Position numbers and translations under genes: made by a program. Under the pieces are notes generated by a model, which was given only the letters and a program-made list of their open reading frames with translations, was not told the origin of the DNA and ran no database searches. A DNA stretch of 49,611 nucleotides from Bacteroidales bacterium (GTDB lineage Bacteria; Bacteroidota; Bacteroidia; Bacteroidales; UBA932). The stretch covers positions 1-49,611 of the forward strand of contig JAFQGK010000056.1 of NCBI GenBank assembly GCA_017398335.1, written 5' to 3'. This document shows, piece by piece, positions 1-49,611 of the stretch (positions within the stretch are counted from its first letter, which is position 1; each line of letters starts with the position of its first letter).

Positions 1-13
1 ATATTCTGAATTT

Positions 14-865
14 ATGAGAAAGTTTACAGCTATCCTTGCAGCATTTCTTCTAATGTTGCCATTCATTTCTTCTGCGGCAGATAAACAGGAGAAGGATTAT
101 GACCTTAAGGTTATTTCTTACAACATCAGGATGGGTGCGGCAAAAGACGGCACCAATTCCTGGGAGTTCAGATACCCTGCTACAGCATTGATGATAGAGG
201 ACCAGAAACCTGATGTCTTCGGTCTTCAGGAGGCGTTTTCCTATCAGGTTCGATTCATCGCGGAAAATTTCAAGGATTACGACAATGTCGGAGTCGGAAG
301 AGACAATGGTAAGGATAAGGGAGAATTCATGTCCATCTTCTGGAACAAGAAGACCGTAAAGATGGTCAAGTGGGGTACATTCTGGTTGTCCGAGACTCCG
401 GAAAAGCCATCGATGGGTTGGGATGCTGCCTGCAAGAGAACAGCTACATGGGCTCTTATGAAGGATAAGAGGACTGGAAAGATGTTCTATTTTGTAAATA
501 CTCACCTTGATCACAAAGGAAAGGAAGCTCAGAGAAAAGGTCTTGAACTTATCGTTTCCAGAATTGACGAGATAAATCCTAAGGGTTATCCTATGATTCT
601 TACCGGAGATTTCAATATCAAGCCGGACAATGTCGCTCTCAAAGGTCTTGAGGAAAAGATGCAGTCTGCCAGAAAGATTGCTCCTAAGACAGATAATGCT
701 GCAACATTCAACAATTGGGGCAAGGCAAAATCTGATATGGTCATTGACTATATCTATGTGTCAGGATTCAGTGCTTGTCCGGAGTATCATACTATAAACG
801 AAAAATACGGGGACTGGAAATATATTTCAGACCATTATCCTATCTACGCAAAACTTATTTTTTAA
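14..865 (+). CDS. Secreted endonuclease/exonuclease/phosphatase family protein
   Basis: 283 aa. An N-terminal signal peptide (about residues 1-21, ending SSAA) precedes one complete endonuclease/exonuclease/phosphatase fold. Family landmarks appear in order: SYNIRMG, the metal-binding Glu in GLQEA, VNTHLDHKG, LTGDFNIKPD, IDYIYVSG and the C-terminal SDHYP. All metal and catalytic positions expected for this DNase I/sphingomyelinase-like fold are present. The substrate cannot be told from sequence; exported Bacteroidetes members are annotated as nucleases, phosphodiesterases or sugar-phosphate phosphatases. The 3' end overlaps the convergent dnaE stop by 11 bp. The gene starts 14 bases into the window, so its promoter and operon partners are not visible. 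Confidence 0.9.
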   Translation: MRKFTAILAAFLLMLPFISSAADKQEKDYDLKVISYNIRMGAAKDGTNSWEFRYPATALMIEDQKPDVFGLQEAFSYQVRFIAENFKDYDNVGVGRDNGKDKGEFMSIFWNKKTVKMVKWGTFWLSETPEKPSMGWDAACKRTATWALMKDKRTGKMFYFVNTHLDHKGKEAQRKGLELIVSRIDEINPKGYPMILTGDFNIKPDNVALKGLEEKMQSARKIAPKTDNAATFNNWGKAKSDMVIDYIYVSGFSACPEYHTINEKYGDWKYISDHYPIYAKLIF

Positions 866-3800
866 CCACACTGTAGCTGATGTTCAGGCTCTGGAGTTCT
901 TCCAGCAGCTGATCTGTTACGGCTACTTTGAATTTGCGTGAAAGGAATTCTATATTCCATTTCTTGTCGGGATCATAGAGGAACATTGTGAGCGGTACGT
1001 TTCCTTTGTTCCTCTTTATCATTTTCACGAGTTTTTCACGGAATTCCGGCGTCAGCATAGGCGTTGATATCTGGATTGAAAAGCCCTTTACAAAAGAGTC
1101 TGTAGCATTTCCAAGAAGCATGATGTTCTTGACCTTGAATGCGTATGGAGACGGCTTTGCCGGTTCTTTTGTCTTTTCGTCCTGTTTTACGAAGTATTTC
1201 TCCTCAATGATACCTTCGATAAGTATAGCGCTGTTGAGCTGCATGTAGCCCATGAATGCTTCGTGGTCCTTTCCGAAAAGGGCCAGTTCGTAACTGCCGC
1301 TCTTGTCTTCAATCACGGTTTTTGACCAAGGACGTCCAGTTTTTGTGGTCATCAGCTGTGAACTTGTCACAAAACCGGCTATTGCGGCCTTCATTTTTGT
1401 CTTTTTTGCTTCACATTCGCTGACAAGGTTGTCGAGTTCCGTCACCTGACATGTCGTGAAATTATCAAGTTCGAACTGGTAGCGGTCCAGTGGATGAGAG
1501 GACAGATACATTCCCACCAGTTCCTTTTCATAATGAAGCTTCTCCAGAATATCCTCTTCTCCCTGCATTGCCGGAATTTCAGGGCGTTCCGGCTTCATTT
1601 CTTCCACTTCTCCGAAAAGCGAAACAGCACTTTCTTCGCTGTCTTTTCTGTACAGTTCGCCGTACCTGATAATTGTGTCGATGAAAAGGTCACCGTTCTT
1701 GCCCGGAGTCGTGAACTGCTTCCTGTTGATTCCGAAGCTGTCAAATGCCCCGGAATGAAGGAGTGATTCGAATGCTTTTCGGTTTACGATGCCTGACATT
1801 CTTTCCACAAAATCGTAGATATCCTTGAACACTCCGTTGGCCTCACGTTCAGCGATAATGGCGCGTACAATATTATCTCCGAAGCCTTTGATGCCACCGA
1901 GACCAAAACGGATCTCTCCGTTCCTGTTAACGGTGAATCTGGCGTCAGACTCGTTAATATCCGGATTCAGAACCTTGATACCGTTCTTCTTGCAGTCATC
2001 CATGATCTTCTTGATCTCATCCATATTGGAGAGGTTCTTGGTCAGGTTGGCTGCCTGGAACTCGGCAGGATAATGAGCTTTGAGCCATCCGGTCTGGTAG
2101 CTTACCCATGCGTAACACGTTGCATGCGATTTGTTGAACGCATATGATGCAAACTTCACCCAGTCCTTCCAGATCTTTTCAAGGGTTTCCTGTGGATGTC
2201 CGTTCTTTATACCACCGTTTATGAATTTGTCTTTCAATGAGTTAAGAAGGTCTATAATCTTCTTTCCCATTGCCTTTCTGAGGGTGTCCGCCTCGCCTCT
2301 GGTAAAGTCCGCAAGCTTTCTTGACAGAAGCATCACCTGCTCCTGATATACGGTGATTCCGTATGTGTCCTGAAGGATTTCCTCCATTGCAGGAAGGTCA
2401 TATTCTATAGGCTTGCGGCCCTGTTTCCTGTCGACGAAATCAGGGATATAGTCCATCGGACCCGGACGGTAGAGGGCATTCATGGCGATGAGGTCCTCGA
2501 AACGGGTCGGCTGAAGCTTGATAAGCCATTCCTTCATTCCAGGAGATTCGAACTGGAATACGCTGGTTGTGTCTCCTCGTCCGTATAGTGCATATGTCTC
2601 GGCATCGTCGATAGGAATCTTTTCAATATCGAATTCGATACCGTGACGTTTCTTTATGTTTGCCTGACACTCTTTGATGATGGATAGCGTCCTCAATCCA
2701 AGAAAGTCCATCTTGAGCATTCCGACCTCCTCGATATAGTGTCCGTCGTACTGTGAAACCCACACTTCTTCGCCGGTCAGCTTGTCGTTTGCTACGCAAA
2801 TAGGAATATATTCAGTCAGATTTCCTCTTCCGATAATCATAGCACAAGCATGTACACCAGTCTGACGTATGCAGCCTTCAAGCTTTGCAGCATAATTAAG
2901 CACATCCTTGACTTCGGAAGTACCATCTTCAAGTTCAGCCTTCAGTTCAGGAATGAGTTTGTAGCAATTCTTCAGTTTTGGCTTATAGCTGACCTCTTTC
3001 TTGTATTTCTTGAACTTCTTGCCATCCTTTTCAATAAGTTTCTGTCCATCTTCGAGAGTGTCGTTTTCTCCGAAAGGCTCCTCAGTGTCTTCCATCTGGA
3101 CGATAGGTTTGTCCGGAATCATCTTCGTAAGTCTGTTGGACTCCGGAATAGGAAGGTTGCTCACGCGTGCCACATCCTTGATGGCACTTTTTGCGGCCAT
3201 CGTACCATATGTGATTACGTGCGAAATGTGGTCCTTTCCGTACTTTTCCTCGATATATTGGAACACTCTGTAGCGTCCGTCGTCGTCAAAGTCTATGTCG
3301 ACATCGGGCATGTTGATACGGTCAGGGTTGAGGAATCGCTCGAAGAGAAGGTCGTACTTGATCGGGTCTATATTTGTGATTTTCAGGCAGTAAGCTACTG
3401 CAGAGCCTGCTGCTGAACCACGTCCGGGGCCTACAGATATTCCTTCCTTGCGGGCTGCGGCGATAAAGTCCTGTACTATGAGGAAGTAGTCCGGGAAGCC
3501 CATCTTGCAGATGGTCTTGAGCTCGAAATCGATTCGTTCCGCCTGTTCGTCGTTCAAGGTTTCTCCGTATCTCATCCTTGCTCCTTCGTAGGTAAGGTGG
3601 CATAGGTATGCAACTGATTTGCAGAATTCCTCTCCGCGTTCCGATCCGTCCTTGTTGCAGCGTCCTTCGTCGATTACTGACTTATATTTTTCAAGATATG
3701 AGTCAATGTTGCTCAAGAACTCCTCCGGCAGGTCGAATTTCGGGAGGATAGGGTCCTTGTCGACTTTGTAGACTTCTATCTTATCCGCAACCTCCAGAGT

Positions 3801-4619
3801 GTTTGAGAGGGTCTCAGGGTGCTTGTAGAAGAGATCGAGCATTTCTTCCTCGCTCTTCATATACTCCTGCTGGGTATATCTCATTCTGTCCGGATCGTCA
3901 AGATATGCGTTTGTCGTGAGACAGATGAGTCGGTCATGCGCAGGTCCGTCTTCCTTGCGGGTGAAATGTACGTCGTTTGTTGCGACGACCTTGGTACCTG
4001 TCTTAGCTGCAAGCTCGAAAATTCCTTCGTTTGCCACGAGCTGGTGTTCGTAAACTTCCTGCGACTGTCCCGGAATTTCCGTCTTGTGCAGCTGCACTTC
4101 AAGGTAGAAATCGTCTCCGAACACTTTCTTATGCCACTCGACTGCTTTTTCTGCAGCTGCCATGTCGCCGGCTATGATGTTTCTCGGCACCTCTCCTGCG
4201 ATACAGGCAGAACAGCACACCAGATCCTGGGAGTATTTCTCTACGATTTCGTGAGAAACTCTTGGTTTCTCGTAGTATTTTCCTTCAATATGTCCTGTCG
4301 AAACTATCTTCATCAGATTCTTGTAGCCATTGTAATTCTTGGCCAGAAGAATGAGGTGATAGTATCCTCGATGATCCTTGTCCTTGAGTTTGTGGTCGTA
4401 ATGCTTCGTTACATATATTTCGCATCCGACGATAGGCTTCACTTCAGGAAACTTCTTCGCCACCTTCAGGAATTCCTTTACACCGTACATGTTTCCATGG
4501 TCGGTGATGGCCAATGCCGGCATTTCAAGCTCTTTTGCCCTTTCAAACAGGCTTGCTATCGATGCCTGACCGTCAAGAATGGAGTACTGTGTGTGGACAT
4601 GAAGATGGACGAATGACAT
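855..4619 (-). CDS. dnaE: DNA polymerase III alpha subunit
   Basis: About 1254 aa, the replicative polymerase catalytic subunit. It opens with a PHP domain (HLHVHTQYSILDG), followed by the polymerase palm with GPGRGSAAGS and the catalytic acidic motif PDVDIDFDDDGR (D439, D441), the thumb/fingers with the beta-binding region, a helix-hairpin-helix segment (GLGGIKGFGDN) and a C-terminal OB-fold. Length fits Bacteroidetes DnaE. I chose the ATG at 4619 (MSFVHLHV). The upstream in-frame ATG at 4643 lies within or upstream of the promoter -7 box at 4641-4648, so it would not be transcribed. Cytoplasmic and presumably essential. Confidence 0.97.
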   Translation of the reverse strand: MSFVHLHVHTQYSILDGQASIASLFERAKELEMPALAITDHGNMYGVKEFLKVAKKFPEVKPIVGCEIYVTKHYDHKLKDKDHRGYYHLILLAKNYNGYKNLMKIVSTGHIEGKYYEKPRVSHEIVEKYSQDLVCCSACIAGEVPRNIIAGDMAAAEKAVEWHKKVFGDDFYLEVQLHKTEIPGQSQEVYEHQLVANEGIFELAAKTGTKVVATNDVHFTRKEDGPAHDRLICLTTNAYLDDPDRMRYTQQEYMKSEEEMLDLFYKHPETLSNTLEVADKIEVYKVDKDPILPKFDLPEEFLSNIDSYLEKYKSVIDEGRCNKDGSERGEEFCKSVAYLCHLTYEGARMRYGETLNDEQAERIDFELKTICKMGFPDYFLIVQDFIAAARKEGISVGPGRGSAAGSAVAYCLKITNIDPIKYDLLFERFLNPDRINMPDVDIDFDDDGRYRVFQYIEEKYGKDHISHVITYGTMAAKSAIKDVARVSNLPIPESNRLTKMIPDKPIVQMEDTEEPFGENDTLEDGQKLIEKDGKKFKKYKKEVSYKPKLKNCYKLIPELKAELEDGTSEVKDVLNYAAKLEGCIRQTGVHACAMIIGRGNLTEYIPICVANDKLTGEEVWVSQYDGHYIEEVGMLKMDFLGLRTLSIIKECQANIKKRHGIEFDIEKIPIDDAETYALYGRGDTTSVFQFESPGMKEWLIKLQPTRFEDLIAMNALYRPGPMDYIPDFVDRKQGRKPIEYDLPAMEEILQDTYGITVYQEQVMLLSRKLADFTRGEADTLRKAMGKKIIDLLNSLKDKFINGGIKNGHPQETLEKIWKDWVKFASYAFNKSHATCYAWVSYQTGWLKAHYPAEFQAANLTKNLSNMDEIKKIMDDCKKNGIKVLNPDINESDARFTVNRNGEIRFGLGGIKGFGDNIVRAIIAEREANGVFKDIYDFVERMSGIVNRKAFESLLHSGAFDSFGINRKQFTTPGKNGDLFIDTIIRYGELYRKDSEESAVSLFGEVEEMKPERPEIPAMQGEEDILEKLHYEKELVGMYLSSHPLDRYQFELDNFTTCQVTELDNLVSECEAKKTKMKAAIAGFVTSSQLMTTKTGRPWSKTVIEDKSGSYELALFGKDHEAFMGYMQLNSAILIEGIIEEKYFVKQDEKTKEPAKPSPYAFKVKNIMLLGNATDSFVKGFSIQISTPMLTPEFREKLVKMIKRNKGNVPLTMFLYDPDKKWNIEFLSRKFKVAVTDQLLEELQSLNISYSVVKK

Positions 4620-4640
4620 AGTTGTATTTTTAAAGGAAAA

Positions 4641-4673
4641 CAAAGATATGCAAAAAGCATCTACCTATCAAAA
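4641..4673 (-). promoter_or_regulatory. dnaE promoter (Bacteroidetes -33/-7)
   Basis: On the minus strand TTTTG (4673-4669) and TATCTTTG (4648-4641) are separated by 20 nt, an exact match to the Bacteroidetes primary-sigma consensus TTTG-N19..21-TAnnTTTG. The predicted start near 4634 gives a leader of about 15 nt before the ATG at 4619. The -33 box abuts the T-rich tail of the upstream terminator. Confidence 0.75.
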
Positions 4674-4716
4674 ATAAAATTCCCTCTGACGTCAAATGCT
4701 TGAACATCAGAGGGAA
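4664..4716 (-). terminator. Rho-independent terminator of the small lipoprotein gene
   Basis: Reading the minus strand, TTCCCTCTGA (4716-4707) pairs with TCAGAGGGAA (4689-4680), a perfect 10-bp stem. A T-rich run (complement of 4664-4679) follows. It ends the transcript of the lipocalin-like gene and separates it from dnaE. Confidence 0.75.
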
Positions 4717-4739
4717 AAGTTTTCAACAATATACTAAGG

Positions 4740-5120
4740 TCAGATTTTCTTCAGTGTCATTACGAATTCCCCTTCCATATCCATAAGCCCTTTTCCTCCG
4801 TAGATGACAAGCTTTCTGCCTTTCAGCTCATATGGTGTGGATATTCCGTCAATAATGAGATCGTCTTCTGTGATTGAATAAGTAGATGTCTCTGTTGATA
4901 TTTCTTCTCCGGGAACAGTTGAAGCTGTTTCAAGCACACCGCCTTCCTTGAATGTAAGCACCATGTTGATTCCTTGCTCTTCAAAGTTAATGTCAAGGGT
5001 GGCTCCCATGGCCTTTACCTGCATGCTTTCGCACTTCCATGAACCGATGATCTGTGTTTCTTTCGAGCAGGATACAAGGCTGAGAACGGCCATTGCCGCA
5101 ATAATAAGAAATCTTTTCAT
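4740..5120 (-). CDS. Small lipocalin-like lipoprotein
   Basis: 126 aa. The start is set at the ATG at 5120 (MKRFLIIAAMAVLSLVSCSKE). The longer in-frame reading adds 20 residues with no signal-peptide character. The lipobox LVSC places the modified Cys near residue 18. The mature part begins IIGSWKCESMQVKAMG and continues as alternating beta-strand sequence with YSITEDDLIIDG and YELKGRKLVIYG, the pattern of Bacteroidetes lipocalin-like lipoproteins. Ligand and function unknown. Single-gene transcript, divergent from the phosphatase. Confidence 0.75.
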   Translation of the reverse strand: MKRFLIIAAMAVLSLVSCSKETQIIGSWKCESMQVKAMGATLDINFEEQGINMVLTFKEGGVLETASTVPGEEISTETSTYSITEDDLIIDGISTPYELKGRKLVIYGGKGLMDMEGEFVMTLKKI

Positions 5121-5219
5121 ATCGAAAGTTATTTTAAATCCAATGTTTTTTAGATGCGTAAAGTGTTGGAAATGTTGCAATATAAGTATGTCGACTCCGT
5201 ATTGAATGAAACAAATTCA

Positions 5220-5227
5220 TATATTTG
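5220..5227 (+). promoter_or_regulatory. -7 box of the histidine phosphatase gene
   Basis: TATATTTG matches TAnnTTTG exactly. The only upstream TTG (5202-5204) is 15 nt away, shorter than the usual 19-21, so the -33 element is weak. A start near 5234 would make the GTG at 5244 the first usable start codon. Confidence 0.5.
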
Positions 5228-5243
5228 CCGAAAACAGGCTACC

Positions 5244-6512
5244 GTGAAACACATCTTGCTCATAATCTGCATTTTTATATCAGCCTTTTTGTCGGCTGAG
5301 GCTCAGGACTATCGTGAAATCATCCGGAATAATCCGGCTTGGGCAGCGTCGAATCTGTACCAGTATGTATATTCCGAGACAGTTGACACGCCTGCTCCTA
5401 AAGGGTATAAACCGTTCTATATCAATCATTACGGCCGTCATGGATCGAGATATATGTCGTCTTCTGTCGAGTCTGATGCCGTCCGTGAGGTCTTTGCTTA
5501 TGCTGAGGCGGAAGGTTTACTGACAGAGGCAGGAAAAATGTTCTGGCGGGACGCAGGAATCGTGCTTGAGGAGCAGAACGGGGCAGTGGGTATGCTTACA
5601 TCCAAAGGAGCAGAGGAACTTTACGGTATAGGAGAGCGGATGGGACGTCGGTTTTCTCTGATATTTAAAGGAGACAGGTTCAGAAAAACAGTGAAGTGTG
5701 TTTCAAGCACGTCTCCAAGGTGCCTGATAAGCATGACGAAATTCACGGATGGTCTGAAAGACTGGATCAAAGGTCTGGAATATTGCTATATCACGGGTGC
5801 GGATCATTATGCATATCTTGCTTATCATCCGGAACCTGAAGAGGGACTGATAGTGTCCGGAGACAAGGAAATGGCTTTTCGTCGTGCAGAATCGCTTCCG
5901 GAGCTGCTTTTTGCACATTTCTTTACTGAAACGGATTGGATCAAGGACTTCGTAGGTGGGGATATTTACTGGTTTGAACGTCGTTTATATCAGTTTGCCT
6001 GTGTAGGTCAGCTTACAGACTACGGCAAATGTCTTCTCGAATATTTCCCGGAAGAACCGCTAGTCAAGAATTGGGAGGCAAGGAATGCCAGATTTTATGT
6101 GGCTTATGCAAATTCAAAGGAGCTGCCACACTATGCTACTCAGGTGGCAACTCCTCTGTTAAAGAAAATCATCGGCAGGATTGATCTTGCTCTTCAGCAC
6201 GGCAGCCCTGTGGCTGCGGACCTGTGTTTTGGTCATGATGTCACGCTTATGCCTCTGATTTCACACATCGGAATCCGTGGCATGCACGAAAGATTATCCT
6301 TTGAGGAAGTCAATGGAAGATGGGACTCCGCTGAATTCATAGGCATGGGTTCCAACATCCAGTTCGTGTTCTACAGGAATAATAAGGGTGATATCCTTGT
6401 CAAGATTCTTTATAATGAAAAGGAGACCGATATTCCTGCTTTGAAAACCTTCCAAGGCCCATATTACCGATGGGAGGATCTCAGAAACTATTTGGTGCAA
6501 AGTATTTCATAG
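5244..6512 (+). CDS. Secreted histidine-type acid phosphatase
   Basis: 422 aa from the GTG at 5244. This start gives a clean signal peptide (VKHILLIICIFISAFLSAEAQ) directly downstream of a -7 box; the in-frame ATG at 5154 adds 30 non-hydrophobic residues. The histidine acid phosphatase signature RHGSRY (from INHYGRHGSRY) supplies the nucleophilic His, and GHDVTLMPL near the C-terminus is the HD proton-donor motif. Bacteroides MINPP-type phytases, which share the HYGRHGSRY form, use HAE at that position, so a general phosphomonoesterase or phytase role are both possible. Located in the periplasm or secreted. The 3' end overlaps the convergent GH78-like gene by 25 bp. Confidence 0.85.
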   Translation: MKHILLIICIFISAFLSAEAQDYREIIRNNPAWAASNLYQYVYSETVDTPAPKGYKPFYINHYGRHGSRYMSSSVESDAVREVFAYAEAEGLLTEAGKMFWRDAGIVLEEQNGAVGMLTSKGAEELYGIGERMGRRFSLIFKGDRFRKTVKCVSSTSPRCLISMTKFTDGLKDWIKGLEYCYITGADHYAYLAYHPEPEEGLIVSGDKEMAFRRAESLPELLFAHFFTETDWIKDFVGGDIYWFERRLYQFACVGQLTDYGKCLLEYFPEEPLVKNWEARNARFYVAYANSKELPHYATQVATPLLKKIIGRIDLALQHGSPVAADLCFGHDVTLMPLISHIGIRGMHERLSFEEVNGRWDSAEFIGMGSNIQFVFYRNNKGDILVKILYNEKETDIPALKTFQGPYYRWEDLRNYLVQSIS

Positions 6513-8692
6513 GTTCCTGCGGTCACATCAATCTCTGTATCAGCAGCTTTGCCGTTGAGGGTTATTGATGTGTACGGGTTAGCTGGTACCTTTATCTTTG
6601 CGGTTGTTCCTTCCGGTACGATGACATTGAGCGTAAAGCAGCTGTCCGTATCCTTGAATGAAGATGAAATCTTTCCCATTACGCTCGGAATCTCTATGCT
6701 GCACTCTCTGATCAGAGGGTCAGGACAGACTTCGAATGATTTCCATCCTGCAACCGTAGGCCGTATTCCGCAGAGCTGTTCTGCTATGACAGTGAGCATT
6801 CCGCCGCTCCATGCGTGATTGGTGGATCCGCCGCCGAATCCTCCTTCTTCCCATCCTTCATACAGAGTCGAATGCAGCTGGTCTTCAATCATAGGCCCGA
6901 AACGTTTCTTGAATCTTTCAAGGGCGAAATCTCCGTGTCCGGTCTTGAACAGTGATTCGAGTACGTATTTCTCCATATACGGGCTGGCATTCTTCTGCTT
7001 TTTCATAAGGTTGAAGATTGTCTCATATTTGCTGCTGTCCGCCAATCCGGAGAGAATTGCCATTGCGTGGATTCTGTCATCGGTCGCGCCTAAATAACTC
7101 GGATATCTGTAGGCATATCCGTTCCAGTTTTTATTGAATGCCGTGTATATGCTCTGTCGGATGTTCTCGTATCCCGGAATATCCGCCTCGTTTCCTGTCA
7201 CCTCTGCCATCTTTATGGCTGATTCCAAGGCAAGATAATGCCAGGAAGCAAGTATGAGCCTGATGTCAATGTGGTATCCCCAGTCTCCCCACGACCATTC
7301 TCCGCTTCGGAATTCAGTCAGTCCGTCTTTGTCGAGATTCCATACCGAGAGATAGCGTTTTACTGCCGGATAGGCGTGTTCAATGGTCTTCAGGTCGCCG
7401 GTATGCATATAATAATACCAGAATCCGTAGGTGCTTATTGATGAAAGCATCTGTGCGGGAAGCTCCTTTTTCCAAGTTCCGGATGGAACAGGGGAGTAAA
7501 GGGTCCCGTCTTCGCGCTGCCAGTCGACAAGTTCATATATAGCTTTCTTCATGAGTGCATTTGCCTCCGGGGAAAGCTGATAGAAGCTCTGGCCGATGAG
7601 GATTGTGACATCGCCCCACCATTGGGCCCTTTCTCTGTCAGGACAATCGAAATAGGTGTCACGCATATTGACGTACAGAGTCCTCATAGCCTTTTCCCAG
7701 AAACGGTTGATCATGTCATCCGAACAGGTGAATGAGCCTTCCCTTTCACAGTTGTAGCCTGTTTCGCGGTAGCGGATTGCGTGTATTTCAATGCCGGAGT
7801 TTTCAGGATAGATTATGCGGAGTTTATCTCCGTTCATCCATCCGAGGGATTCATGGCACTGCTGTCCTTTCTTTGTTATATATTCCGCCCTGATACAAGG
7901 CTCGCTTCCTCCCATTATGTGGTCGGTCTCCAGTCTTATGACCTTTCCTTCTTCTGCTGCAGTCAGTTCTATCACCGGGGTCATCTGCATGTTGTAAGGA
8001 AGCCTTGCGGAAAGTGTTATATTGCCGTCGTCATCCTTGCTTTCTGTCCATTCAGCATTTTTTACGCCATAGTCCTTCCATTGAGGGATCGGTCTGACAA
8101 CAAGATTTCCCCATGGCAGACTGCCCCATTTTCCTATTTCAAGCGACGGTTTCAGCCTATCCTGGCCTTCAAGGCGTGCGTCGTATCTGATGTTTGCTTC
8201 AGATAGTCTGTAGTTGGGTTTCGGGTTGTCTGCCATCTGATAGCAGTCAAGTCTCTGGCTGAGCCATGTCTTGTCGCTGAACAATCCTATGGCCGGAGCC
8301 TCTACTATGAGGCCTGACTGCCCGCTGCTGTTGTGTGAGAAGCCTGATTTCCCGAAATACCAGAGCAGGACCCTGATCTCGTTCTTTCCTTTCTTAAGGT
8401 AAGATGCAAGGTCAACGACATCATAATATGTGTCGTTCCTGTTCGGGCCGCGCTTGAGTCCTCCCTCGAATACAACCATCTCGCCGTTGATCCACAGCCA
8501 GTACTTAGAATCGGCAGCTATCTTGGCCTCTGCCTTTTTCATGTTTTTTTTCAGGACAAATTCCTTCTGGAACTCGATCCAGACATTTCTGTCATTTCTT
8601 GTAGAGTCGTCAGCTGTTATCCAATTAGCGGTCTGGGCGAATGCCATTGACGGGATCAGCATTATCAAAAGGCTGAAAATCAGTCGTTTCAT
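6488..8692 (-). CDS. Secreted GH78-like (alpha-L-rhamnosidase family) glycoside hydrolase
   Basis: 734 aa with signal peptide MKRLIFSLLIMLIPSMAFAQ. N-terminal beta-sandwich domains (residues about 25-300, with DSKYWLWINGE and a jelly-roll segment) precede an (alpha/alpha)6 catalytic domain. The family signature appears as DCPDRERAQWWGD at residues 349-361, a common variant of the GH78 form CPQRDERxGWxGD; later landmarks are WSWGDWG and a Gly/Trp-rich EGWEEGGFGGGS. A C-terminal beta-domain closes the protein. Likely reaction is hydrolysis of alpha-L-rhamnosides or a related sugar, but this variant subgroup is not functionally fixed. It is the last gene of the deoR-CBM9-GH78 operon divergent from the SusCD operon, so probably expressed under the same regulator. 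Confidence 0.82.
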   Translation of the reverse strand: MKRLIFSLLIMLIPSMAFAQTANWITADDSTRNDRNVWIEFQKEFVLKKNMKKAEAKIAADSKYWLWINGEMVVFEGGLKRGPNRNDTYYDVVDLASYLKKGKNEIRVLLWYFGKSGFSHNSSGQSGLIVEAPAIGLFSDKTWLSQRLDCYQMADNPKPNYRLSEANIRYDARLEGQDRLKPSLEIGKWGSLPWGNLVVRPIPQWKDYGVKNAEWTESKDDDGNITLSARLPYNMQMTPVIELTAAEEGKVIRLETDHIMGGSEPCIRAEYITKKGQQCHESLGWMNGDKLRIIYPENSGIEIHAIRYRETGYNCEREGSFTCSDDMINRFWEKAMRTLYVNMRDTYFDCPDRERAQWWGDVTILIGQSFYQLSPEANALMKKAIYELVDWQREDGTLYSPVPSGTWKKELPAQMLSSISTYGFWYYYMHTGDLKTIEHAYPAVKRYLSVWNLDKDGLTEFRSGEWSWGDWGYHIDIRLILASWHYLALESAIKMAEVTGNEADIPGYENIRQSIYTAFNKNWNGYAYRYPSYLGATDDRIHAMAILSGLADSSKYETIFNLMKKQKNASPYMEKYVLESLFKTGHGDFALERFKKRFGPMIEDQLHSTLYEGWEEGGFGGGSTNHAWSGGMLTVIAEQLCGIRPTVAGWKSFEVCPDPLIRECSIEIPSVMGKISSSFKDTDSCFTLNVIVPEGTTAKIKVPANPYTSITLNGKAADTEIDVTAGTYEILCTK

Positions 8693-8703
8693 TGTTATAG
8701 GTT

Positions 8704-9339
8704 CTATAGGTTTATTTCTCCGAAGAATTCAGGACAATGGAAGTTTGGAGTCGGCAGGTCAATAGGTGACCAGCTTAGGAAGTGCGGCTGTCTGCACTTG
8801 TCGCCGCATTTATAGAAATTCACTTTCAGGGATTCCGGTGCCTTTTCAAGACCGAGCGAAGCGAACGGTATGATTTCACCTACCATCCACTCTTTGTTGC
8901 TCAGGTCGGTCTGAGTATGAGGCAATGTGCTGAAGCATCTGATCCTTGAGATAGATTCAGCATCAAAAAGTTCGAATTCCGTTCTGGAAAGACGATGTGC
9001 CGCAAGCTTGGTGGCGATACATGTTACCTCTATATTATAATATCCCTCTCCGACAGGATCCTTTATGAAAGTCTCGACGCAGCTGTCTTCCCATACGGGA
9101 CCATTGTTTTCAAGTACGGCACCGAGTACATGCTCCTCCTTGACCTTATAGAGGAGACAAAGCGCTGTGTCGGAAGCTGCAATATATACGGTGACGTCGG
9201 GAGAATAAGGATATTCCGGCCAGTTGACACAGGCAACTTTTTCCTCTGTGGCATGTGTCAGCATAGCTTTGATAAAGTCATTTTCGGAAAATTGCTCCAG
9301 CTCCGGAATGTGCCGGATTCTGACTTTCTTCTTTTCCAT
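8704..9339 (-). CDS. CBM9-like carbohydrate-binding family protein
   Basis: 211 aa without a signal peptide. The sequence follows the DOMON/CBM9-like pattern found in Bacteroidetes sugar-utilisation loci: VNWPEYPYSPDVTVYIAASDTAL, a loop PVWEDSCVETFI, YYNIEVTCIATKLAAHR and a C-terminal LKVNFYKCGD. It is 3 nt downstream of the regulator and 11 nt upstream of the GH78-like gene, so clearly cotranscribed. With no export signal it would be cytoplasmic, which is odd for a glycan-binding module; it may bind a small intracellular ligand. Function unproven. Confidence 0.72.
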   Translation of the reverse strand: MEKKKVRIRHIPELEQFSENDFIKAMLTHATEEKVACVNWPEYPYSPDVTVYIAASDTALCLLYKVKEEHVLGAVLENNGPVWEDSCVETFIKDPVGEGYYNIEVTCIATKLAAHRLSRTEFELFDAESISRIRCFSTLPHTQTDLSNKEWMVGEIIPFASLGLEKAPESLKVNFYKCGDKCRQPHFLSWSPIDLPTPNFHCPEFFGEINL

Positions 9340-9342
9340 ATG

Positions 9343-10107
9343 TCATACGATTATAAGTTTTACTCCCAGATGTTCGATTCTTTTCTTCATTTCATCAGAG
9401 ATTCCGCTGTCAGTGATAAGAATATCAATGTCTCCCACTTCGCAGATTCTTGCAAATCCCCGCTGCCCGATCTTGCTGGAATCCGACAGGACTATAGATG
9501 TTTGTGAAGAAGTCATCATTTTCTTAGTGATGGTGGCTTCTTCTCCTGTTCCGCAGGTTAGTCCATAGTCCAGATCTATACCGTCCACTCCAAAGAAAAC
9601 TTTCGAGCAGAACAGGTTCTCGATCGTATTGCTTGCTTCCGAGCCGAGAACAGAAAGCGTGTTGCCGAAAAGAATACCTCCGACCTGCATGACCGTGATT
9701 CCCGGGATATCTCCAAGCTGGGCGGATATGTTCACTGACACACTCACTACATTGAGTCTTCCTTTCGGTTTTATGGCTTCCGCAAACAGCGCTATTGTGG
9801 ACCCTGATGCGATAAGGATAGATTCGTCTGCCTGGATGAGAGATGCCGCTTTCTCTGCAATCTTCTGCTTAGCTTCGAAGTTGATCAGTTTCTTGGCTCC
9901 AAGATTCATGTCCATTATCTGAGGTGCTGTCGGAATAGCACTTCCGTGTGCCCTCTGCAGAACACCTTGGGCTTCAAGATATTTAAGGTCTTTTCTTATT
10001 GTTGTCTGGGTCACTCCCAGCTCTTGAGCAAGCTGCGAGACCTTGACAAATCCATCCTTGATTATGTGGTCAAGTATGTGTTTTCTCCGTTGTCCGAGTG
10101 TTGACAT
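9343..10107 (-). CDS. DeoR-family transcriptional regulator
   Basis: 254 aa. An N-terminal winged helix-turn-helix (VSQLAQELGVTQTTIRKDLKYLEAQ split over residues about 23-47) is followed by a DeoR C-terminal sugar-phosphate sensor domain (ILIASGSTIALFAEAI, VFFGVDGID, IVLSDSSKIG). Such proteins normally repress sugar operons and are released by a phosphorylated sugar. The operator is probably the 18-bp inverted repeat at 10157-10197, which overlaps this gene's own promoter. Its location between the GH78-like operon and the SusCD operon makes it the candidate regulator of both, and an amino-sugar phosphate made by the kinase at 28888 would be a natural inducer (inference). Confidence 0.9.
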   Translation of the reverse strand: MSTLGQRRKHILDHIIKDGFVKVSQLAQELGVTQTTIRKDLKYLEAQGVLQRAHGSAIPTAPQIMDMNLGAKKLINFEAKQKIAEKAASLIQADESILIASGSTIALFAEAIKPKGRLNVVSVSVNISAQLGDIPGITVMQVGGILFGNTLSVLGSEASNTIENLFCSKVFFGVDGIDLDYGLTCGTGEEATITKKMMTSSQTSIVLSDSSKIGQRGFARICEVGDIDILITDSGISDEMKKRIEHLGVKLIIV

Positions 10108-10129
10108 ATTGTGAATTGTTTCGCATCAA

Positions 10130-10161
10130 CAAAAATATAAATTGTCGTAAAAAAATCCAAA
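10130..10161 (-). promoter_or_regulatory. deoR promoter
   Basis: On the minus strand TTTG (10161-10158) and TATTTTTG (10137-10130) are separated by 20 nt, a full -33/-7 match. The -33 box lies inside the left arm of the inverted repeat at 10157-10197, so a regulator bound there would block its own promoter. Confidence 0.7.
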
Positions 10162-10197
10162 TTTGTTTCGTTTTCGCTTAAAACGAAACAAATTTGG
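10157..10197. promoter_or_regulatory. 18-bp perfect inverted repeat, candidate DeoR operator
   Basis: Arms CCAAATTTGTTTCGTTTT (10157-10174) and AAAACGAAACAAATTTGG (10180-10197) are perfectly complementary around a 5-nt centre CGCTT. Further half-site-like copies of GTTTCG/CGAAA occur at 10118-10123, 10212-10220 (AAAACGAAA) and 10251-10262 (CGAAAATGAAAC, between the susC -33 and -7 boxes). TTTCGTTTY-type repeats resemble operators of the DeoR/AgaR group. Assignment to the adjacent regulator is inferred. Confidence 0.7.
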
Positions 10198-10247
10198 TGA
10201 AAATTACAAATAAAACGAAAGCATATAATTGATTTATATTCAAAAAG

Positions 10248-10279
10248 TTGCGAAAATGAAACTTTTGTTTATATATTTG
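10248..10279 (+). promoter_or_regulatory. Promoter of the SusCD operon
   Basis: TTG (10248-10250) and TATATTTG (10272-10279) are spaced by 21 nt, matching the Bacteroidetes consensus with a short -33 box. The expected start near 10286 gives a leader of about 35 nt before the ATG at 10321. CGAAA/GAAAC half-sites lie between the two boxes. Confidence 0.65.
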
Positions 10280-10320
10280 GGAAAACAACCACATTAATAA
10301 CCCTTAAAACTACAAAACTT

Positions 10321-13300
10321 ATGAGTCCGATTAAGCAATTTACATTGGCCCTCACTTGCGTATTTGCGCTTTTAGTGGGGGGGGGCAGCATCAGCCCAGA
10401 ATAGGACGGTTACGGGTGTCGTATCGGCGACTTCAGGCGAAAGTGTTATTGGCGCTGGAGTGCTGATTGACGGAACAACAAAGGGTGTAACTACTGATAT
10501 AGACGGTAAGTATTCCATTGAAGTTCCGGGTGATGCCACTCTTGTTTTCTCAAGCATTGGCTATAAGACCGTACAGGTAAAGGTCAATGGCCGTGCAGTT
10601 GTCAATGTTACCCTTGAAAACGATTCCCAGCTTCTTGAAGAAGCAGTTGCAGTCGGTTACGGTAATCAGAGTAAACTCACTCTGACAGGTTCGGTAGCCC
10701 AGACAACAGGTCGCGAGCTGGCAAAGAACTCTTCAGTCAACCTTTCACAGGGTCTTGCAGGCCGTATGCCGGGCGTGATTGTCAACAACCGTTCAGGTGA
10801 GCCTGGTAAGGATGATGCAACAATGTTCATCCGTGGCCGCTCGACACTCGGCAACAACTCTCCACTTATCATCATCGATGGTATCCCTGGTCGTGGAGAC
10901 GAATTTTCACGTCTTACGGGTGAGGAAATCGAGAGCATCAACGTTCTTAAGGATGCTTCAGGTGCTATCTACGGTGCACGTTCAGCGAATGGTGTAATTC
11001 TCGTTACTACTAAGCGCGGACGCTATGGTGACGCTCCAAGAGTTACATTCACGTATGACCTTGGTCTTCAGCAGCCTACCAAGACCGTGCAGATGGCGGA
11101 TGCCGTCCTTTATGCAGAGGCATACAATGCATCCCTTGCAATCACCGGTGCAGCACCTATTTATAATGAAACCCAGCTCAATCACTATAGGACTGGAGAC
11201 GATCCTATCCTATATCCTAATATTGACTGGTATGATATGGCTGTCAAGCCTGTTTCCGCTCAGCATAAATATGGTGTGAGCATCAACGGAGGTTCTGACA
11301 GAGTGGCTTACTTCGTACAGTTCAACGGACAGTTCCAGGACGGTATCTACCACAAGTCTGCTACCAACTACAGCCAGTACAATGTCCGTTCTAACATTGA
11401 CATTCAGGTAACCAAGGGCATCAAGCTCGGTTTTGACCTCAATGCGCGTCAGCAGCATAAGAACTACTCTGCTTTCGGAGCAAGTGGTGATGGCGGTATC
11501 TTCTACATGCTTCAGCGTAGATTCCCTACTTCTCAGCCATTCTATCCTGATTATCCATATGAAAGATATACAGGCGGTGACAACCCTATAGTAATGGTAC
11601 AGGATCTTACCGGTTATAACAAAACTACCCTCAATACAATAAGTGCGACATTCTCTGCAAACTGGGATCTCAGCTGGATCACAAAGGGTCTGTCTGTAAA
11701 CGGTAAGATGGCGTACGACGTAGTTCAGTCTTTCAACAAGACATGGAAGAAGAACTGGAAGTATTGGAAATATGATGAGATTACCGAGACATATGAGGAG
11801 AAGACTTCAGCAAACTTCACCAGCCCTAATCTCTCAGAGTCTCAGAACAACTGTCATACACTCACTATCAATGCCAATATCAACTATGACCGCGATTTCA
11901 ACGGTCATCATGTGACAGCTCTCGCAGGTTTCGAGCAGAGCCAGTTCAGAAGAGACAAGTTCAATGCTGATATCAATCAGTATGATTCTGATATCCTTGA
12001 TGAATTCTTCGCCGGTACAGCCGACAAAGCTTATTATGGTATCGGAGGTTCTGCAACAGAGACTGCACGTCGAAGCTTCTTCGGCCGTGTAGGATACGAC
12101 TGGAAGAGCAAGTATATGATCCAGGGTATCGTCCGTTTCGATGGATCGGAGAATTTCCCTAAGGAAAACCGTTGGGGTGTGTTCCCTGGCGTTTCAGTGG
12201 GTTGGCGTATTTCAGAGGAGCCTTGGGTTAAGGACAACGCTCCTGCTCTTACAAACCTCAAGGTCCGTGCTTCTTTCGGACAGCAGGGTAACGATCAGGT
12301 TTCTGCGTTCCAGTATATGACAACTTATGCTTATAGCAGTGCAATCCGTTATAGCATGGAGGTCGATGGAAAGAAAGTCAACGCTATCATTCCGGGCGTG
12401 ATTCCTAACCCTAACATCACTTGGGAGGTCGCTAATACATGGAATGTCGGAGTTGACGGTAATATCAACAACGGTATGTTCGGATGGGAAGTTGAAGCAT
12501 TCCATACCCGTCGTTCTAACATCCTTTGTTCTCGTAGCGGTTCTGTACCTTATTATACAGGTCTTACAGGCTCTCTTCCTGCTGAGAACATAGGTATCGT
12601 ATCCAACAAGGGTTTCGAGCTCCAGCTCTCACACGAGAATCGCGTTGCGAACGGTGAATTCATGTATCAGCTTACTGGTAACTTCATGTTCGCAAGAAAC
12701 AGAATCGAGTACATGGACGAGGCTCCTTACGGTGAAAAATATAAATATATGGAGCAGACAGGTCATCCTATGGGTTCTACTCTCCTGTATGTAGCTAAGG
12801 GTGTAAACAAGACTCAGGAAGATCTCGACAACAACCCTCAGTACAAGGGAGCTACACTTGGTGACCTTATGTTCGAAGACCTTGACGGTGACGGTCAGAT
12901 CACTTCTTTCGACCAGAAGCGTTGCGATCTTACAGTAGTTCCTGAGATTGTATTCGGTCTCAACTTCACTGCTCAGTACAAGGGCTTTGACTTCACAATG
13001 CTCCTTCAGGGACAGGGCCGTGCAAGATATCTTTATACTCCTACAACTGACCCTCAGTCAGACAATCTTGAGTATCATATAGCAAAGAATGCATGGACAT
13101 TGACTAACAGGGATTCAGACTATCCACGTATCGGTTCACAGATCACAAGATTGAATTCGACTTATTGGTATAGAAATGCATCGTTCCTGCGTCTCAAGAA
13201 TGTAGAGCTCGGATATACTATCCCTCAGAAGGCCTTCGGCAAGGTTCCGATCAGAGGTCTCAGATTCTACATCGCCGGTTACAACCTTCTTACTCTTACA

Positions 13301-13390
13301 GGACTTAAGGAAGTCGACCCAGAGTCAAGCAGTCGTAGCTCATACCCTCAGATGCGTATTTACAACGCAGGTGTTAAACTTTCATTCTAA
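10321..13390 (+). CDS. susC: SusC/RagA-type TonB-dependent transporter, frameshifted at a 9-G tract
   Basis: About 1022 aa once the frame is restored. The ATG at 10321 begins a signal peptide (MSPIKQFTLALTCVFALLV), then nine consecutive G residues (10377-10385) throw the reading into a TAG at 10402 after 27 codons. With eight G the frame continues as GGAASAQNRTVTGVVS and joins the long ORF. The rest is intact: carboxypeptidase-regulatory-like domain (about residues 25-105, IGAGVLIDGTTKGV, DIDGKYSIEV), plug with IIIDGIPGRGDEF and SINVLKDASGAIYGARSANG, and a 22-strand-type barrel ending VKLSF. It imports oligomers across the outer membrane with SusD, 18 bp downstream. Either a slippage-type ON/OFF switch caught OFF, or an assembly error. 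Confidence 0.88.
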
Positions 13391-13408
13391 TTCCTAAGGA
13401 GATATTTT

Positions 13409-15349
13409 ATGAAAAAGATATTATCAATTCTTGCATTTGCTGCAGTAATGGTATCCTGCGCCGATGATTTTCTTGACAAGGTTCCTCTTGACAAGCTCTC
13501 AGAGGATGCAGTGTTCAACAGCCCTCAGCTTGCAGAGGCATACGTGAATGCTCTTTATCCGGTACTGCCGGATCCGTTCCAGGAAGGTAACATCAGCTGT
13601 ATCACTGATGAAGGATTCTTCAGATACGGAGGCTCTTCTACACGTTACATGTATGACGGACGTCTCAGCCCTTCTACTATCCTGTATATATCTGAAGGTG
13701 GACAGGCTCATGACTCAAGAACAACTACTCTCAACATATGGAACAGAGCATATGAGTTTATCTACAAGATGAACTACTTCCTCCGTGCCGCAGAGAGCGG
13801 AGACTCAAGACTTGACAAAGAGTCTTCCGACAGATTGAAAGGAGAGGTTTATTTCCTCCGTGCGTGGGCTTATTATAACCTTATCCAGCGTTACGCAGGT
13901 GTTCCTATCATCAAGACTCCTCACAGTATCGGCGGATCCGAGGACTTCAAGGTAACAAGGTCGAATTTCGACGACTGCGTTGATTTTATCCTCGAAGACC
14001 TTGTCAAGGCAGAAGAGCTCCTTCCTGACAAAGGCGCTTCAAAACGTGGTAGAGTAAACAAGGATGTTGCTCTTGCTCTCCGCGCTCGCGTTACCCTCCT
14101 TGCTGCTTCCAAGCTGTTCAATGACCCGGATTCTCCTAATCCTTCAATCTGGAAGGGTAAGTATGACTATGAGAACAAGTGGCAGAGAGCATATGATGCA
14201 TGTGAGGCTATAGTGAACAGGGCAGATGTTGATGGAGCTTATGCTCTGGATGACAAATACTCGGACACATGGAAGGATCTGGATTCTCCTGAGCTTATCT
14301 GGGCTAAGTATTTTGTGACTACAGAGGATATCGACAAGGCACAGCTTTATTATTCTCTCGAGTACTACAACGGTTGGACAGCTCTGCAGCCTACTCAGGC
14401 GATAATGATCGATTATGAAATGAACAACGGTAAGAAGTTCTTTGAAGAAGGGTCGGGATTTGATCCTGAGCAGCCTTTCGCAAACCGTGACCCTCGTTTC
14501 TACTATTCGATTGTTACTCCGTTCAGCAAATATGGTGTAATTGAAGATGGCACTTACAATGAATATGAACTTCAGATGTACCTCCTCTTCAAGGATAAGA
14601 CTGTGGCTGATTTCGAGAAAGGCAAGACTATGCCGGATTACGATGATAAGGCAAAAGACCTTGCTCACGCGGTTACTCACAGTGGTCTCGAACTCAGAAA
14701 GTGGTATGACCCTCAGAAGCCTATTACTGACAAGCAGACCATCTCTCCATTCTATCCTTGGTTCCGTCTTGCCGAGTTCTATCTGAACTTTGCTGAGGCT
14801 GCTTACATGTGTGGCAAAGAGGACGTGTGCCGTACTTACATCAATAAGGTCCGTGCACGTGCAGATGTGAACATGCCGCCTGTAACCGAATCTGGCGAGG
14901 CTCTTTGGGATCGAGTAGTGAATGAGCGTCGTATCGAGATGGCATTCGAGTTTACACGTTACTTCGATGTCCGCCGCTGGATGATCGCTGATAAGTATGA
15001 GAATGTGCCTATCGCGGGTATGAGGACCATGGTTCTTGAGAACGGTTCTAAGCAGGAAGTTCTCTACCGTATGGCTCGTCTTTCTTCAGACGTCAACAAG
15101 AATACTTGCTACTATTGGGAGAACTCTTCAGAAAAAGAGACCTATGAAGCAGGTAACAGCGGCAGACCGCTCCAGACCAAGTGGACTTACAGATGGCTTG
15201 GAAAGGATTATGAGATCGATTACGGTGAGTGCCCTCTCACATTCTCTCCAACTCAGAAGTATTTTGTTCCAGCAAACTACTTGATGCCGATTCCGGAAAC
15301 TGAAATCAAGAAGTCTGGAGAGTTTATAGCTCAGAATCCAGGTTATTAA
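13409..15349 (+). CDS. susD: SusD/RagB-type surface glycan-binding lipoprotein
   Basis: 646 aa. Signal peptide II with lipobox MVSC (Cys about residue 17) followed by ADDFLDK, whose acidic residues fit surface export. Typical SusD sequence follows: LDKVPLDKLSEDAVFNS, the TPR-like AYNLIQRYAGVPI region and the C-terminal RLAEFYLNFAEAAY and NERRIEMAFEFTRYFDVRRW blocks. It caps the SusC barrel and presents the ligand. Intact, in contrast to the frameshifted susC. Next gene starts 8 bp downstream. Confidence 0.95.
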   Translation: MKKILSILAFAAVMVSCADDFLDKVPLDKLSEDAVFNSPQLAEAYVNALYPVLPDPFQEGNISCITDEGFFRYGGSSTRYMYDGRLSPSTILYISEGGQAHDSRTTTLNIWNRAYEFIYKMNYFLRAAESGDSRLDKESSDRLKGEVYFLRAWAYYNLIQRYAGVPIIKTPHSIGGSEDFKVTRSNFDDCVDFILEDLVKAEELLPDKGASKRGRVNKDVALALRARVTLLAASKLFNDPDSPNPSIWKGKYDYENKWQRAYDACEAIVNRADVDGAYALDDKYSDTWKDLDSPELIWAKYFVTTEDIDKAQLYYSLEYYNGWTALQPTQAIMIDYEMNNGKKFFEEGSGFDPEQPFANRDPRFYYSIVTPFSKYGVIEDGTYNEYELQMYLLFKDKTVADFEKGKTMPDYDDKAKDLAHAVTHSGLELRKWYDPQKPITDKQTISPFYPWFRLAEFYLNFAEAAYMCGKEDVCRTYINKVRARADVNMPPVTESGEALWDRVVNERRIEMAFEFTRYFDVRRWMIADKYENVPIAGMRTMVLENGSKQEVLYRMARLSSDVNKNTCYYWENSSEKETYEAGNSGRPLQTKWTYRWLGKDYEIDYGECPLTFSPTQKYFVPANYLMPIPETEIKKSGEFIAQNPGY

Positions 15350-15357
15350 TAGATTAT

Positions 15358-18300
15358 ATGAGAAGACTCTTCTTGTCAATAATTGCAGTCTTGGCGATGT
15401 GCTCGTGTTCGAGCACATCGCTCAGATGCAATTTTGTCTCAGCAGATATATCTACGCTTGAGGACGAACATGTGGTACTTGCGGGCTTCGCTGCAAGGGA
15501 TGGACTTTCAGACGGGATTCATATTCCGTTGAGGACTCATGCATTAGCTGTTACGGACGGACAGCAGAAGATATGTATCATCTCTAACGACCTTATGGAG
15601 CTCTCTCCTTCATTGGCGGGAGAGATAAGGACGGAGATCAGCAGACGTTCAGGTCTGCCGTATGACAACATCCTGCTCCATTGCATCCACACTCATAGTG
15701 CCCCTCGTTTTGGTGGCGCAAGTGCTCAGCCAGGTGGTACAAATGCCACTTACAAGGAGCGCGCAGTGGAGGCGATAATAGCCAATGCAGTACAGGCCAT
15801 CTCTGATGAGAAATCCTACAGGGACTTTTCTCTGGAGATTGCCAAGGGTACAACAGACATAAACAGAAACCGATGCGAAGCAGACGGACCTGTTGACCAT
15901 GCATTATATGCAGCAAGGCTTCTTGACAGGAAAGGCAAGCCAATATGTGCCTTCTTCAACCTTGCCTGTCATCCTGTAAGCATGGGACATATCAGCCTGA
16001 TGCTTTCATCCGACTATTCAGGAGTTGCGCGAAGAAATATCTCGAAGGACTGGGGATGTGAAGTCTTCCAGCTGACCGGCGCATCCGGAAACATGAATCC
16101 GATAGGTCCTGAAAGTACTTACGAGCAGGCCGAGATTATTGGTGCAGATCTATATGGTTCACTTAAGGCTCTTGAGTTCGAGAAGGTTCCGGCTCAGGGT
16201 ATGCTCAAGTTCTCTACAGGCGTCGCAGAACTTCCATATAGCATCGACGAAGTGACTCCAGAGGCTGTCAAGGCTCACGCTGACGATCTCGTCGAGAACA
16301 TGAAGACCGTATTCCCTCGCTTTGCAAGAGATGTACGCGGATGGGAGGCTGAAATACTTGAAAGATTCGAAAGCGGACCGGTAAAGAGCAAGCTGGACTT
16401 CAATATGGCTGCCCTCAATATGGACGGTGTCCTCTTCTTCTTCACTCAGGGCGAGCCATTCTGCGAGTATCAGATGGAGGCACGTGAGTCCTTCCCGGGC
16501 AAAACAGTGTTCTTTGCCGGCTATACAGGCGGTCAGAACTCTTATCTGCCTTCAGCTCATGCCTTCGCTACCCGAAAGGGATATGAATATGAAATAGAGC
16601 AGATGCATGTGTATATCAAGGCTCCTTATCCTCTGTCCGACAAGATGCCGGAGGCTTACAAGGAGGCGGTTTTCCAGACCATTGCTTCAGTCAATGACGC
16701 TGACCGCTACAGCATCATCCCTGCTCCGGTCTCACTTGAACCACGTCATGGTGAAAACACATTTACAGGTGAGCCGAAAATCAAGTATGTAGAGGATGCA
16801 GACGTAGCTCCTGAAGGCTATATCCTCGACATTACACCTAAGACAGTTACAGTCACTGCATCCACAGATGCAGGACGTTATTATGCAATGCAGACAATCA
16901 AGCAGCTCCTGCCGGCAGATGTTTATGGACCGGAAGGTTTTGCTGACAAGAAATGGACCCTTCCATGCTGCAGGATCGAGGACAAGCCTAAACTTGCTTG
17001 GAGAGGAATGCATCTGGATTGCGGACGCTATTATTATCCTAAGGAGGAAGTGATGAAGTTCATCGATATGATGGCAATACATAAGCAGAATATGTTCCAT
17101 TGGCATCTTACCGAGGATCAGGGCTGGAGAATTGAAATCAAGAAATATCCGAAGCTTACAGAAATCGGCGCATGGAGAAAGGAGACGGCTGGTTATCCTG
17201 ACAAGGGAGAAAAGAGCGACGGAAAGCCTCACGGAGGTTTCTATACTCAGGATGACATCCGTGAAGTCGTAGCTTATGCAGCGGAGAGGTTCATCACAGT
17301 GGTTCCGGAAATCGAGCTTCCAGGACACTCGGGAGCTGCCATAGCTGCATATCCATGGCTTTCATGCACTCCTGACGAACCTAAGGAAGTTGTGACTTCA
17401 TGGGGTGTGAAGGAAGATGTGTTCTGTCCAAGTCCGAAGACATTCGAGTTTCTTGAGGATGTCTTTGATGAAGTGCTTGAGCTCTTCCCTTCTCCATATT
17501 ATCACATCGGTGGTGACGAATGCCCTAAGGAAGCATGGAGGGCAAGCGAATATTGCCATCACCTTGCCGACAGTCTTGGACTTTCGTCAGTCGATGACCT
17601 TCAGTATTATTTCGTGAAGCATTTCGACACATATCTTCGCGAAAGAGGTAAGACCGTAATCGGATGGGATGAGATTCTTGACGGCAGTGCAGTTCCAAGC
17701 ACTGTTGTGATGTCATATAGAGGACACGCACCGGCATCAAGGGCATTTGCAAAGGACATGAAGGTGATACTTGCCCCTAACAGATGGTGCTATTATGACT
17801 ATGACCAGGAAGAGATAGAGGACAAATTCAGCAATCACCATCTCTTCATAACGCTAAGAAAGGCCTATACTTATGATTATATGAAGTATCTGAATTCCGA
17901 TGTCGCAGGAAAGGCAGACAGCCTCCTTCTTGGTATTCAGGCTTGTGTATGGGGCGAATATATCCCTGATATCCCGAAGCTTCACAAGCAGACCTTCCCT
18001 CGTTCTGCAACCATAGCAGAAGTTACATGGACAGCGGATTCTTCACGCAACTGGAATGACTTCCGTATCCGTCTTGAAAAGGAGTTCGAGCGTCTCGAGG
18101 CAAAGGGAGTCGGATCGAGCAAGGCATATTGGCAGGTAATAGTGAATATGAACCTGGAATCAGAGTACCCTCGTGAAATCGAACTCGAGCTTGACTATCC
18201 TTATGCTGTCATAAGGTACACTACTGACGGAACAGAGCCTACATCTGATTCTCCTCTTGCTCCAAGGTATATGACCGTGAAGAAGGGTGACACAATCAGT

Positions 18301-18360
18301 GCAAGAGGCTTCAAGGCAGACGGCACTCCTGTAGGAACAACAATGACCAGAACATTCTGA
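15358..18360 (+). CDS. Ceramidase-like domain fused to GH20 beta-N-acetylhexosaminidase
   Basis: 1000 aa lipoprotein (MRRLFLSIIAVLAMCSC, Cys 15 or 17). Residues about 25-430 match the neutral/alkaline ceramidase N-terminal fold, with zinc-site-like motifs HCIHTHSAPR, FNLACHPVSMG, FTQGEPFCEYQ and a GYTGGQNSYLP loop. Residues about 455-870 are a complete GH20: a GH20b-type lead domain, then the barrel with FHWHLTEDQGW, ELPGHSGA and the catalytic pair D720-E721 in HIGGDECPKEAW. A chitobiase/Fn3-like C-terminal domain (YTTDGTEPTSDSPLAP) ends it. GH20 releases terminal beta-GlcNAc/GalNAc by substrate assistance; the first half suggests amide (N-acyl) hydrolysis, perhaps N-deacylation or a sugar-peptide amide, which is inference. 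Cotranscribed 2 bp before a paralogous GH20. Confidence 0.85.
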   Translation: MRRLFLSIIAVLAMCSCSSTSLRCNFVSADISTLEDEHVVLAGFAARDGLSDGIHIPLRTHALAVTDGQQKICIISNDLMELSPSLAGEIRTEISRRSGLPYDNILLHCIHTHSAPRFGGASAQPGGTNATYKERAVEAIIANAVQAISDEKSYRDFSLEIAKGTTDINRNRCEADGPVDHALYAARLLDRKGKPICAFFNLACHPVSMGHISLMLSSDYSGVARRNISKDWGCEVFQLTGASGNMNPIGPESTYEQAEIIGADLYGSLKALEFEKVPAQGMLKFSTGVAELPYSIDEVTPEAVKAHADDLVENMKTVFPRFARDVRGWEAEILERFESGPVKSKLDFNMAALNMDGVLFFFTQGEPFCEYQMEARESFPGKTVFFAGYTGGQNSYLPSAHAFATRKGYEYEIEQMHVYIKAPYPLSDKMPEAYKEAVFQTIASVNDADRYSIIPAPVSLEPRHGENTFTGEPKIKYVEDADVAPEGYILDITPKTVTVTASTDAGRYYAMQTIKQLLPADVYGPEGFADKKWTLPCCRIEDKPKLAWRGMHLDCGRYYYPKEEVMKFIDMMAIHKQNMFHWHLTEDQGWRIEIKKYPKLTEIGAWRKETAGYPDKGEKSDGKPHGGFYTQDDIREVVAYAAERFITVVPEIELPGHSGAAIAAYPWLSCTPDEPKEVVTSWGVKEDVFCPSPKTFEFLEDVFDEVLELFPSPYYHIGGDECPKEAWRASEYCHHLADSLGLSSVDDLQYYFVKHFDTYLRERGKTVIGWDEILDGSAVPSTVVMSYRGHAPASRAFAKDMKVILAPNRWCYYDYDQEEIEDKFSNHHLFITLRKAYTYDYMKYLNSDVAGKADSLLLGIQACVWGEYIPDIPKLHKQTFPRSATIAEVTWTADSSRNWNDFRIRLEKEFERLEAKGVGSSKAYWQVIVNMNLESEYPREIELELDYPYAVIRYTTDGTEPTSDSPLAPRYMTVKKGDTISARGFKADGTPVGTTMTRTF
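15394..15421 (+). other. Perfect 12-bp inverted repeat in the 5' coding region
   Basis: GCGATGTGCTCG (15394-15405) and CGAGCACATCGC (15410-15421) flank a TGTT loop, 37 nt after the A of the start codon, within the lipobox-coding region. It is one of several such hairpins at similar positions in this operon. Confidence 0.6.
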
Positions 18361-18362
18361 TT

Positions 18363-20198
18363 ATGAGAAAGATAGCGATACTTACAATAGTGTTGGCATT
18401 CGTGCTGTCCTGTACACGGAAGGTACAGGACAACACTATCAGCGTGATGCCTCAGCCGATGTATGTAGGAGCTTATGAAGGAGTGTTCTGTATAGGCAGG
18501 GATACGAAGATAGTGGTGGACGATCCTTCAGAGGAGATGCTTAGAATAGCAGGATTCCTGAATGAGAAACTTTCTAAAGCTGCCGGTTTTGAACTTGAAG
18601 TACTTAAGGGCGGACCTCTGCCAAAGGAGAATTTCATTGCATTCATGAATGCAGGAATGCAGTCTGAAAGCTATGTCATTGACGCGAAGCCGGGATTCAT
18701 ACTTATAGATTATGGTGACGGTGCAGGAGCGTTCTATGCGCTCCAGACGCTGTTCCAGCTGCTTCCGCCAGAAATATTCTCACAGCAGGTTCAGAAGAGG
18801 GTAGAATGGACAGTGCCTTGCTGCAACATTGATGACAAACCACGTTTCAAGTATCGTGGCATGCACCTGGACGTATGTCTTCACTACTTCGATCTGGACT
18901 TCCTCAAGAAATACATAGATGTAATGGCTGCCCATAAGGTGAACAGATTCCATTGGCATCTTACCGAGGATCAGGGCTGGCGTCTGGAAATCAAGAAATA
19001 TCCTCTTCTTACTGAGAAGGGACAGTGGAGAAAGGAGACTGTTGTCGGTTCGCTCAAATCAGGCGTGTATGATGGCACTCCTCACGGAGGTTATTATTCG
19101 CAGGAGCAGGTCAGGGAGCTTGTGAAATATGCAGCTGACCGTTATGTGACCATTATTCCTGAGATTGAGCTTCCGGGTCATGCGCTTGCTGCTATTGCAT
19201 GTTATCCTGAGCTTTCATGTGGTCTTGAGGAACATTATGAGACAGCTACGAAATGGGGCGTATTCAAGCAGGTATATTGTCCTAAAGAGTCCACATTCGA
19301 GTTTCTCGAGGATGTTTTCGATGAGGTTATGGAACTTTTTCCATCGGAACTTATACATATCGGCGGAGACGAGTGCCCGAAGGCGAGCTGGAAGGTGTGT
19401 CCTCATTGTCAGGCCCTTATCAAGAAGCTTGGTCTCAAGGATGAGTATGAACTTCAGAGCTATTTCGTGACAAGAGTGGAGAAATACATCAATTCCAAGG
19501 GTCGTCAGATCATCGGTTGGGACGAGATTCTTCAGGGTGGTCTTGCTCCGAACGCCAAGGTTATGAGCTGGCTTGGTGAGGAGGGCGGTATAAAGGCTGC
19601 GCAGCAGCACCATGAAGCGGTGATGGCTCCTCACTATAAGTACTATTTGGATTACTGGCAGGCGGATCCGGACTCCGAGCCTCTGGCAATGAGCGGACCT
19701 ACTACTTTACGTACAATGTACGACTATGAGCCTGTTCCTGAAGTCCTTACGCCGCAGGAGGCAAAGTATATCATCGGCGTGGAAGGTTGTGTGTGGACAG
19801 AATATATGCCTACGCCAGAAAGAGTCGAGTATATGGCATGGCCTCGTATGTGTGCCATAGCAGAAACCGGCTGGACCAGAAAAGCTAAGGATTGGGACGG
19901 CTTCACAAGAAGGCTTGAGAAGCACTTTGATCGTCTGGACAGGATGCAGGTGGCATATTGCGATGCTTTTTACAGCCCGATGATAGTCTTCCATAAGGAT
20001 ACACCATACAATATGGTCGTAACTATGACGGTTGATGCTCCGGATGCGAAGATACACTATACATTGGACGGCTCGATGCCGGATGCGGATTCTCCGATAT
20101 ATGACAAGCCGTTCTCAATCAACAGGTCACAGACAGTAACAGCAGTGGCGGTCAGAGAAGGACGCCAGATAGGAAATATAAAATCTAAACGTTTTTAA
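18363..20198 (+). CDS. GH20 beta-N-acetylhexosaminidase lipoprotein
   Basis: 611 aa. Lipobox FVLSC (Cys about 17). A GH20b N-terminal domain (about residues 25-155, with MPQPMYVGAYEG) precedes the (beta/alpha)8 GH20 domain: RGMHLDVCLHYF, FHWHLTEDQGWRLEIKKYP, EIELPGHALAA and the catalytic D336-E337 in HIGGDECPK; then a C-terminal chitobiase-like Fn3 domain (IHYTLDGSMPDADSPIYD). It removes non-reducing beta-linked N-acetylhexosamine. It is clearly paralogous to the GH20 half of the preceding protein, so a tandem duplication with different fusion partners. Two GH20s and no lysozyme or GH3 NagZ means exo-trimming is well covered while the endo-acting glycanase must be sought among the TIM-barrel lipoproteins. 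Confidence 0.93.
   Translation: MRKIAILTIVLAFVLSCTRKVQDNTISVMPQPMYVGAYEGVFCIGRDTKIVVDDPSEEMLRIAGFLNEKLSKAAGFELEVLKGGPLPKENFIAFMNAGMQSESYVIDAKPGFILIDYGDGAGAFYALQTLFQLLPPEIFSQQVQKRVEWTVPCCNIDDKPRFKYRGMHLDVCLHYFDLDFLKKYIDVMAAHKVNRFHWHLTEDQGWRLEIKKYPLLTEKGQWRKETVVGSLKSGVYDGTPHGGYYSQEQVRELVKYAADRYVTIIPEIELPGHALAAIACYPELSCGLEEHYETATKWGVFKQVYCPKESTFEFLEDVFDEVMELFPSELIHIGGDECPKASWKVCPHCQALIKKLGLKDEYELQSYFVTRVEKYINSKGRQIIGWDEILQGGLAPNAKVMSWLGEEGGIKAAQQHHEAVMAPHYKYYLDYWQADPDSEPLAMSGPTTLRTMYDYEPVPEVLTPQEAKYIIGVEGCVWTEYMPTPERVEYMAWPRMCAIAETGWTRKAKDWDGFTRRLEKHFDRLDRMQVAYCDAFYSPMIVFHKDTPYNMVVTMTVDAPDAKIHYTLDGSMPDADSPIYDKPFSINRSQTVTAVAVREGRQIGNIKSKRF
18387..18439 (+). other. Long nested inverted repeat in the 5' coding region
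   Basis: TGTCCTGTAC (18406-18415) pairs perfectly with GTACAGGACA (18423-18432) around a 7-nt loop. An outer pair ATAGTGTTG (18387-18395) / CAACACTAT (18431-18439) extends it, sharing two bases. The structure begins 25 nt after the start codon. Confidence 0.55.
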
Positions 20199-20200
20199 TC

Positions 20201-21049
20201 ATGTCAACACTAAGATTAACCGAACAACCATCATTGTATGATCATCTGGAAAAGAAATCCGTAGCGGAAATCATCCATGACATCAATGAAGAGGACAAAA
20301 AGGTCCCAATGGCAATTGAGAATGCATTGCCAGAGCTTGAGAAGATTATCAGCGCCATCGAACATCAGCTCCGTAACGGCGGCAGAATGTTCTATGTAGG
20401 TTGCGGAACCGGAGGACGTCTTTCCGTTCTGGATCAGGTGGAGCTTCCTAATACCTATGGTATCGACCCGGAGATGATCCAATGTGTTCTTGCCGGTGGC
20501 GTGGAGAATCTCGTTCTTGCTCTTGAGGAGGCAGAGGATGACGTGGAGGAAGGCTGGCGTACTCTTCAGCAGAAGAATGTAAGCCCTAAGGATATCATCG
20601 TTGGTCTGAGTGCCAGCGGCACTACACCATATGTCCTCGAGACTCTCAGACATTGCCAGGAGAACGGAATCCCAACAGCGTCTGTAGTAGGTAATCCTGA
20701 TTCGCCGATCTCAAAGGTGTCTGACTATCCTTGCGAGATCGTCTGCGGTCCGGAATATATCACAGGAAGTACGAGAATGAAGTGCGGTACAGTGCAGAAG
20801 TGTGTGTGCGACATGATCAGTACCACTGTTCTCATCCGTCTTGGCCGTGTAGAAGGAAACAGGATGGTGAATGTCCGTCTGATAAACGATAAGGTGGTAG
20901 ACCGTTCTGTACGTATGCTTATGGAAAGAAATCCTTCACTTACAGACTATGCGTTCTGTGAGGCGAAGATCAAGGAGTGCGGCAATGTGAAGAAGACAGA
21001 GCAGCACCTCTTTGAGATAGGAGTACTTGATAAATTACCTGAACTATGA
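20201..21049 (+). CDS. murQ: MurQ-family N-acetylmuramic acid 6-phosphate etherase (variant SIS loop)
   Basis: 282 aa, cytoplasmic, SIS fold. Start and architecture follow MurQ: LTEQPSLYDHLEKKSVAEI, INEEDKKVPMAIENALP, a first phosphosugar loop, GLSASGTTPYV, GPEYITGSTRMKCGT and RLGRVEGNRMVNVRL. Family members cleave the D-lactyl ether of MurNAc-6-phosphate to GlcNAc-6-phosphate. E81 and E109 align with the catalytic Glu positions of E. coli MurQ. Odd points: the usual GTSGRLGVLDASE is here GTGGRLSVLDQVE, losing the loop Ser, and the protein is slightly short at the C-terminus. It could be a true etherase or have shifted to another amino-sugar phosphate. Shares the operon with a BadF kinase and a sugar transporter, like the MurNAc genes of Tannerella. 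Confidence 0.82.
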   Translation: MSTLRLTEQPSLYDHLEKKSVAEIIHDINEEDKKVPMAIENALPELEKIISAIEHQLRNGGRMFYVGCGTGGRLSVLDQVELPNTYGIDPEMIQCVLAGGVENLVLALEEAEDDVEEGWRTLQQKNVSPKDIIVGLSASGTTPYVLETLRHCQENGIPTASVVGNPDSPISKVSDYPCEIVCGPEYITGSTRMKCGTVQKCVCDMISTTVLIRLGRVEGNRMVNVRLINDKVVDRSVRMLMERNPSLTDYAFCEAKIKECGNVKKTEQHLFEIGVLDKLPEL

Positions 21050-22401
21050 AAAGAATGATTAAAATGGGAAGTGCATTGGTCGCTCTGACCATGCTGTTCC
21101 CTGCATGCCAGGAGAAAGCGGATCCTTTTTCAGTAAAGGAATATACTGACCTGATAATCAATGAGGTTTCAGCTCATGACGACAGAGATGATGTCGATAC
21201 ATGGGTGGAGATAGTAAACAACTCACAGCAGGATAAGGATCTCTCTAAACTGAGTCTGTATCTTACTGACGAATATTTCGACGGAAGGCAGATAGCTTCA
21301 TTTGAAGGCAAGACGCTTAAGCCGGGCGAAAGACTTGTCGTAGCCACAACAGACGAGGCTCTGAATACAGGTATCTCATCTGCAGCAGACTTTTCTCTTG
21401 TGCTTGCTCTTGCACCTGATAACGGTATCGTGGACAAGTTCGAGCGGGCAGATATGGGAAGACTTGCACTCCCGGGCTCATATCAGAGGATCCCTGACCT
21501 GACAGGAGACTGGCAGAGGACTCCTGCAGCCAGCAAAGGACGTGAAAACAGAGTGCTGACTCTTGAGAATACAAAGCCGAATGCAATCTGGCTCTGGAGC
21601 GCTCATGCTGCTGAATGGATTGAAAATGACGGCGAAATCATGAAGCGTATGAAGTCGCTGGGATATGATCATATCCTCCTGAACTTCTCTGCATTTGAGA
21701 CTGCCAGCAAGAGAAAGACAACAACTCAGTTCATTCAGCTCGCAGCCGAAGTAGGTATGATGGTACATGTCTGGATGCAGGCTTTCTATCAGGGCGGATG
21801 GGTATCTCCTGTGATTGATGCAGAGAACCGCTACGATCAGGATCTGTTCGACAAGATTGTTGCCGAGGCGAAGTCTTACGTGGAGGAATATGGTGCTCAG
21901 GGTATCCATCTTGACTACATCCGTTTCGGCGGTACTGCTTATAAGCATAATCCATCTGCTGAGATCACTGCAGTTGGTGCGGTTAACGAGTGCTGCCGTC
22001 AGGTCCGTGAGGGTATCGACGCCGTAGGTGACAATATCGTTCTTTCTGCTGCAATGATGGCCGAAAGCAGTGCTGCTTACTATTATGGACAGAATCCTGC
22101 TCAGATGGGTAAGTATGTTGATATCTTCATGCCTATGATTTATCGTTATCATGCCTATGGAGTAAAGGACTCAGATGCGACATGCAAGACCAGAAGCCGT
22201 CTGTTTACAACTGTTACAGACAGACCTGTATGGGCGGGCATCACTACATATGAATATCAAGGTGAGAGTGTAAAAAGCCTCCCTGCTGAGACGATCAGAG
22301 AAGATGCCGATCTGTTCGCGAATGAAACAGATTGTTCAGGTCTTGTATTGTTCCGTTATGCACTCGGAGATTTCCCAGACGTAAATGACCTTTGGAATTA
22401 A
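21046..22401 (+). CDS. Lamin-tail domain plus TIM-barrel putative glycoside hydrolase lipoprotein
   Basis: 451 aa, overlapping murQ by 4 bp. Lipobox FPAC (Cys about 17). Residues about 30-165 resemble a lamin-tail domain (LIINEVSAHDD, WVEIVNNSQQDKDLSKLSLYLTD split across the strand region, LKPGERLVVAT). Residues about 180-450 form a GHL10/DUF4015-like TIM barrel: IWLWSAHAAEW, MVHVWMQAFYQGGWVSP, GIHLDYIRFGGTA, ILSAAMM-type strand, YYYGQNPAQMGKYVDIFMPMIYRY and VWAGITTYEY. The Asp in HLDYIRF is a likely active-site residue by position. Paralogous to the protein at 25508. Substrate unknown; a candidate glycan-cleaving enzyme of the pathway. Confidence 0.72.
   Translation: MKRMIKMGSALVALTMLFPACQEKADPFSVKEYTDLIINEVSAHDDRDDVDTWVEIVNNSQQDKDLSKLSLYLTDEYFDGRQIASFEGKTLKPGERLVVATTDEALNTGISSAADFSLVLALAPDNGIVDKFERADMGRLALPGSYQRIPDLTGDWQRTPAASKGRENRVLTLENTKPNAIWLWSAHAAEWIENDGEIMKRMKSLGYDHILLNFSAFETASKRKTTTQFIQLAAEVGMMVHVWMQAFYQGGWVSPVIDAENRYDQDLFDKIVAEAKSYVEEYGAQGIHLDYIRFGGTAYKHNPSAEITAVGAVNECCRQVREGIDAVGDNIVLSAAMMAESSAAYYYGQNPAQMGKYVDIFMPMIYRYHAYGVKDSDATCKTRSRLFTTVTDRPVWAGITTYEYQGESVKSLPAETIREDADLFANETDCSGLVLFRYALGDFPDVNDLWN
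21073..21094 (+). other. Inverted repeat in the 5' coding region
   Basis: GCATTGGTC (21073-21081) pairs with GACCATGC (21087-21094), eight pairs with one bulged T and a GCTCT loop, starting 28 nt after the start codon within the signal-peptide region. Confidence 0.4.
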
Positions 22402-22431
22402 CATAATAACCACTAATTAAACCTTAAAATT

Positions 22432-25431
22432 ATGAAAAGATTAAGTTTCTTTTTAATGTCTGTAGCCGCATTGCTAATGCTGGTTACAGGATGTAAGCCG
22501 GATGATCCAATCGAAGGCGGACCTGGCGACGGCGGAGCGAAAGTCGTAGGTACTTTCAAGCAGGCAGACGTTGTCGCTGCTGCAGCCGATCTATATGAGG
22601 CATGGCTTGAGGATTCAAACAACCTTCCAGCAGCCATGACAGTAGGCTCTACAGAACTTACTCAGCCTCAGTATATCTATGCTTTGGCCAAGACTATCGT
22701 TGATATTCAGGCAAAGAGTACTGCTGATATCGATGTGTTGAGCTACAAGATGGCTGACCATCCAGAAAGAGACAGCTATGACCAGCTCGAGATTGCCGTT
22801 TACAACGGTCCGAAGAACGGAGATGATACAGAAGACCTCGGTAACGTGGCAAAACGTATGATCGACGCTATGGCTGCGAAGGGTCAGGTGCCTAACCAGA
22901 CTCTTTTCACCCGTGATGGAACCAATATCGCTTTCTCTACAAAGCGTGCTACAATCTGCTTCCTTCGCGCCCTTTCAGAGTACAAGCCACAGAGCAAGAT
23001 GCCGGAGAAGGTTTCTACCGATTATCTCTCAACATCAGCTACAATCAAGGGCTTCGCTACAGAGTTTGTAAAATATCTGGACGTTTGGGATAAGTCAATC
23101 TGTGAGGTATTCAGCGCAGACGGATCACGTAACTCAGGTAACGGCAAGCCATGGGAGAATGTTCATTTCGTTCCTATTCCTTACACTGGAAGTGCAGTAA
23201 ATGCTGACGGTACTGAGCAGTTCGATCCTAAGTTCCAGCCATATTTTGAGCCGGAAGTAGCAGGCGTGAAATATACTGCAGCTCAGTGCTGGGGAATTGC
23301 TCTGAAGGCTCTTATTGATCTTTGCTCTGTGGAAGGTTCTACAGTGTGGGAGACAGAGCGTACTCCTGACAAACCTGCTCATACTCTCGGAAACGGTAAG
23401 ACTATGAACGCACCTATCCCTCAGCTTGAGGAGTGGTTCATCTGGGGACAGCACCCATGGTATGAGAATGAGAACGACGGTGGACCGGTTAAGTACAACG
23501 AGCAGCCTATTACTGAAGTTGACATCGCATTCATGATGAGAGTAATGCCTTGGCATCTTACAAGATCAAGCCAGCTTGCAGCTATCGGTAACTTCCAGCA
23601 GTTCGGTACAAGCAAGGAGTCAACACTCGTTTACGACGGATATCTTGGACTTATCTGCCCTATGCGTGAGCTCCTGATCGCAGCTCGTATCTTCAAGTAT
23701 ATCCTTGACAACGACATTACTGAGAACGTTTACGATGCTATCAAGGATCAGAAGTTCTCATTCGACCTTTACGGTTCTGAGCAGCCGGACATCACTCTTG
23801 ATGTGGACAAGCTCAACTTCACATATGAAGGTGGAGAGCAGAAGGTAAATGTTACAACTAAGGATGCGGCTTGGACTGCAACAGTTGAGGGAGAAGGCTT
23901 TACCGTATCTCCTGAGTCTGGTAATGCAGGTGTAACAACTGAGGTTACTGTTACTGCCGCAGCCAATACTCTTGGTTCCCGTTCAGCAACTATTACCTTC
24001 ACAACTGCAACAGGAAAGTCAAAGACTGTTTCAGTTCAGCAGGGAGCTTCTCCTACAAGCGCAACTATCAGAGAGTTTGCAACTGAGTACGTTAAACTCA
24101 TTGACATCTGGAAGAAGAATGTAGGCGTTGTCAACACTTCAGCTGGAATCGGCGCTCAGGGTAACGAGCTTGATGTTGAGAATGCACACTACGTACCGGA
24201 TGACACTACCATCAAACTTGGTGATATCGTGTACAACCTTGCAGATGCTGTAGAGCTTGCATCACGTTCATACCTCCTCCTCCGCGGATATGACGGAAAC
24301 AACACTACTACATATGGTAGAAATCTTCCGATACCAAAGATTGAGAAGGCTTATACTATGGACAACAACCTTCCGGAGACACACTCATATACTTGGGGCT
24401 CTTATCCATATGCTGAGCCAACTAACGGAGGATGGTTCAGAATGGTGACAGCTGAGGGTGAATTCGAACTCATGAAGGTTGATATCCTTGACGACTATTC
24501 ACACCGCCATACCAATTACCCTGGACAGGGAGGTGCTCTCTCTAACTTCTGTGGTTATACCGGCGACTATCTTCCTGGATATACCGGATGTTGCTGCGTT
24601 AAGCGTATCATGCTCGCTTATGCATACTTCTTCAAGTACATGCTTGACAATAACCTCAGCGACGCTACTGGCATTTCACCTGACCAGACATTCGAGGCTC
24701 CTCTCTTTGGAGAGAGCGAAGTTGCTCCAACTATCAAGGCTTTTGCAACTGAGTATGTGAAGTTCATCGACATCTGGGAGAAGACAACAGGTACAGTGAA
24801 CTATATGCACCCTACAGCTCTTGTAACTGAGGGTTGGAGCTACGACGGCGTAGCTAACATCGAGAACGGTCACTACATCCCATTCGATACTAAGCTGACA
24901 GTTGCCGGTGTTGAGTACTCTACAAGTGAGGTGTTCGATATCGCACTCCGCTCATACCTCCTTCTCCGTGGTATTGATGCTACAGACGAGACAGCAGTAG
25001 GTGCCGGTGCATTCTCTAAGCTTGAGAAAGCTTACACTATGGACGACAACTTCCTGCCGGCTCGTGCCCTTACCTGGGGTTCTGCTCCTTGCAATGAGAC
25101 AGGAACAACTGCTGAGGGTGGTGCTGTAAGCGGAAATGGTGGTCCTCTCAAAATGGGTACTCCTCCGAATGGTGAGGATAAGGTAAAGGTTGACCTTCTT
25201 GACAACTTTGCAGAGAGAAATGCTAACTTTGCAACTGTGAAGAATGGCAATCAGATTGGTAATATGGCAGGATATACAGAGAGACTTGCTGGTTACTATG
25301 GCTGTGCTTCTGGTCACCGTATGCTCCTTACTTATGCATATTTCTTCAAGTATATGCTCGACAACAACCTTTCTGACGCAACAGCTATTCCGGCTGATCA
25401 GACATTCGAGTCTTATCATTTCACTAAATAG
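22432..25431 (+). CDS. Large surface lipoprotein of pseudomurein-binding-repeat-like modules with a BACON domain
   Basis: 999 aa. Lipobox LVTGC followed by KPDD, fitting surface export. Residues about 43-90 read like one pseudomurein-binding repeat (AAADLYEAWLEDSNNLP, MTVGSTELTQPQYIYALAK). Three long homologous modules follow: about 203-450 (A), 544-763 (B) and 765-997 (C), each starting with (T)I-FATE(Y/F)VK and ending with FKY(M/I)LDN, then ...F(E/D) LYG/LFG. Between A and B, residues about 451-539 are a BACON-type beta-sandwich (LDVDKLNFTYEGGEQKVNV, SVQQGA). No enzyme motif is seen. Likely a multivalent surface protein that captures the polymer for SusCD. B and C are most alike, indicating recent duplication. 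Followed by an internal terminator-like hairpin. Confidence 0.72.
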   Translation: MKRLSFFLMSVAALLMLVTGCKPDDPIEGGPGDGGAKVVGTFKQADVVAAAADLYEAWLEDSNNLPAAMTVGSTELTQPQYIYALAKTIVDIQAKSTADIDVLSYKMADHPERDSYDQLEIAVYNGPKNGDDTEDLGNVAKRMIDAMAAKGQVPNQTLFTRDGTNIAFSTKRATICFLRALSEYKPQSKMPEKVSTDYLSTSATIKGFATEFVKYLDVWDKSICEVFSADGSRNSGNGKPWENVHFVPIPYTGSAVNADGTEQFDPKFQPYFEPEVAGVKYTAAQCWGIALKALIDLCSVEGSTVWETERTPDKPAHTLGNGKTMNAPIPQLEEWFIWGQHPWYENENDGGPVKYNEQPITEVDIAFMMRVMPWHLTRSSQLAAIGNFQQFGTSKESTLVYDGYLGLICPMRELLIAARIFKYILDNDITENVYDAIKDQKFSFDLYGSEQPDITLDVDKLNFTYEGGEQKVNVTTKDAAWTATVEGEGFTVSPESGNAGVTTEVTVTAAANTLGSRSATITFTTATGKSKTVSVQQGASPTSATIREFATEYVKLIDIWKKNVGVVNTSAGIGAQGNELDVENAHYVPDDTTIKLGDIVYNLADAVELASRSYLLLRGYDGNNTTTYGRNLPIPKIEKAYTMDNNLPETHSYTWGSYPYAEPTNGGWFRMVTAEGEFELMKVDILDDYSHRHTNYPGQGGALSNFCGYTGDYLPGYTGCCCVKRIMLAYAYFFKYMLDNNLSDATGISPDQTFEAPLFGESEVAPTIKAFATEYVKFIDIWEKTTGTVNYMHPTALVTEGWSYDGVANIENGHYIPFDTKLTVAGVEYSTSEVFDIALRSYLLLRGIDATDETAVGAGAFSKLEKAYTMDDNFLPARALTWGSAPCNETGTTAEGGAVSGNGGPLKMGTPPNGEDKVKVDLLDNFAERNANFATVKNGNQIGNMAGYTERLAGYYGCASGHRMLLTYAYFFKYMLDNNLSDATAIPADQTFESYHFTK
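22460..22489 (+). other. 13-bp imperfect inverted repeat in the 5' coding region
   Basis: CTGTAGCCGCATT (22460-22472) pairs with AATGCTGGTTACAG (22476-22489) through 13 pairs (two G-U, in one case avoided by a bulged T) and a 3-nt loop. It begins 29 nt after the start codon. Confidence 0.5.
24058..25428 (+). repeat. Tandem in-frame module duplication
   Basis: Two adjacent modules (about 24058-24720 and 24724-25428) encode strongly similar sequence. Shared blocks include ATEYVK.IDIW, NG/AHYVP...D, A.RSYLLLRG, KAYTMD.N and AYFFKYMLDNNLSDAT, with similarity still visible in the DNA. A more distant copy lies at about 23035-23780. Confidence 0.75.
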
Positions 25432-25459
25432 TCTGCAAGTCAGTCAATAGAATAAATTT

Positions 25460-25490
25460 GCCGGGTGGGTACTGCCCACCTGGCTTTTCT
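25460..25490 (+). terminator. Internal terminator or attenuator
   Basis: GCCGGGTGGG (25460-25469) pairs with CCCACCTGGC (25475-25484), ten pairs including one G-U, with a 5-nt loop, followed by TTTTCTTT. It lies in the 76-bp gap after the 999-residue lipoprotein gene, the widest gap of the operon. Partial termination would lower expression of the downstream peptidase and import genes relative to SusCD. Confidence 0.65.
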
Positions 25491-25507
25491 TTCAAAAGTA
25501 TGTTCCT

Positions 25508-26431
25508 ATGAAGAAATTCAGGTTTATTGCAGCGATAGTATTGTTCCTCATGCTTGCAGCATCATGCAGGACGGAGAAAGTCAAGTTCGAAAACACCAAC
25601 GGAATATGGCTTTGGGGTGTTCATATGAAGGAGGCTCCTCTCCAGGAATATGCCGAAAAGGGTATCGGCCATATCTTCCTCAATGAAGCAGCATTCGACA
25701 GATGGGGAGAAAATGAGGTATATGCATTCATCGATGAGTGTGAAAAGTATGGCCTTATAGTACACATTTGGTTCCAGGCTTTCTATTTCGATGGAAAATG
25801 GGTAAGCCCGATTGATGACGAGAAGAGAGCCATCAAGCAGGATTTCTATGACATGGTGATTGCAAGAGCAAAAGGCTATGTCGAGAAGGGAGTGGATGGA
25901 ATCCATCTTGACTATATACGCTATGGCGGAACTGCCCACAAGCATGACTGGCCGGAGTGCGGTGCAACCTGGTCTGTCACCGAGTTCTGCCGTCAGCTTA
26001 ATGTTGCTCTCAAGGAGGTCAATCCTGACGTGATTCTTTCGGCAGCCCTTATGCCTGAGATCGACAGCGAATATTATTATGGACAGAATCCTGAGCAGAT
26101 GGGTCAGTATCTTGACGTTCTCATTCCTATGGTGTATCGTTACGGTTATGCCGGCGAGGACAAGTCTCTGGAATGGGTGATCGAGGTTTCCAACTGGTTC
26201 GAGGAGAAGTCGGGCCCTGCCGATGTATGGGTGGGTATCCAGACTTACAAGGTAAATATGACTCCTGAGGCATCAGGACAGTTCTCAGATGGTGGTCACA
26301 TCATCCCGCTGACAGCTGAAGAGCTGCTCTCTGACTGCAAGGATATTCTCAAGACAAACTGTACAGGTATCGTTTATTTCAGACATGGTATAGGCGAATA
26401 TCCTGATATCAGCGATCTTTGGAAGAAATAG
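25508..26431 (+). CDS. TIM-barrel putative glycoside hydrolase lipoprotein
   Basis: 307 aa. Lipobox LAASC (Cys about 19). A single GHL10/DUF4015-like barrel: NGIWLWGVHMKEAPLQ, LIVHIWFQAFYFDGKWVSP, GIHLDYIRYGGTAHKHDW, VILSAALMPEIDSEYYYGQNPEQMG, YLDVLIPMVYRYGYAG and VWVGIQTYKV. It matches the barrel half of the 21046 product nearly motif for motif but lacks the lamin-tail domain, so the two are paralogues flanking the binding lipoprotein. The Asp of HLDYIRY is the best catalytic candidate. Likely periplasm-facing or surface-anchored; substrate unknown. Confidence 0.75.
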   Translation: MKKFRFIAAIVLFLMLAASCRTEKVKFENTNGIWLWGVHMKEAPLQEYAEKGIGHIFLNEAAFDRWGENEVYAFIDECEKYGLIVHIWFQAFYFDGKWVSPIDDEKRAIKQDFYDMVIARAKGYVEKGVDGIHLDYIRYGGTAHKHDWPECGATWSVTEFCRQLNVALKEVNPDVILSAALMPEIDSEYYYGQNPEQMGQYLDVLIPMVYRYGYAGEDKSLEWVIEVSNWFEEKSGPADVWVGIQTYKVNMTPEASGQFSDGGHIIPLTAEELLSDCKDILKTNCTGIVYFRHGIGEYPDISDLWKK

Positions 26432-26434
26432 AGT

Positions 26435-27793
26435 ATGTGTAAAAAAATCTTAGTTTGTGCTTTAGGGCTGATACTGGCATTTTCAGTATCGGCCCAAGAG
26501 CGCAAGAAGTTCATAGACGGACAGATGACAGACAGATTCCGTGAACATACGGGAACTGTCCTGGATTCTCGTTTTCTGGAGCAGGACATGTATGAGGTGG
26601 CTCTTGACAGGGAACTGGCAGCTAGCTACGATACAGTCTGCACCTACAGGGTGTCCCACAATCAGGTGACCGACCAGATGAAGTCGGGCAGATGCTGGCT
26701 GTTCTCCACTTTCAATATCCTGAGAGATGAGATGATCAAGAAGCATGATATGGGGCATTTCGAATTTTCCCAGACGTACGGAATGTTCTGGGATATTCTG
26801 GAAAAGTCAAACCGTTTTCTCGAAAATGTGATTGACAACAGGAAAAAGCCGATTGATTCCCGCATGAATGCATGGCTTTTCATGAAGCCTATCGGTGATG
26901 GTGGACATTTTGCAAATGCGGCACATATTATAGACAAATACGGAGTTGTTCCTCAGGAAATAATGCCTGAGAAACATTCTTCTCTCGATAACAAATGGCT
27001 CATGAACCTTGTCAGGACGTCATTGCGTCGCTATGGCCTCAAGCTCAGAGAGGCTGACGCCAAAGACATTCAGTCCGTCAAGGAGAAGGCACTGGCAGAC
27101 ATATACAGCATTCTGGCCCATAATCTGGGCCTGCCTCCTACAGAATTCGAGTGGACTTTGAAGGATAAGGACGGCAAGGTAATATCTACAAGGTCTTATA
27201 CGCCTTATTCTTTTCGGGATGAATTCATCTGGCACGACCTGGAGAAGGATTATGTCATATTCATGAATGATCCTACCAAGCCGTATTACAGAATGTATCG
27301 CGTGGAGAATTCCCGCAACTGCTATGAGTATGCAGACTGGACCTTCATGAATGTTCCAATGGATGACATTCTCGCAATGGGAGTGGAATCTTTGAAGAAC
27401 AATACGATGTTCTATTTCTCGGCAGATACGGATGCGTCAATGCTCATGATGGGCGGCATCTATGATGTGGGTCTGTATGATCTTGGAAAAGACTTCGGTG
27501 TCAGCCTCGATATGACCAAGGAGGAAAAGATACGCTCGTGTGAGATAAAATCTGCCCACGCCATTGCCATGACCGGCGTGCAGTTGGGCGAAGACGGGGA
27601 GCCTGTCAAGTGGCTCGTTGAAAACAGTTTCGGTACCGTCCGAGGCTGGGACGGATATGTCGTGATGCAGAACGAATGGCTCAAGACATATCTTTTCAGG
27701 TTTACTGTCGAAAGACGGTTTGTCCCTGAAAGACTGCTTCCGATTTTGGATAGGAAGCCAAGGGTCCTGAAATCATGGAATCCTACATATTGA
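26435..27793 (+). CDS. Periplasmic aminopeptidase C (bleomycin-hydrolase family, C1B)
   Basis: 452 aa. A signal peptide (MCKKILVCALGLILAFSVSAQE) makes this an exported form, unlike classical cytosolic PepC. The papain-fold triad is visible: C87 in GRCWLFS, His in SAHAIAMTGV and Asn in WLVENSFG. The family removes N-terminal L-amino acids from peptides, often as a hexamer. In this operon it would trim peptides released by the peptidase at 27841; the L-amino-acid specificity of the family suits all-L peptides better than the D/L peptides of murein, a point of inference. Spacing to the previous gene is 3 bp. Confidence 0.9.
   Translation: MCKKILVCALGLILAFSVSAQERKKFIDGQMTDRFREHTGTVLDSRFLEQDMYEVALDRELAASYDTVCTYRVSHNQVTDQMKSGRCWLFSTFNILRDEMIKKHDMGHFEFSQTYGMFWDILEKSNRFLENVIDNRKKPIDSRMNAWLFMKPIGDGGHFANAAHIIDKYGVVPQEIMPEKHSSLDNKWLMNLVRTSLRRYGLKLREADAKDIQSVKEKALADIYSILAHNLGLPPTEFEWTLKDKDGKVISTRSYTPYSFRDEFIWHDLEKDYVIFMNDPTKPYYRMYRVENSRNCYEYADWTFMNVPMDDILAMGVESLKNNTMFYFSADTDASMLMMGGIYDVGLYDLGKDFGVSLDMTKEEKIRSCEIKSAHAIAMTGVQLGEDGEPVKWLVENSFGTVRGWDGYVVMQNEWLKTYLFRFTVERRFVPERLLPILDRKPRVLKSWNPTY
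26465..26495 (+). other. 12-bp inverted repeat in the 5' coding region
   Basis: GGGCTGATACTG (26465-26476) pairs with CAGTATCGGCCC (26484-26495), 12 pairs with one G-U, around a 7-nt loop, starting 31 nt after the start codon inside the signal-peptide region. Confidence 0.6.
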
Positions 27794-27840
27794 TTTGAAA
27801 ACAGATAGATATAAAATATTAACACTAAAACTCAGATATT

Positions 27841-28884
27841 ATGAAACGCTTGTTTATTTTTGCTACTTTGGCTTTTGTCATGTCATGCAGTTCATGTCAG
27901 AAGGGAGGTGGTGGTTCTCAGCAGCCAGAGGAAGAGGAAAAGGGATTTGTAGTAAAGGGCTGGAACGGAGAGTTTGTCTCTCAGATGTCCAAGGCATATG
28001 AGTCTTTCCTCGAGACCAACAAGATGCCGAACATGATCAATGTCGAGGGCCTTGATTATGCAAGAGGAAAGATGGTTGCAGCAAGTTGCCAGATTCTCAA
28101 GAAGATGGTTGCGGAGCCTGAGACATGGCAGGATGAAGAGGCTGATTTCTTTGATAGTGCATCATGCCCGGACAACGAGAAGAACAATACCGTCAATTTT
28201 GACGAGTTGGATATGGCGACATTCCTCGTGGTGGTGGACAAGATATATGCATATGCAGAGGAGCATCACGGATTGTTCCCGAACTACTGTACAATTGATG
28301 CAGATTATACAGATGCTGACGGTTCCAAATATTCTACCAAGCTGGTGAGCAGCGCAATTACAGTGTCTTTTGCGAGGATATTCAATTACTATGTGACAAA
28401 CAATGCTCTGCCGGAGAAGTTTAGCGTATGGTATTCAGATTATCTGCATTCGACAGCGAACTGCCCGGTCGATGATCCTGTCGTAGTTGCGAAAATGGAG
28501 GAAATCATCGCCGGCAAGACAACTGATTACGAAAAGGCAGAGGCAATTTTCTACTATTCCCTCGACGAATGGGAGTGGGTTAATGACTCAAATACTTCAA
28601 GAGGCGCAGTGAAGACTATCAATCAGAAGGGCGGTAATTGCTGTGACCTCAGCCATGCGGTGGTTGCTATGGCACGTGCCGCAGGCCTGCCTGCACGTTA
28701 TCGTCATGCTCAGTGCAAGTACAAGGCCTCAGGAAGCATCATAGGTCACGTAATGGCTGAAATCTTCGTTGACGGAAAATGGTACCTCTGTGATCCTTCA
28801 AGCTCGGGTACAACATTCGGCAACCATGAGGCTTGGTCTGTAATGGATACATTCAACGGATTGTATAACGAACTACCTTTCTAA
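27841..28884 (+). CDS. Pseudomurein-endoisopeptidase-like lipoprotein (wall-binding repeats plus transglutaminase-fold Cys peptidase)
   Basis: 347 aa. Signal peptide II (FVMSC) and an acidic linker (PEEEE). Two pseudomurein-binding-repeat-like segments follow: about 41-85 (ESFLETNKMPNMINVEGLDY) and about 120-200 (YAEEHHGLFPNYCTID, then FNYYVTNNALPEKFSVWY). The C-terminal domain (about 215-347) is a transglutaminase-fold peptidase with C267 in GGNCCDLSHAV, H303 in GHVMAEIF and D318 in WYLCDPSSSG, within a frame (RGAVKT, AMARAAGLPARYRHAQC, ending ELPF) that I recognise from the C71 pseudomurein endoisopeptidases PeiW/PeiP and related methanogen proteins, which cut the Ala-Lys isopeptide crosslink. 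Whether the bacterial protein cuts pseudomurein or murein is unproven. Confidence 0.78.
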   Translation: MKRLFIFATLAFVMSCSSCQKGGGGSQQPEEEEKGFVVKGWNGEFVSQMSKAYESFLETNKMPNMINVEGLDYARGKMVAASCQILKKMVAEPETWQDEEADFFDSASCPDNEKNNTVNFDELDMATFLVVVDKIYAYAEEHHGLFPNYCTIDADYTDADGSKYSTKLVSSAITVSFARIFNYYVTNNALPEKFSVWYSDYLHSTANCPVDDPVVVAKMEEIIAGKTTDYEKAEAIFYYSLDEWEWVNDSNTSRGAVKTINQKGGNCCDLSHAVVAMARAAGLPARYRHAQCKYKASGSIIGHVMAEIFVDGKWYLCDPSSSGTTFGNHEAWSVMDTFNGLYNELPF

Positions 28885-28887
28885 ATC

Positions 28888-29736
28888 ATGATACTTATTG
28901 CAGACAGCGGAGCTTCAAAAACGGATTGGGGCTGCGTTTCAAGGAATTCGGATGCGTGCATAAGATTCACGAGTCAAGGATATAATCCGAATTACATTAC
29001 CGGACCTCAGATTGTCGAGGATATTCTGAAGAACAAGCCGGCGGACCTGGATCCGGAGAGTGTGAAGGAGATTTATTTTTATGGCGCAGGAGTGACTCCT
29101 CTCCAGTATCCATTCATGGAGGAGACTCTCCGCAAGGTTTTCACCAAGGCGGAGCATGTTTTCATCGCTATGGATACCCTTGCATCCTGCCGTGCCCTTC
29201 TGGGCCGTAAACCGGGTTTTTCTGCCATTCTGGGCACAGGAGCCAACACATGTCTATATGATGGCTGCAACGAGGGCCTGAATGTGGATTCATGCGGATT
29301 TATTCTGGGTGATGAGGGAAGCGGAGCATATCTCGGAAAGAGGCTGATTACAGACTATATCCGTCATAATATGCCGGACAATGTTTATGAAGTCGTAGGA
29401 AAGGAGCTGGGACGCAGTAATGATGATCTGATCGACATCATCTACACCAAGCCTTTCCCAAACAGATTCTGCGCCCAATATGCCAGATTCATCCGTCAGA
29501 ATGTAGGCACTGACCCTTATTTCAGCGAGCTGGTCACTGACGCATTCACGAAGTTCTTTGACAGGATTGTCACGCATTATCCTGATTATACTCAGTATTC
29601 ATTCAATGCGGTCGGTTCTGTAGCATATCATTTCAAGGATCTGCTTGAGCCTGTCGTAAAGAAATATGGAATGGAGATGGGCGTGATTGCACAGGCACCG
29701 ATGGAAGGACTTATCAAGTATCATTTAGAAGCATAA
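28888..29736 (+). CDS. BadF/BadG-type N-acetylhexosamine kinase (NagK/MurK-like)
   Basis: 282 aa, cytoplasmic, no signal. Actin-like ATPase fold: phosphate-1 motif LIADSGASKTDWG at the N-terminus, AMDTLASCRALLG, the phosphate-2 loop ILGTGANTCLYDG, GFILGDEGSGAYLGK and a C-terminal NAVGSVAYHF. The subfamily phosphorylates GlcNAc, GlcN or, in Tannerella MurK, both MurNAc and GlcNAc. Here it sits with a MurQ-family gene and directly upstream (6 bp) of a sugar permease, so it likely phosphorylates the imported amino sugar. Its product is a plausible effector of the DeoR regulator. Confidence 0.85.
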   Translation: MILIADSGASKTDWGCVSRNSDACIRFTSQGYNPNYITGPQIVEDILKNKPADLDPESVKEIYFYGAGVTPLQYPFMEETLRKVFTKAEHVFIAMDTLASCRALLGRKPGFSAILGTGANTCLYDGCNEGLNVDSCGFILGDEGSGAYLGKRLITDYIRHNMPDNVYEVVGKELGRSNDDLIDIIYTKPFPNRFCAQYARFIRQNVGTDPYFSELVTDAFTKFFDRIVTHYPDYTQYSFNAVGSVAYHFKDLLEPVVKKYGMEMGVIAQAPMEGLIKYHLEA

Positions 29737-29742
29737 ATAACC

Positions 29743-30957
29743 ATGGCACAGAAGAAAAATGACTATATCATACCGTTGGCCATAATAGGTATGATGTTCT
29801 TTATCGTAGGATTCGCACTTGGCATCAACAGCTATATCGTACCTCTTCTTCAGGGCGCGCTCAACGTGTCCTCGGGACAATCGTATCTGCTGCTGGCATC
29901 CACTTTTGCCGCATTCCTGCTGTTCAGTTATCCGGCAACCGCGCTTATAACAAAGGTGGGATACAAGAAGACTATGGTTCTGGCTTTTGCGATCTTTGCA
30001 TTCGGATTCCTTCTTTTTGTTCCTTCAGCAAAGATGCAGAGCCTGCCGTTGTTTATGATTGCTTCTTTCATCTGCGGAATAGGCAATACCGTTCTTCAGG
30101 CAGCGATCAATCCATATGCAACCTATCTGGGACCGATCGATACCGCAGCCAGAAGAATAAGCATTATGGGAATATGCAACATCATCGCGTGGCCCGCTTC
30201 GCCTATGTTCCTTGCATGGCTCATAGGCAAGAACCTGGATGAAATGGTCCTTTCGGACATTATATTCCCATTCTATGTACTTACGGCGATCTTTGTTCTG
30301 CTTGGTATCCTTGTGTGGGTGTCTCCATTGAAGGAGATGGCATTCGGCGAGCAGGAAGAGGAAGCGGAGGATACATCAGAGGCAGATGGAAAGACTTCGA
30401 TATTCCAGTTCCCTCATCTCATCCTTGGAGCAATCGCCCTCTTTATGTATGTGGGAGTCGAGACCGTGGCAATGGCAAGTTCAGTCGACTATGCCGCCAG
30501 CCTGTCTCTGCCGGATCCTGAACAATATGCATTCGTTCCTAGCATAGGAATGATTCTTGGCTATCTTTTCGGAATAGTAATGATTCCTAAATATCTTTCT
30601 CAGAGCGGAGCCCTTCGTCTGCATTCGTGGGTAGCAATTGCAGGAACGCTTGCGGTCGTCCTTCTTCCTGAGACATTGTCCATCTATGCTGTGGCTGTAG
30701 TCACTTTCGGATGCTCTGTAATGTATCCTGCGATCTTCCCTCTTGCTCTCAAGGGACTTGGAAAGTTTGCCGACAAGGGATCTTCAATCCTTGTCGCATG
30801 TATTGCAGGAGGTTCAATAGTGCCGCTTGCATATGGTTTCCTTAAGGATAGTGTAGGAAGCCAGGATGCATATTGGATCGCAATACCTTGTTTTGTCTTC
30901 ATTCTTTTCTATGCATACATCGGTTATAAGATGAAATCTAAAACACAGAAACGATGA
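29743..30957 (+). CDS. FucP/NagP-type sugar:proton MFS transporter
   Basis: 404 aa with about 12 membrane segments, beginning after MAQKKNDYI. Family hallmarks include FFIVGFALGINSYIVPLLQ, IGNTVLQAAINPYATYLGP and GSIVPLAYGFLKDS. A charged cytoplasmic loop (EQEEEAEDTSEADGK) separates the two halves. NagP/FucP-type permeases bring GlcNAc, fucose or similar monosaccharides through the inner membrane. Operon placement after the kinase argues for an N-acetylated amino sugar. The next gene overlaps its stop by 4 bp. Confidence 0.9.
   Translation: MAQKKNDYIIPLAIIGMMFFIVGFALGINSYIVPLLQGALNVSSGQSYLLLASTFAAFLLFSYPATALITKVGYKKTMVLAFAIFAFGFLLFVPSAKMQSLPLFMIASFICGIGNTVLQAAINPYATYLGPIDTAARRISIMGICNIIAWPASPMFLAWLIGKNLDEMVLSDIIFPFYVLTAIFVLLGILVWVSPLKEMAFGEQEEEAEDTSEADGKTSIFQFPHLILGAIALFMYVGVETVAMASSVDYAASLSLPDPEQYAFVPSIGMILGYLFGIVMIPKYLSQSGALRLHSWVAIAGTLAVVLLPETLSIYAVAVVTFGCSVMYPAIFPLALKGLGKFADKGSSILVACIAGGSIVPLAYGFLKDSVGSQDAYWIAIPCFVFILFYAYIGYKMKSKTQKR
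29767..29795 (+). other. Inverted repeat in the 5' coding region
   Basis: ATCATACC (29767-29774) and GGTATGAT (29788-29795) are perfectly complementary with a 13-nt loop. The structure starts 25 nt after the start codon. Confidence 0.4.
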
Positions 30958-32150
30958 AGAAATTTTTAGTTAGTTCTTTTTTTGCCATAGCCGGAATGAT
31001 TTCCATCCCGGCTATGGCTTGTACTACTGCGATCATCAGTGCAGAGGCCAGTGGTACCGGAAGACCTTTATTGTGGAAGCATCGTGATACGGATGAATAT
31101 TACAATCACATTGAGTATCTCAAAGGTGAAAAGTATTCTTTTACCGCTCTTGTGAATTCAAAGGATGAGGTGTATGAAGAGGTTTGGGCCGGAGCCAATG
31201 AGAAAGGTTTCGTGATAGCAAATAATGTCTCGTACAATATAAATCTCAAGAAATATGACAACCCTTCAATGAACGGCGTTGTAATGATGAAGGCCCTCGG
31301 TGTCTGTGCTACTGTGGACGAATTCGAGGAATTCATCAGGACTATGGAGATTCCCAGGGGTGCAAGAGCAAATTTTGCAGTTATTGACGGAGTCGGAGGT
31401 GCTGCTTATTTTGAGGTCGGTGACGAGCGGTATTTCCGTTTTGATGTCAAGGATTCCCCGAAAGGATATCTATACAGGACCAATTTTTCCGTTGCAGGAG
31501 TAGAGGACCAGGGAGCGGGATACATCAGATATGAGGCGGCAACGAAGATCTTTGAAGAAAAGGGCTCGGAATTCACTCCCGGATGGATTCTGGACAATCC
31601 TGCACGTTCATTCTATCACGGTCTGATGAAAAGGGATCTTAAGGACTTGAGCGACAGACAGTTAGGGGAGGGCTATGTGATCAGTCAGGATTATATTCCA
31701 CGTTATACGACAGTATCTTCGATTGTTTTCGAAGGCGTTAATCCGGGAGAGGATCCGGCGAATACCGTCATGTGGAGCGCGATTGGTTATGCGCCTTGCT
31801 CATATGCCGTTCCTGTATGGGTAGGAGCAGGAGAAGAAATACCGGCATGCCTGTCATCCAAGGATAAAGCTCTGGCACCGGCAAATGAGTTTGCTATGGA
31901 ACTTAAAGGTATTGTCTTTCCGATAACCAGAGGCAATGGAAACAAATATCTTGACTATCTGACTCTCCGCAGAGACATCCTGCCAGCAATTGTAAAGGCC
32001 GAAGACAAGGAGATTGCAGAAGGCGAGAAACTCAATAAATCCTTTATTACAGAAGGCTTCAATATTGAAAAGGTAAGGAAATTCAATGCCAAGGCGGACA
32101 AACGTTTTGAGGCCTTTCGGGAAAAAATGCAGAAAATCTTAGAAAAATAA
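30954..32150 (+). CDS. Secreted Ntn-type amide hydrolase (C45/choloylglycine-like)
   Basis: 398 aa. The signal peptide MKKFLVSSFFAIAGMISIPAMA is cut so that C23 (CTTAIISAEAS) becomes the mature N-terminus, the nucleophile of N-terminal-nucleophile hydrolases. Further family features: an early Arg/Asp pair (LWKHRDTDEY), GANEKGFVIANNVSYN and an NFAVIDGVGGAAYFEV strand pair. The group hydrolyses linear C-N amide bonds other than standard peptides (penicillin acyl group, bile-salt and N-acyl amides). Here it could cleave a gamma- or epsilon-linked amide, or a sugar-peptide bond, of the wall polymer (inference). A strong 11-bp inverted repeat lies in the signal-peptide codons. Confidence 0.78.
   Translation: MKKFLVSSFFAIAGMISIPAMACTTAIISAEASGTGRPLLWKHRDTDEYYNHIEYLKGEKYSFTALVNSKDEVYEEVWAGANEKGFVIANNVSYNINLKKYDNPSMNGVVMMKALGVCATVDEFEEFIRTMEIPRGARANFAVIDGVGGAAYFEVGDERYFRFDVKDSPKGYLYRTNFSVAGVEDQGAGYIRYEAATKIFEEKGSEFTPGWILDNPARSFYHGLMKRDLKDLSDRQLGEGYVISQDYIPRYTTVSSIVFEGVNPGEDPANTVMWSAIGYAPCSYAVPVWVGAGEEIPACLSSKDKALAPANEFAMELKGIVFPITRGNGNKYLDYLTLRRDILPAIVKAEDKEIAEGEKLNKSFITEGFNIEKVRKFNAKADKRFEAFREKMQKILEK
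30984..31018 (+). other. Perfect 11-bp inverted repeat in the 5' coding region
   Basis: GCCATAGCCGG (30984-30994) and CCGGCTATGGC (31008-31018) flank a 13-nt loop, starting 31 nt after the start codon. No T-tract follows, so it is not a terminator. Confidence 0.55.
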
Positions 32151-32153
32151 GTT

Positions 32154-33482
32154 ATGGATACGTTCACACCTTGGACAATAGTCGTCGACCTGGGCATCAT
32201 CTCGGCACTTATGCTTCTAGGCAAGCTTATAAGAGTCAAGGTGAAAGGCATCCAGCATTTTCTTATTCCTCCGGCAGTCATAGCCGGAATAGCCGGTCTT
32301 ATTTTAGGACCGGAGGTTTTGGGGTGGCTTCCTCTTTCAAACAGTCTTGGCACATATGCCGGAGTCCTGATTGCTTTTGTTTTTGCCGCCCTGCCTTTTA
32401 CTTCTACCTCGAAGGCGCGTGAGGTGGCGAAAGTCAAGAGAATGTGGGGGTATTCTCAGGGAGGGCTGCTTCTGCAATGGGGCTTTGCAGGACTCGTGGG
32501 AATATTGATTCTCAAGCAGATATGGCCGATGCTGCACGATTCGTTCGGTATCACTATGCCTGCTGGCTTCTGTGGCGGTCATGGAAGTGCGGCGGCATTG
32601 GGAGATGCCTTCGCCAAGTTCGGAAGAGAAGAAGTCCTGTCTCTTGCAATGACCTGCGCTACAGTAGGAATAATATCCTCTATCGTCATAGGTCTCATAT
32701 ATCTGAGAGTTGGAACAAAAAGAGGATATTCTGCTTGTCTGACAGAAGCGGAAAAGCTTCCGGAAGAGCTGCGTACCGGTATACTTGCTTCTGAAAACCG
32801 TAAGAGTATAGGTGAGGAAGTCTTTTCCGGCATATCCATTTCAACCCTTACGTTCAATCTTTCGGCAATAGCACTGGTTGTCCTTTGCGGTTATCTTATG
32901 AGCAAAGGCGTCACCCGTATGGCTCCGTCCCTTGAACTGCCGGTGTTCAGTTGTGCATATATTGCCGGAATCCTTATCAAATTAGTATTTGACAGGACTA
33001 AAGTCTCGGAGAAAATCTGTCCTAAGATATCTTCCAGTCTCAGCGGAATGTTTACAGACTATCTTGTGGCATTCGGTATAGCTTCGATAAAGATATCGGT
33101 CGTGTCACAGTATCTGGTTCCTATGATAGTGCTTATACTTTGTGGCCTGATGTTCACTACAATCTATGTATATTTTGCAGCAAAGTATATTTTCAAGGAA
33201 TATTGGTTTGAGAAGGCAATGTTTTCATGGGGTTGGTTTACCGGAACCATGGCGATGGGAATGGCGCTTTTAAGAATAGCAGATCCGGACGGAAAGAGTC
33301 ATTGTGTTGACCACTATGCGATTGCATATATCTTTATTGCCCCTGTGGAGATATCCCTCATCACATTTGCCCCGATTCTCTTTGTCGGCGGACATGGTCT
33401 GATCTTCTCTGCGGTGTGCGCGGTGGTCGGTCTGGCCATAATGTCGTATATGCTGTATAATAAAAAGATATCGAAAGAATGA
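32154..33482 (+). CDS. GltS-type sodium:glutamate symporter
   Basis: 442 aa, an integral inner-membrane protein with about 11-12 hydrophobic segments in two inverted halves. The GltS re-entrant motif is present as GFCGGHGSAAALGDAF, and the second half carries the related GWFTGTMAMGMALLRIADP. Such proteins import L-glutamate with sodium. It follows the Ntn hydrolase by 3 bp and overlaps the AbgB-like hydrolase by 4 bp, making a peptide/glutamate sub-block of the operon. Glutamate is a component of both pseudomurein and murein stem peptides. Confidence 0.88.
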   Translation: MDTFTPWTIVVDLGIISALMLLGKLIRVKVKGIQHFLIPPAVIAGIAGLILGPEVLGWLPLSNSLGTYAGVLIAFVFAALPFTSTSKAREVAKVKRMWGYSQGGLLLQWGFAGLVGILILKQIWPMLHDSFGITMPAGFCGGHGSAAALGDAFAKFGREEVLSLAMTCATVGIISSIVIGLIYLRVGTKRGYSACLTEAEKLPEELRTGILASENRKSIGEEVFSGISISTLTFNLSAIALVVLCGYLMSKGVTRMAPSLELPVFSCAYIAGILIKLVFDRTKVSEKICPKISSSLSGMFTDYLVAFGIASIKISVVSQYLVPMIVLILCGLMFTTIYVYFAAKYIFKEYWFEKAMFSWGWFTGTMAMGMALLRIADPDGKSHCVDHYAIAYIFIAPVEISLITFAPILFVGGHGLIFSAVCAVVGLAIMSYMLYNKKISKE

Positions 33483-34930
33483 AAAGAGTGCTTCTCATAA
33501 TAGCAGCGGTGATGCTTTGCTGCTGTCTTTCCATGTCCGGAAGGAAGCGGGATGTAAAGTTCTCGAATGCTGGAACAGCGTATATAGAACGGTCGTTCAG
33601 CACTTACGATGTATTGCAGAAACAGATTCACTCATTTGCCGAGCTTGGCTATATGGAATACAGGAGCAGCGGGCTTCTTGCTTCACACCTTGAAAGCAAC
33701 GGCTTTCGTGTAGAGATGGGAGTGGCCGGTATTCCGACTGCTTTTGTCGCTACCTTTGGCAGCGGCAGTCCGGTCATCGGCCTGCTGGCGGAGTATGATG
33801 CGCTTCCGGGAATGTCTCAGGATACTGTTGCATATAAAAAAGCACTGAAAGATGGCGCTCCTGGTCATGGCTGCGGGCATAATCTTCTGGGAACAGGTTC
33901 TGTGGCAGGTGCCGTCGCTATCTCAAAATGGCTGGCAGAAGGTCATCAGGGTACTGTTGTTCTCTTTGGCTGTCCTGCAGAAGAAGGAGGAGGAGGAAAG
34001 GCTTATATGGCCCGCGAGGGTTGTTTTGATGGCGTAGATGCAATCCTTGACTGGCATCCCGATATCTGCAACCTTGTCAATGTGGAAAGCGGTCTGGCCA
34101 ATGTCCAGATGCGATTTACTTTCCATGGAGTTTCTTCCCATGCTTCAAGTGCTCCCGAAAAAGGACGCTCTGCTTTAGATGCTGTGGAGGCCTTCAATTT
34201 CATGATGAATATGATGAGGGAACATGTTCCGGATGGAACGAGGATTCATTATGTCATTACGGACGGAGGAAAGGCGCCTAATGTGGTTCCGGACAGGGCA
34301 GAGGTGCTTTATTACCTGAGGAACAGGAGCCGTGCTGTGGTTCAGGACCTGAAGGAACGCGCGATCAAGGCAGCGGAAGGGGCTGCTATGGGTACAGGTA
34401 CTACTGTTGAATTCGAGGCTGTTTCCGGTAACTTCGAGCGCCTCTATAATGAAAGCCTTGCTCAGGTGCTTCAACGCAATCTTGAGACTGTGGGAGGTGT
34501 TGAATATGATGCCCGCGAAATGGCTTTTGCAGAAGAAATGCTGGAGGCTTCCGGCATCAATGATAAGTCCGTACTTAAGAAACCGTCAATGGTTCTGCCT
34601 CTTGGGGCGGACTATCCTACTTTGAAGGGAGTCTCAAGCGACGTGGGAAATGTGACTTGGGTGGCTCCGACAGCAAGTTTCAGAGCGGCGACTTTCGTTC
34701 CTGCGGGATTAGGCCATTGCTGGCAGTTTACCTCAAGCGGTGGTACTACCATAGGAACAAAAGGTGTTATGAATGTAGCTAAGGTTATGTTCTTCACGGC
34801 TTATGATCTATATAACTCTCCTGAGACAGTTGCAAAGGTAAAGGCAGAGTTCGATGAGCGCAGAGGCAATGACTTTGTCTTTGTTCCTCTTATCGGTGAC
34901 AGAAAACCACCGTTGGATTATCGTAAGTAG
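33479..34930 (+). CDS. M20-family amidohydrolase (AbgB-like), exported
   Basis: 483 aa with an N-terminal signal (MKRVLLIIAAVMLCCCLSMSG), possibly a lipoprotein at one of the clustered Cys. M20 metal-site motifs are in place: PGHGCGHNLLGT, the Glu pair in CPAEEGGGG, ILDWHPD, and the dimerisation segment VSSHASSAPEKGRSALDA. Closest recognisable group is AbgB, which hydrolyses p-aminobenzoyl-glutamate to release glutamate. Next to a glutamate symporter it probably releases glutamate or another acid from an amide conjugate in the periplasm, feeding import. Confidence 0.85.
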   Translation: MKRVLLIIAAVMLCCCLSMSGRKRDVKFSNAGTAYIERSFSTYDVLQKQIHSFAELGYMEYRSSGLLASHLESNGFRVEMGVAGIPTAFVATFGSGSPVIGLLAEYDALPGMSQDTVAYKKALKDGAPGHGCGHNLLGTGSVAGAVAISKWLAEGHQGTVVLFGCPAEEGGGGKAYMAREGCFDGVDAILDWHPDICNLVNVESGLANVQMRFTFHGVSSHASSAPEKGRSALDAVEAFNFMMNMMREHVPDGTRIHYVITDGGKAPNVVPDRAEVLYYLRNRSRAVVQDLKERAIKAAEGAAMGTGTTVEFEAVSGNFERLYNESLAQVLQRNLETVGGVEYDAREMAFAEEMLEASGINDKSVLKKPSMVLPLGADYPTLKGVSSDVGNVTWVAPTASFRAATFVPAGLGHCWQFTSSGGTTIGTKGVMNVAKVMFFTAYDLYNSPETVAKVKAEFDERRGNDFVFVPLIGDRKPPLDYRK

Positions 34931-34955
34931 ATATTAACCACATAATTTCAATACG

Positions 34956-36380
34956 ATGAAAAAGTATTTTATTTTACTGTTTGCTGCAGTGGCTTTAGCT
35001 GTATCCTGCAACAATGACAAGAAAGAGGCGGAGGTGTACCCGATGTTCTGGACATGGCTGGAAGATCTACCCGGCGTAGACATGGAGGCTTCGTTCAAGG
35101 CCATGCATGAGGCTGGAATTGATGGAGTCATGCTCCATGCCGCTTCTAACGAGGATTATAAGCGCGACATTGAAATCGCCAGAAAGTATGGTATCACAGT
35201 CTATGCATGGCTGTGGACACTCAATCCTCCGCGTCAGGACAGGCCTCAGATGTTGGAGACTCTTCCTCACTGGTTCGATGTCAATCGTGACGGTCAGAGT
35301 CTTGCGGAGTATAAGGCTTATGTGAATTCGTATAAGTTCATGTGCCCGAATCTTCCTGAGGTAAGACAGAATCTTGTAGACAGAGTCATCAATCTTTGTC
35401 AGATCGACGGCATTGAAGGTATCTGCCTTGATTATTGCCGCCTCGTTGACGTTGTGTTGCCGATATCTCTCAGCTACAACTATAAGATCAGACAGGATGG
35501 TGAGGTTTTCTCTCAGTGGGACTTCGGATACCATCCTGCAATGCTCGAAGAATTCAAGGCCAAGTATGGCTATGATCCACGCGAACAGGAAGACCCTTCA
35601 AGAGACAAGACCTGGTGCCAGTTCCGTTGCGACAAGGTTACAGAGTGTGCTAATCTCATGGCTGAGACGGCACGTAAGTATGGCCGCGTCGTCACCGCTT
35701 CTCCTTTTGCAACCCCTAAGGTTGCCTCGTTCATGGTGGCTCAGGATTGGGGCAAGTGGGACCTTGACATAGTATTCCCTATGCTTTATTGTGATTTCTA
35801 CACTCAGGAGTCGGGATGGGCTTATGACGGAACAATCGAGGGCAACAGAGACAAGAATCCTAAGACAGTCCTTGGTGTCGGTCTGGATACTGAACTTGGC
35901 GGATCTCCGGAGAATATCTTTGCAAAGATGGATAATGCATTCAAGGCAGGTGCGCAGGCTGTTTCGCTCTATACTATCGCCGGTCTCAACACTCCAGAAC
36001 TTCGTGCCCGTTTCAAGGAATATGCAGACAAGATGCGTGCGGTAAGGGCTGAAAACGGAGGAAAGGTTCCTTATGAGAAGGTAGATACAGTCGATCTTAA
36101 TCCATTCAATCATCCTTCGCTCATGGCGGTCGTAGAAAGAAATCTCCAGCGTCTTGCTGCCGGAGAGCAGATTCATGAGTTCAGTATCAACGGTATGGTG
36201 GAAGATGATCCTGCAAAGGTTTATCCAGCATTGGATCTTACTGATTATGAACTCGTTTTCGAAAACGAGCGTATCAAGAAATATAGAGTAAGCGACAAGG
36301 TCAGCGGAAAAGCGTTTGACGTTATCTTTATAGTATACGGCGAAGTCATTTCCGGTTGGGATGCACGCCTCGTAGAATAA
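34956..36380 (+). CDS. Third TIM-barrel putative glycoside hydrolase lipoprotein
   Basis: 474 aa. Lipobox LAVSC (Cys about 18). A GHL10-like barrel occupies about residues 28-370: VYPMFWTWLEDLPG, AGIDGVMLHAASNEDY, YGITVYAWLWTLNPPR, GIEGICLDYCRLVD, VTASPFATPKV, LDIVFPMLYCDFYTQESGW and AVSLYTIAGLNTPE. It is only distantly similar to the proteins at 21046 and 25508 but keeps the same strand order, with the Asp of CLDYCR at the equivalent place. A C-terminal segment (about 390-474) is unassigned. Last gene of the operon, ended by the hairpin at 36395. Confidence 0.72.
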   Translation: MKKYFILLFAAVALAVSCNNDKKEAEVYPMFWTWLEDLPGVDMEASFKAMHEAGIDGVMLHAASNEDYKRDIEIARKYGITVYAWLWTLNPPRQDRPQMLETLPHWFDVNRDGQSLAEYKAYVNSYKFMCPNLPEVRQNLVDRVINLCQIDGIEGICLDYCRLVDVVLPISLSYNYKIRQDGEVFSQWDFGYHPAMLEEFKAKYGYDPREQEDPSRDKTWCQFRCDKVTECANLMAETARKYGRVVTASPFATPKVASFMVAQDWGKWDLDIVFPMLYCDFYTQESGWAYDGTIEGNRDKNPKTVLGVGLDTELGGSPENIFAKMDNAFKAGAQAVSLYTIAGLNTPELRARFKEYADKMRAVRAENGGKVPYEKVDTVDLNPFNHPSLMAVVERNLQRLAAGEQIHEFSINGMVEDDPAKVYPALDLTDYELVFENERIKKYRVSDKVSGKAFDVIFIVYGEVISGWDARLVE

Positions 36381-36394
36381 TATTATACATAAGT

Positions 36395-36427
36395 AAATGA
36401 GCCGGCTGAAATCCAGCCGGCTCATTT
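36395..36427. terminator. Bidirectional terminator between the operon and secDF
   Basis: AAATGAGCCGGCTG (36395-36408) and CAGCCGGCTCATTT (36414-36427) form a perfect 14-bp stem with a 5-nt AAATC loop, followed by GCGTTTTAT on the plus strand and a T-rich stretch on the minus strand. It sits between two convergent transcription units. Confidence 0.85.
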
Positions 36428-36449
36428 GCGTTTTATATTCTTTGAAGAA

Positions 36450-39400
36450 TTATTTCTGCTCTTTCTTTGCTGCAGTTTTCTTAGTCACGTCATACATGAT
36501 TGGAGTTGCGATGAAGATTGATGCATAAGTACCGATGATGATACCGAGAATCAATGCAACTGCAAGACCTCTGATCACTTCACCACCGAAGATTGCAATC
36601 GCGAGCATTGTCACGAGAGTAGTGAGTGAAGTATTCATTGTACGTGAGAGCGTACTGTTGAGAGCCTCGTTTACATTCTGACGGAAGTCAGCCTTAGGAT
36701 GGAGCTCCTTGTACTCACGGATACGGTCGAAGATAACCACTGTATCGTTGATAGCGTAACCGATGATAGTCAGGATCGCAGCGATGAATGTCTGGTCGAT
36801 ATCAAGGCTGAACGGAAGGATACCTGAGAAGAGTGAGAAGAAACCGATCACGATAAGTGCTGTGTGTGCAAGACCTGTCACACCACCGAGACCCCATGTC
36901 CATCCGTTGAAACGGATTGCGATGTATCCGAAGATAACGAAGAGGGCGATGATCACAGCGATTATTGCATTTCTTGTAATGTCGTTCGCGATGGTTGGAC
37001 CCACCTTGTCCGAGCTGATGATACCGTTAGGGTTGTCGAGAGTAGAGGTGAACTCTGCAAAAGTGAGCTCAGAAGCGAAGAAGCCCTTGAGTGCATTGTA
37101 GAGCTTGTTCTCAACCTTTGCATCTGCATCGGTAGATTCGTCTTCAACAAGATACTGGGTTGTGATCTTCATCTGGCTCTCGCCACCGAACTGCTTGACC
37201 TCGACTGCACCATCAAACTCTGCGATAGCTGCAGCACGTACCTCTTCAGCTGTTACAGGGCTGTCGAATCTTACGACATAAGTACGTCCACCGGTGAAGT
37301 CTACACCGTATGTAAAGCCCTTTGTAAAGATTGAAACAAGAGAGATAAGAATGAGTGCGCCAGAAACGATGTAAGCGATCTTCTTCTTGCCGAGGAAGTC
37401 TACGTGTGTATTCTGGAGGAAGTTCCTTGTAACCTTGTTGTCGAAAGTGATGTTCTTTCCCTTCACGATTCTGTCATCGAAGATGATTCGTGTGATGAAT
37501 ACAGATGTGAGGACAGAAGTGATGATACCGATGATGAGGGTAGTAGCGAAGCCCTGTACAGGACCTGAACCGAAGAAGAAGAGAACGAGACCTGTAAGGA
37601 ATGTTGTGAACTGACCGTCGATGATAGCTGAGTATGCATTCTTGTAACCGTCAGCGACAGCCTTGCTCAGACCCTTGCCTGCGCGAAGCTCTTCCTTGAT
37701 ACGCTCGTAGATGATCACGTTAGCGTCCACCGCCATACCGAGGGTAAGCACGAGACCTGCGATACCAGGGAGTGTAAGCACTGCTCCGAATGAAACGAGA
37801 GTTCCGAAGAGGAAGAGTACGTTCACGAGAAGAGCGATGTCAGCAACAAGACCTGCACCCTGGTAGAAGAGAACCATGTAAACGAGCACAAGGAGGAATG
37901 CGATCACGAATGAGATGAGACCTGAATTGATTGACTCTGCTCCGAGTGATGGTCCTACAACCTGCTCCTGGATGATGGTTGCCGGTGCAGGGAGCTTACC
38001 AGACTTAAGCACGTTAGCAAGGTCTTCTGCCTCCTCAAGTGTGAAGTTTCCTGAGATTTCAGAGCTTCCGCCTGAGATTTCGCTGTTTACTGTAGGGTAA
38101 GAGTAAACCATACCGTCGAGAACGATTGCAACCTGCTTGCCGATGTTGTCCTTTGTAAGTCTTGCCCAGATGTTTGCACCCTCAGCATTCATTGACATTG
38201 AAACCGATGGGTTACCGCCTGTGTTACCATATGATACGCGCGCGTCAGTAACGACACCACCGTCGAGAGGTGCCTTTCCGTCGCGTGAGGCAGCCTTGAT
38301 GGCTACGAGTTCATAGATGTTTTCGTTACCGGCGAATGCCTGTGATGGCTTTACGCTCCACATTGCTCTGAACTCAGGAGGGAAGATGCCTCTTGCCTGA
38401 GCCATAGAAATGTACTTGTTGACCTGAGCGGTATCAGCATAATTTGCATAACCGATGCATGCATATCCTCTTGCACCTGATGGCTGGAGAACAGAGAAGA
38501 GAGGATTCTGCTTTCTGTAAGCAGCCTCGTTTGCAGCCTCGTTCTCTGTCTGCTGGAGCTCTGCCTCGAGGAGTGAATCACCCTCTGTTGCAGGAGTCTC
38601 TTCAACAACTGCCTCTTCTTCGGTGTCGGCAAGAAGTTCAGCGAGAACAGCATTTGCCTCAGCAAGATATGCCTCAACCTCAGTGTTGTCATAAGTTGTC
38701 CAGAACTCAAGTGAAGCAGTTCCCTGGAGGAGCTTTCTCACACGCTCCGGCTCCTTTACACCTGGGAGCTCGACGAGAATACGTCCGCTGTTTCCAAGTT
38801 TCTGGATGTTTGGCTGAGTCACACCGAAACGGTCGATACGGTTTCTGAGGACGTTGAATGAGTTTGAGATTGCACTCTCAGCCTCACCTCTGATAACATC
38901 GATAACCTGCTCGTCAGTAGTTTCCGGGCTGATCTTGTCCCTCATTTCGTAAGTTCCGAAGATCTGAGCGAGAGGCATTCCGTTTGATGTCTCCTTCCAA
39001 GCCTCGGCGAAGAGAGTGATGAAATCCTGACGCGAGTTTACGCTGCGCTCCTGTGCGAGAGCAAGAGCCTGCTCGAACTCTGGAGCTGCATTCCCGCCAG
39101 CAAGAGCCTTCACGAGGTCCTTGAGCTGAACCTGAAGCATCACGTTCATACCACCCTTAAGGTCGAGACCAAGGTTGATTTCCTTTGATTTAACATCCTT
39201 GAAAGTGTATCCGAAATAAACTTTCTCTGCTGAGATGGAGTCAATGTAGTGTCTGTTCTCTACCTTTCTGATAGAGTCAAGGTAGAATGCCTTGTCCATC
39301 TCTGACACTTTTGCAAATGCGGCTGAATTCTGTGCTGCTGCAACTGCTGCCTCTGCATATTTCTCGGCCTTATTCTCCTGTACCTTTGTTACAAGTGTGA

Positions 39401-39470
39401 ATGAAAGCTGCCAGAGACAAGCGATTGCGAGAAGAATCGCCACAAATCTGATTGCACCTTTACTTTGCAT
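36450..39470 (-). CDS. secDF: Protein translocase subunit SecDF (fused)
   Basis: 1006 aa, the single-chain SecD-SecF form standard in Bacteroidetes. The SecD half has a first membrane segment (IRFVAILLAIACLWQLSF), the periplasmic P1 region with LGLDLKGGMNVMLQV and RIDRFGVTQPNIQ, and five further segments including GMAVDANVIIYERIKEE. The SecF half starts near residue 640 with VDFTGGRTYVVRF and repeats the pattern with GYAINDTVVIFDRIREY and RTMNTSLTTL. The paired D-x-N/D-D motifs in the membrane carry proton flow that drives late steps of export. A Glu/Ala-rich insert (about 285-315) is lineage-specific. Divergent from the 39636 gene. Confidence 0.97.
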   Translation of the reverse strand: MQSKGAIRFVAILLAIACLWQLSFTLVTKVQENKAEKYAEAAVAAAQNSAAFAKVSEMDKAFYLDSIRKVENRHYIDSISAEKVYFGYTFKDVKSKEINLGLDLKGGMNVMLQVQLKDLVKALAGGNAAPEFEQALALAQERSVNSRQDFITLFAEAWKETSNGMPLAQIFGTYEMRDKISPETTDEQVIDVIRGEAESAISNSFNVLRNRIDRFGVTQPNIQKLGNSGRILVELPGVKEPERVRKLLQGTASLEFWTTYDNTEVEAYLAEANAVLAELLADTEEEAVVEETPATEGDSLLEAELQQTENEAANEAAYRKQNPLFSVLQPSGARGYACIGYANYADTAQVNKYISMAQARGIFPPEFRAMWSVKPSQAFAGNENIYELVAIKAASRDGKAPLDGGVVTDARVSYGNTGGNPSVSMSMNAEGANIWARLTKDNIGKQVAIVLDGMVYSYPTVNSEISGGSSEISGNFTLEEAEDLANVLKSGKLPAPATIIQEQVVGPSLGAESINSGLISFVIAFLLVLVYMVLFYQGAGLVADIALLVNVLFLFGTLVSFGAVLTLPGIAGLVLTLGMAVDANVIIYERIKEELRAGKGLSKAVADGYKNAYSAIIDGQFTTFLTGLVLFFFGSGPVQGFATTLIIGIITSVLTSVFITRIIFDDRIVKGKNITFDNKVTRNFLQNTHVDFLGKKKIAYIVSGALILISLVSIFTKGFTYGVDFTGGRTYVVRFDSPVTAEEVRAAAIAEFDGAVEVKQFGGESQMKITTQYLVEDESTDADAKVENKLYNALKGFFASELTFAEFTSTLDNPNGIISSDKVGPTIANDITRNAIIAVIIALFVIFGYIAIRFNGWTWGLGGVTGLAHTALIVIGFFSLFSGILPFSLDIDQTFIAAILTIIGYAINDTVVIFDRIREYKELHPKADFRQNVNEALNSTLSRTMNTSLTTLVTMLAIAIFGGEVIRGLAVALILGIIIGTYASIFIATPIMYDVTKKTAAKKEQK

Positions 39471-39603
39471 AATAATTATGGTTTTTATTGTTATTTGTTC
39501 GGTGGTTATGTGATTGCACGGAACTTGCGTTCCACACCAACCGCAAAATAGGGCACAAATTTACGATTTTTTTCTTATAAATGAACTTTCTGCAAATATT
39601 TCT

Positions 39604-39611
39604 TATTTTTG
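39604..39611 (+). promoter_or_regulatory. -7 box upstream of the SPOR/PD40 protein gene
   Basis: TATTTTTG matches TAnnTTTG, 25 bp before the ATG at 39636. No clear TTTG lies at the expected spacing; the region is AT-rich. Confidence 0.4.
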
Positions 39612-39635
39612 TAGACTGAAATTGTATGGATTAAG

Positions 39636-41525
39636 ATGATAAAGTTGAAAAACTTACTTAAAATACTGTGTTTAATCTTGTTCTGTGTCAGTGCAGTGTC
39701 AACGGCTCAGGAACGTCGCGTGGACAGTCTTGCAGCCCTTGGCGATTCCCTGCATTCCGAATATTGCTTTTCCAGGGCTCTTGAAGTTTATGGACAGGCT
39801 CTCGAGGAACTGCAGGATTCTATATTGACGGCTGAAGACTCTCTGCTCAAGGCTGCTGTCAAGGACAAGATGCTTCTTTCGGAGAACGGTCGTAATATGA
39901 CTTCTTTTGCCGACACACCGACAGTTGTTGCAAAGCACAAGTTCGCTCTGTCTGACTTTTTCCTTTATTATCCGCTCCAGGATCAGAGCTGGAGGCCTGT
40001 CCCGAACCAGCTTGATTCTTTGGGCGGAGACTTTGCAAAGGCGATATATGCTCCGGAGCAGTCTCCTGTCCTATACTATTCTTCATCAGACCAGGAGTCT
40101 ATCCGGAATATATATATGACCGAGCAGGTGGATACTCTTTGGACAATCCCGTCACTTCTCAACGAACAGATGACATCTGCTTCCGATGAAATCTATCCTA
40201 TGCTTTCTCCTGACGGCAAGGAAATGTATTTTGCATCCAAGGGACTTTACGGAGCCGGCGGTTATGATCTGTATGTGTCCGAATGGGATGAGGACCAGAA
40301 GGATTGGTCTATTCCTTTGAATATGGGTTTCCCATATTCTTCTCCTGCAGATGATTTTCTTTTTGTGAATACAGACGATGGCAACTACACCATATTCGCT
40401 TCGAACAGGGACTGCCCGTCCGACAGCGTCTGGGTGTATGTCCTGGAATTCAACAACATGCCTGTCAGGAAGGCTGTTGATGACCCTAAGGAACTTAAGG
40501 CTATTGCGGATCTGAATCCTCAGGCAGACGAGGAAAGAATAAATGCCAAGACAGGAGTTGAGGCTGATATCCCTGAAAATCAGGACACGGAACGATATAT
40601 GGCCAAGATGTCCGAGGTCAGGGCGCTTCGTGATACGATAAACCTTTATACAGAACAGCTTGACAGCAAGAGAAGCCTATATGCCCTCAGTACGGACGAA
40701 GATGAGATGGTGGCTCTTACTAATGAGATTCTTGCAAAGGAAGCGGTTCTTCCTCATTTCAGGGACTCTCTTGAGAAGGCTGTCGCCCAGCTGCAGAAGA
40801 TAGAGATGGAATTTCTCTTCAAGGGTGTGGTGATAGATCCGGACAAGCTTCTGGCAAAGGCTGATCAGGAAGTTGTAGGTGAAGCGACAAGCTATACTTT
40901 CTCCAAGAGAAATTTCGGAGCACCTTTTAAGCTGGACTTCATGAAACCGGAGGTCAAGTTTGATTATTCTTTCAAGATCCTCCCTGTGGGCTGTTTTGCT
41001 GAGGATAACACCATACCTGACGGAATCGTTTATCAGATACAGATATTCAGTTCAGCCAATAAAGCAGGTGTCAAGAGTCTTAAAGGACTCAGCCCTGTCT
41101 TTGAAAGGAAGACCGTCAGCGGCAAATATGTATATAGGGTAGGACTCTTCAGTACATATAAGGATGTCCTGTCGAATCTCAATGCCGTCAAGAAGGTGGG
41201 ATTCAGGACTGCCTTCATCGTCGCTTATATCGATGGAAAGGAAGTTTCTGTCTCGAAGGCAAGGACTGCCGAAACGGACAAGAACAACCATCCGACATTC
41301 TATGAAGTGCAGATTGTATTTGCGGAAGGTGATATGGATGCAGCGACGGCAGAGGAAGTCAGGATGTATTCCGATGGAAAGGATATAGCCAAAATGACTT
41401 CTCCGGAAGGTATGACTATATATAAGGTCGGTCCATATACAGACAAGGGCAAGGCAGATCAACTGGTGGCCTTTGTCAAAGAGATGGGTATAGGAGATGT
41501 CGTCTGCAAGACGTTAGGTGAATAA
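39636..41525 (+). CDS. Secreted envelope protein with TPR-like, PD40-like and SPOR-like regions
   Basis: 629 aa with signal peptide MIKLKNLLKILCLILFCVSAVSTAQ. Residues about 30-75 look TPR-like (ALGDSLHSEYCFSRALEVYGQ). Residues about 120-275 contain WD40-like/PD40 beta-propeller strands (EIYPMLSPDGKEMYFASKG, GGYDLYVSEWD). A helical, probably coiled-coil stretch spans about 315-400. Two SPOR-like units follow (VYQIQIFSS...YRVGLFSTYKDVLSNL and FYEVQIVFAE...IYKVGPYTDKGKAD). This resembles PorE/OmpA-like peptidoglycan-associated proteins of Bacteroidetes but lacks an OmpA C-terminal domain. SPOR domains bind denuded peptidoglycan at division sites. First gene of a unit with nfeD and floA. Confidence 0.7.
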   Translation: MIKLKNLLKILCLILFCVSAVSTAQERRVDSLAALGDSLHSEYCFSRALEVYGQALEELQDSILTAEDSLLKAAVKDKMLLSENGRNMTSFADTPTVVAKHKFALSDFFLYYPLQDQSWRPVPNQLDSLGGDFAKAIYAPEQSPVLYYSSSDQESIRNIYMTEQVDTLWTIPSLLNEQMTSASDEIYPMLSPDGKEMYFASKGLYGAGGYDLYVSEWDEDQKDWSIPLNMGFPYSSPADDFLFVNTDDGNYTIFASNRDCPSDSVWVYVLEFNNMPVRKAVDDPKELKAIADLNPQADEERINAKTGVEADIPENQDTERYMAKMSEVRALRDTINLYTEQLDSKRSLYALSTDEDEMVALTNEILAKEAVLPHFRDSLEKAVAQLQKIEMEFLFKGVVIDPDKLLAKADQEVVGEATSYTFSKRNFGAPFKLDFMKPEVKFDYSFKILPVGCFAEDNTIPDGIVYQIQIFSSANKAGVKSLKGLSPVFERKTVSGKYVYRVGLFSTYKDVLSNLNAVKKVGFRTAFIVAYIDGKEVSVSKARTAETDKNNHPTFYEVQIVFAEGDMDAATAEEVRMYSDGKDIAKMTSPEGMTIYKVGPYTDKGKADQLVAFVKEMGIGDVVCKTLGE

Positions 41526-41535
41526 TTTATTGATT

Positions 41536-42003
41536 ATGGGATTGATAATTACACTGATTATCGTAGGATTGATTCTGCTTTTTGCTGAAATCCTGCTTAT
41601 TCCCGGAGTCGGCTTCGCCGGAATTCTGGGTCTTGTTTCCATGGGTGGATCATGTTTCTATGCCTTTCATGAGATGGGAAATACCGTGGGAGGCATCGTG
41701 ACAGCTGTAAATGTGGTCCTTGTGGTCGGCTTGAGCATATATGTCCTGAGGGCCCAGACCTGGAAACGTCTGTCATTAGATACAAACATCGATTCCAAGG
41801 CTGTGGAAACCGACCTCAAGCTTGCAGTAGGTGACCGTGGATACACAATGACCAGACTTTCTCCTATGGGAACAGCAAGGTTCGGGTCTTCTGCTCTTGA
41901 GGTCAAGGCTCTTGAAGGAATGATAGACCCTGATGTAGAAGTTGAAGTTGTGCTGCTGGAAGATGGAAAGGTGTATGTCAGACCGGTAAGTGAAGAATAT
42001 TAA
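41536..42003 (+). CDS. Short NfeD-family membrane protein
   Basis: 155 aa from the ATG at 41536; an in-frame GTG at 41518 overlaps the upstream stop and would add six residues. Two to three N-terminal membrane segments (about 1-75, LILLFAEILLIPGVGFAGILGLVSM) and a C-terminal OB-fold (GDRGYTMTRLSPMGTARF, VEVVLLEDGKVYVRPV) define the short NfeD class, which lacks the serine-protease part of the long form. The family partners with flotillin-type proteins, and floA follows 18 bp downstream, so the two probably act together in membrane organisation. Confidence 0.85.
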   Translation: MGLIITLIIVGLILLFAEILLIPGVGFAGILGLVSMGGSCFYAFHEMGNTVGGIVTAVNVVLVVGLSIYVLRAQTWKRLSLDTNIDSKAVETDLKLAVGDRGYTMTRLSPMGTARFGSSALEVKALEGMIDPDVEVEVVLLEDGKVYVRPVSEEY

Positions 42004-42021
42004 TCTTTAAAATATTATCTT

Positions 42022-42975
42022 ATGGATGCAATGTTGATTGTATGGATCGCCGTAGCTATCGTCGGTCTTGTGATTTTCCTCTGGTTCTTCCCTGTGACCC
42101 TCTGGTTTCAGGCACTCATTTCCGGAGTCCGCATTTCTCTCATCCAACTCGTTCTTATGCGTTGGAGAGGTGTTTCACCTAACACAATCGTAATGGCGAT
42201 GGTGACCGGTACAAAGGCTGGTCTGAAGCTTTATGCAAATGAACTTGAGGCGCACTACCTTGCCAAAGGTAATGTACCTAAGGTTGTAAACGCTTTGATA
42301 TCAGCGGATAAGGCAAATATCTCCCTTGATTTCAAGATGGCGGCAGCCATTGACCTTGCTGGTCGTGACGTCTTTGAAGCTGTTCAGATGTCCGTCAACC
42401 CTAAGGTCATCAACACTCCTCCTGTAACTGCGGTTGCAAAGGATGGTATCCAGCTTATTGCGAAGGCTCGTGTTACTGTACGTGCAAACATCAAGCAGCT
42501 TGTCGGAGGTGCAGGCGAGGAGACAGTTCTTGCCCGTGTCGGCGAAGGCATCGTTTCTTCAATCGGTTCTGCGGAAAGCCATAAGCTTGTTCTTGAGAAT
42601 CCTGACAGCATTTCCAAGGTAGTGCTGAACAAGGGCCTTGATGCAGGAACAGCATTTGAAATTCTCTCGATCGACATCGCTGACATTGATATCGGAAAGA
42701 ACATCGGTGCTGTTCTCCAGATGGACCAGGCAGAGGCTGACAAGAATATCGCTCAGGCTCGTGCCGAGGAGCGTCGTGCAATGGCGGTTGCTCTCGAGCA
42801 GGAGATGAAGGCGAAGGCTCAGGAGGCGCGTGCGCGCGTGATTGAGGCTGAGGCAGAAGTCCCTCTCGCAATGGCAGAAGCATTCCGCACAGGAAATCTC
42901 GGTATCATGGATTACTACAAGATGAAGAACATTCAGGCCGACACTGAAATGCGCGAGAATATAGCTAAGCAGTAG
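42022..42975 (+). CDS. floA: Flotillin-like protein FloA
   Basis: 317 aa. An N-terminal membrane hairpin ([27 protein letters not shown] split in two hydrophobic parts) precedes the SPFH/band-7 domain: RMRW-like [47 protein letters not shown] in pieces, and [17 protein letters not shown]. An Ala/Glu-rich helical region follows ([38 protein letters not shown] region), ending [18 protein letters not shown]. This is the bacterial FloA type that forms membrane microdomain scaffolds. Cotranscribed with nfeD. Confidence 0.95.
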
Positions 42976-43000
42976 CAGCTTAGGCAGTTTCTGAATTTTT

Positions 43001-43019
43001 ATTTGGTGATTCACCAAAT
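43001..43019. repeat. Palindrome overlapping the tRNA promoter -33 box
   Basis: ATTTGGTGA and TCACCAAAT are perfect inverted 9-mers around a single T. The left arm contains the TTTG -33 box. It could be a small hairpin after floA or a protein-binding site. Confidence 0.5.
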
Positions 43020-43032
43020 TTATTTATATCTT
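43002..43032 (+). promoter_or_regulatory. tRNA-Ser promoter
   Basis: TTTG (43002-43005), a 19-nt spacer and TATCTTTG (43025-43032) give a full match to the Bacteroidetes consensus, about 30 nt before the tRNA 5' end. A CCCGT...ACGGG hairpin lies in the leader. Confidence 0.75.
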
Positions 43033-43061
43033 TGCAGTCCCGTGAGAAAAACGGGTCAGCT

Positions 43062-43150
43062 TTGGTGAGATGGGTGAGTGGCTGAAACCACCAGTTTGCT
43101 AAACTGACGTACGGGTAACCGTACCGGGGGTTCGAATCCCCCTCTCACCG
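43062..43150 (+). tRNA. tRNA-Ser (anticodon GCU)
   Basis: Acceptor arms GGTGAGA and TCTCACC pair over 7 bp with discriminator G. The anticodon loop TTGCTAA gives GCU, reading AGC and AGU. The long class-II variable arm (GTACGG GTAA CCGTAC) and T arm (GGGGG TTCGAAT CCCCC) confirm serine identity. The 3' CCA is not encoded. It follows its own promoter downstream of floA. Confidence 0.95.
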
Positions 43151-43180
43151 CAGAAAGGAAGTCGCAAGACTTCCTTTCTG
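43151..43180 (+). terminator. Hairpin after tRNA-Ser
   Basis: CAGAAAGGAAGTC (43151-43163) and GACTTCCTTTCTG (43168-43180) pair perfectly over 13 bp with a GCAA tetraloop. No T-tract follows, so it may be a processing or weak termination signal. Confidence 0.55.
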
Positions 43181-43191
43181 TGGTATATGGG

Positions 43192-43263
43192 GGTGAGAAC
43201 CCTGGGTTCGTTATCGACGAAGTCGCTGAGCCTTAGCGAAGAATCCCCCTCTCACCGCAGAAA
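43192..43263 (+). repeat. Duplicated tRNA-Ser 3' end within a tRNA-like fold
   Basis: The 23 nt at 43241-43263 repeat exactly the 23 nt at 43134-43156 (T-arm 3' strand, acceptor 3' strand, discriminator G and CAGAAA). Upstream, GGTGAGA (43192-43198) can pair with TCTCACC (43250-43256), the same acceptor stem as the tRNA, enclosing two small hairpins (TTCGT/ACGAA and TCGCT/AGCGA). No T arm or anticodon arm is present, so it is not a functional tRNA. Confidence 0.7.
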
Positions 43264-43310
43264 AAGAGGTTGTAACGCGCTGATTATCAGCACTTACAAC
43301 CTCTTTTTTT
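43261..43310. terminator. Strong bidirectional terminator
   Basis: AAAAAGAGGTTGTAA (43261-43275) pairs with TTACAACCTCTTTTT (43294-43308), with an inner GCTGA/TCAGC stem and T-tract (43304-43310). A-rich on the other side, so it also works for the convergent minus-strand gene at 43359. Confidence 0.85.
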
Positions 43311-43358
43311 CCATCCGCCCAAAAAATCGTCCATTTCGAGACATATGGAGCCCTTCTA

Positions 43359-45242
43359 TCAGTTCCACCATCCCGGTCCCCAGCCTCCGTTTCCAGGGCC
43401 TCCTCCTGGACCGTGACTTTGTCCTATGGTGGTAGTAATGGTGTTTGAAGTAAATGTGCCCAGTGCGTTTCCTGCTGTATATGATCCGTCCTCAAACCAA
43501 CCATTCCAGTTGATTGTGTTTCCGTTCAATGTTCCGCCGGAATATACCGTATATGTTCCTCCGTCCTTTATGCCAGGAGAAGAAAAGAAGACAGACATAC
43601 TGTTCATGGTTCTCGGCAATTCATATCTGAGTATTATGCTGCCGTCAGAATCAACGATTACGAACAGCTCTCCGGTCTTGGCGCTGACTCCATTGTAAAT
43701 GACGCATCTCTGGGTGCTTGAAGATGATGCGGAGATCGCAGCTCCGCCGGTACCTATCAACGTTCCTCCTTTGACTATGAAATTCTGACTGGAATCACAG
43801 TCGAGACCTTCTTCCGGCGCTCCGCTGCCTGAGGCAATGACAAGTCCTCCGTTGATCCAGAGTCTGCCGTTTGAGTCGATGCCGTCATTGTTGTCAGCAA
43901 AAGCGAATATCTTTCCTCCGTTGACTTCCATTCCGACCGGATTGTCTCCGCCGACATTTATCGCGTCGTCATATGCATAGACGAAGACCTCTCCATTATT
44001 GACTGTGATCTTGGACTTACTTTCGAGGCCTTCGGAACCGTCACTACGTCCAGTAACCTGAATGTTCAAAGTTCCCCCGTTGATAGTGATTGCCCCATCT
44101 GCCTTTACTCCTTTAGGAGAAGAATCGAGGTCCAGAGCCTCATTGTAGATGTATTTTCCACCAGAAGTGACGACATTTATGACACCTGCATCTATTGTAA
44201 GGTTTCCATCAGCATTCAGTCCTTTGCCACCTTCTCCTGTGCTGACGCAAAGCACGTCCCCACCCGTTATGATGATGTTTCCGTCTGCTTTTATTCCTGC
44301 TGGAGAAGAAGTGTCATTTTCATCCTCTTCATATACGGATCCACCGGATGTGTATAGTTTGAGCCCTCCTCCCGTTATCTCCACATCAGCGTCGGAACTG
44401 AGGCATTTTCCTGCTTCAGCAGTTGTCTTGGCCCAGATGTATCCGCCAAGAATTGTAATGCCTTCAGCCTTTATGCAATTGTCGGCAGCATCGTTTATTA
44501 CAACGGTTGTTCCTGGTCTGACAGTGACCGAAGATTTGACGGATATTCCATGCTTTTTCTTTCCGGTCAGATTGAGGACACCTGTTCCGCTGATAGACAT
44601 GGATCCTTTGCAATATATGGCACCGTTCCTCTTCTCATCACCGGTAGCAACACCCTCCGGGTAATATGCTTCGTCCGATTGTGTCTCGCTGTCACAGATT
44701 ATGTTTTCTGTCCCGTCGGCGAGATGGAGATACAGCATGGATTTGTTCTGCACATTGATGGCTGCGCTCTTTCCGGAAGTCAGCCCCAGACCTTTAAGTG
44801 TGAGTTTGACAAATGAGTCACCATATATTTTAAGCTGTCCGTCATTACTTTCACCGGATGCTGTTATTTCGACACCTTCGATGCCGGTCAGGTCGAGAGC
44901 GACATCGGCTCCGCTGACATATGACTTGATATTGTCATCGGAAGATGTGACAATGGCAGTATTGCCGGAATATGTTACAGTCACAGAAGATGTGAATTCC
45001 TGATTCTCCCAATAAGCGGCATCGCCGGGGACGACTTTATCATTGTCTTTATCCGTGGCGGTCTTGTCGTCATAACCGTCTTCATCAGTCTCGATTTCCG
45101 GAGTGTAGTTCTCTACTCCGTTTTCTCCATTTTCTTCTCCTGGCAGCTCCGGAGGCATCATGTGGTCTGGCCAGCTGAGGGGTCTGCAGGCAATCATGCA
45201 ACATAGTGCAGTCAGGCAGAGTGCTGTTGTCCTTTTCATCAT
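43359..45242 (-). CDS. DUF4353-type beta-helical carbohydrate-binding lipoprotein
   Basis: 627 aa. Lipobox MIAC (Cys about 19). A low-complexity acidic linker (about 30-75) is followed by a long right-handed beta-helix of the Cthe_2159/DUF4353 kind: repeated short strands with Gly/Asn/Asp turns (GVLNLTGKKKHGISVKSS, GIKADGNIIITGGDV, GVKADGAITINGGTLNI, NNDGIDSNGRLWINGGL). The C-terminus is Gly/Trp-rich (GPGGGPGNGGWGPGWW). Characterised relatives bind acidic polysaccharide such as polygalacturonate with calcium; ligand here is unknown. The ATG at 45239 is an alternative start. It is divergent from a LytS/LytTR pair that may control it. Confidence 0.82.
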   Translation of the reverse strand: MMKRTTALCLTALCCMIACRPLSWPDHMMPPELPGEENGENGVENYTPEIETDEDGYDDKTATDKDNDKVVPGDAAYWENQEFTSSVTVTYSGNTAIVTSSDDNIKSYVSGADVALDLTGIEGVEITASGESNDGQLKIYGDSFVKLTLKGLGLTSGKSAAINVQNKSMLYLHLADGTENIICDSETQSDEAYYPEGVATGDEKRNGAIYCKGSMSISGTGVLNLTGKKKHGISVKSSVTVRPGTTVVINDAADNCIKAEGITILGGYIWAKTTAEAGKCLSSDADVEITGGGLKLYTSGGSVYEEDENDTSSPAGIKADGNIIITGGDVLCVSTGEGGKGLNADGNLTIDAGVINVVTSGGKYIYNEALDLDSSPKGVKADGAITINGGTLNIQVTGRSDGSEGLESKSKITVNNGEVFVYAYDDAINVGGDNPVGMEVNGGKIFAFADNNDGIDSNGRLWINGGLVIASGSGAPEEGLDCDSSQNFIVKGGTLIGTGGAAISASSSSTQRCVIYNGVSAKTGELFVIVDSDGSIILRYELPRTMNSMSVFFSSPGIKDGGTYTVYSGGTLNGNTINWNGWFEDGSYTAGNALGTFTSNTITTTIGQSHGPGGGPGNGGWGPGWWN

Positions 45243-45407
45243 AAGAAATATTTGTTTGACGATAAAATTAGCAAATAATTTGGTTGTGGAGACTTGGAAA
45301 ATCAGCGAATGCCCCCAAAATCGCGGTTAACGAAATTTGCGCAAGGCATTCATCCCGACACATTGCGCCTTGGCAGAAATTTCGGATCAATCTATTCAAA
45401 TTGTGTG

Positions 45408-45415
45408 TAAATTTG
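45408..45415 (+). promoter_or_regulatory. -7 box of the two-component operon
   Basis: TAAATTTG matches TAnnTTTG, 16 bp before the ATG at 45432. The best upstream partner (TTTCGG at 45380-45385) is at 22 nt and imperfect. The remaining 189-bp gap shows no other clear feature. Confidence 0.45.
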
Positions 45416-45431
45416 TGTAATCCTAAACGTT

Positions 45432-46595
45432 ATGACAAAGAAAAGCACCATCTGGGAAAAGAACGAAAAGATATTCTATATCATTGTGTGGTCAGCAATT
45501 GCCATGCTCCCGATTGTGCTGGAGTTATGGAAGCTCATAAATGGTTCCGAGCCTGTGTGGAAATCCGTTGTCAACTGGTGGGGCGGAATGATACCTCTGA
45601 TCCTTATATTTCTTCTGCATAATCATGTTCTGATTCCGCAATTACTGAAAAGAGGGCGCACCGTATGTTATGCGGCTTCCGTCTGTGCCATATTGCTTAC
45701 TTTTGGTGTCTTATTCTTTTGCCTTGATTGCTGTTTGTCCGAAAGACGCATGAAGATGCCGCCACCTCAGCATATCGAAAACGCTGGCGTCCGTCCTCCT
45801 GCTCCTTTGCCAAGACCTCACGACGGCCTTATGCCGCCGAGGGAAGCGGGAGGTCCTCATCACCCTCCTGGAAAGCACCCACCCGCCATGTTCCCTTTAC
45901 CTGTTTTATTCAAGCTGCTCCTTGTCTTGCTGACAATAGGAGCTAATGCAGCGGTTTCTTTGTCTTTCAGCTATAATCGTCAGCAGGCATATAGGAAGGA
46001 ACTGGAAAACAGAAGACTTCAGGAAGAACTGAAATACCTCAAGCAGCAGATCAGCCCTCATTTCCTGATGAATGTTCTCAATAATATTCATGAAATGGCG
46101 GAGGAAAACATCAAGGAAGCCCAGAATATGATACTGGAGCTTTCCTGTCTGATGCGCTATGTCCTTTATGAAAGTGAGAATGACATGACTACGCTTGCCG
46201 CAGAATTACGTTTCATATCAAGTTATGTCTCTCTAATGAGGAAGAGGTATATTGAGGAACTCGTGACAGTAAAGCTTGATGTTCCGGAAAGCTGTCCGGA
46301 AAGCATCCGTATCCCTCCTTTGCTTTTTATCCCATTCATAGAAAATGCCTTCAAGCATGGAGTCAGCTATAATAATGAAACCATGATAGATGTCAGTTTG
46401 AGTGAAGCAAAGGGAAAGATCCGCTTCACCTGCAGTAATACTTTGCAGAGAAAATCTGACAATGACATAAAGGGAGGAGTCGGTCTGGCTAATGTAAAAC
46501 GACGTCTGGACCTTATTTATGGCAACGACTATTCTCTCCGTATAGACAAGACCATACAGGCCTATTCCGTAATTTTGATAATACCAAGTTTATGA
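45432..46595 (+). CDS. LytS-family sensor histidine kinase
   Basis: 387 aa. Four membrane segments (about 14-36, 53-72, 78-101 and 155-176). Between the third and fourth lies an unusual Pro/His-rich loop (about 107-152, with PPPQH, RPPAPLPRPHDG, GGPHHPPGKHPP). The cytoplasmic part is a His_kinase/HATPase pair of the LytS type: H210 in KQQISPHFLMNVLNNIH, PPLLFIPFIENAFKHG and GGVGLANVKRRLDLIYG. Overlaps its response regulator by 4 bp. The start follows a -7 box closely. The extracytoplasmic His-rich loop suggests sensing of metal or a surface ligand. Confidence 0.92.
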   Translation: MTKKSTIWEKNEKIFYIIVWSAIAMLPIVLELWKLINGSEPVWKSVVNWWGGMIPLILIFLLHNHVLIPQLLKRGRTVCYAASVCAILLTFGVLFFCLDCCLSERRMKMPPPQHIENAGVRPPAPLPRPHDGLMPPREAGGPHHPPGKHPPAMFPLPVLFKLLLVLLTIGANAAVSLSFSYNRQQAYRKELENRRLQEELKYLKQQISPHFLMNVLNNIHEMAEENIKEAQNMILELSCLMRYVLYESENDMTTLAAELRFISSYVSLMRKRYIEELVTVKLDVPESCPESIRIPPLLFIPFIENAFKHGVSYNNETMIDVSLSEAKGKIRFTCSNTLQRKSDNDIKGGVGLANVKRRLDLIYGNDYSLRIDKTIQAYSVILIIPSL

Positions 46596-47389
46596 ATATA
46601 CGATGTATCATAGTGGATGACGAGCCTTTGGCTCTCAATAAGCTGAAACGCAATATTCTGAAATTTCCATATCTCGAACTTGTCGCTTCCTGCCATAGTG
46701 CTGAAGCGGCAAAAAAAGCGTTGGAAACAAATGATATAGATCTGGTATATATAGATATCAACATGCCAGATGTCAATGGAATGGATTTCATCCGGTCCTT
46801 GAAAAATCCACCGATGGTGATTTTTGTTACTGCATATTCCGAATATGCAGTCGAAAGCTATAAGGTGAATGCAGTGGATTATCTCCTGAAGCCTTATAGC
46901 AGTGAGGATTTCAAAAGAACGGCAGAGAAGGCATACAGACATTGGAATCTTCTTCATAAAAACGCCAGCAGTACAGATTTCAGCGAAGAAAAAGTCCTAT
47001 ATCTGAAATGTGACTACCGCTTTCTGCGCGTTGTGTGTGATGATATTGTATTCATTGAAGGACAGAACGAATATCTCAAGATTCACCAAGTGTCGGGAGT
47101 TCCGTTTCTCACACATATGACATTCCGTCAGATTATGGAGTCTCTTCCGGGCAACTTCATTCAGGTCCACAGGTCATACATAATAAACATGAAGCATATG
47201 GTGTCTGCAGAGAGAACACAAGTCATAATGGACAACGGAGTGCAGATTCCGGTCAGTGATACCAGAAGGAGCGTCTTGCTGCAGTATATGAATTCCGCTA
47301 AATCAGCGGTGATGGGAATCTATGATGCTACATCGGCAACGGAGGCGCCGACAAAGGAGATAAGGTCGGAAGGAGATATTTCCAGCTGA
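46592..47389 (+). CDS. LytTR-family response regulator
   Basis: 265 aa. Receiver domain (1-120) with acidic pair in IIVDDEP, phosphoacceptor D55 in LVYIDINMPDVNG, Thr in FVTAYSEYA and Lys in YLLKPYSSEDF. A LytTR DNA-binding domain occupies about 140-245 (VFIEGQNEYLKIH, FIQVHRSYIINMKHM). It pairs with the LytS-type kinase and probably acts on the divergent DUF4353 gene. The last 23 codons run into the end of the convergent ybaK gene, an overlap of 70 bp. Confidence 0.93.
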   Translation: MNIRCIIVDDEPLALNKLKRNILKFPYLELVASCHSAEAAKKALETNDIDLVYIDINMPDVNGMDFIRSLKNPPMVIFVTAYSEYAVESYKVNAVDYLLKPYSSEDFKRTAEKAYRHWNLLHKNASSTDFSEEKVLYLKCDYRFLRVVCDDIVFIEGQNEYLKIHQVSGVPFLTHMTFRQIMESLPGNFIQVHRSYIINMKHMVSAERTQVIMDNGVQIPVSDTRRSVLLQYMNSAKSAVMGIYDATSATEAPTKEIRSEGDISS

Positions 47390-47802
47390 AGTCCGCGGAC
47401 TCCGGCGCTGACATAAATGGTGTCGAAGTCCAGGGCGCTGGAATGGAACCAGGTAGGGAAGCGCTTCTTCATTCCTATGGGAGAACATCCGCCACGGATA
47501 TAACCGGTTACGGCAAGCAGGTCCTTCATGGCGATCATCTCGACTTTCTTGTTGGATGAGGCCTTTGCGAGGGCTTTCAGGTCGACTTCGGCATTGCCGG
47601 GAACGACGCATACGATATGTCCGGTCTTGTCTCCGTGAAGCACGAGGGTCTTGAAGACCTGCTCGATCGGCTGCCCGAGACTTTCGGCTACGTGCTGTGC
47701 GGCAAGGTCGTTCTCGTCGAATTCATATGGTATGAGCCTGTAGCTTATCCCTGCCTTATCAAGCAGTCTGGCTGCATTTGTCTTCTCAAGCTTTTTTGCC
47801 AT
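47320..47802 (-). CDS. ybaK: Cys-tRNA(Pro)/Cys-tRNA(Cys) deacylase YbaK
   Basis: 160 aa, cytoplasmic. YbaK/EbsC fold with KTNAARLLDKAGISYRLIPYEFDE, VFKTLVLHGD, VVPGNAEVDLKALAKASSNKK and the glycine-rich GYIRGGCSPIGMKK that forms the editing pocket, including the conserved Lys in VFKTLV. It hydrolyses Cys mischarged on tRNA-Pro. 4 bp upstream of it (minus) ends rmuC, so probably one transcript. Confidence 0.93.
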   Translation of the reverse strand: MAKKLEKTNAARLLDKAGISYRLIPYEFDENDLAAQHVAESLGQPIEQVFKTLVLHGDKTGHIVCVVPGNAEVDLKALAKASSNKKVEMIAMKDLLAVTGYIRGGCSPIGMKKRFPTWFHSSALDFDTIYVSAGVRGLQLEISPSDLISFVGASVADVAS

Positions 47803-47806
47803 ATCG

Positions 47807-49171
47807 CTACTCGTCAGCGTTTCCTATTTCAAGCATTTCTTCCGGAACGACGAACTCCTTTCCTTTGCTTCTTTTGATTCCAAGCTCCATTACCTGCTTC
47901 GCAGATGTCGTGATGCTTGGCCCTTCCGGTTTCAGTTTCGTTATTCCTGAGTTATATGATGTATAGACAGACTTGAGCTTCTTGCCCAAGTCGATGTATG
48001 AGTCATAGAATGCAGCGACCCTGTCTATCATGTTCTGTGCAGCTGCCGTAACTTTCAGGGTATTCGTGTCCTGATGGTATTTGTTCCATGTCAGCTGCAT
48101 GATCTTCAGGAAAGGCATTATTGTCTGCTCGGTGGCAATAAGCACATTCTTCTGATAGGCCTCCTGCCATAGCATAGGATCTGCCTCCAGAGCAACCCGG
48201 AAGGCCATGTCGCGCGGCATGAACATCAGAACATAGTCTGCGAATGACTTTGCTGACTTCTTTGCATATTCCTTTCTGGACAGCTCTTCGATGTGCTTGC
48301 GCACACTCTTGATATGCCTGTCAAGAGCCGCGGTCTTTTCTTCAGGAGTTGCGGCGTTCATATAGTCTACAAAGGCAGTAAGTGACACCTTTGAGTCAAC
48401 GATGAGGTCTTTCTCTTCGTATCCGTCCTTGAAATGGAAGACGAAGTCCGGGCGGCTGAGGTCATCATTGGCGGCTTCGCGAGTGTAGTGAATGCCTTCC
48501 TGAAGCCCTTCTCCGGCAAGTATCGCATCCAGGAAATTCTCCCCGAAGCATCCCTGAACCTTTGGTTTGCCCGTAAGCGCTTCAGACAAAGTGTCCGCTT
48601 TCCTTCCGACATCGGAAGTCTTCTCCTGCATTTCCTTTACTGCCTGTTTCAGCTGTTCTGACAGCTCTGTCGTGCTTTTGAGATGGCTGTCGGCATTGTC
48701 CTTCATGGCTTTTTCCATCGCAGTGATACTCTCTTTAAGAGGTTTCAGGATGCCGTCCATTGTGTTCTGGTTTCCTTCTTTCAGCTCTTTTTCGCGGGTC
48801 TTGAGCAGTTTTTCGGTTTCAGCCGTCATGCTGCTGACGACAGTCTTCTTCATCTCCTGCAGAGCCTTCTCATAGTTCTCTTGTGCCAGTTTCGCCATTT
48901 CTGCCGAATTTGCCTTTTCCTTTTCACAGATTTCCTTGAGAGACTCGTTCTCTTTTTTCAGCAGATCCGTCTGGGCTTTCAGTTCGCTCTGATGGAGTAA
49001 AGCCTGCGTCTCCATTTCTTTCTGAATCAGCAGAATACGTCCTTCGGCCTCATTCCGCAAGGCCTGTTCCTGGGCGGAAAGTCGGGTGCGGAATGTCGAT
49101 CTGGTAATCAGCCATGTGGCGATGCCGGCGATGATGGCACAACTGACCGGCAGTATAATATCCATAATCAT
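47807..49171 (-). CDS. rmuC: DNA recombination protein RmuC
   Basis: 454 aa. An N-terminal membrane segment (IILPVSCAIIAGIATWL) is followed by a long coiled coil (about 30-190) and the RmuC nuclease-like domain (about 195-400: GCFGENFLDAILAGEG, RPDFVFHF, LIVDSKVSLTAFVDYM, YVLMFMPRDMAF). RmuC limits inversions between short repeats. An ATG at 49165 is an equally possible start. First gene of the rmuC-ybaK unit. Confidence 0.95.
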   Translation of the reverse strand: MIMDIILPVSCAIIAGIATWLITRSTFRTRLSAQEQALRNEAEGRILLIQKEMETQALLHQSELKAQTDLLKKENESLKEICEKEKANSAEMAKLAQENYEKALQEMKKTVVSSMTAETEKLLKTREKELKEGNQNTMDGILKPLKESITAMEKAMKDNADSHLKSTTELSEQLKQAVKEMQEKTSDVGRKADTLSEALTGKPKVQGCFGENFLDAILAGEGLQEGIHYTREAANDDLSRPDFVFHFKDGYEEKDLIVDSKVSLTAFVDYMNAATPEEKTAALDRHIKSVRKHIEELSRKEYAKKSAKSFADYVLMFMPRDMAFRVALEADPMLWQEAYQKNVLIATEQTIMPFLKIMQLTWNKYHQDTNTLKVTAAAQNMIDRVAAFYDSYIDLGKKLKSVYTSYNSGITKLKPEGPSITTSAKQVMELGIKRSKGKEFVVPEEMLEIGNADE

Positions 49172-49191
49172 AGTTTTCCTTTTCTTCTAGA

Positions 49192-49199
49192 CAAAGTTA
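49192..49199 (-). promoter_or_regulatory. -7 box of rmuC
   Basis: The minus strand reads TAACTTTG, a full TAnnTTTG match about 20 bp before the rmuC start. No TTTG at the right spacing is evident. Confidence 0.45.
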
Positions 49200-49252
49200 T
49201 GAAATGTTACGCAATAATTCTTACCTTTATGCCATAAACAAACGTGATAGTC

Positions 49253-49450
49253 ATGAATAATAAAACTTTCAAAGTTCTATATGCGGCTTTTATGGCCGTT
49301 GTAGCTGTTGCAGTGGTTGTCTTTATGATAATCCACATCAGATCCGGTAATAGCGGACAGTATTCTAAATTGATTACAGGCGGATATGTCCTTTTGTTCA
49401 TATGGGCGGCCTACCGCTGCTATACCTTGATAAAAAGTTTACGCAACTGA
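49253..49450 (+). CDS. Small two-helix membrane protein of unknown function
   Basis: 65 aa from the ATG at 49253; an in-frame GTG at 49244 is a less likely start. Two hydrophobic segments (about 9-29 and 40-57) are joined by a short polar loop (RSGNSGQYSKLI), with a basic C-terminus (KSLRN). No family recognised. A TACCTTTA near-match to a -7 box is at 49222-49229. An IS element begins 27 bp after the stop. Confidence 0.6.
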   Translation: MNNKTFKVLYAAFMAVVAVAVVVFMIIHIRSGNSGQYSKLITGGYVLLFIWAAYRCYTLIKSLRN

Positions 49451-49477
49451 AAAAAATAGGAGGTGGCCGATTTGATG

Positions 49478-49611
49478 TGACCCCCAAAAGTTGGACGGTT
49501 TAACATTATTAAGAGGCTCGCTTAGATTGGAATAAAGCTCGGTATTGCACCGGGCTTTTTCCATTTAGCCTCAGTTTGATTCTATCATTATTGTAGTAGC
49601 GTATATACTTG
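49478..49611 (-). mobile_element. End of an IS3-family insertion sequence, cut by the window edge
   Basis: The outer end TGACCCCCAAAAGTTGGAC (49478-49496) is of the type found at termini of IS150-subgroup IS3 elements in Bacteroidetes. Transposase C-terminal codons follow on the minus strand. The rest lies beyond the window. Confidence 0.75.
49509..49611 (-). CDS. IS3-family transposase, C-terminal fragment
   Basis: The last 34 codons are visible on the minus strand: KYIRYYNNDRIKLRLNG then SPVQYRALFQ, ending at a TAA (49511-49509). YYNxxRIKxxLxGxSPVQYR is the conserved C-terminal signature of the IS3 OrfB DDE transposase. Partial because of the window edge, not necessarily broken. Confidence 0.8.
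   Translation of the reverse strand, partial: KYIRYYNNDRIKLRLNGKSPVQYRALFQSKRAS

Follow-up and report, generated by a model that had tools for sequence, protein, structure and literature searches.

Gene content and architecture of the locus

The window (the whole stretch of 49,611 nucleotides analyzed here, from a Bacteroidales bacterium) carries sixteen genes that all lie on the plus strand between 10460 and 36380 of the ORF calls and begin with a SusC–SusD pair (Table 1). Intergenic gaps range from -4 to 76 bp and 14 of the 15 are below 50 bp, which confirms the sixteen same-strand genes with short gaps described in an earlier note on this DNA. Domain calls were made with Pfam and NCBIfam and match the roles assigned there to SusCD, two GH20 enzymes, three TIM barrels, the PepC-type, Ntn and M20 enzymes, GltS, NagP and the BadF kinase. 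SusC adjoins SusD and is accompanied by glycan-degrading genes (Pfam), as is typical of Sus-like polysaccharide-utilization loci.

Table 1. Features of the cluster and its upstream region, with the evidence for each assignment
Feature	Position	Strand	Evidence
DeoR-family regulator, divergent from operon	9343..10107	-	Pfam DeoRC 3e-40, HTH_DeoR
Perfect inverted repeat, 18 bp, spacer 5; putative DeoR operator	10157..10197	.	longest in window with spacer up to 12
g1 SusC	10321..13390	+	Plug 3e-16; open frame listed from GTG 10460
g2 SusD	13409..15349	+	SusD_RagB 3e-47
g3 ceramidase-like domain fused to GH20	15358..18360	+	Ceramidase_alk 4e-11, GH20 8e-108
g4 GH20	18363..20198	+	GH20 2e-120
g5 MurQ-family SIS protein, divergent clade	20201..21049	+	NF003915 1e-88
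g6 LTD + GH18/DUF4015-like TIM barrel	21046..22401	+	LTD, DUF4015 just below cut-offs; lipoprotein-like start by eye
g7 lipoprotein-like, BACON domain + tandem modules	22432..25431	+	Pfam; modules homologous to g10-family N-terminal region
g8 DUF4015/GH18-like TIM barrel	25508..26431	+	DUF4015 3e-8
g9 C1B (PepC/bleomycin-hydrolase type) peptidase	26435..27793	+	Peptidase_C1_2 9e-109; signal peptide by eye
g10 lipoprotein-like, repeat-akin N-terminal region + transglutaminase-fold domain	27841..28884	+	Transglut_core 3e-19
g11 BadF/NagK-type sugar kinase	28888..29736	+	NF046058 2e-7, far below cut-off
g12 NagP-like MFS sugar importer	29743..30957	+	NF046060 6.5e-82, under equivalog cut-off
g13 C45/AAT Ntn hydrolase (amidase-like)	30954..32150	+	AAT 2e-6; NF040521 9e-11, below cut-off
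g14 GltS-like glutamate carrier	32154..33482	+	Glt_symporter 8.5e-16
g15 M20 peptidase	33479..34930	+	Peptidase_M20 3e-12; signal peptide by eye
g16 GHL10-like TIM barrel	34956..36380	+	GHL10 6.5e-7; lipoprotein-like start by eye

A five-sequence profile of the ceramidase-like domain of g3 matches the neutral ceramidases 4wgk and 2zws, and in many relatives this part and the GH20 part are two separate genes. For the TIM barrels (g6, g8, g16) a single weak solved relative was found (4s1a, 8e-5). None of the sixteen genes matches a lysozyme, NagZ, NlpC/P60 or LD-endopeptidase family of Pfam at E<=1, which bears out the earlier claim on this point (one of the TIM barrels may be a muramidase); muramidase, NamZ and murein endopeptidase families in general are also missing from their Pfam assignments.

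Three of the window's four AAACGAAA/TTTCGTTT sites fall between the DeoR gene and the operon. DeoR copies were detected at 55-59% in five loci of the same type (L064, L072, L082, L089 and L245), at 58% in the transglutaminase-less L241 and at 29% in L250; the search matched 7 of 25 stretches, many of which end short of the regulator position. A run of nine G (10377-10385) breaks the SusC frame, so that the signal peptide (ATG 10321) is read in a different frame from the remainder. This run, the divergent DeoR gene, the inverted repeat and the ceramidase-like domain of g3 were absent from the earlier note.

Conservation of the gene set

Co-occurrence of the gene set across Bacteroidales genomes had been proposed as a check. 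Gene content and order recur at 45 Bacteroidales-type loci from the genome scan and are kept in 20 genomes of the same genus (the two sets overlap in part), so that the cluster represents more than a chance assembly. One of the 45 loci belongs to Alistipes sp. An66, a cultured strain. The C1B peptidase of the g9 type is present in only five of them. Some genes are hidden under larger overlapping shadow ORFs in the same-genus and MurQ-neighbor maps; in the 45-locus neighborhood map family hits were ranked above shadow ORFs.

The transglutaminase-fold protein g10 and its repeat-like N-terminal region

Outside Bacteroidales the top matches to g10 are found in methanogen viruses and Methanobacteriaceae. 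Among them the "pseudomurein-binding repeat protein" of the methanogen virus Drs3 stands out (42.2% identity, E 5e-24), the next-best viral match by E being vir080 from a Methanobacteriales virus (3e-5), while the best foreign match within its own order (295 genomes) reaches E 1e-9 at 27%. The genome scan yielded 56 relatives, namely 45 Bacteroidales/Bacteroidia loci, eight archaeal and three other bacterial sequences; in viral contigs narrow search patterns gave none and broader patterns four. The phylogenetic reconstruction, from which L035 and L150 were dropped because they fall short of 90 residues, unites all 46 locus copies in a single clade (99/88). This clade groups with four viral sequences and a generic one (96/93), and a branch of 2.89 separates it from 28 of the 29 generic transglutaminases of the order. 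Drs3 and L091 are placed beside the long generic branch outside the locus clade, which counts against a specialization for pseudomurein.

The columns of Cys267, His303 and Asp318 are invariant in 42 sequences and are also kept in comparison with two viral proteins that carry the annotation pseudomurein peptidase; these residues therefore form a putative catalytic triad, and cleavage of epsilon-Ala-Lys isopeptide bonds is the predicted activity. The earlier description of g10 as C71-like stands as far as resemblance to Drs3 and the Cys-His-Asp residues are concerned but not as formal membership, since PF12386 (C71) does not match g10 even at E<=10, a further point against pseudomurein. The same profile finds nothing in the whole genome of the host, where the controls were equally silent, so this result alone has little weight. 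Among 17 A5 members only Drs3 matches it (3.9e-4, under the cut-off), and L144 and L145 come close with 21.2 and 21.4 bits (cut-off 22).

The N-terminal region of the g10 family is homologous to the archaeal pseudomurein-binding repeats, as judged from profile comparison (96.2%, E 2.5e-9; 13 controls <=0.6%). An HMM built from archaeal repeats only detects at E<=0.1 32 of 46 g10-family proteins but none of 359 other locus proteins and none of 46 shuffled sequences, g10 of the window being the weakest (E 0.11 only). Three of four Methanobacteriaceae relatives scanned carry PF09373 repeats fused to the g10-type domain. In Bacteroidales proteins scanned singly PF09373 does not exceed the Pfam cut-off (the top score in ten relatives was 22.7 bits, cut-off 24.9), and g10 and g7 of the window give no match at all. 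The modules of g7 match the g10-family N-terminal region (96.3%, E 1.5e-9) but not the archaeal repeats directly (1%, not significant), so they appear to be kin of these repeats through the g10 family alone; tblastn of phages with g7 as query returned a single hit, at E 0.2. The binding repeats of the earlier note are thus upheld by profile homology for the g10 family, and by way of it for g7, but not by the Pfam cut-off or by direct comparison of g7.

The MurQ-family protein and the sugar kinase

The clade of g5 retains both catalytic glutamates in 30 of 30 sequences, at the two positions that we take to be this pair, and shows median identities of 39-47% to two solved MurQ-family chains. It does not group with canonical MurQ, from which it is separated by a branch of 1.5 (100/100), and the serine of the GTSGRL motif is replaced by glycine in all 30. 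The kinase g11 is related to 1zbs, 1zxo, 8oqw and 8oqk. According to published determinants, MurK recognizes MurNAc by small residues at 133-135 together with Thr94; in the g11 family Asp133 and Met94 occupy the positions of Ser and Thr in MurK in 38/38 sequences, while Ser134 is small in 38/38 and Cys135 in 37/38.

Both proteins are distinct from the other copies in the same genus. Those MurQ copies lie elsewhere in the genome, 15 of 20 adjoin another BadF gene, and none of the 20 is near homologues of the GH20, ceramidase-like, transglutaminase, TIM-barrel, C45 or M20 genes. A further locus, with two GH89 genes and one GH20 gene, likewise contains a member of the g5 clade, and the MurQ–BadF–NagP set accompanies GH89 genes or DegT and ceramidase-like genes in other loci. 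The idea that the g5 clade by itself proves TalNAcA to be the substrate was given up, as the clade is found in the absence of the transglutaminase in L240 and L241 and in two other families.

Proposed function and alternative readings

From these comparisons of sequences we consider it likely that the locus serves the utilization of pseudomurein, the wall polymer of Methanobacteriales, by gut Bacteroidales, here probably a member of the genus Cryptobacteroides. This option of the earlier note gains support from the kin of g10 in methanogen viruses and Methanobacteriaceae, from the repeat homology and from the conserved gene set. Pseudomurein consists of beta-1,3-linked TalNAc-GlcNAc with exclusively L-amino acids (as given in excerpts of PMC11915815 and PMC12820599), a composition that fits the GH20s, the PepC-type peptidase and the glutamate carrier. 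Wall fragments would be captured by SusCD and the tandem modules of g7, and g10 would bind the wall and cleave its isopeptide cross-links. For the ceramidase-like domain of g3 we propose an amidase role, the release of the peptide stems; no paper on a ceramidase as peptidoglycan amidase in Bacteroid- taxa was found in the open-access literature. GH20s and TIM barrels would trim the beta-1,3 glycan, the C1B, M20 and C45 enzymes would degrade the all-L peptides, and GltS would import glutamate. Import and catabolism of the GlcNAc-type sugar would proceed via NagP, the BadF kinase and the MurQ-like enzyme, probably under control of DeoR.

The MurQ-family gene and the kinase still count against pseudomurein, as do the repeat scores short of the Pfam cut-off, the direct comparison of g7 with the archaeal repeats and the fact that no enzyme for TalNAcA was identified. 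If the locus were directed at the murein of bacteria, MurNAc would be converted by MurQ together with the BadF kinase, and g10 would cut D-Ala-Lys or similar cross-bridges. Family membership and catalytic glutamates of g5 speak for this, and so do the kinship of g11 with MurNAc kinases, the PG_binding_1 domain fused to kin transglutaminases of a Riflebacterium and a viral contig (L145 and L091), the potential muramidase among the TIM barrels, and the binding of a published pseudomurein-binding repeat domain to lysozyme-treated bacterial spheroplasts (excerpt of PMC3124540). We nevertheless regard murein as improbable in view of the missing murein-degrading families, the kinase residues and the separate location of the other MurQ copies. 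The argument for murein that the earlier note drew from MurQ keeps its basis in family and glutamates but loses weight, because the g5 clade is divergent and also occurs in the GH89/GH20 locus. Slightly less probable still is another GlcNAc-rich glycoconjugate of archaea or host, such as surface glycoproteins of methanogens or mucin-like glycopeptides; g10 would then be just an anchor or a protein-processing enzyme. The core of GH20, NagP and NagK-type kinase and the occurrence of the MurQ–BadF–NagP set in the GH89 and DegT loci would suit it, but g10 suggests binding to the wall, as do the g7 modules by way of g10, and the many peptidases fit a plain glycan poorly.

Returning to pseudomurein, a far-reaching version appears doubtful at present. 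It supposes, first, that gut Bacteroidales have inherited a system that lives off the walls of methanogens, perhaps even of living cells, and whose endolysin-type enzyme is common to them and to methanogens or their viruses. Second, the MurQ-like enzyme would perform the MurQ type of elimination on GlcNAc-6-phosphate bearing N-acetyltalosaminuronic acid at O3, since this is the expected remainder of the beta-1,3 linkage. Such an elimination would be a new route to glycosidic-bond cleavage.

Relation to known systems

In the open-access literature searched, no account of bacteria feeding on pseudomurein turned up. If pseudomurein is the substrate, the methanogen biomass of rumen and gut is consumed by bacteria specialized for it, which would be a trophic link bearing on methane, and the locus would be a source of enzymes to open methanogen cells; the copy in Alistipes sp. 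An66 makes this directly testable.

With PeiW and PeiP (C71) and the Drs3 protein, g10 shares a repeat-type N-terminus, the transglutaminase fold (by sequence) and the Cys-His-Asp columns, the 42% identity with Drs3 applying to the catalytic part. Work on PeiW and PeiP employed synthetic peptides (PMC4592898). In contrast with these proteins g10 is bacterial, has a lipoprotein-like start, lies in a nutrient locus and is unmatched by PF12386. The cluster resembles Sus-like loci of Bacteroidota in SusCD, lipoprotein, glycosidases, importer, kinase and regulator, but differs from the usual ones by its endolysin-like and peptidase set, which would be aimed at a peptide-cross-linked polymer. With MurT-MurK-MurQ of Tannerella forsythia it has in common the BadF kinase, the MurQ family and a transporter, whereas its MurQ clade is separate and its kinase lacks the MurNAc-recognition residues of MurK.

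Operon and its regulation

The operon of 16 genes, located on contig C52 of a 2.21-Mb assembly (73 contigs, 86% complete), is likely a pseudomurein utilisation locus, and among open-access papers no literature on such a locus was found. The gene families that the earlier note had assigned were borne out by Pfam and NCBIfam, which added some further domains. A run of nine G, the sole G or C run of at least six in the window, shifts the SusC signal peptide out of the frame of the mature protein; it is due to an indel in the assembly or else is phase-variable. The divergent DeoR gene is 55-59% conserved in five relatives of the same locus type and faces a perfect inverted repeat of 18 bp, in which AAACGAAA forms the half sites. 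Upstream of the regulator this octamer occurs in four of six relatives checked (7, 3, 3 and 1 times; 0 in two) and the perfect inverted repeat in none of the six.

Positions of the operon, the G run and transglutaminases with particular domain composition
Feature	Sequence	Positions	Strand
Operon of 16 genes	window	10460-36380	+
SusC region with the G run	window	10321-10460	
Run of nine G	window	10377-10385	
Transglutaminase fused to PG_binding_1, Riflebacterium	L145	9533-10432	
Transglutaminase fused to PG_binding_1, viral contig	L091	2482-3417	
g10-type transglutaminase, Omnitrophota	L144	9542-10411	

Relatives of the transglutaminase and distribution of the gene set

Among 50,697 phage records (tblastn) 20 match the transglutaminase g10 at E<=10, led by the Methanobacterium virus Drs3 (E 5e-24; 42.2% identity across residues 201-347). 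A linker motif and the C-terminal end are likewise kept in the alignment with Drs3. Next best by E is vir080, also a Methanobacteriales virus (28.7%, 3e-5). Across 295 genomes of the own order no foreign match is better than E 1e-9 (27%); matches at E<=1e-3 are found in 99 of them, own genome included, and some of these reach as much as 40% along some 70 residues. At genus level, where 200 genomes were drawn evenly from a larger group of more than 200, g10 matches at E<=1e-10 in 21, own included, with 40-55% identity in the other 20.

A contig scan, whose pattern was built from viral and Bacteroidales members and is biased towards such kin, gave 73 matches with 56 confirmed. By title 45 of these are Bacteroidales or Bacteroidia loci (L095-L139, two on one contig), their contigs overlapping in part with the genus genomes; eight are archaeal (L140-L143, L146-L148, L150; two genomes contribute two each), two are from Riflebacteria and one is from Omnitrophota. 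The last is 45% identical to g10 and no repeat was found in it. The PG_binding_1 fusions in the Riflebacterium and on the viral contig perhaps represent a murein-acting branch of this enzyme family.

Co-occurrence of the gene set across Bacteroidales, suggested earlier as a check, was confirmed. In neighbourhoods of up to 10 kb per side, often ended by contig ends, the set recurs at the 45 loci: repeat lipoprotein g7 41, kinase 38, LTD barrel 36, NagP 36, GHL8 barrel 34, GH20 32, MurQ 32, C45 29, ceramidase-like/GH20 26, GltS 26, M20 22, GHL10 barrel 12, SusD 9, SusC 5 and C1B 5. A short form (L097-L099, L131) is without GHL8, C45, GltS and M20 within the stretch covered, and therefore the core may be separable from the peptide-degrading set. 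L097 belongs to Candidatus Cryptobacteroides intestinipullorum. The locus in Alistipes sp. An66 (L139, Rikenellaceae), presumably a cultured isolate from chicken, comprises SusD, two ceramidase-like/GH20 genes, GH20, MurQ, a g7-like gene, transglutaminase, LTD barrel, kinase, NagP, C45, M20 and GltS. On one contig (JAFRSW010000022.1, L125/L129) two adjoining SusCD-repeat-transglutaminase units form a duplicated locus. Titles of 13 loci name rumen, omasum or reticulum and 15 more carry the label RUG, which we take to mean rumen; faeces of reindeer or horse appear in others, and the remaining titles give no site or a hint only. Methanogens inhabit such sites.

In a tree of 92 transglutaminase rows (89 distinct, two short rows left out) the 46 locus copies form one clade (99/88) that joins five other rows, four viral and one generic, at 96/93, and of the order's 29 generic transglutaminases 28 are set apart by a branch of 2.89. 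Both Drs3 and the viral contig L091 are placed beside this long generic branch (86/75, 93/91), outside the locus clade, and archaeal rows are scattered near the base. The tree, a single search with a long-branch warning, shows a single locus clade separate from the generic enzymes; being unrooted, it does not give the direction between donor and recipient.

Pseudomurein-binding repeats

Drs3 contains three PF09373 repeats (2.7e-17). In an alignment of 17 g10-type proteins 11, Drs3 among them, match PF09373 at E<=1, and therefore 10 of the 16 Bacteroidales proteins do. Scanned singly, six of ten of these Bacteroidales proteins match, the best with 9.8e-5 and 22.7 bits, under the cut-off of 24.9; in the g10 of the window itself Pfam detects no such repeat. 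An archaeal repeat HMM built on 29 archaeal segments, Drs3 being among the proteins searched for them, detects 32 of the 46 proteins of the g10 family at E<=0.1 (10 at 1e-3), with the window's g10 at 0.11, and 4 of 53 g7-family proteins at 0.1 (one at 1e-3). None of 359 other locus proteins is detected at 0.1 (20 at 1), and three shuffled sets (46, 53, 359) give none at 0.1 and two altogether at 1.

Profile-profile comparison ties the archaeal repeats to the N-terminal region of the g10 family with 96.2% at E 2.5e-9, a second copy reaching 69%, versus 0.0-0.6% for 13 control families. The g7 module (139 copies from g7-family proteins of the 45 loci) matches the same region with 96.3% (E 1.5e-9, 141 columns). 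Its tie to the repeats runs through g10 only, because the direct match is 1.0% and not significant. PF09373 exceeds the cut-off in all five archaeal genomes reached via relatives and in none of 14 control genomes; among Methanobacteriaceae relatives three of four scanned have repeats fused to a g10-type transglutaminase and the fourth has Big_3_5 domains.

MurQ class A and the kinase

MurQ is present at E<=1e-15 in 80 of the 200 genus genomes. Class A, the clade containing the operon's MurQ (63-100% identity), occurs in 25 genomes, other copies showing 39-49%, short fragments aside. It is found in 20 of 21 transglutaminase-positive genomes, the exception (G385) being fragmented, and in five genomes without a transglutaminase match: L242-L244 show a locus of the operon's type that is truncated at contig ends, the remaining two (L240, L241) are other loci. 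Twenty lower-identity copies, nine from eight transglutaminase-positive genomes, have differing surroundings, with a recR-like gene in 10 (by eye) and another BadF gene adjoining 15. Weak homologues of SusC occur near five and of NagP near two; near none is there any homologue of the GH20, ceramidase-like, transglutaminase, TIM-barrel, C45 or M20 genes.

The class A clade is separated from canonical MurQ by 1.5 changes (100/100) and also holds L240, L241, a second G338 copy (L245) and two other families (G541, G289). In 30 of 30 sequences the glutamate pair that we take to be catalytic is kept and the serine of GTSGRL is glycine. Ceramidase-like genes lie nearby in L241, G541 (BLAST only) and G289, DegT aminotransferases in L241 and G289 (Pfam). 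In L241 and G289:C36 (L252), which come from different families, MurQ-like, BadF and NagP genes accompany the ceramidase-like gene, and the aminotransferase there is of DegT/DnrJ type and has a start that looks Tat-like by eye. In L240 (G432:C68) class A MurQ, BadF kinase and NagP adjoin SusCD, two GH89 NAGLU genes and one GH20, which places a MurQ-like gene within a glycan locus; no peptidase was seen among the genes scanned.

In all 38 copies of the locus kinase position 133 is Asp and position 94 is Met; MurK, its PDB chain picked by these residue letters as PDB names differ, has Ser and Thr there. PMC10465942 names both positions as MurNAc determinants of MurK. Ser134 also occurs in the other kinase group (13 of 15); at positions 133 and 94 this group mostly carries Arg and Ser, and it is nearer to the paralogous MurNAc kinase K1058. 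Judged by these residues, the locus kinase shows a distinct pocket, without pointing to a given substrate.

Proposed degradation of pseudomurein

Less probably, the substrate is murein or another glycan. If it is pseudomurein, as we consider likely, the ceramidase-like domain of g3, which matches the neutral ceramidases 4wgk and 2zws, i.e. zinc enzymes cutting amides, would be a stem-peptide amidase. According to PMC11915815 and PMC12820599 pseudomurein consists of TalNAc-GlcNAc joined by beta-1,3 bonds, and its peptides contain only L-amino acids with several isopeptides. In a polymer linked in this way O3 of GlcNAc bears a carboxylated sugar, comparable to lactate on O3 of MurNAc, and class A MurQ is therefore proposed, by speculative analogy, to cleave TalNAcA off GlcNAc-6-phosphate. 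Class A membership need not imply this reaction, since the class is also found in the GH89 locus L240. PMC4592898 describes that PeiW and PeiP cut Ala-epsilon-Lys via a Cys-His-Asp triad; g10 would open isopeptide cross-links of pseudomurein in the manner of these two enzymes.
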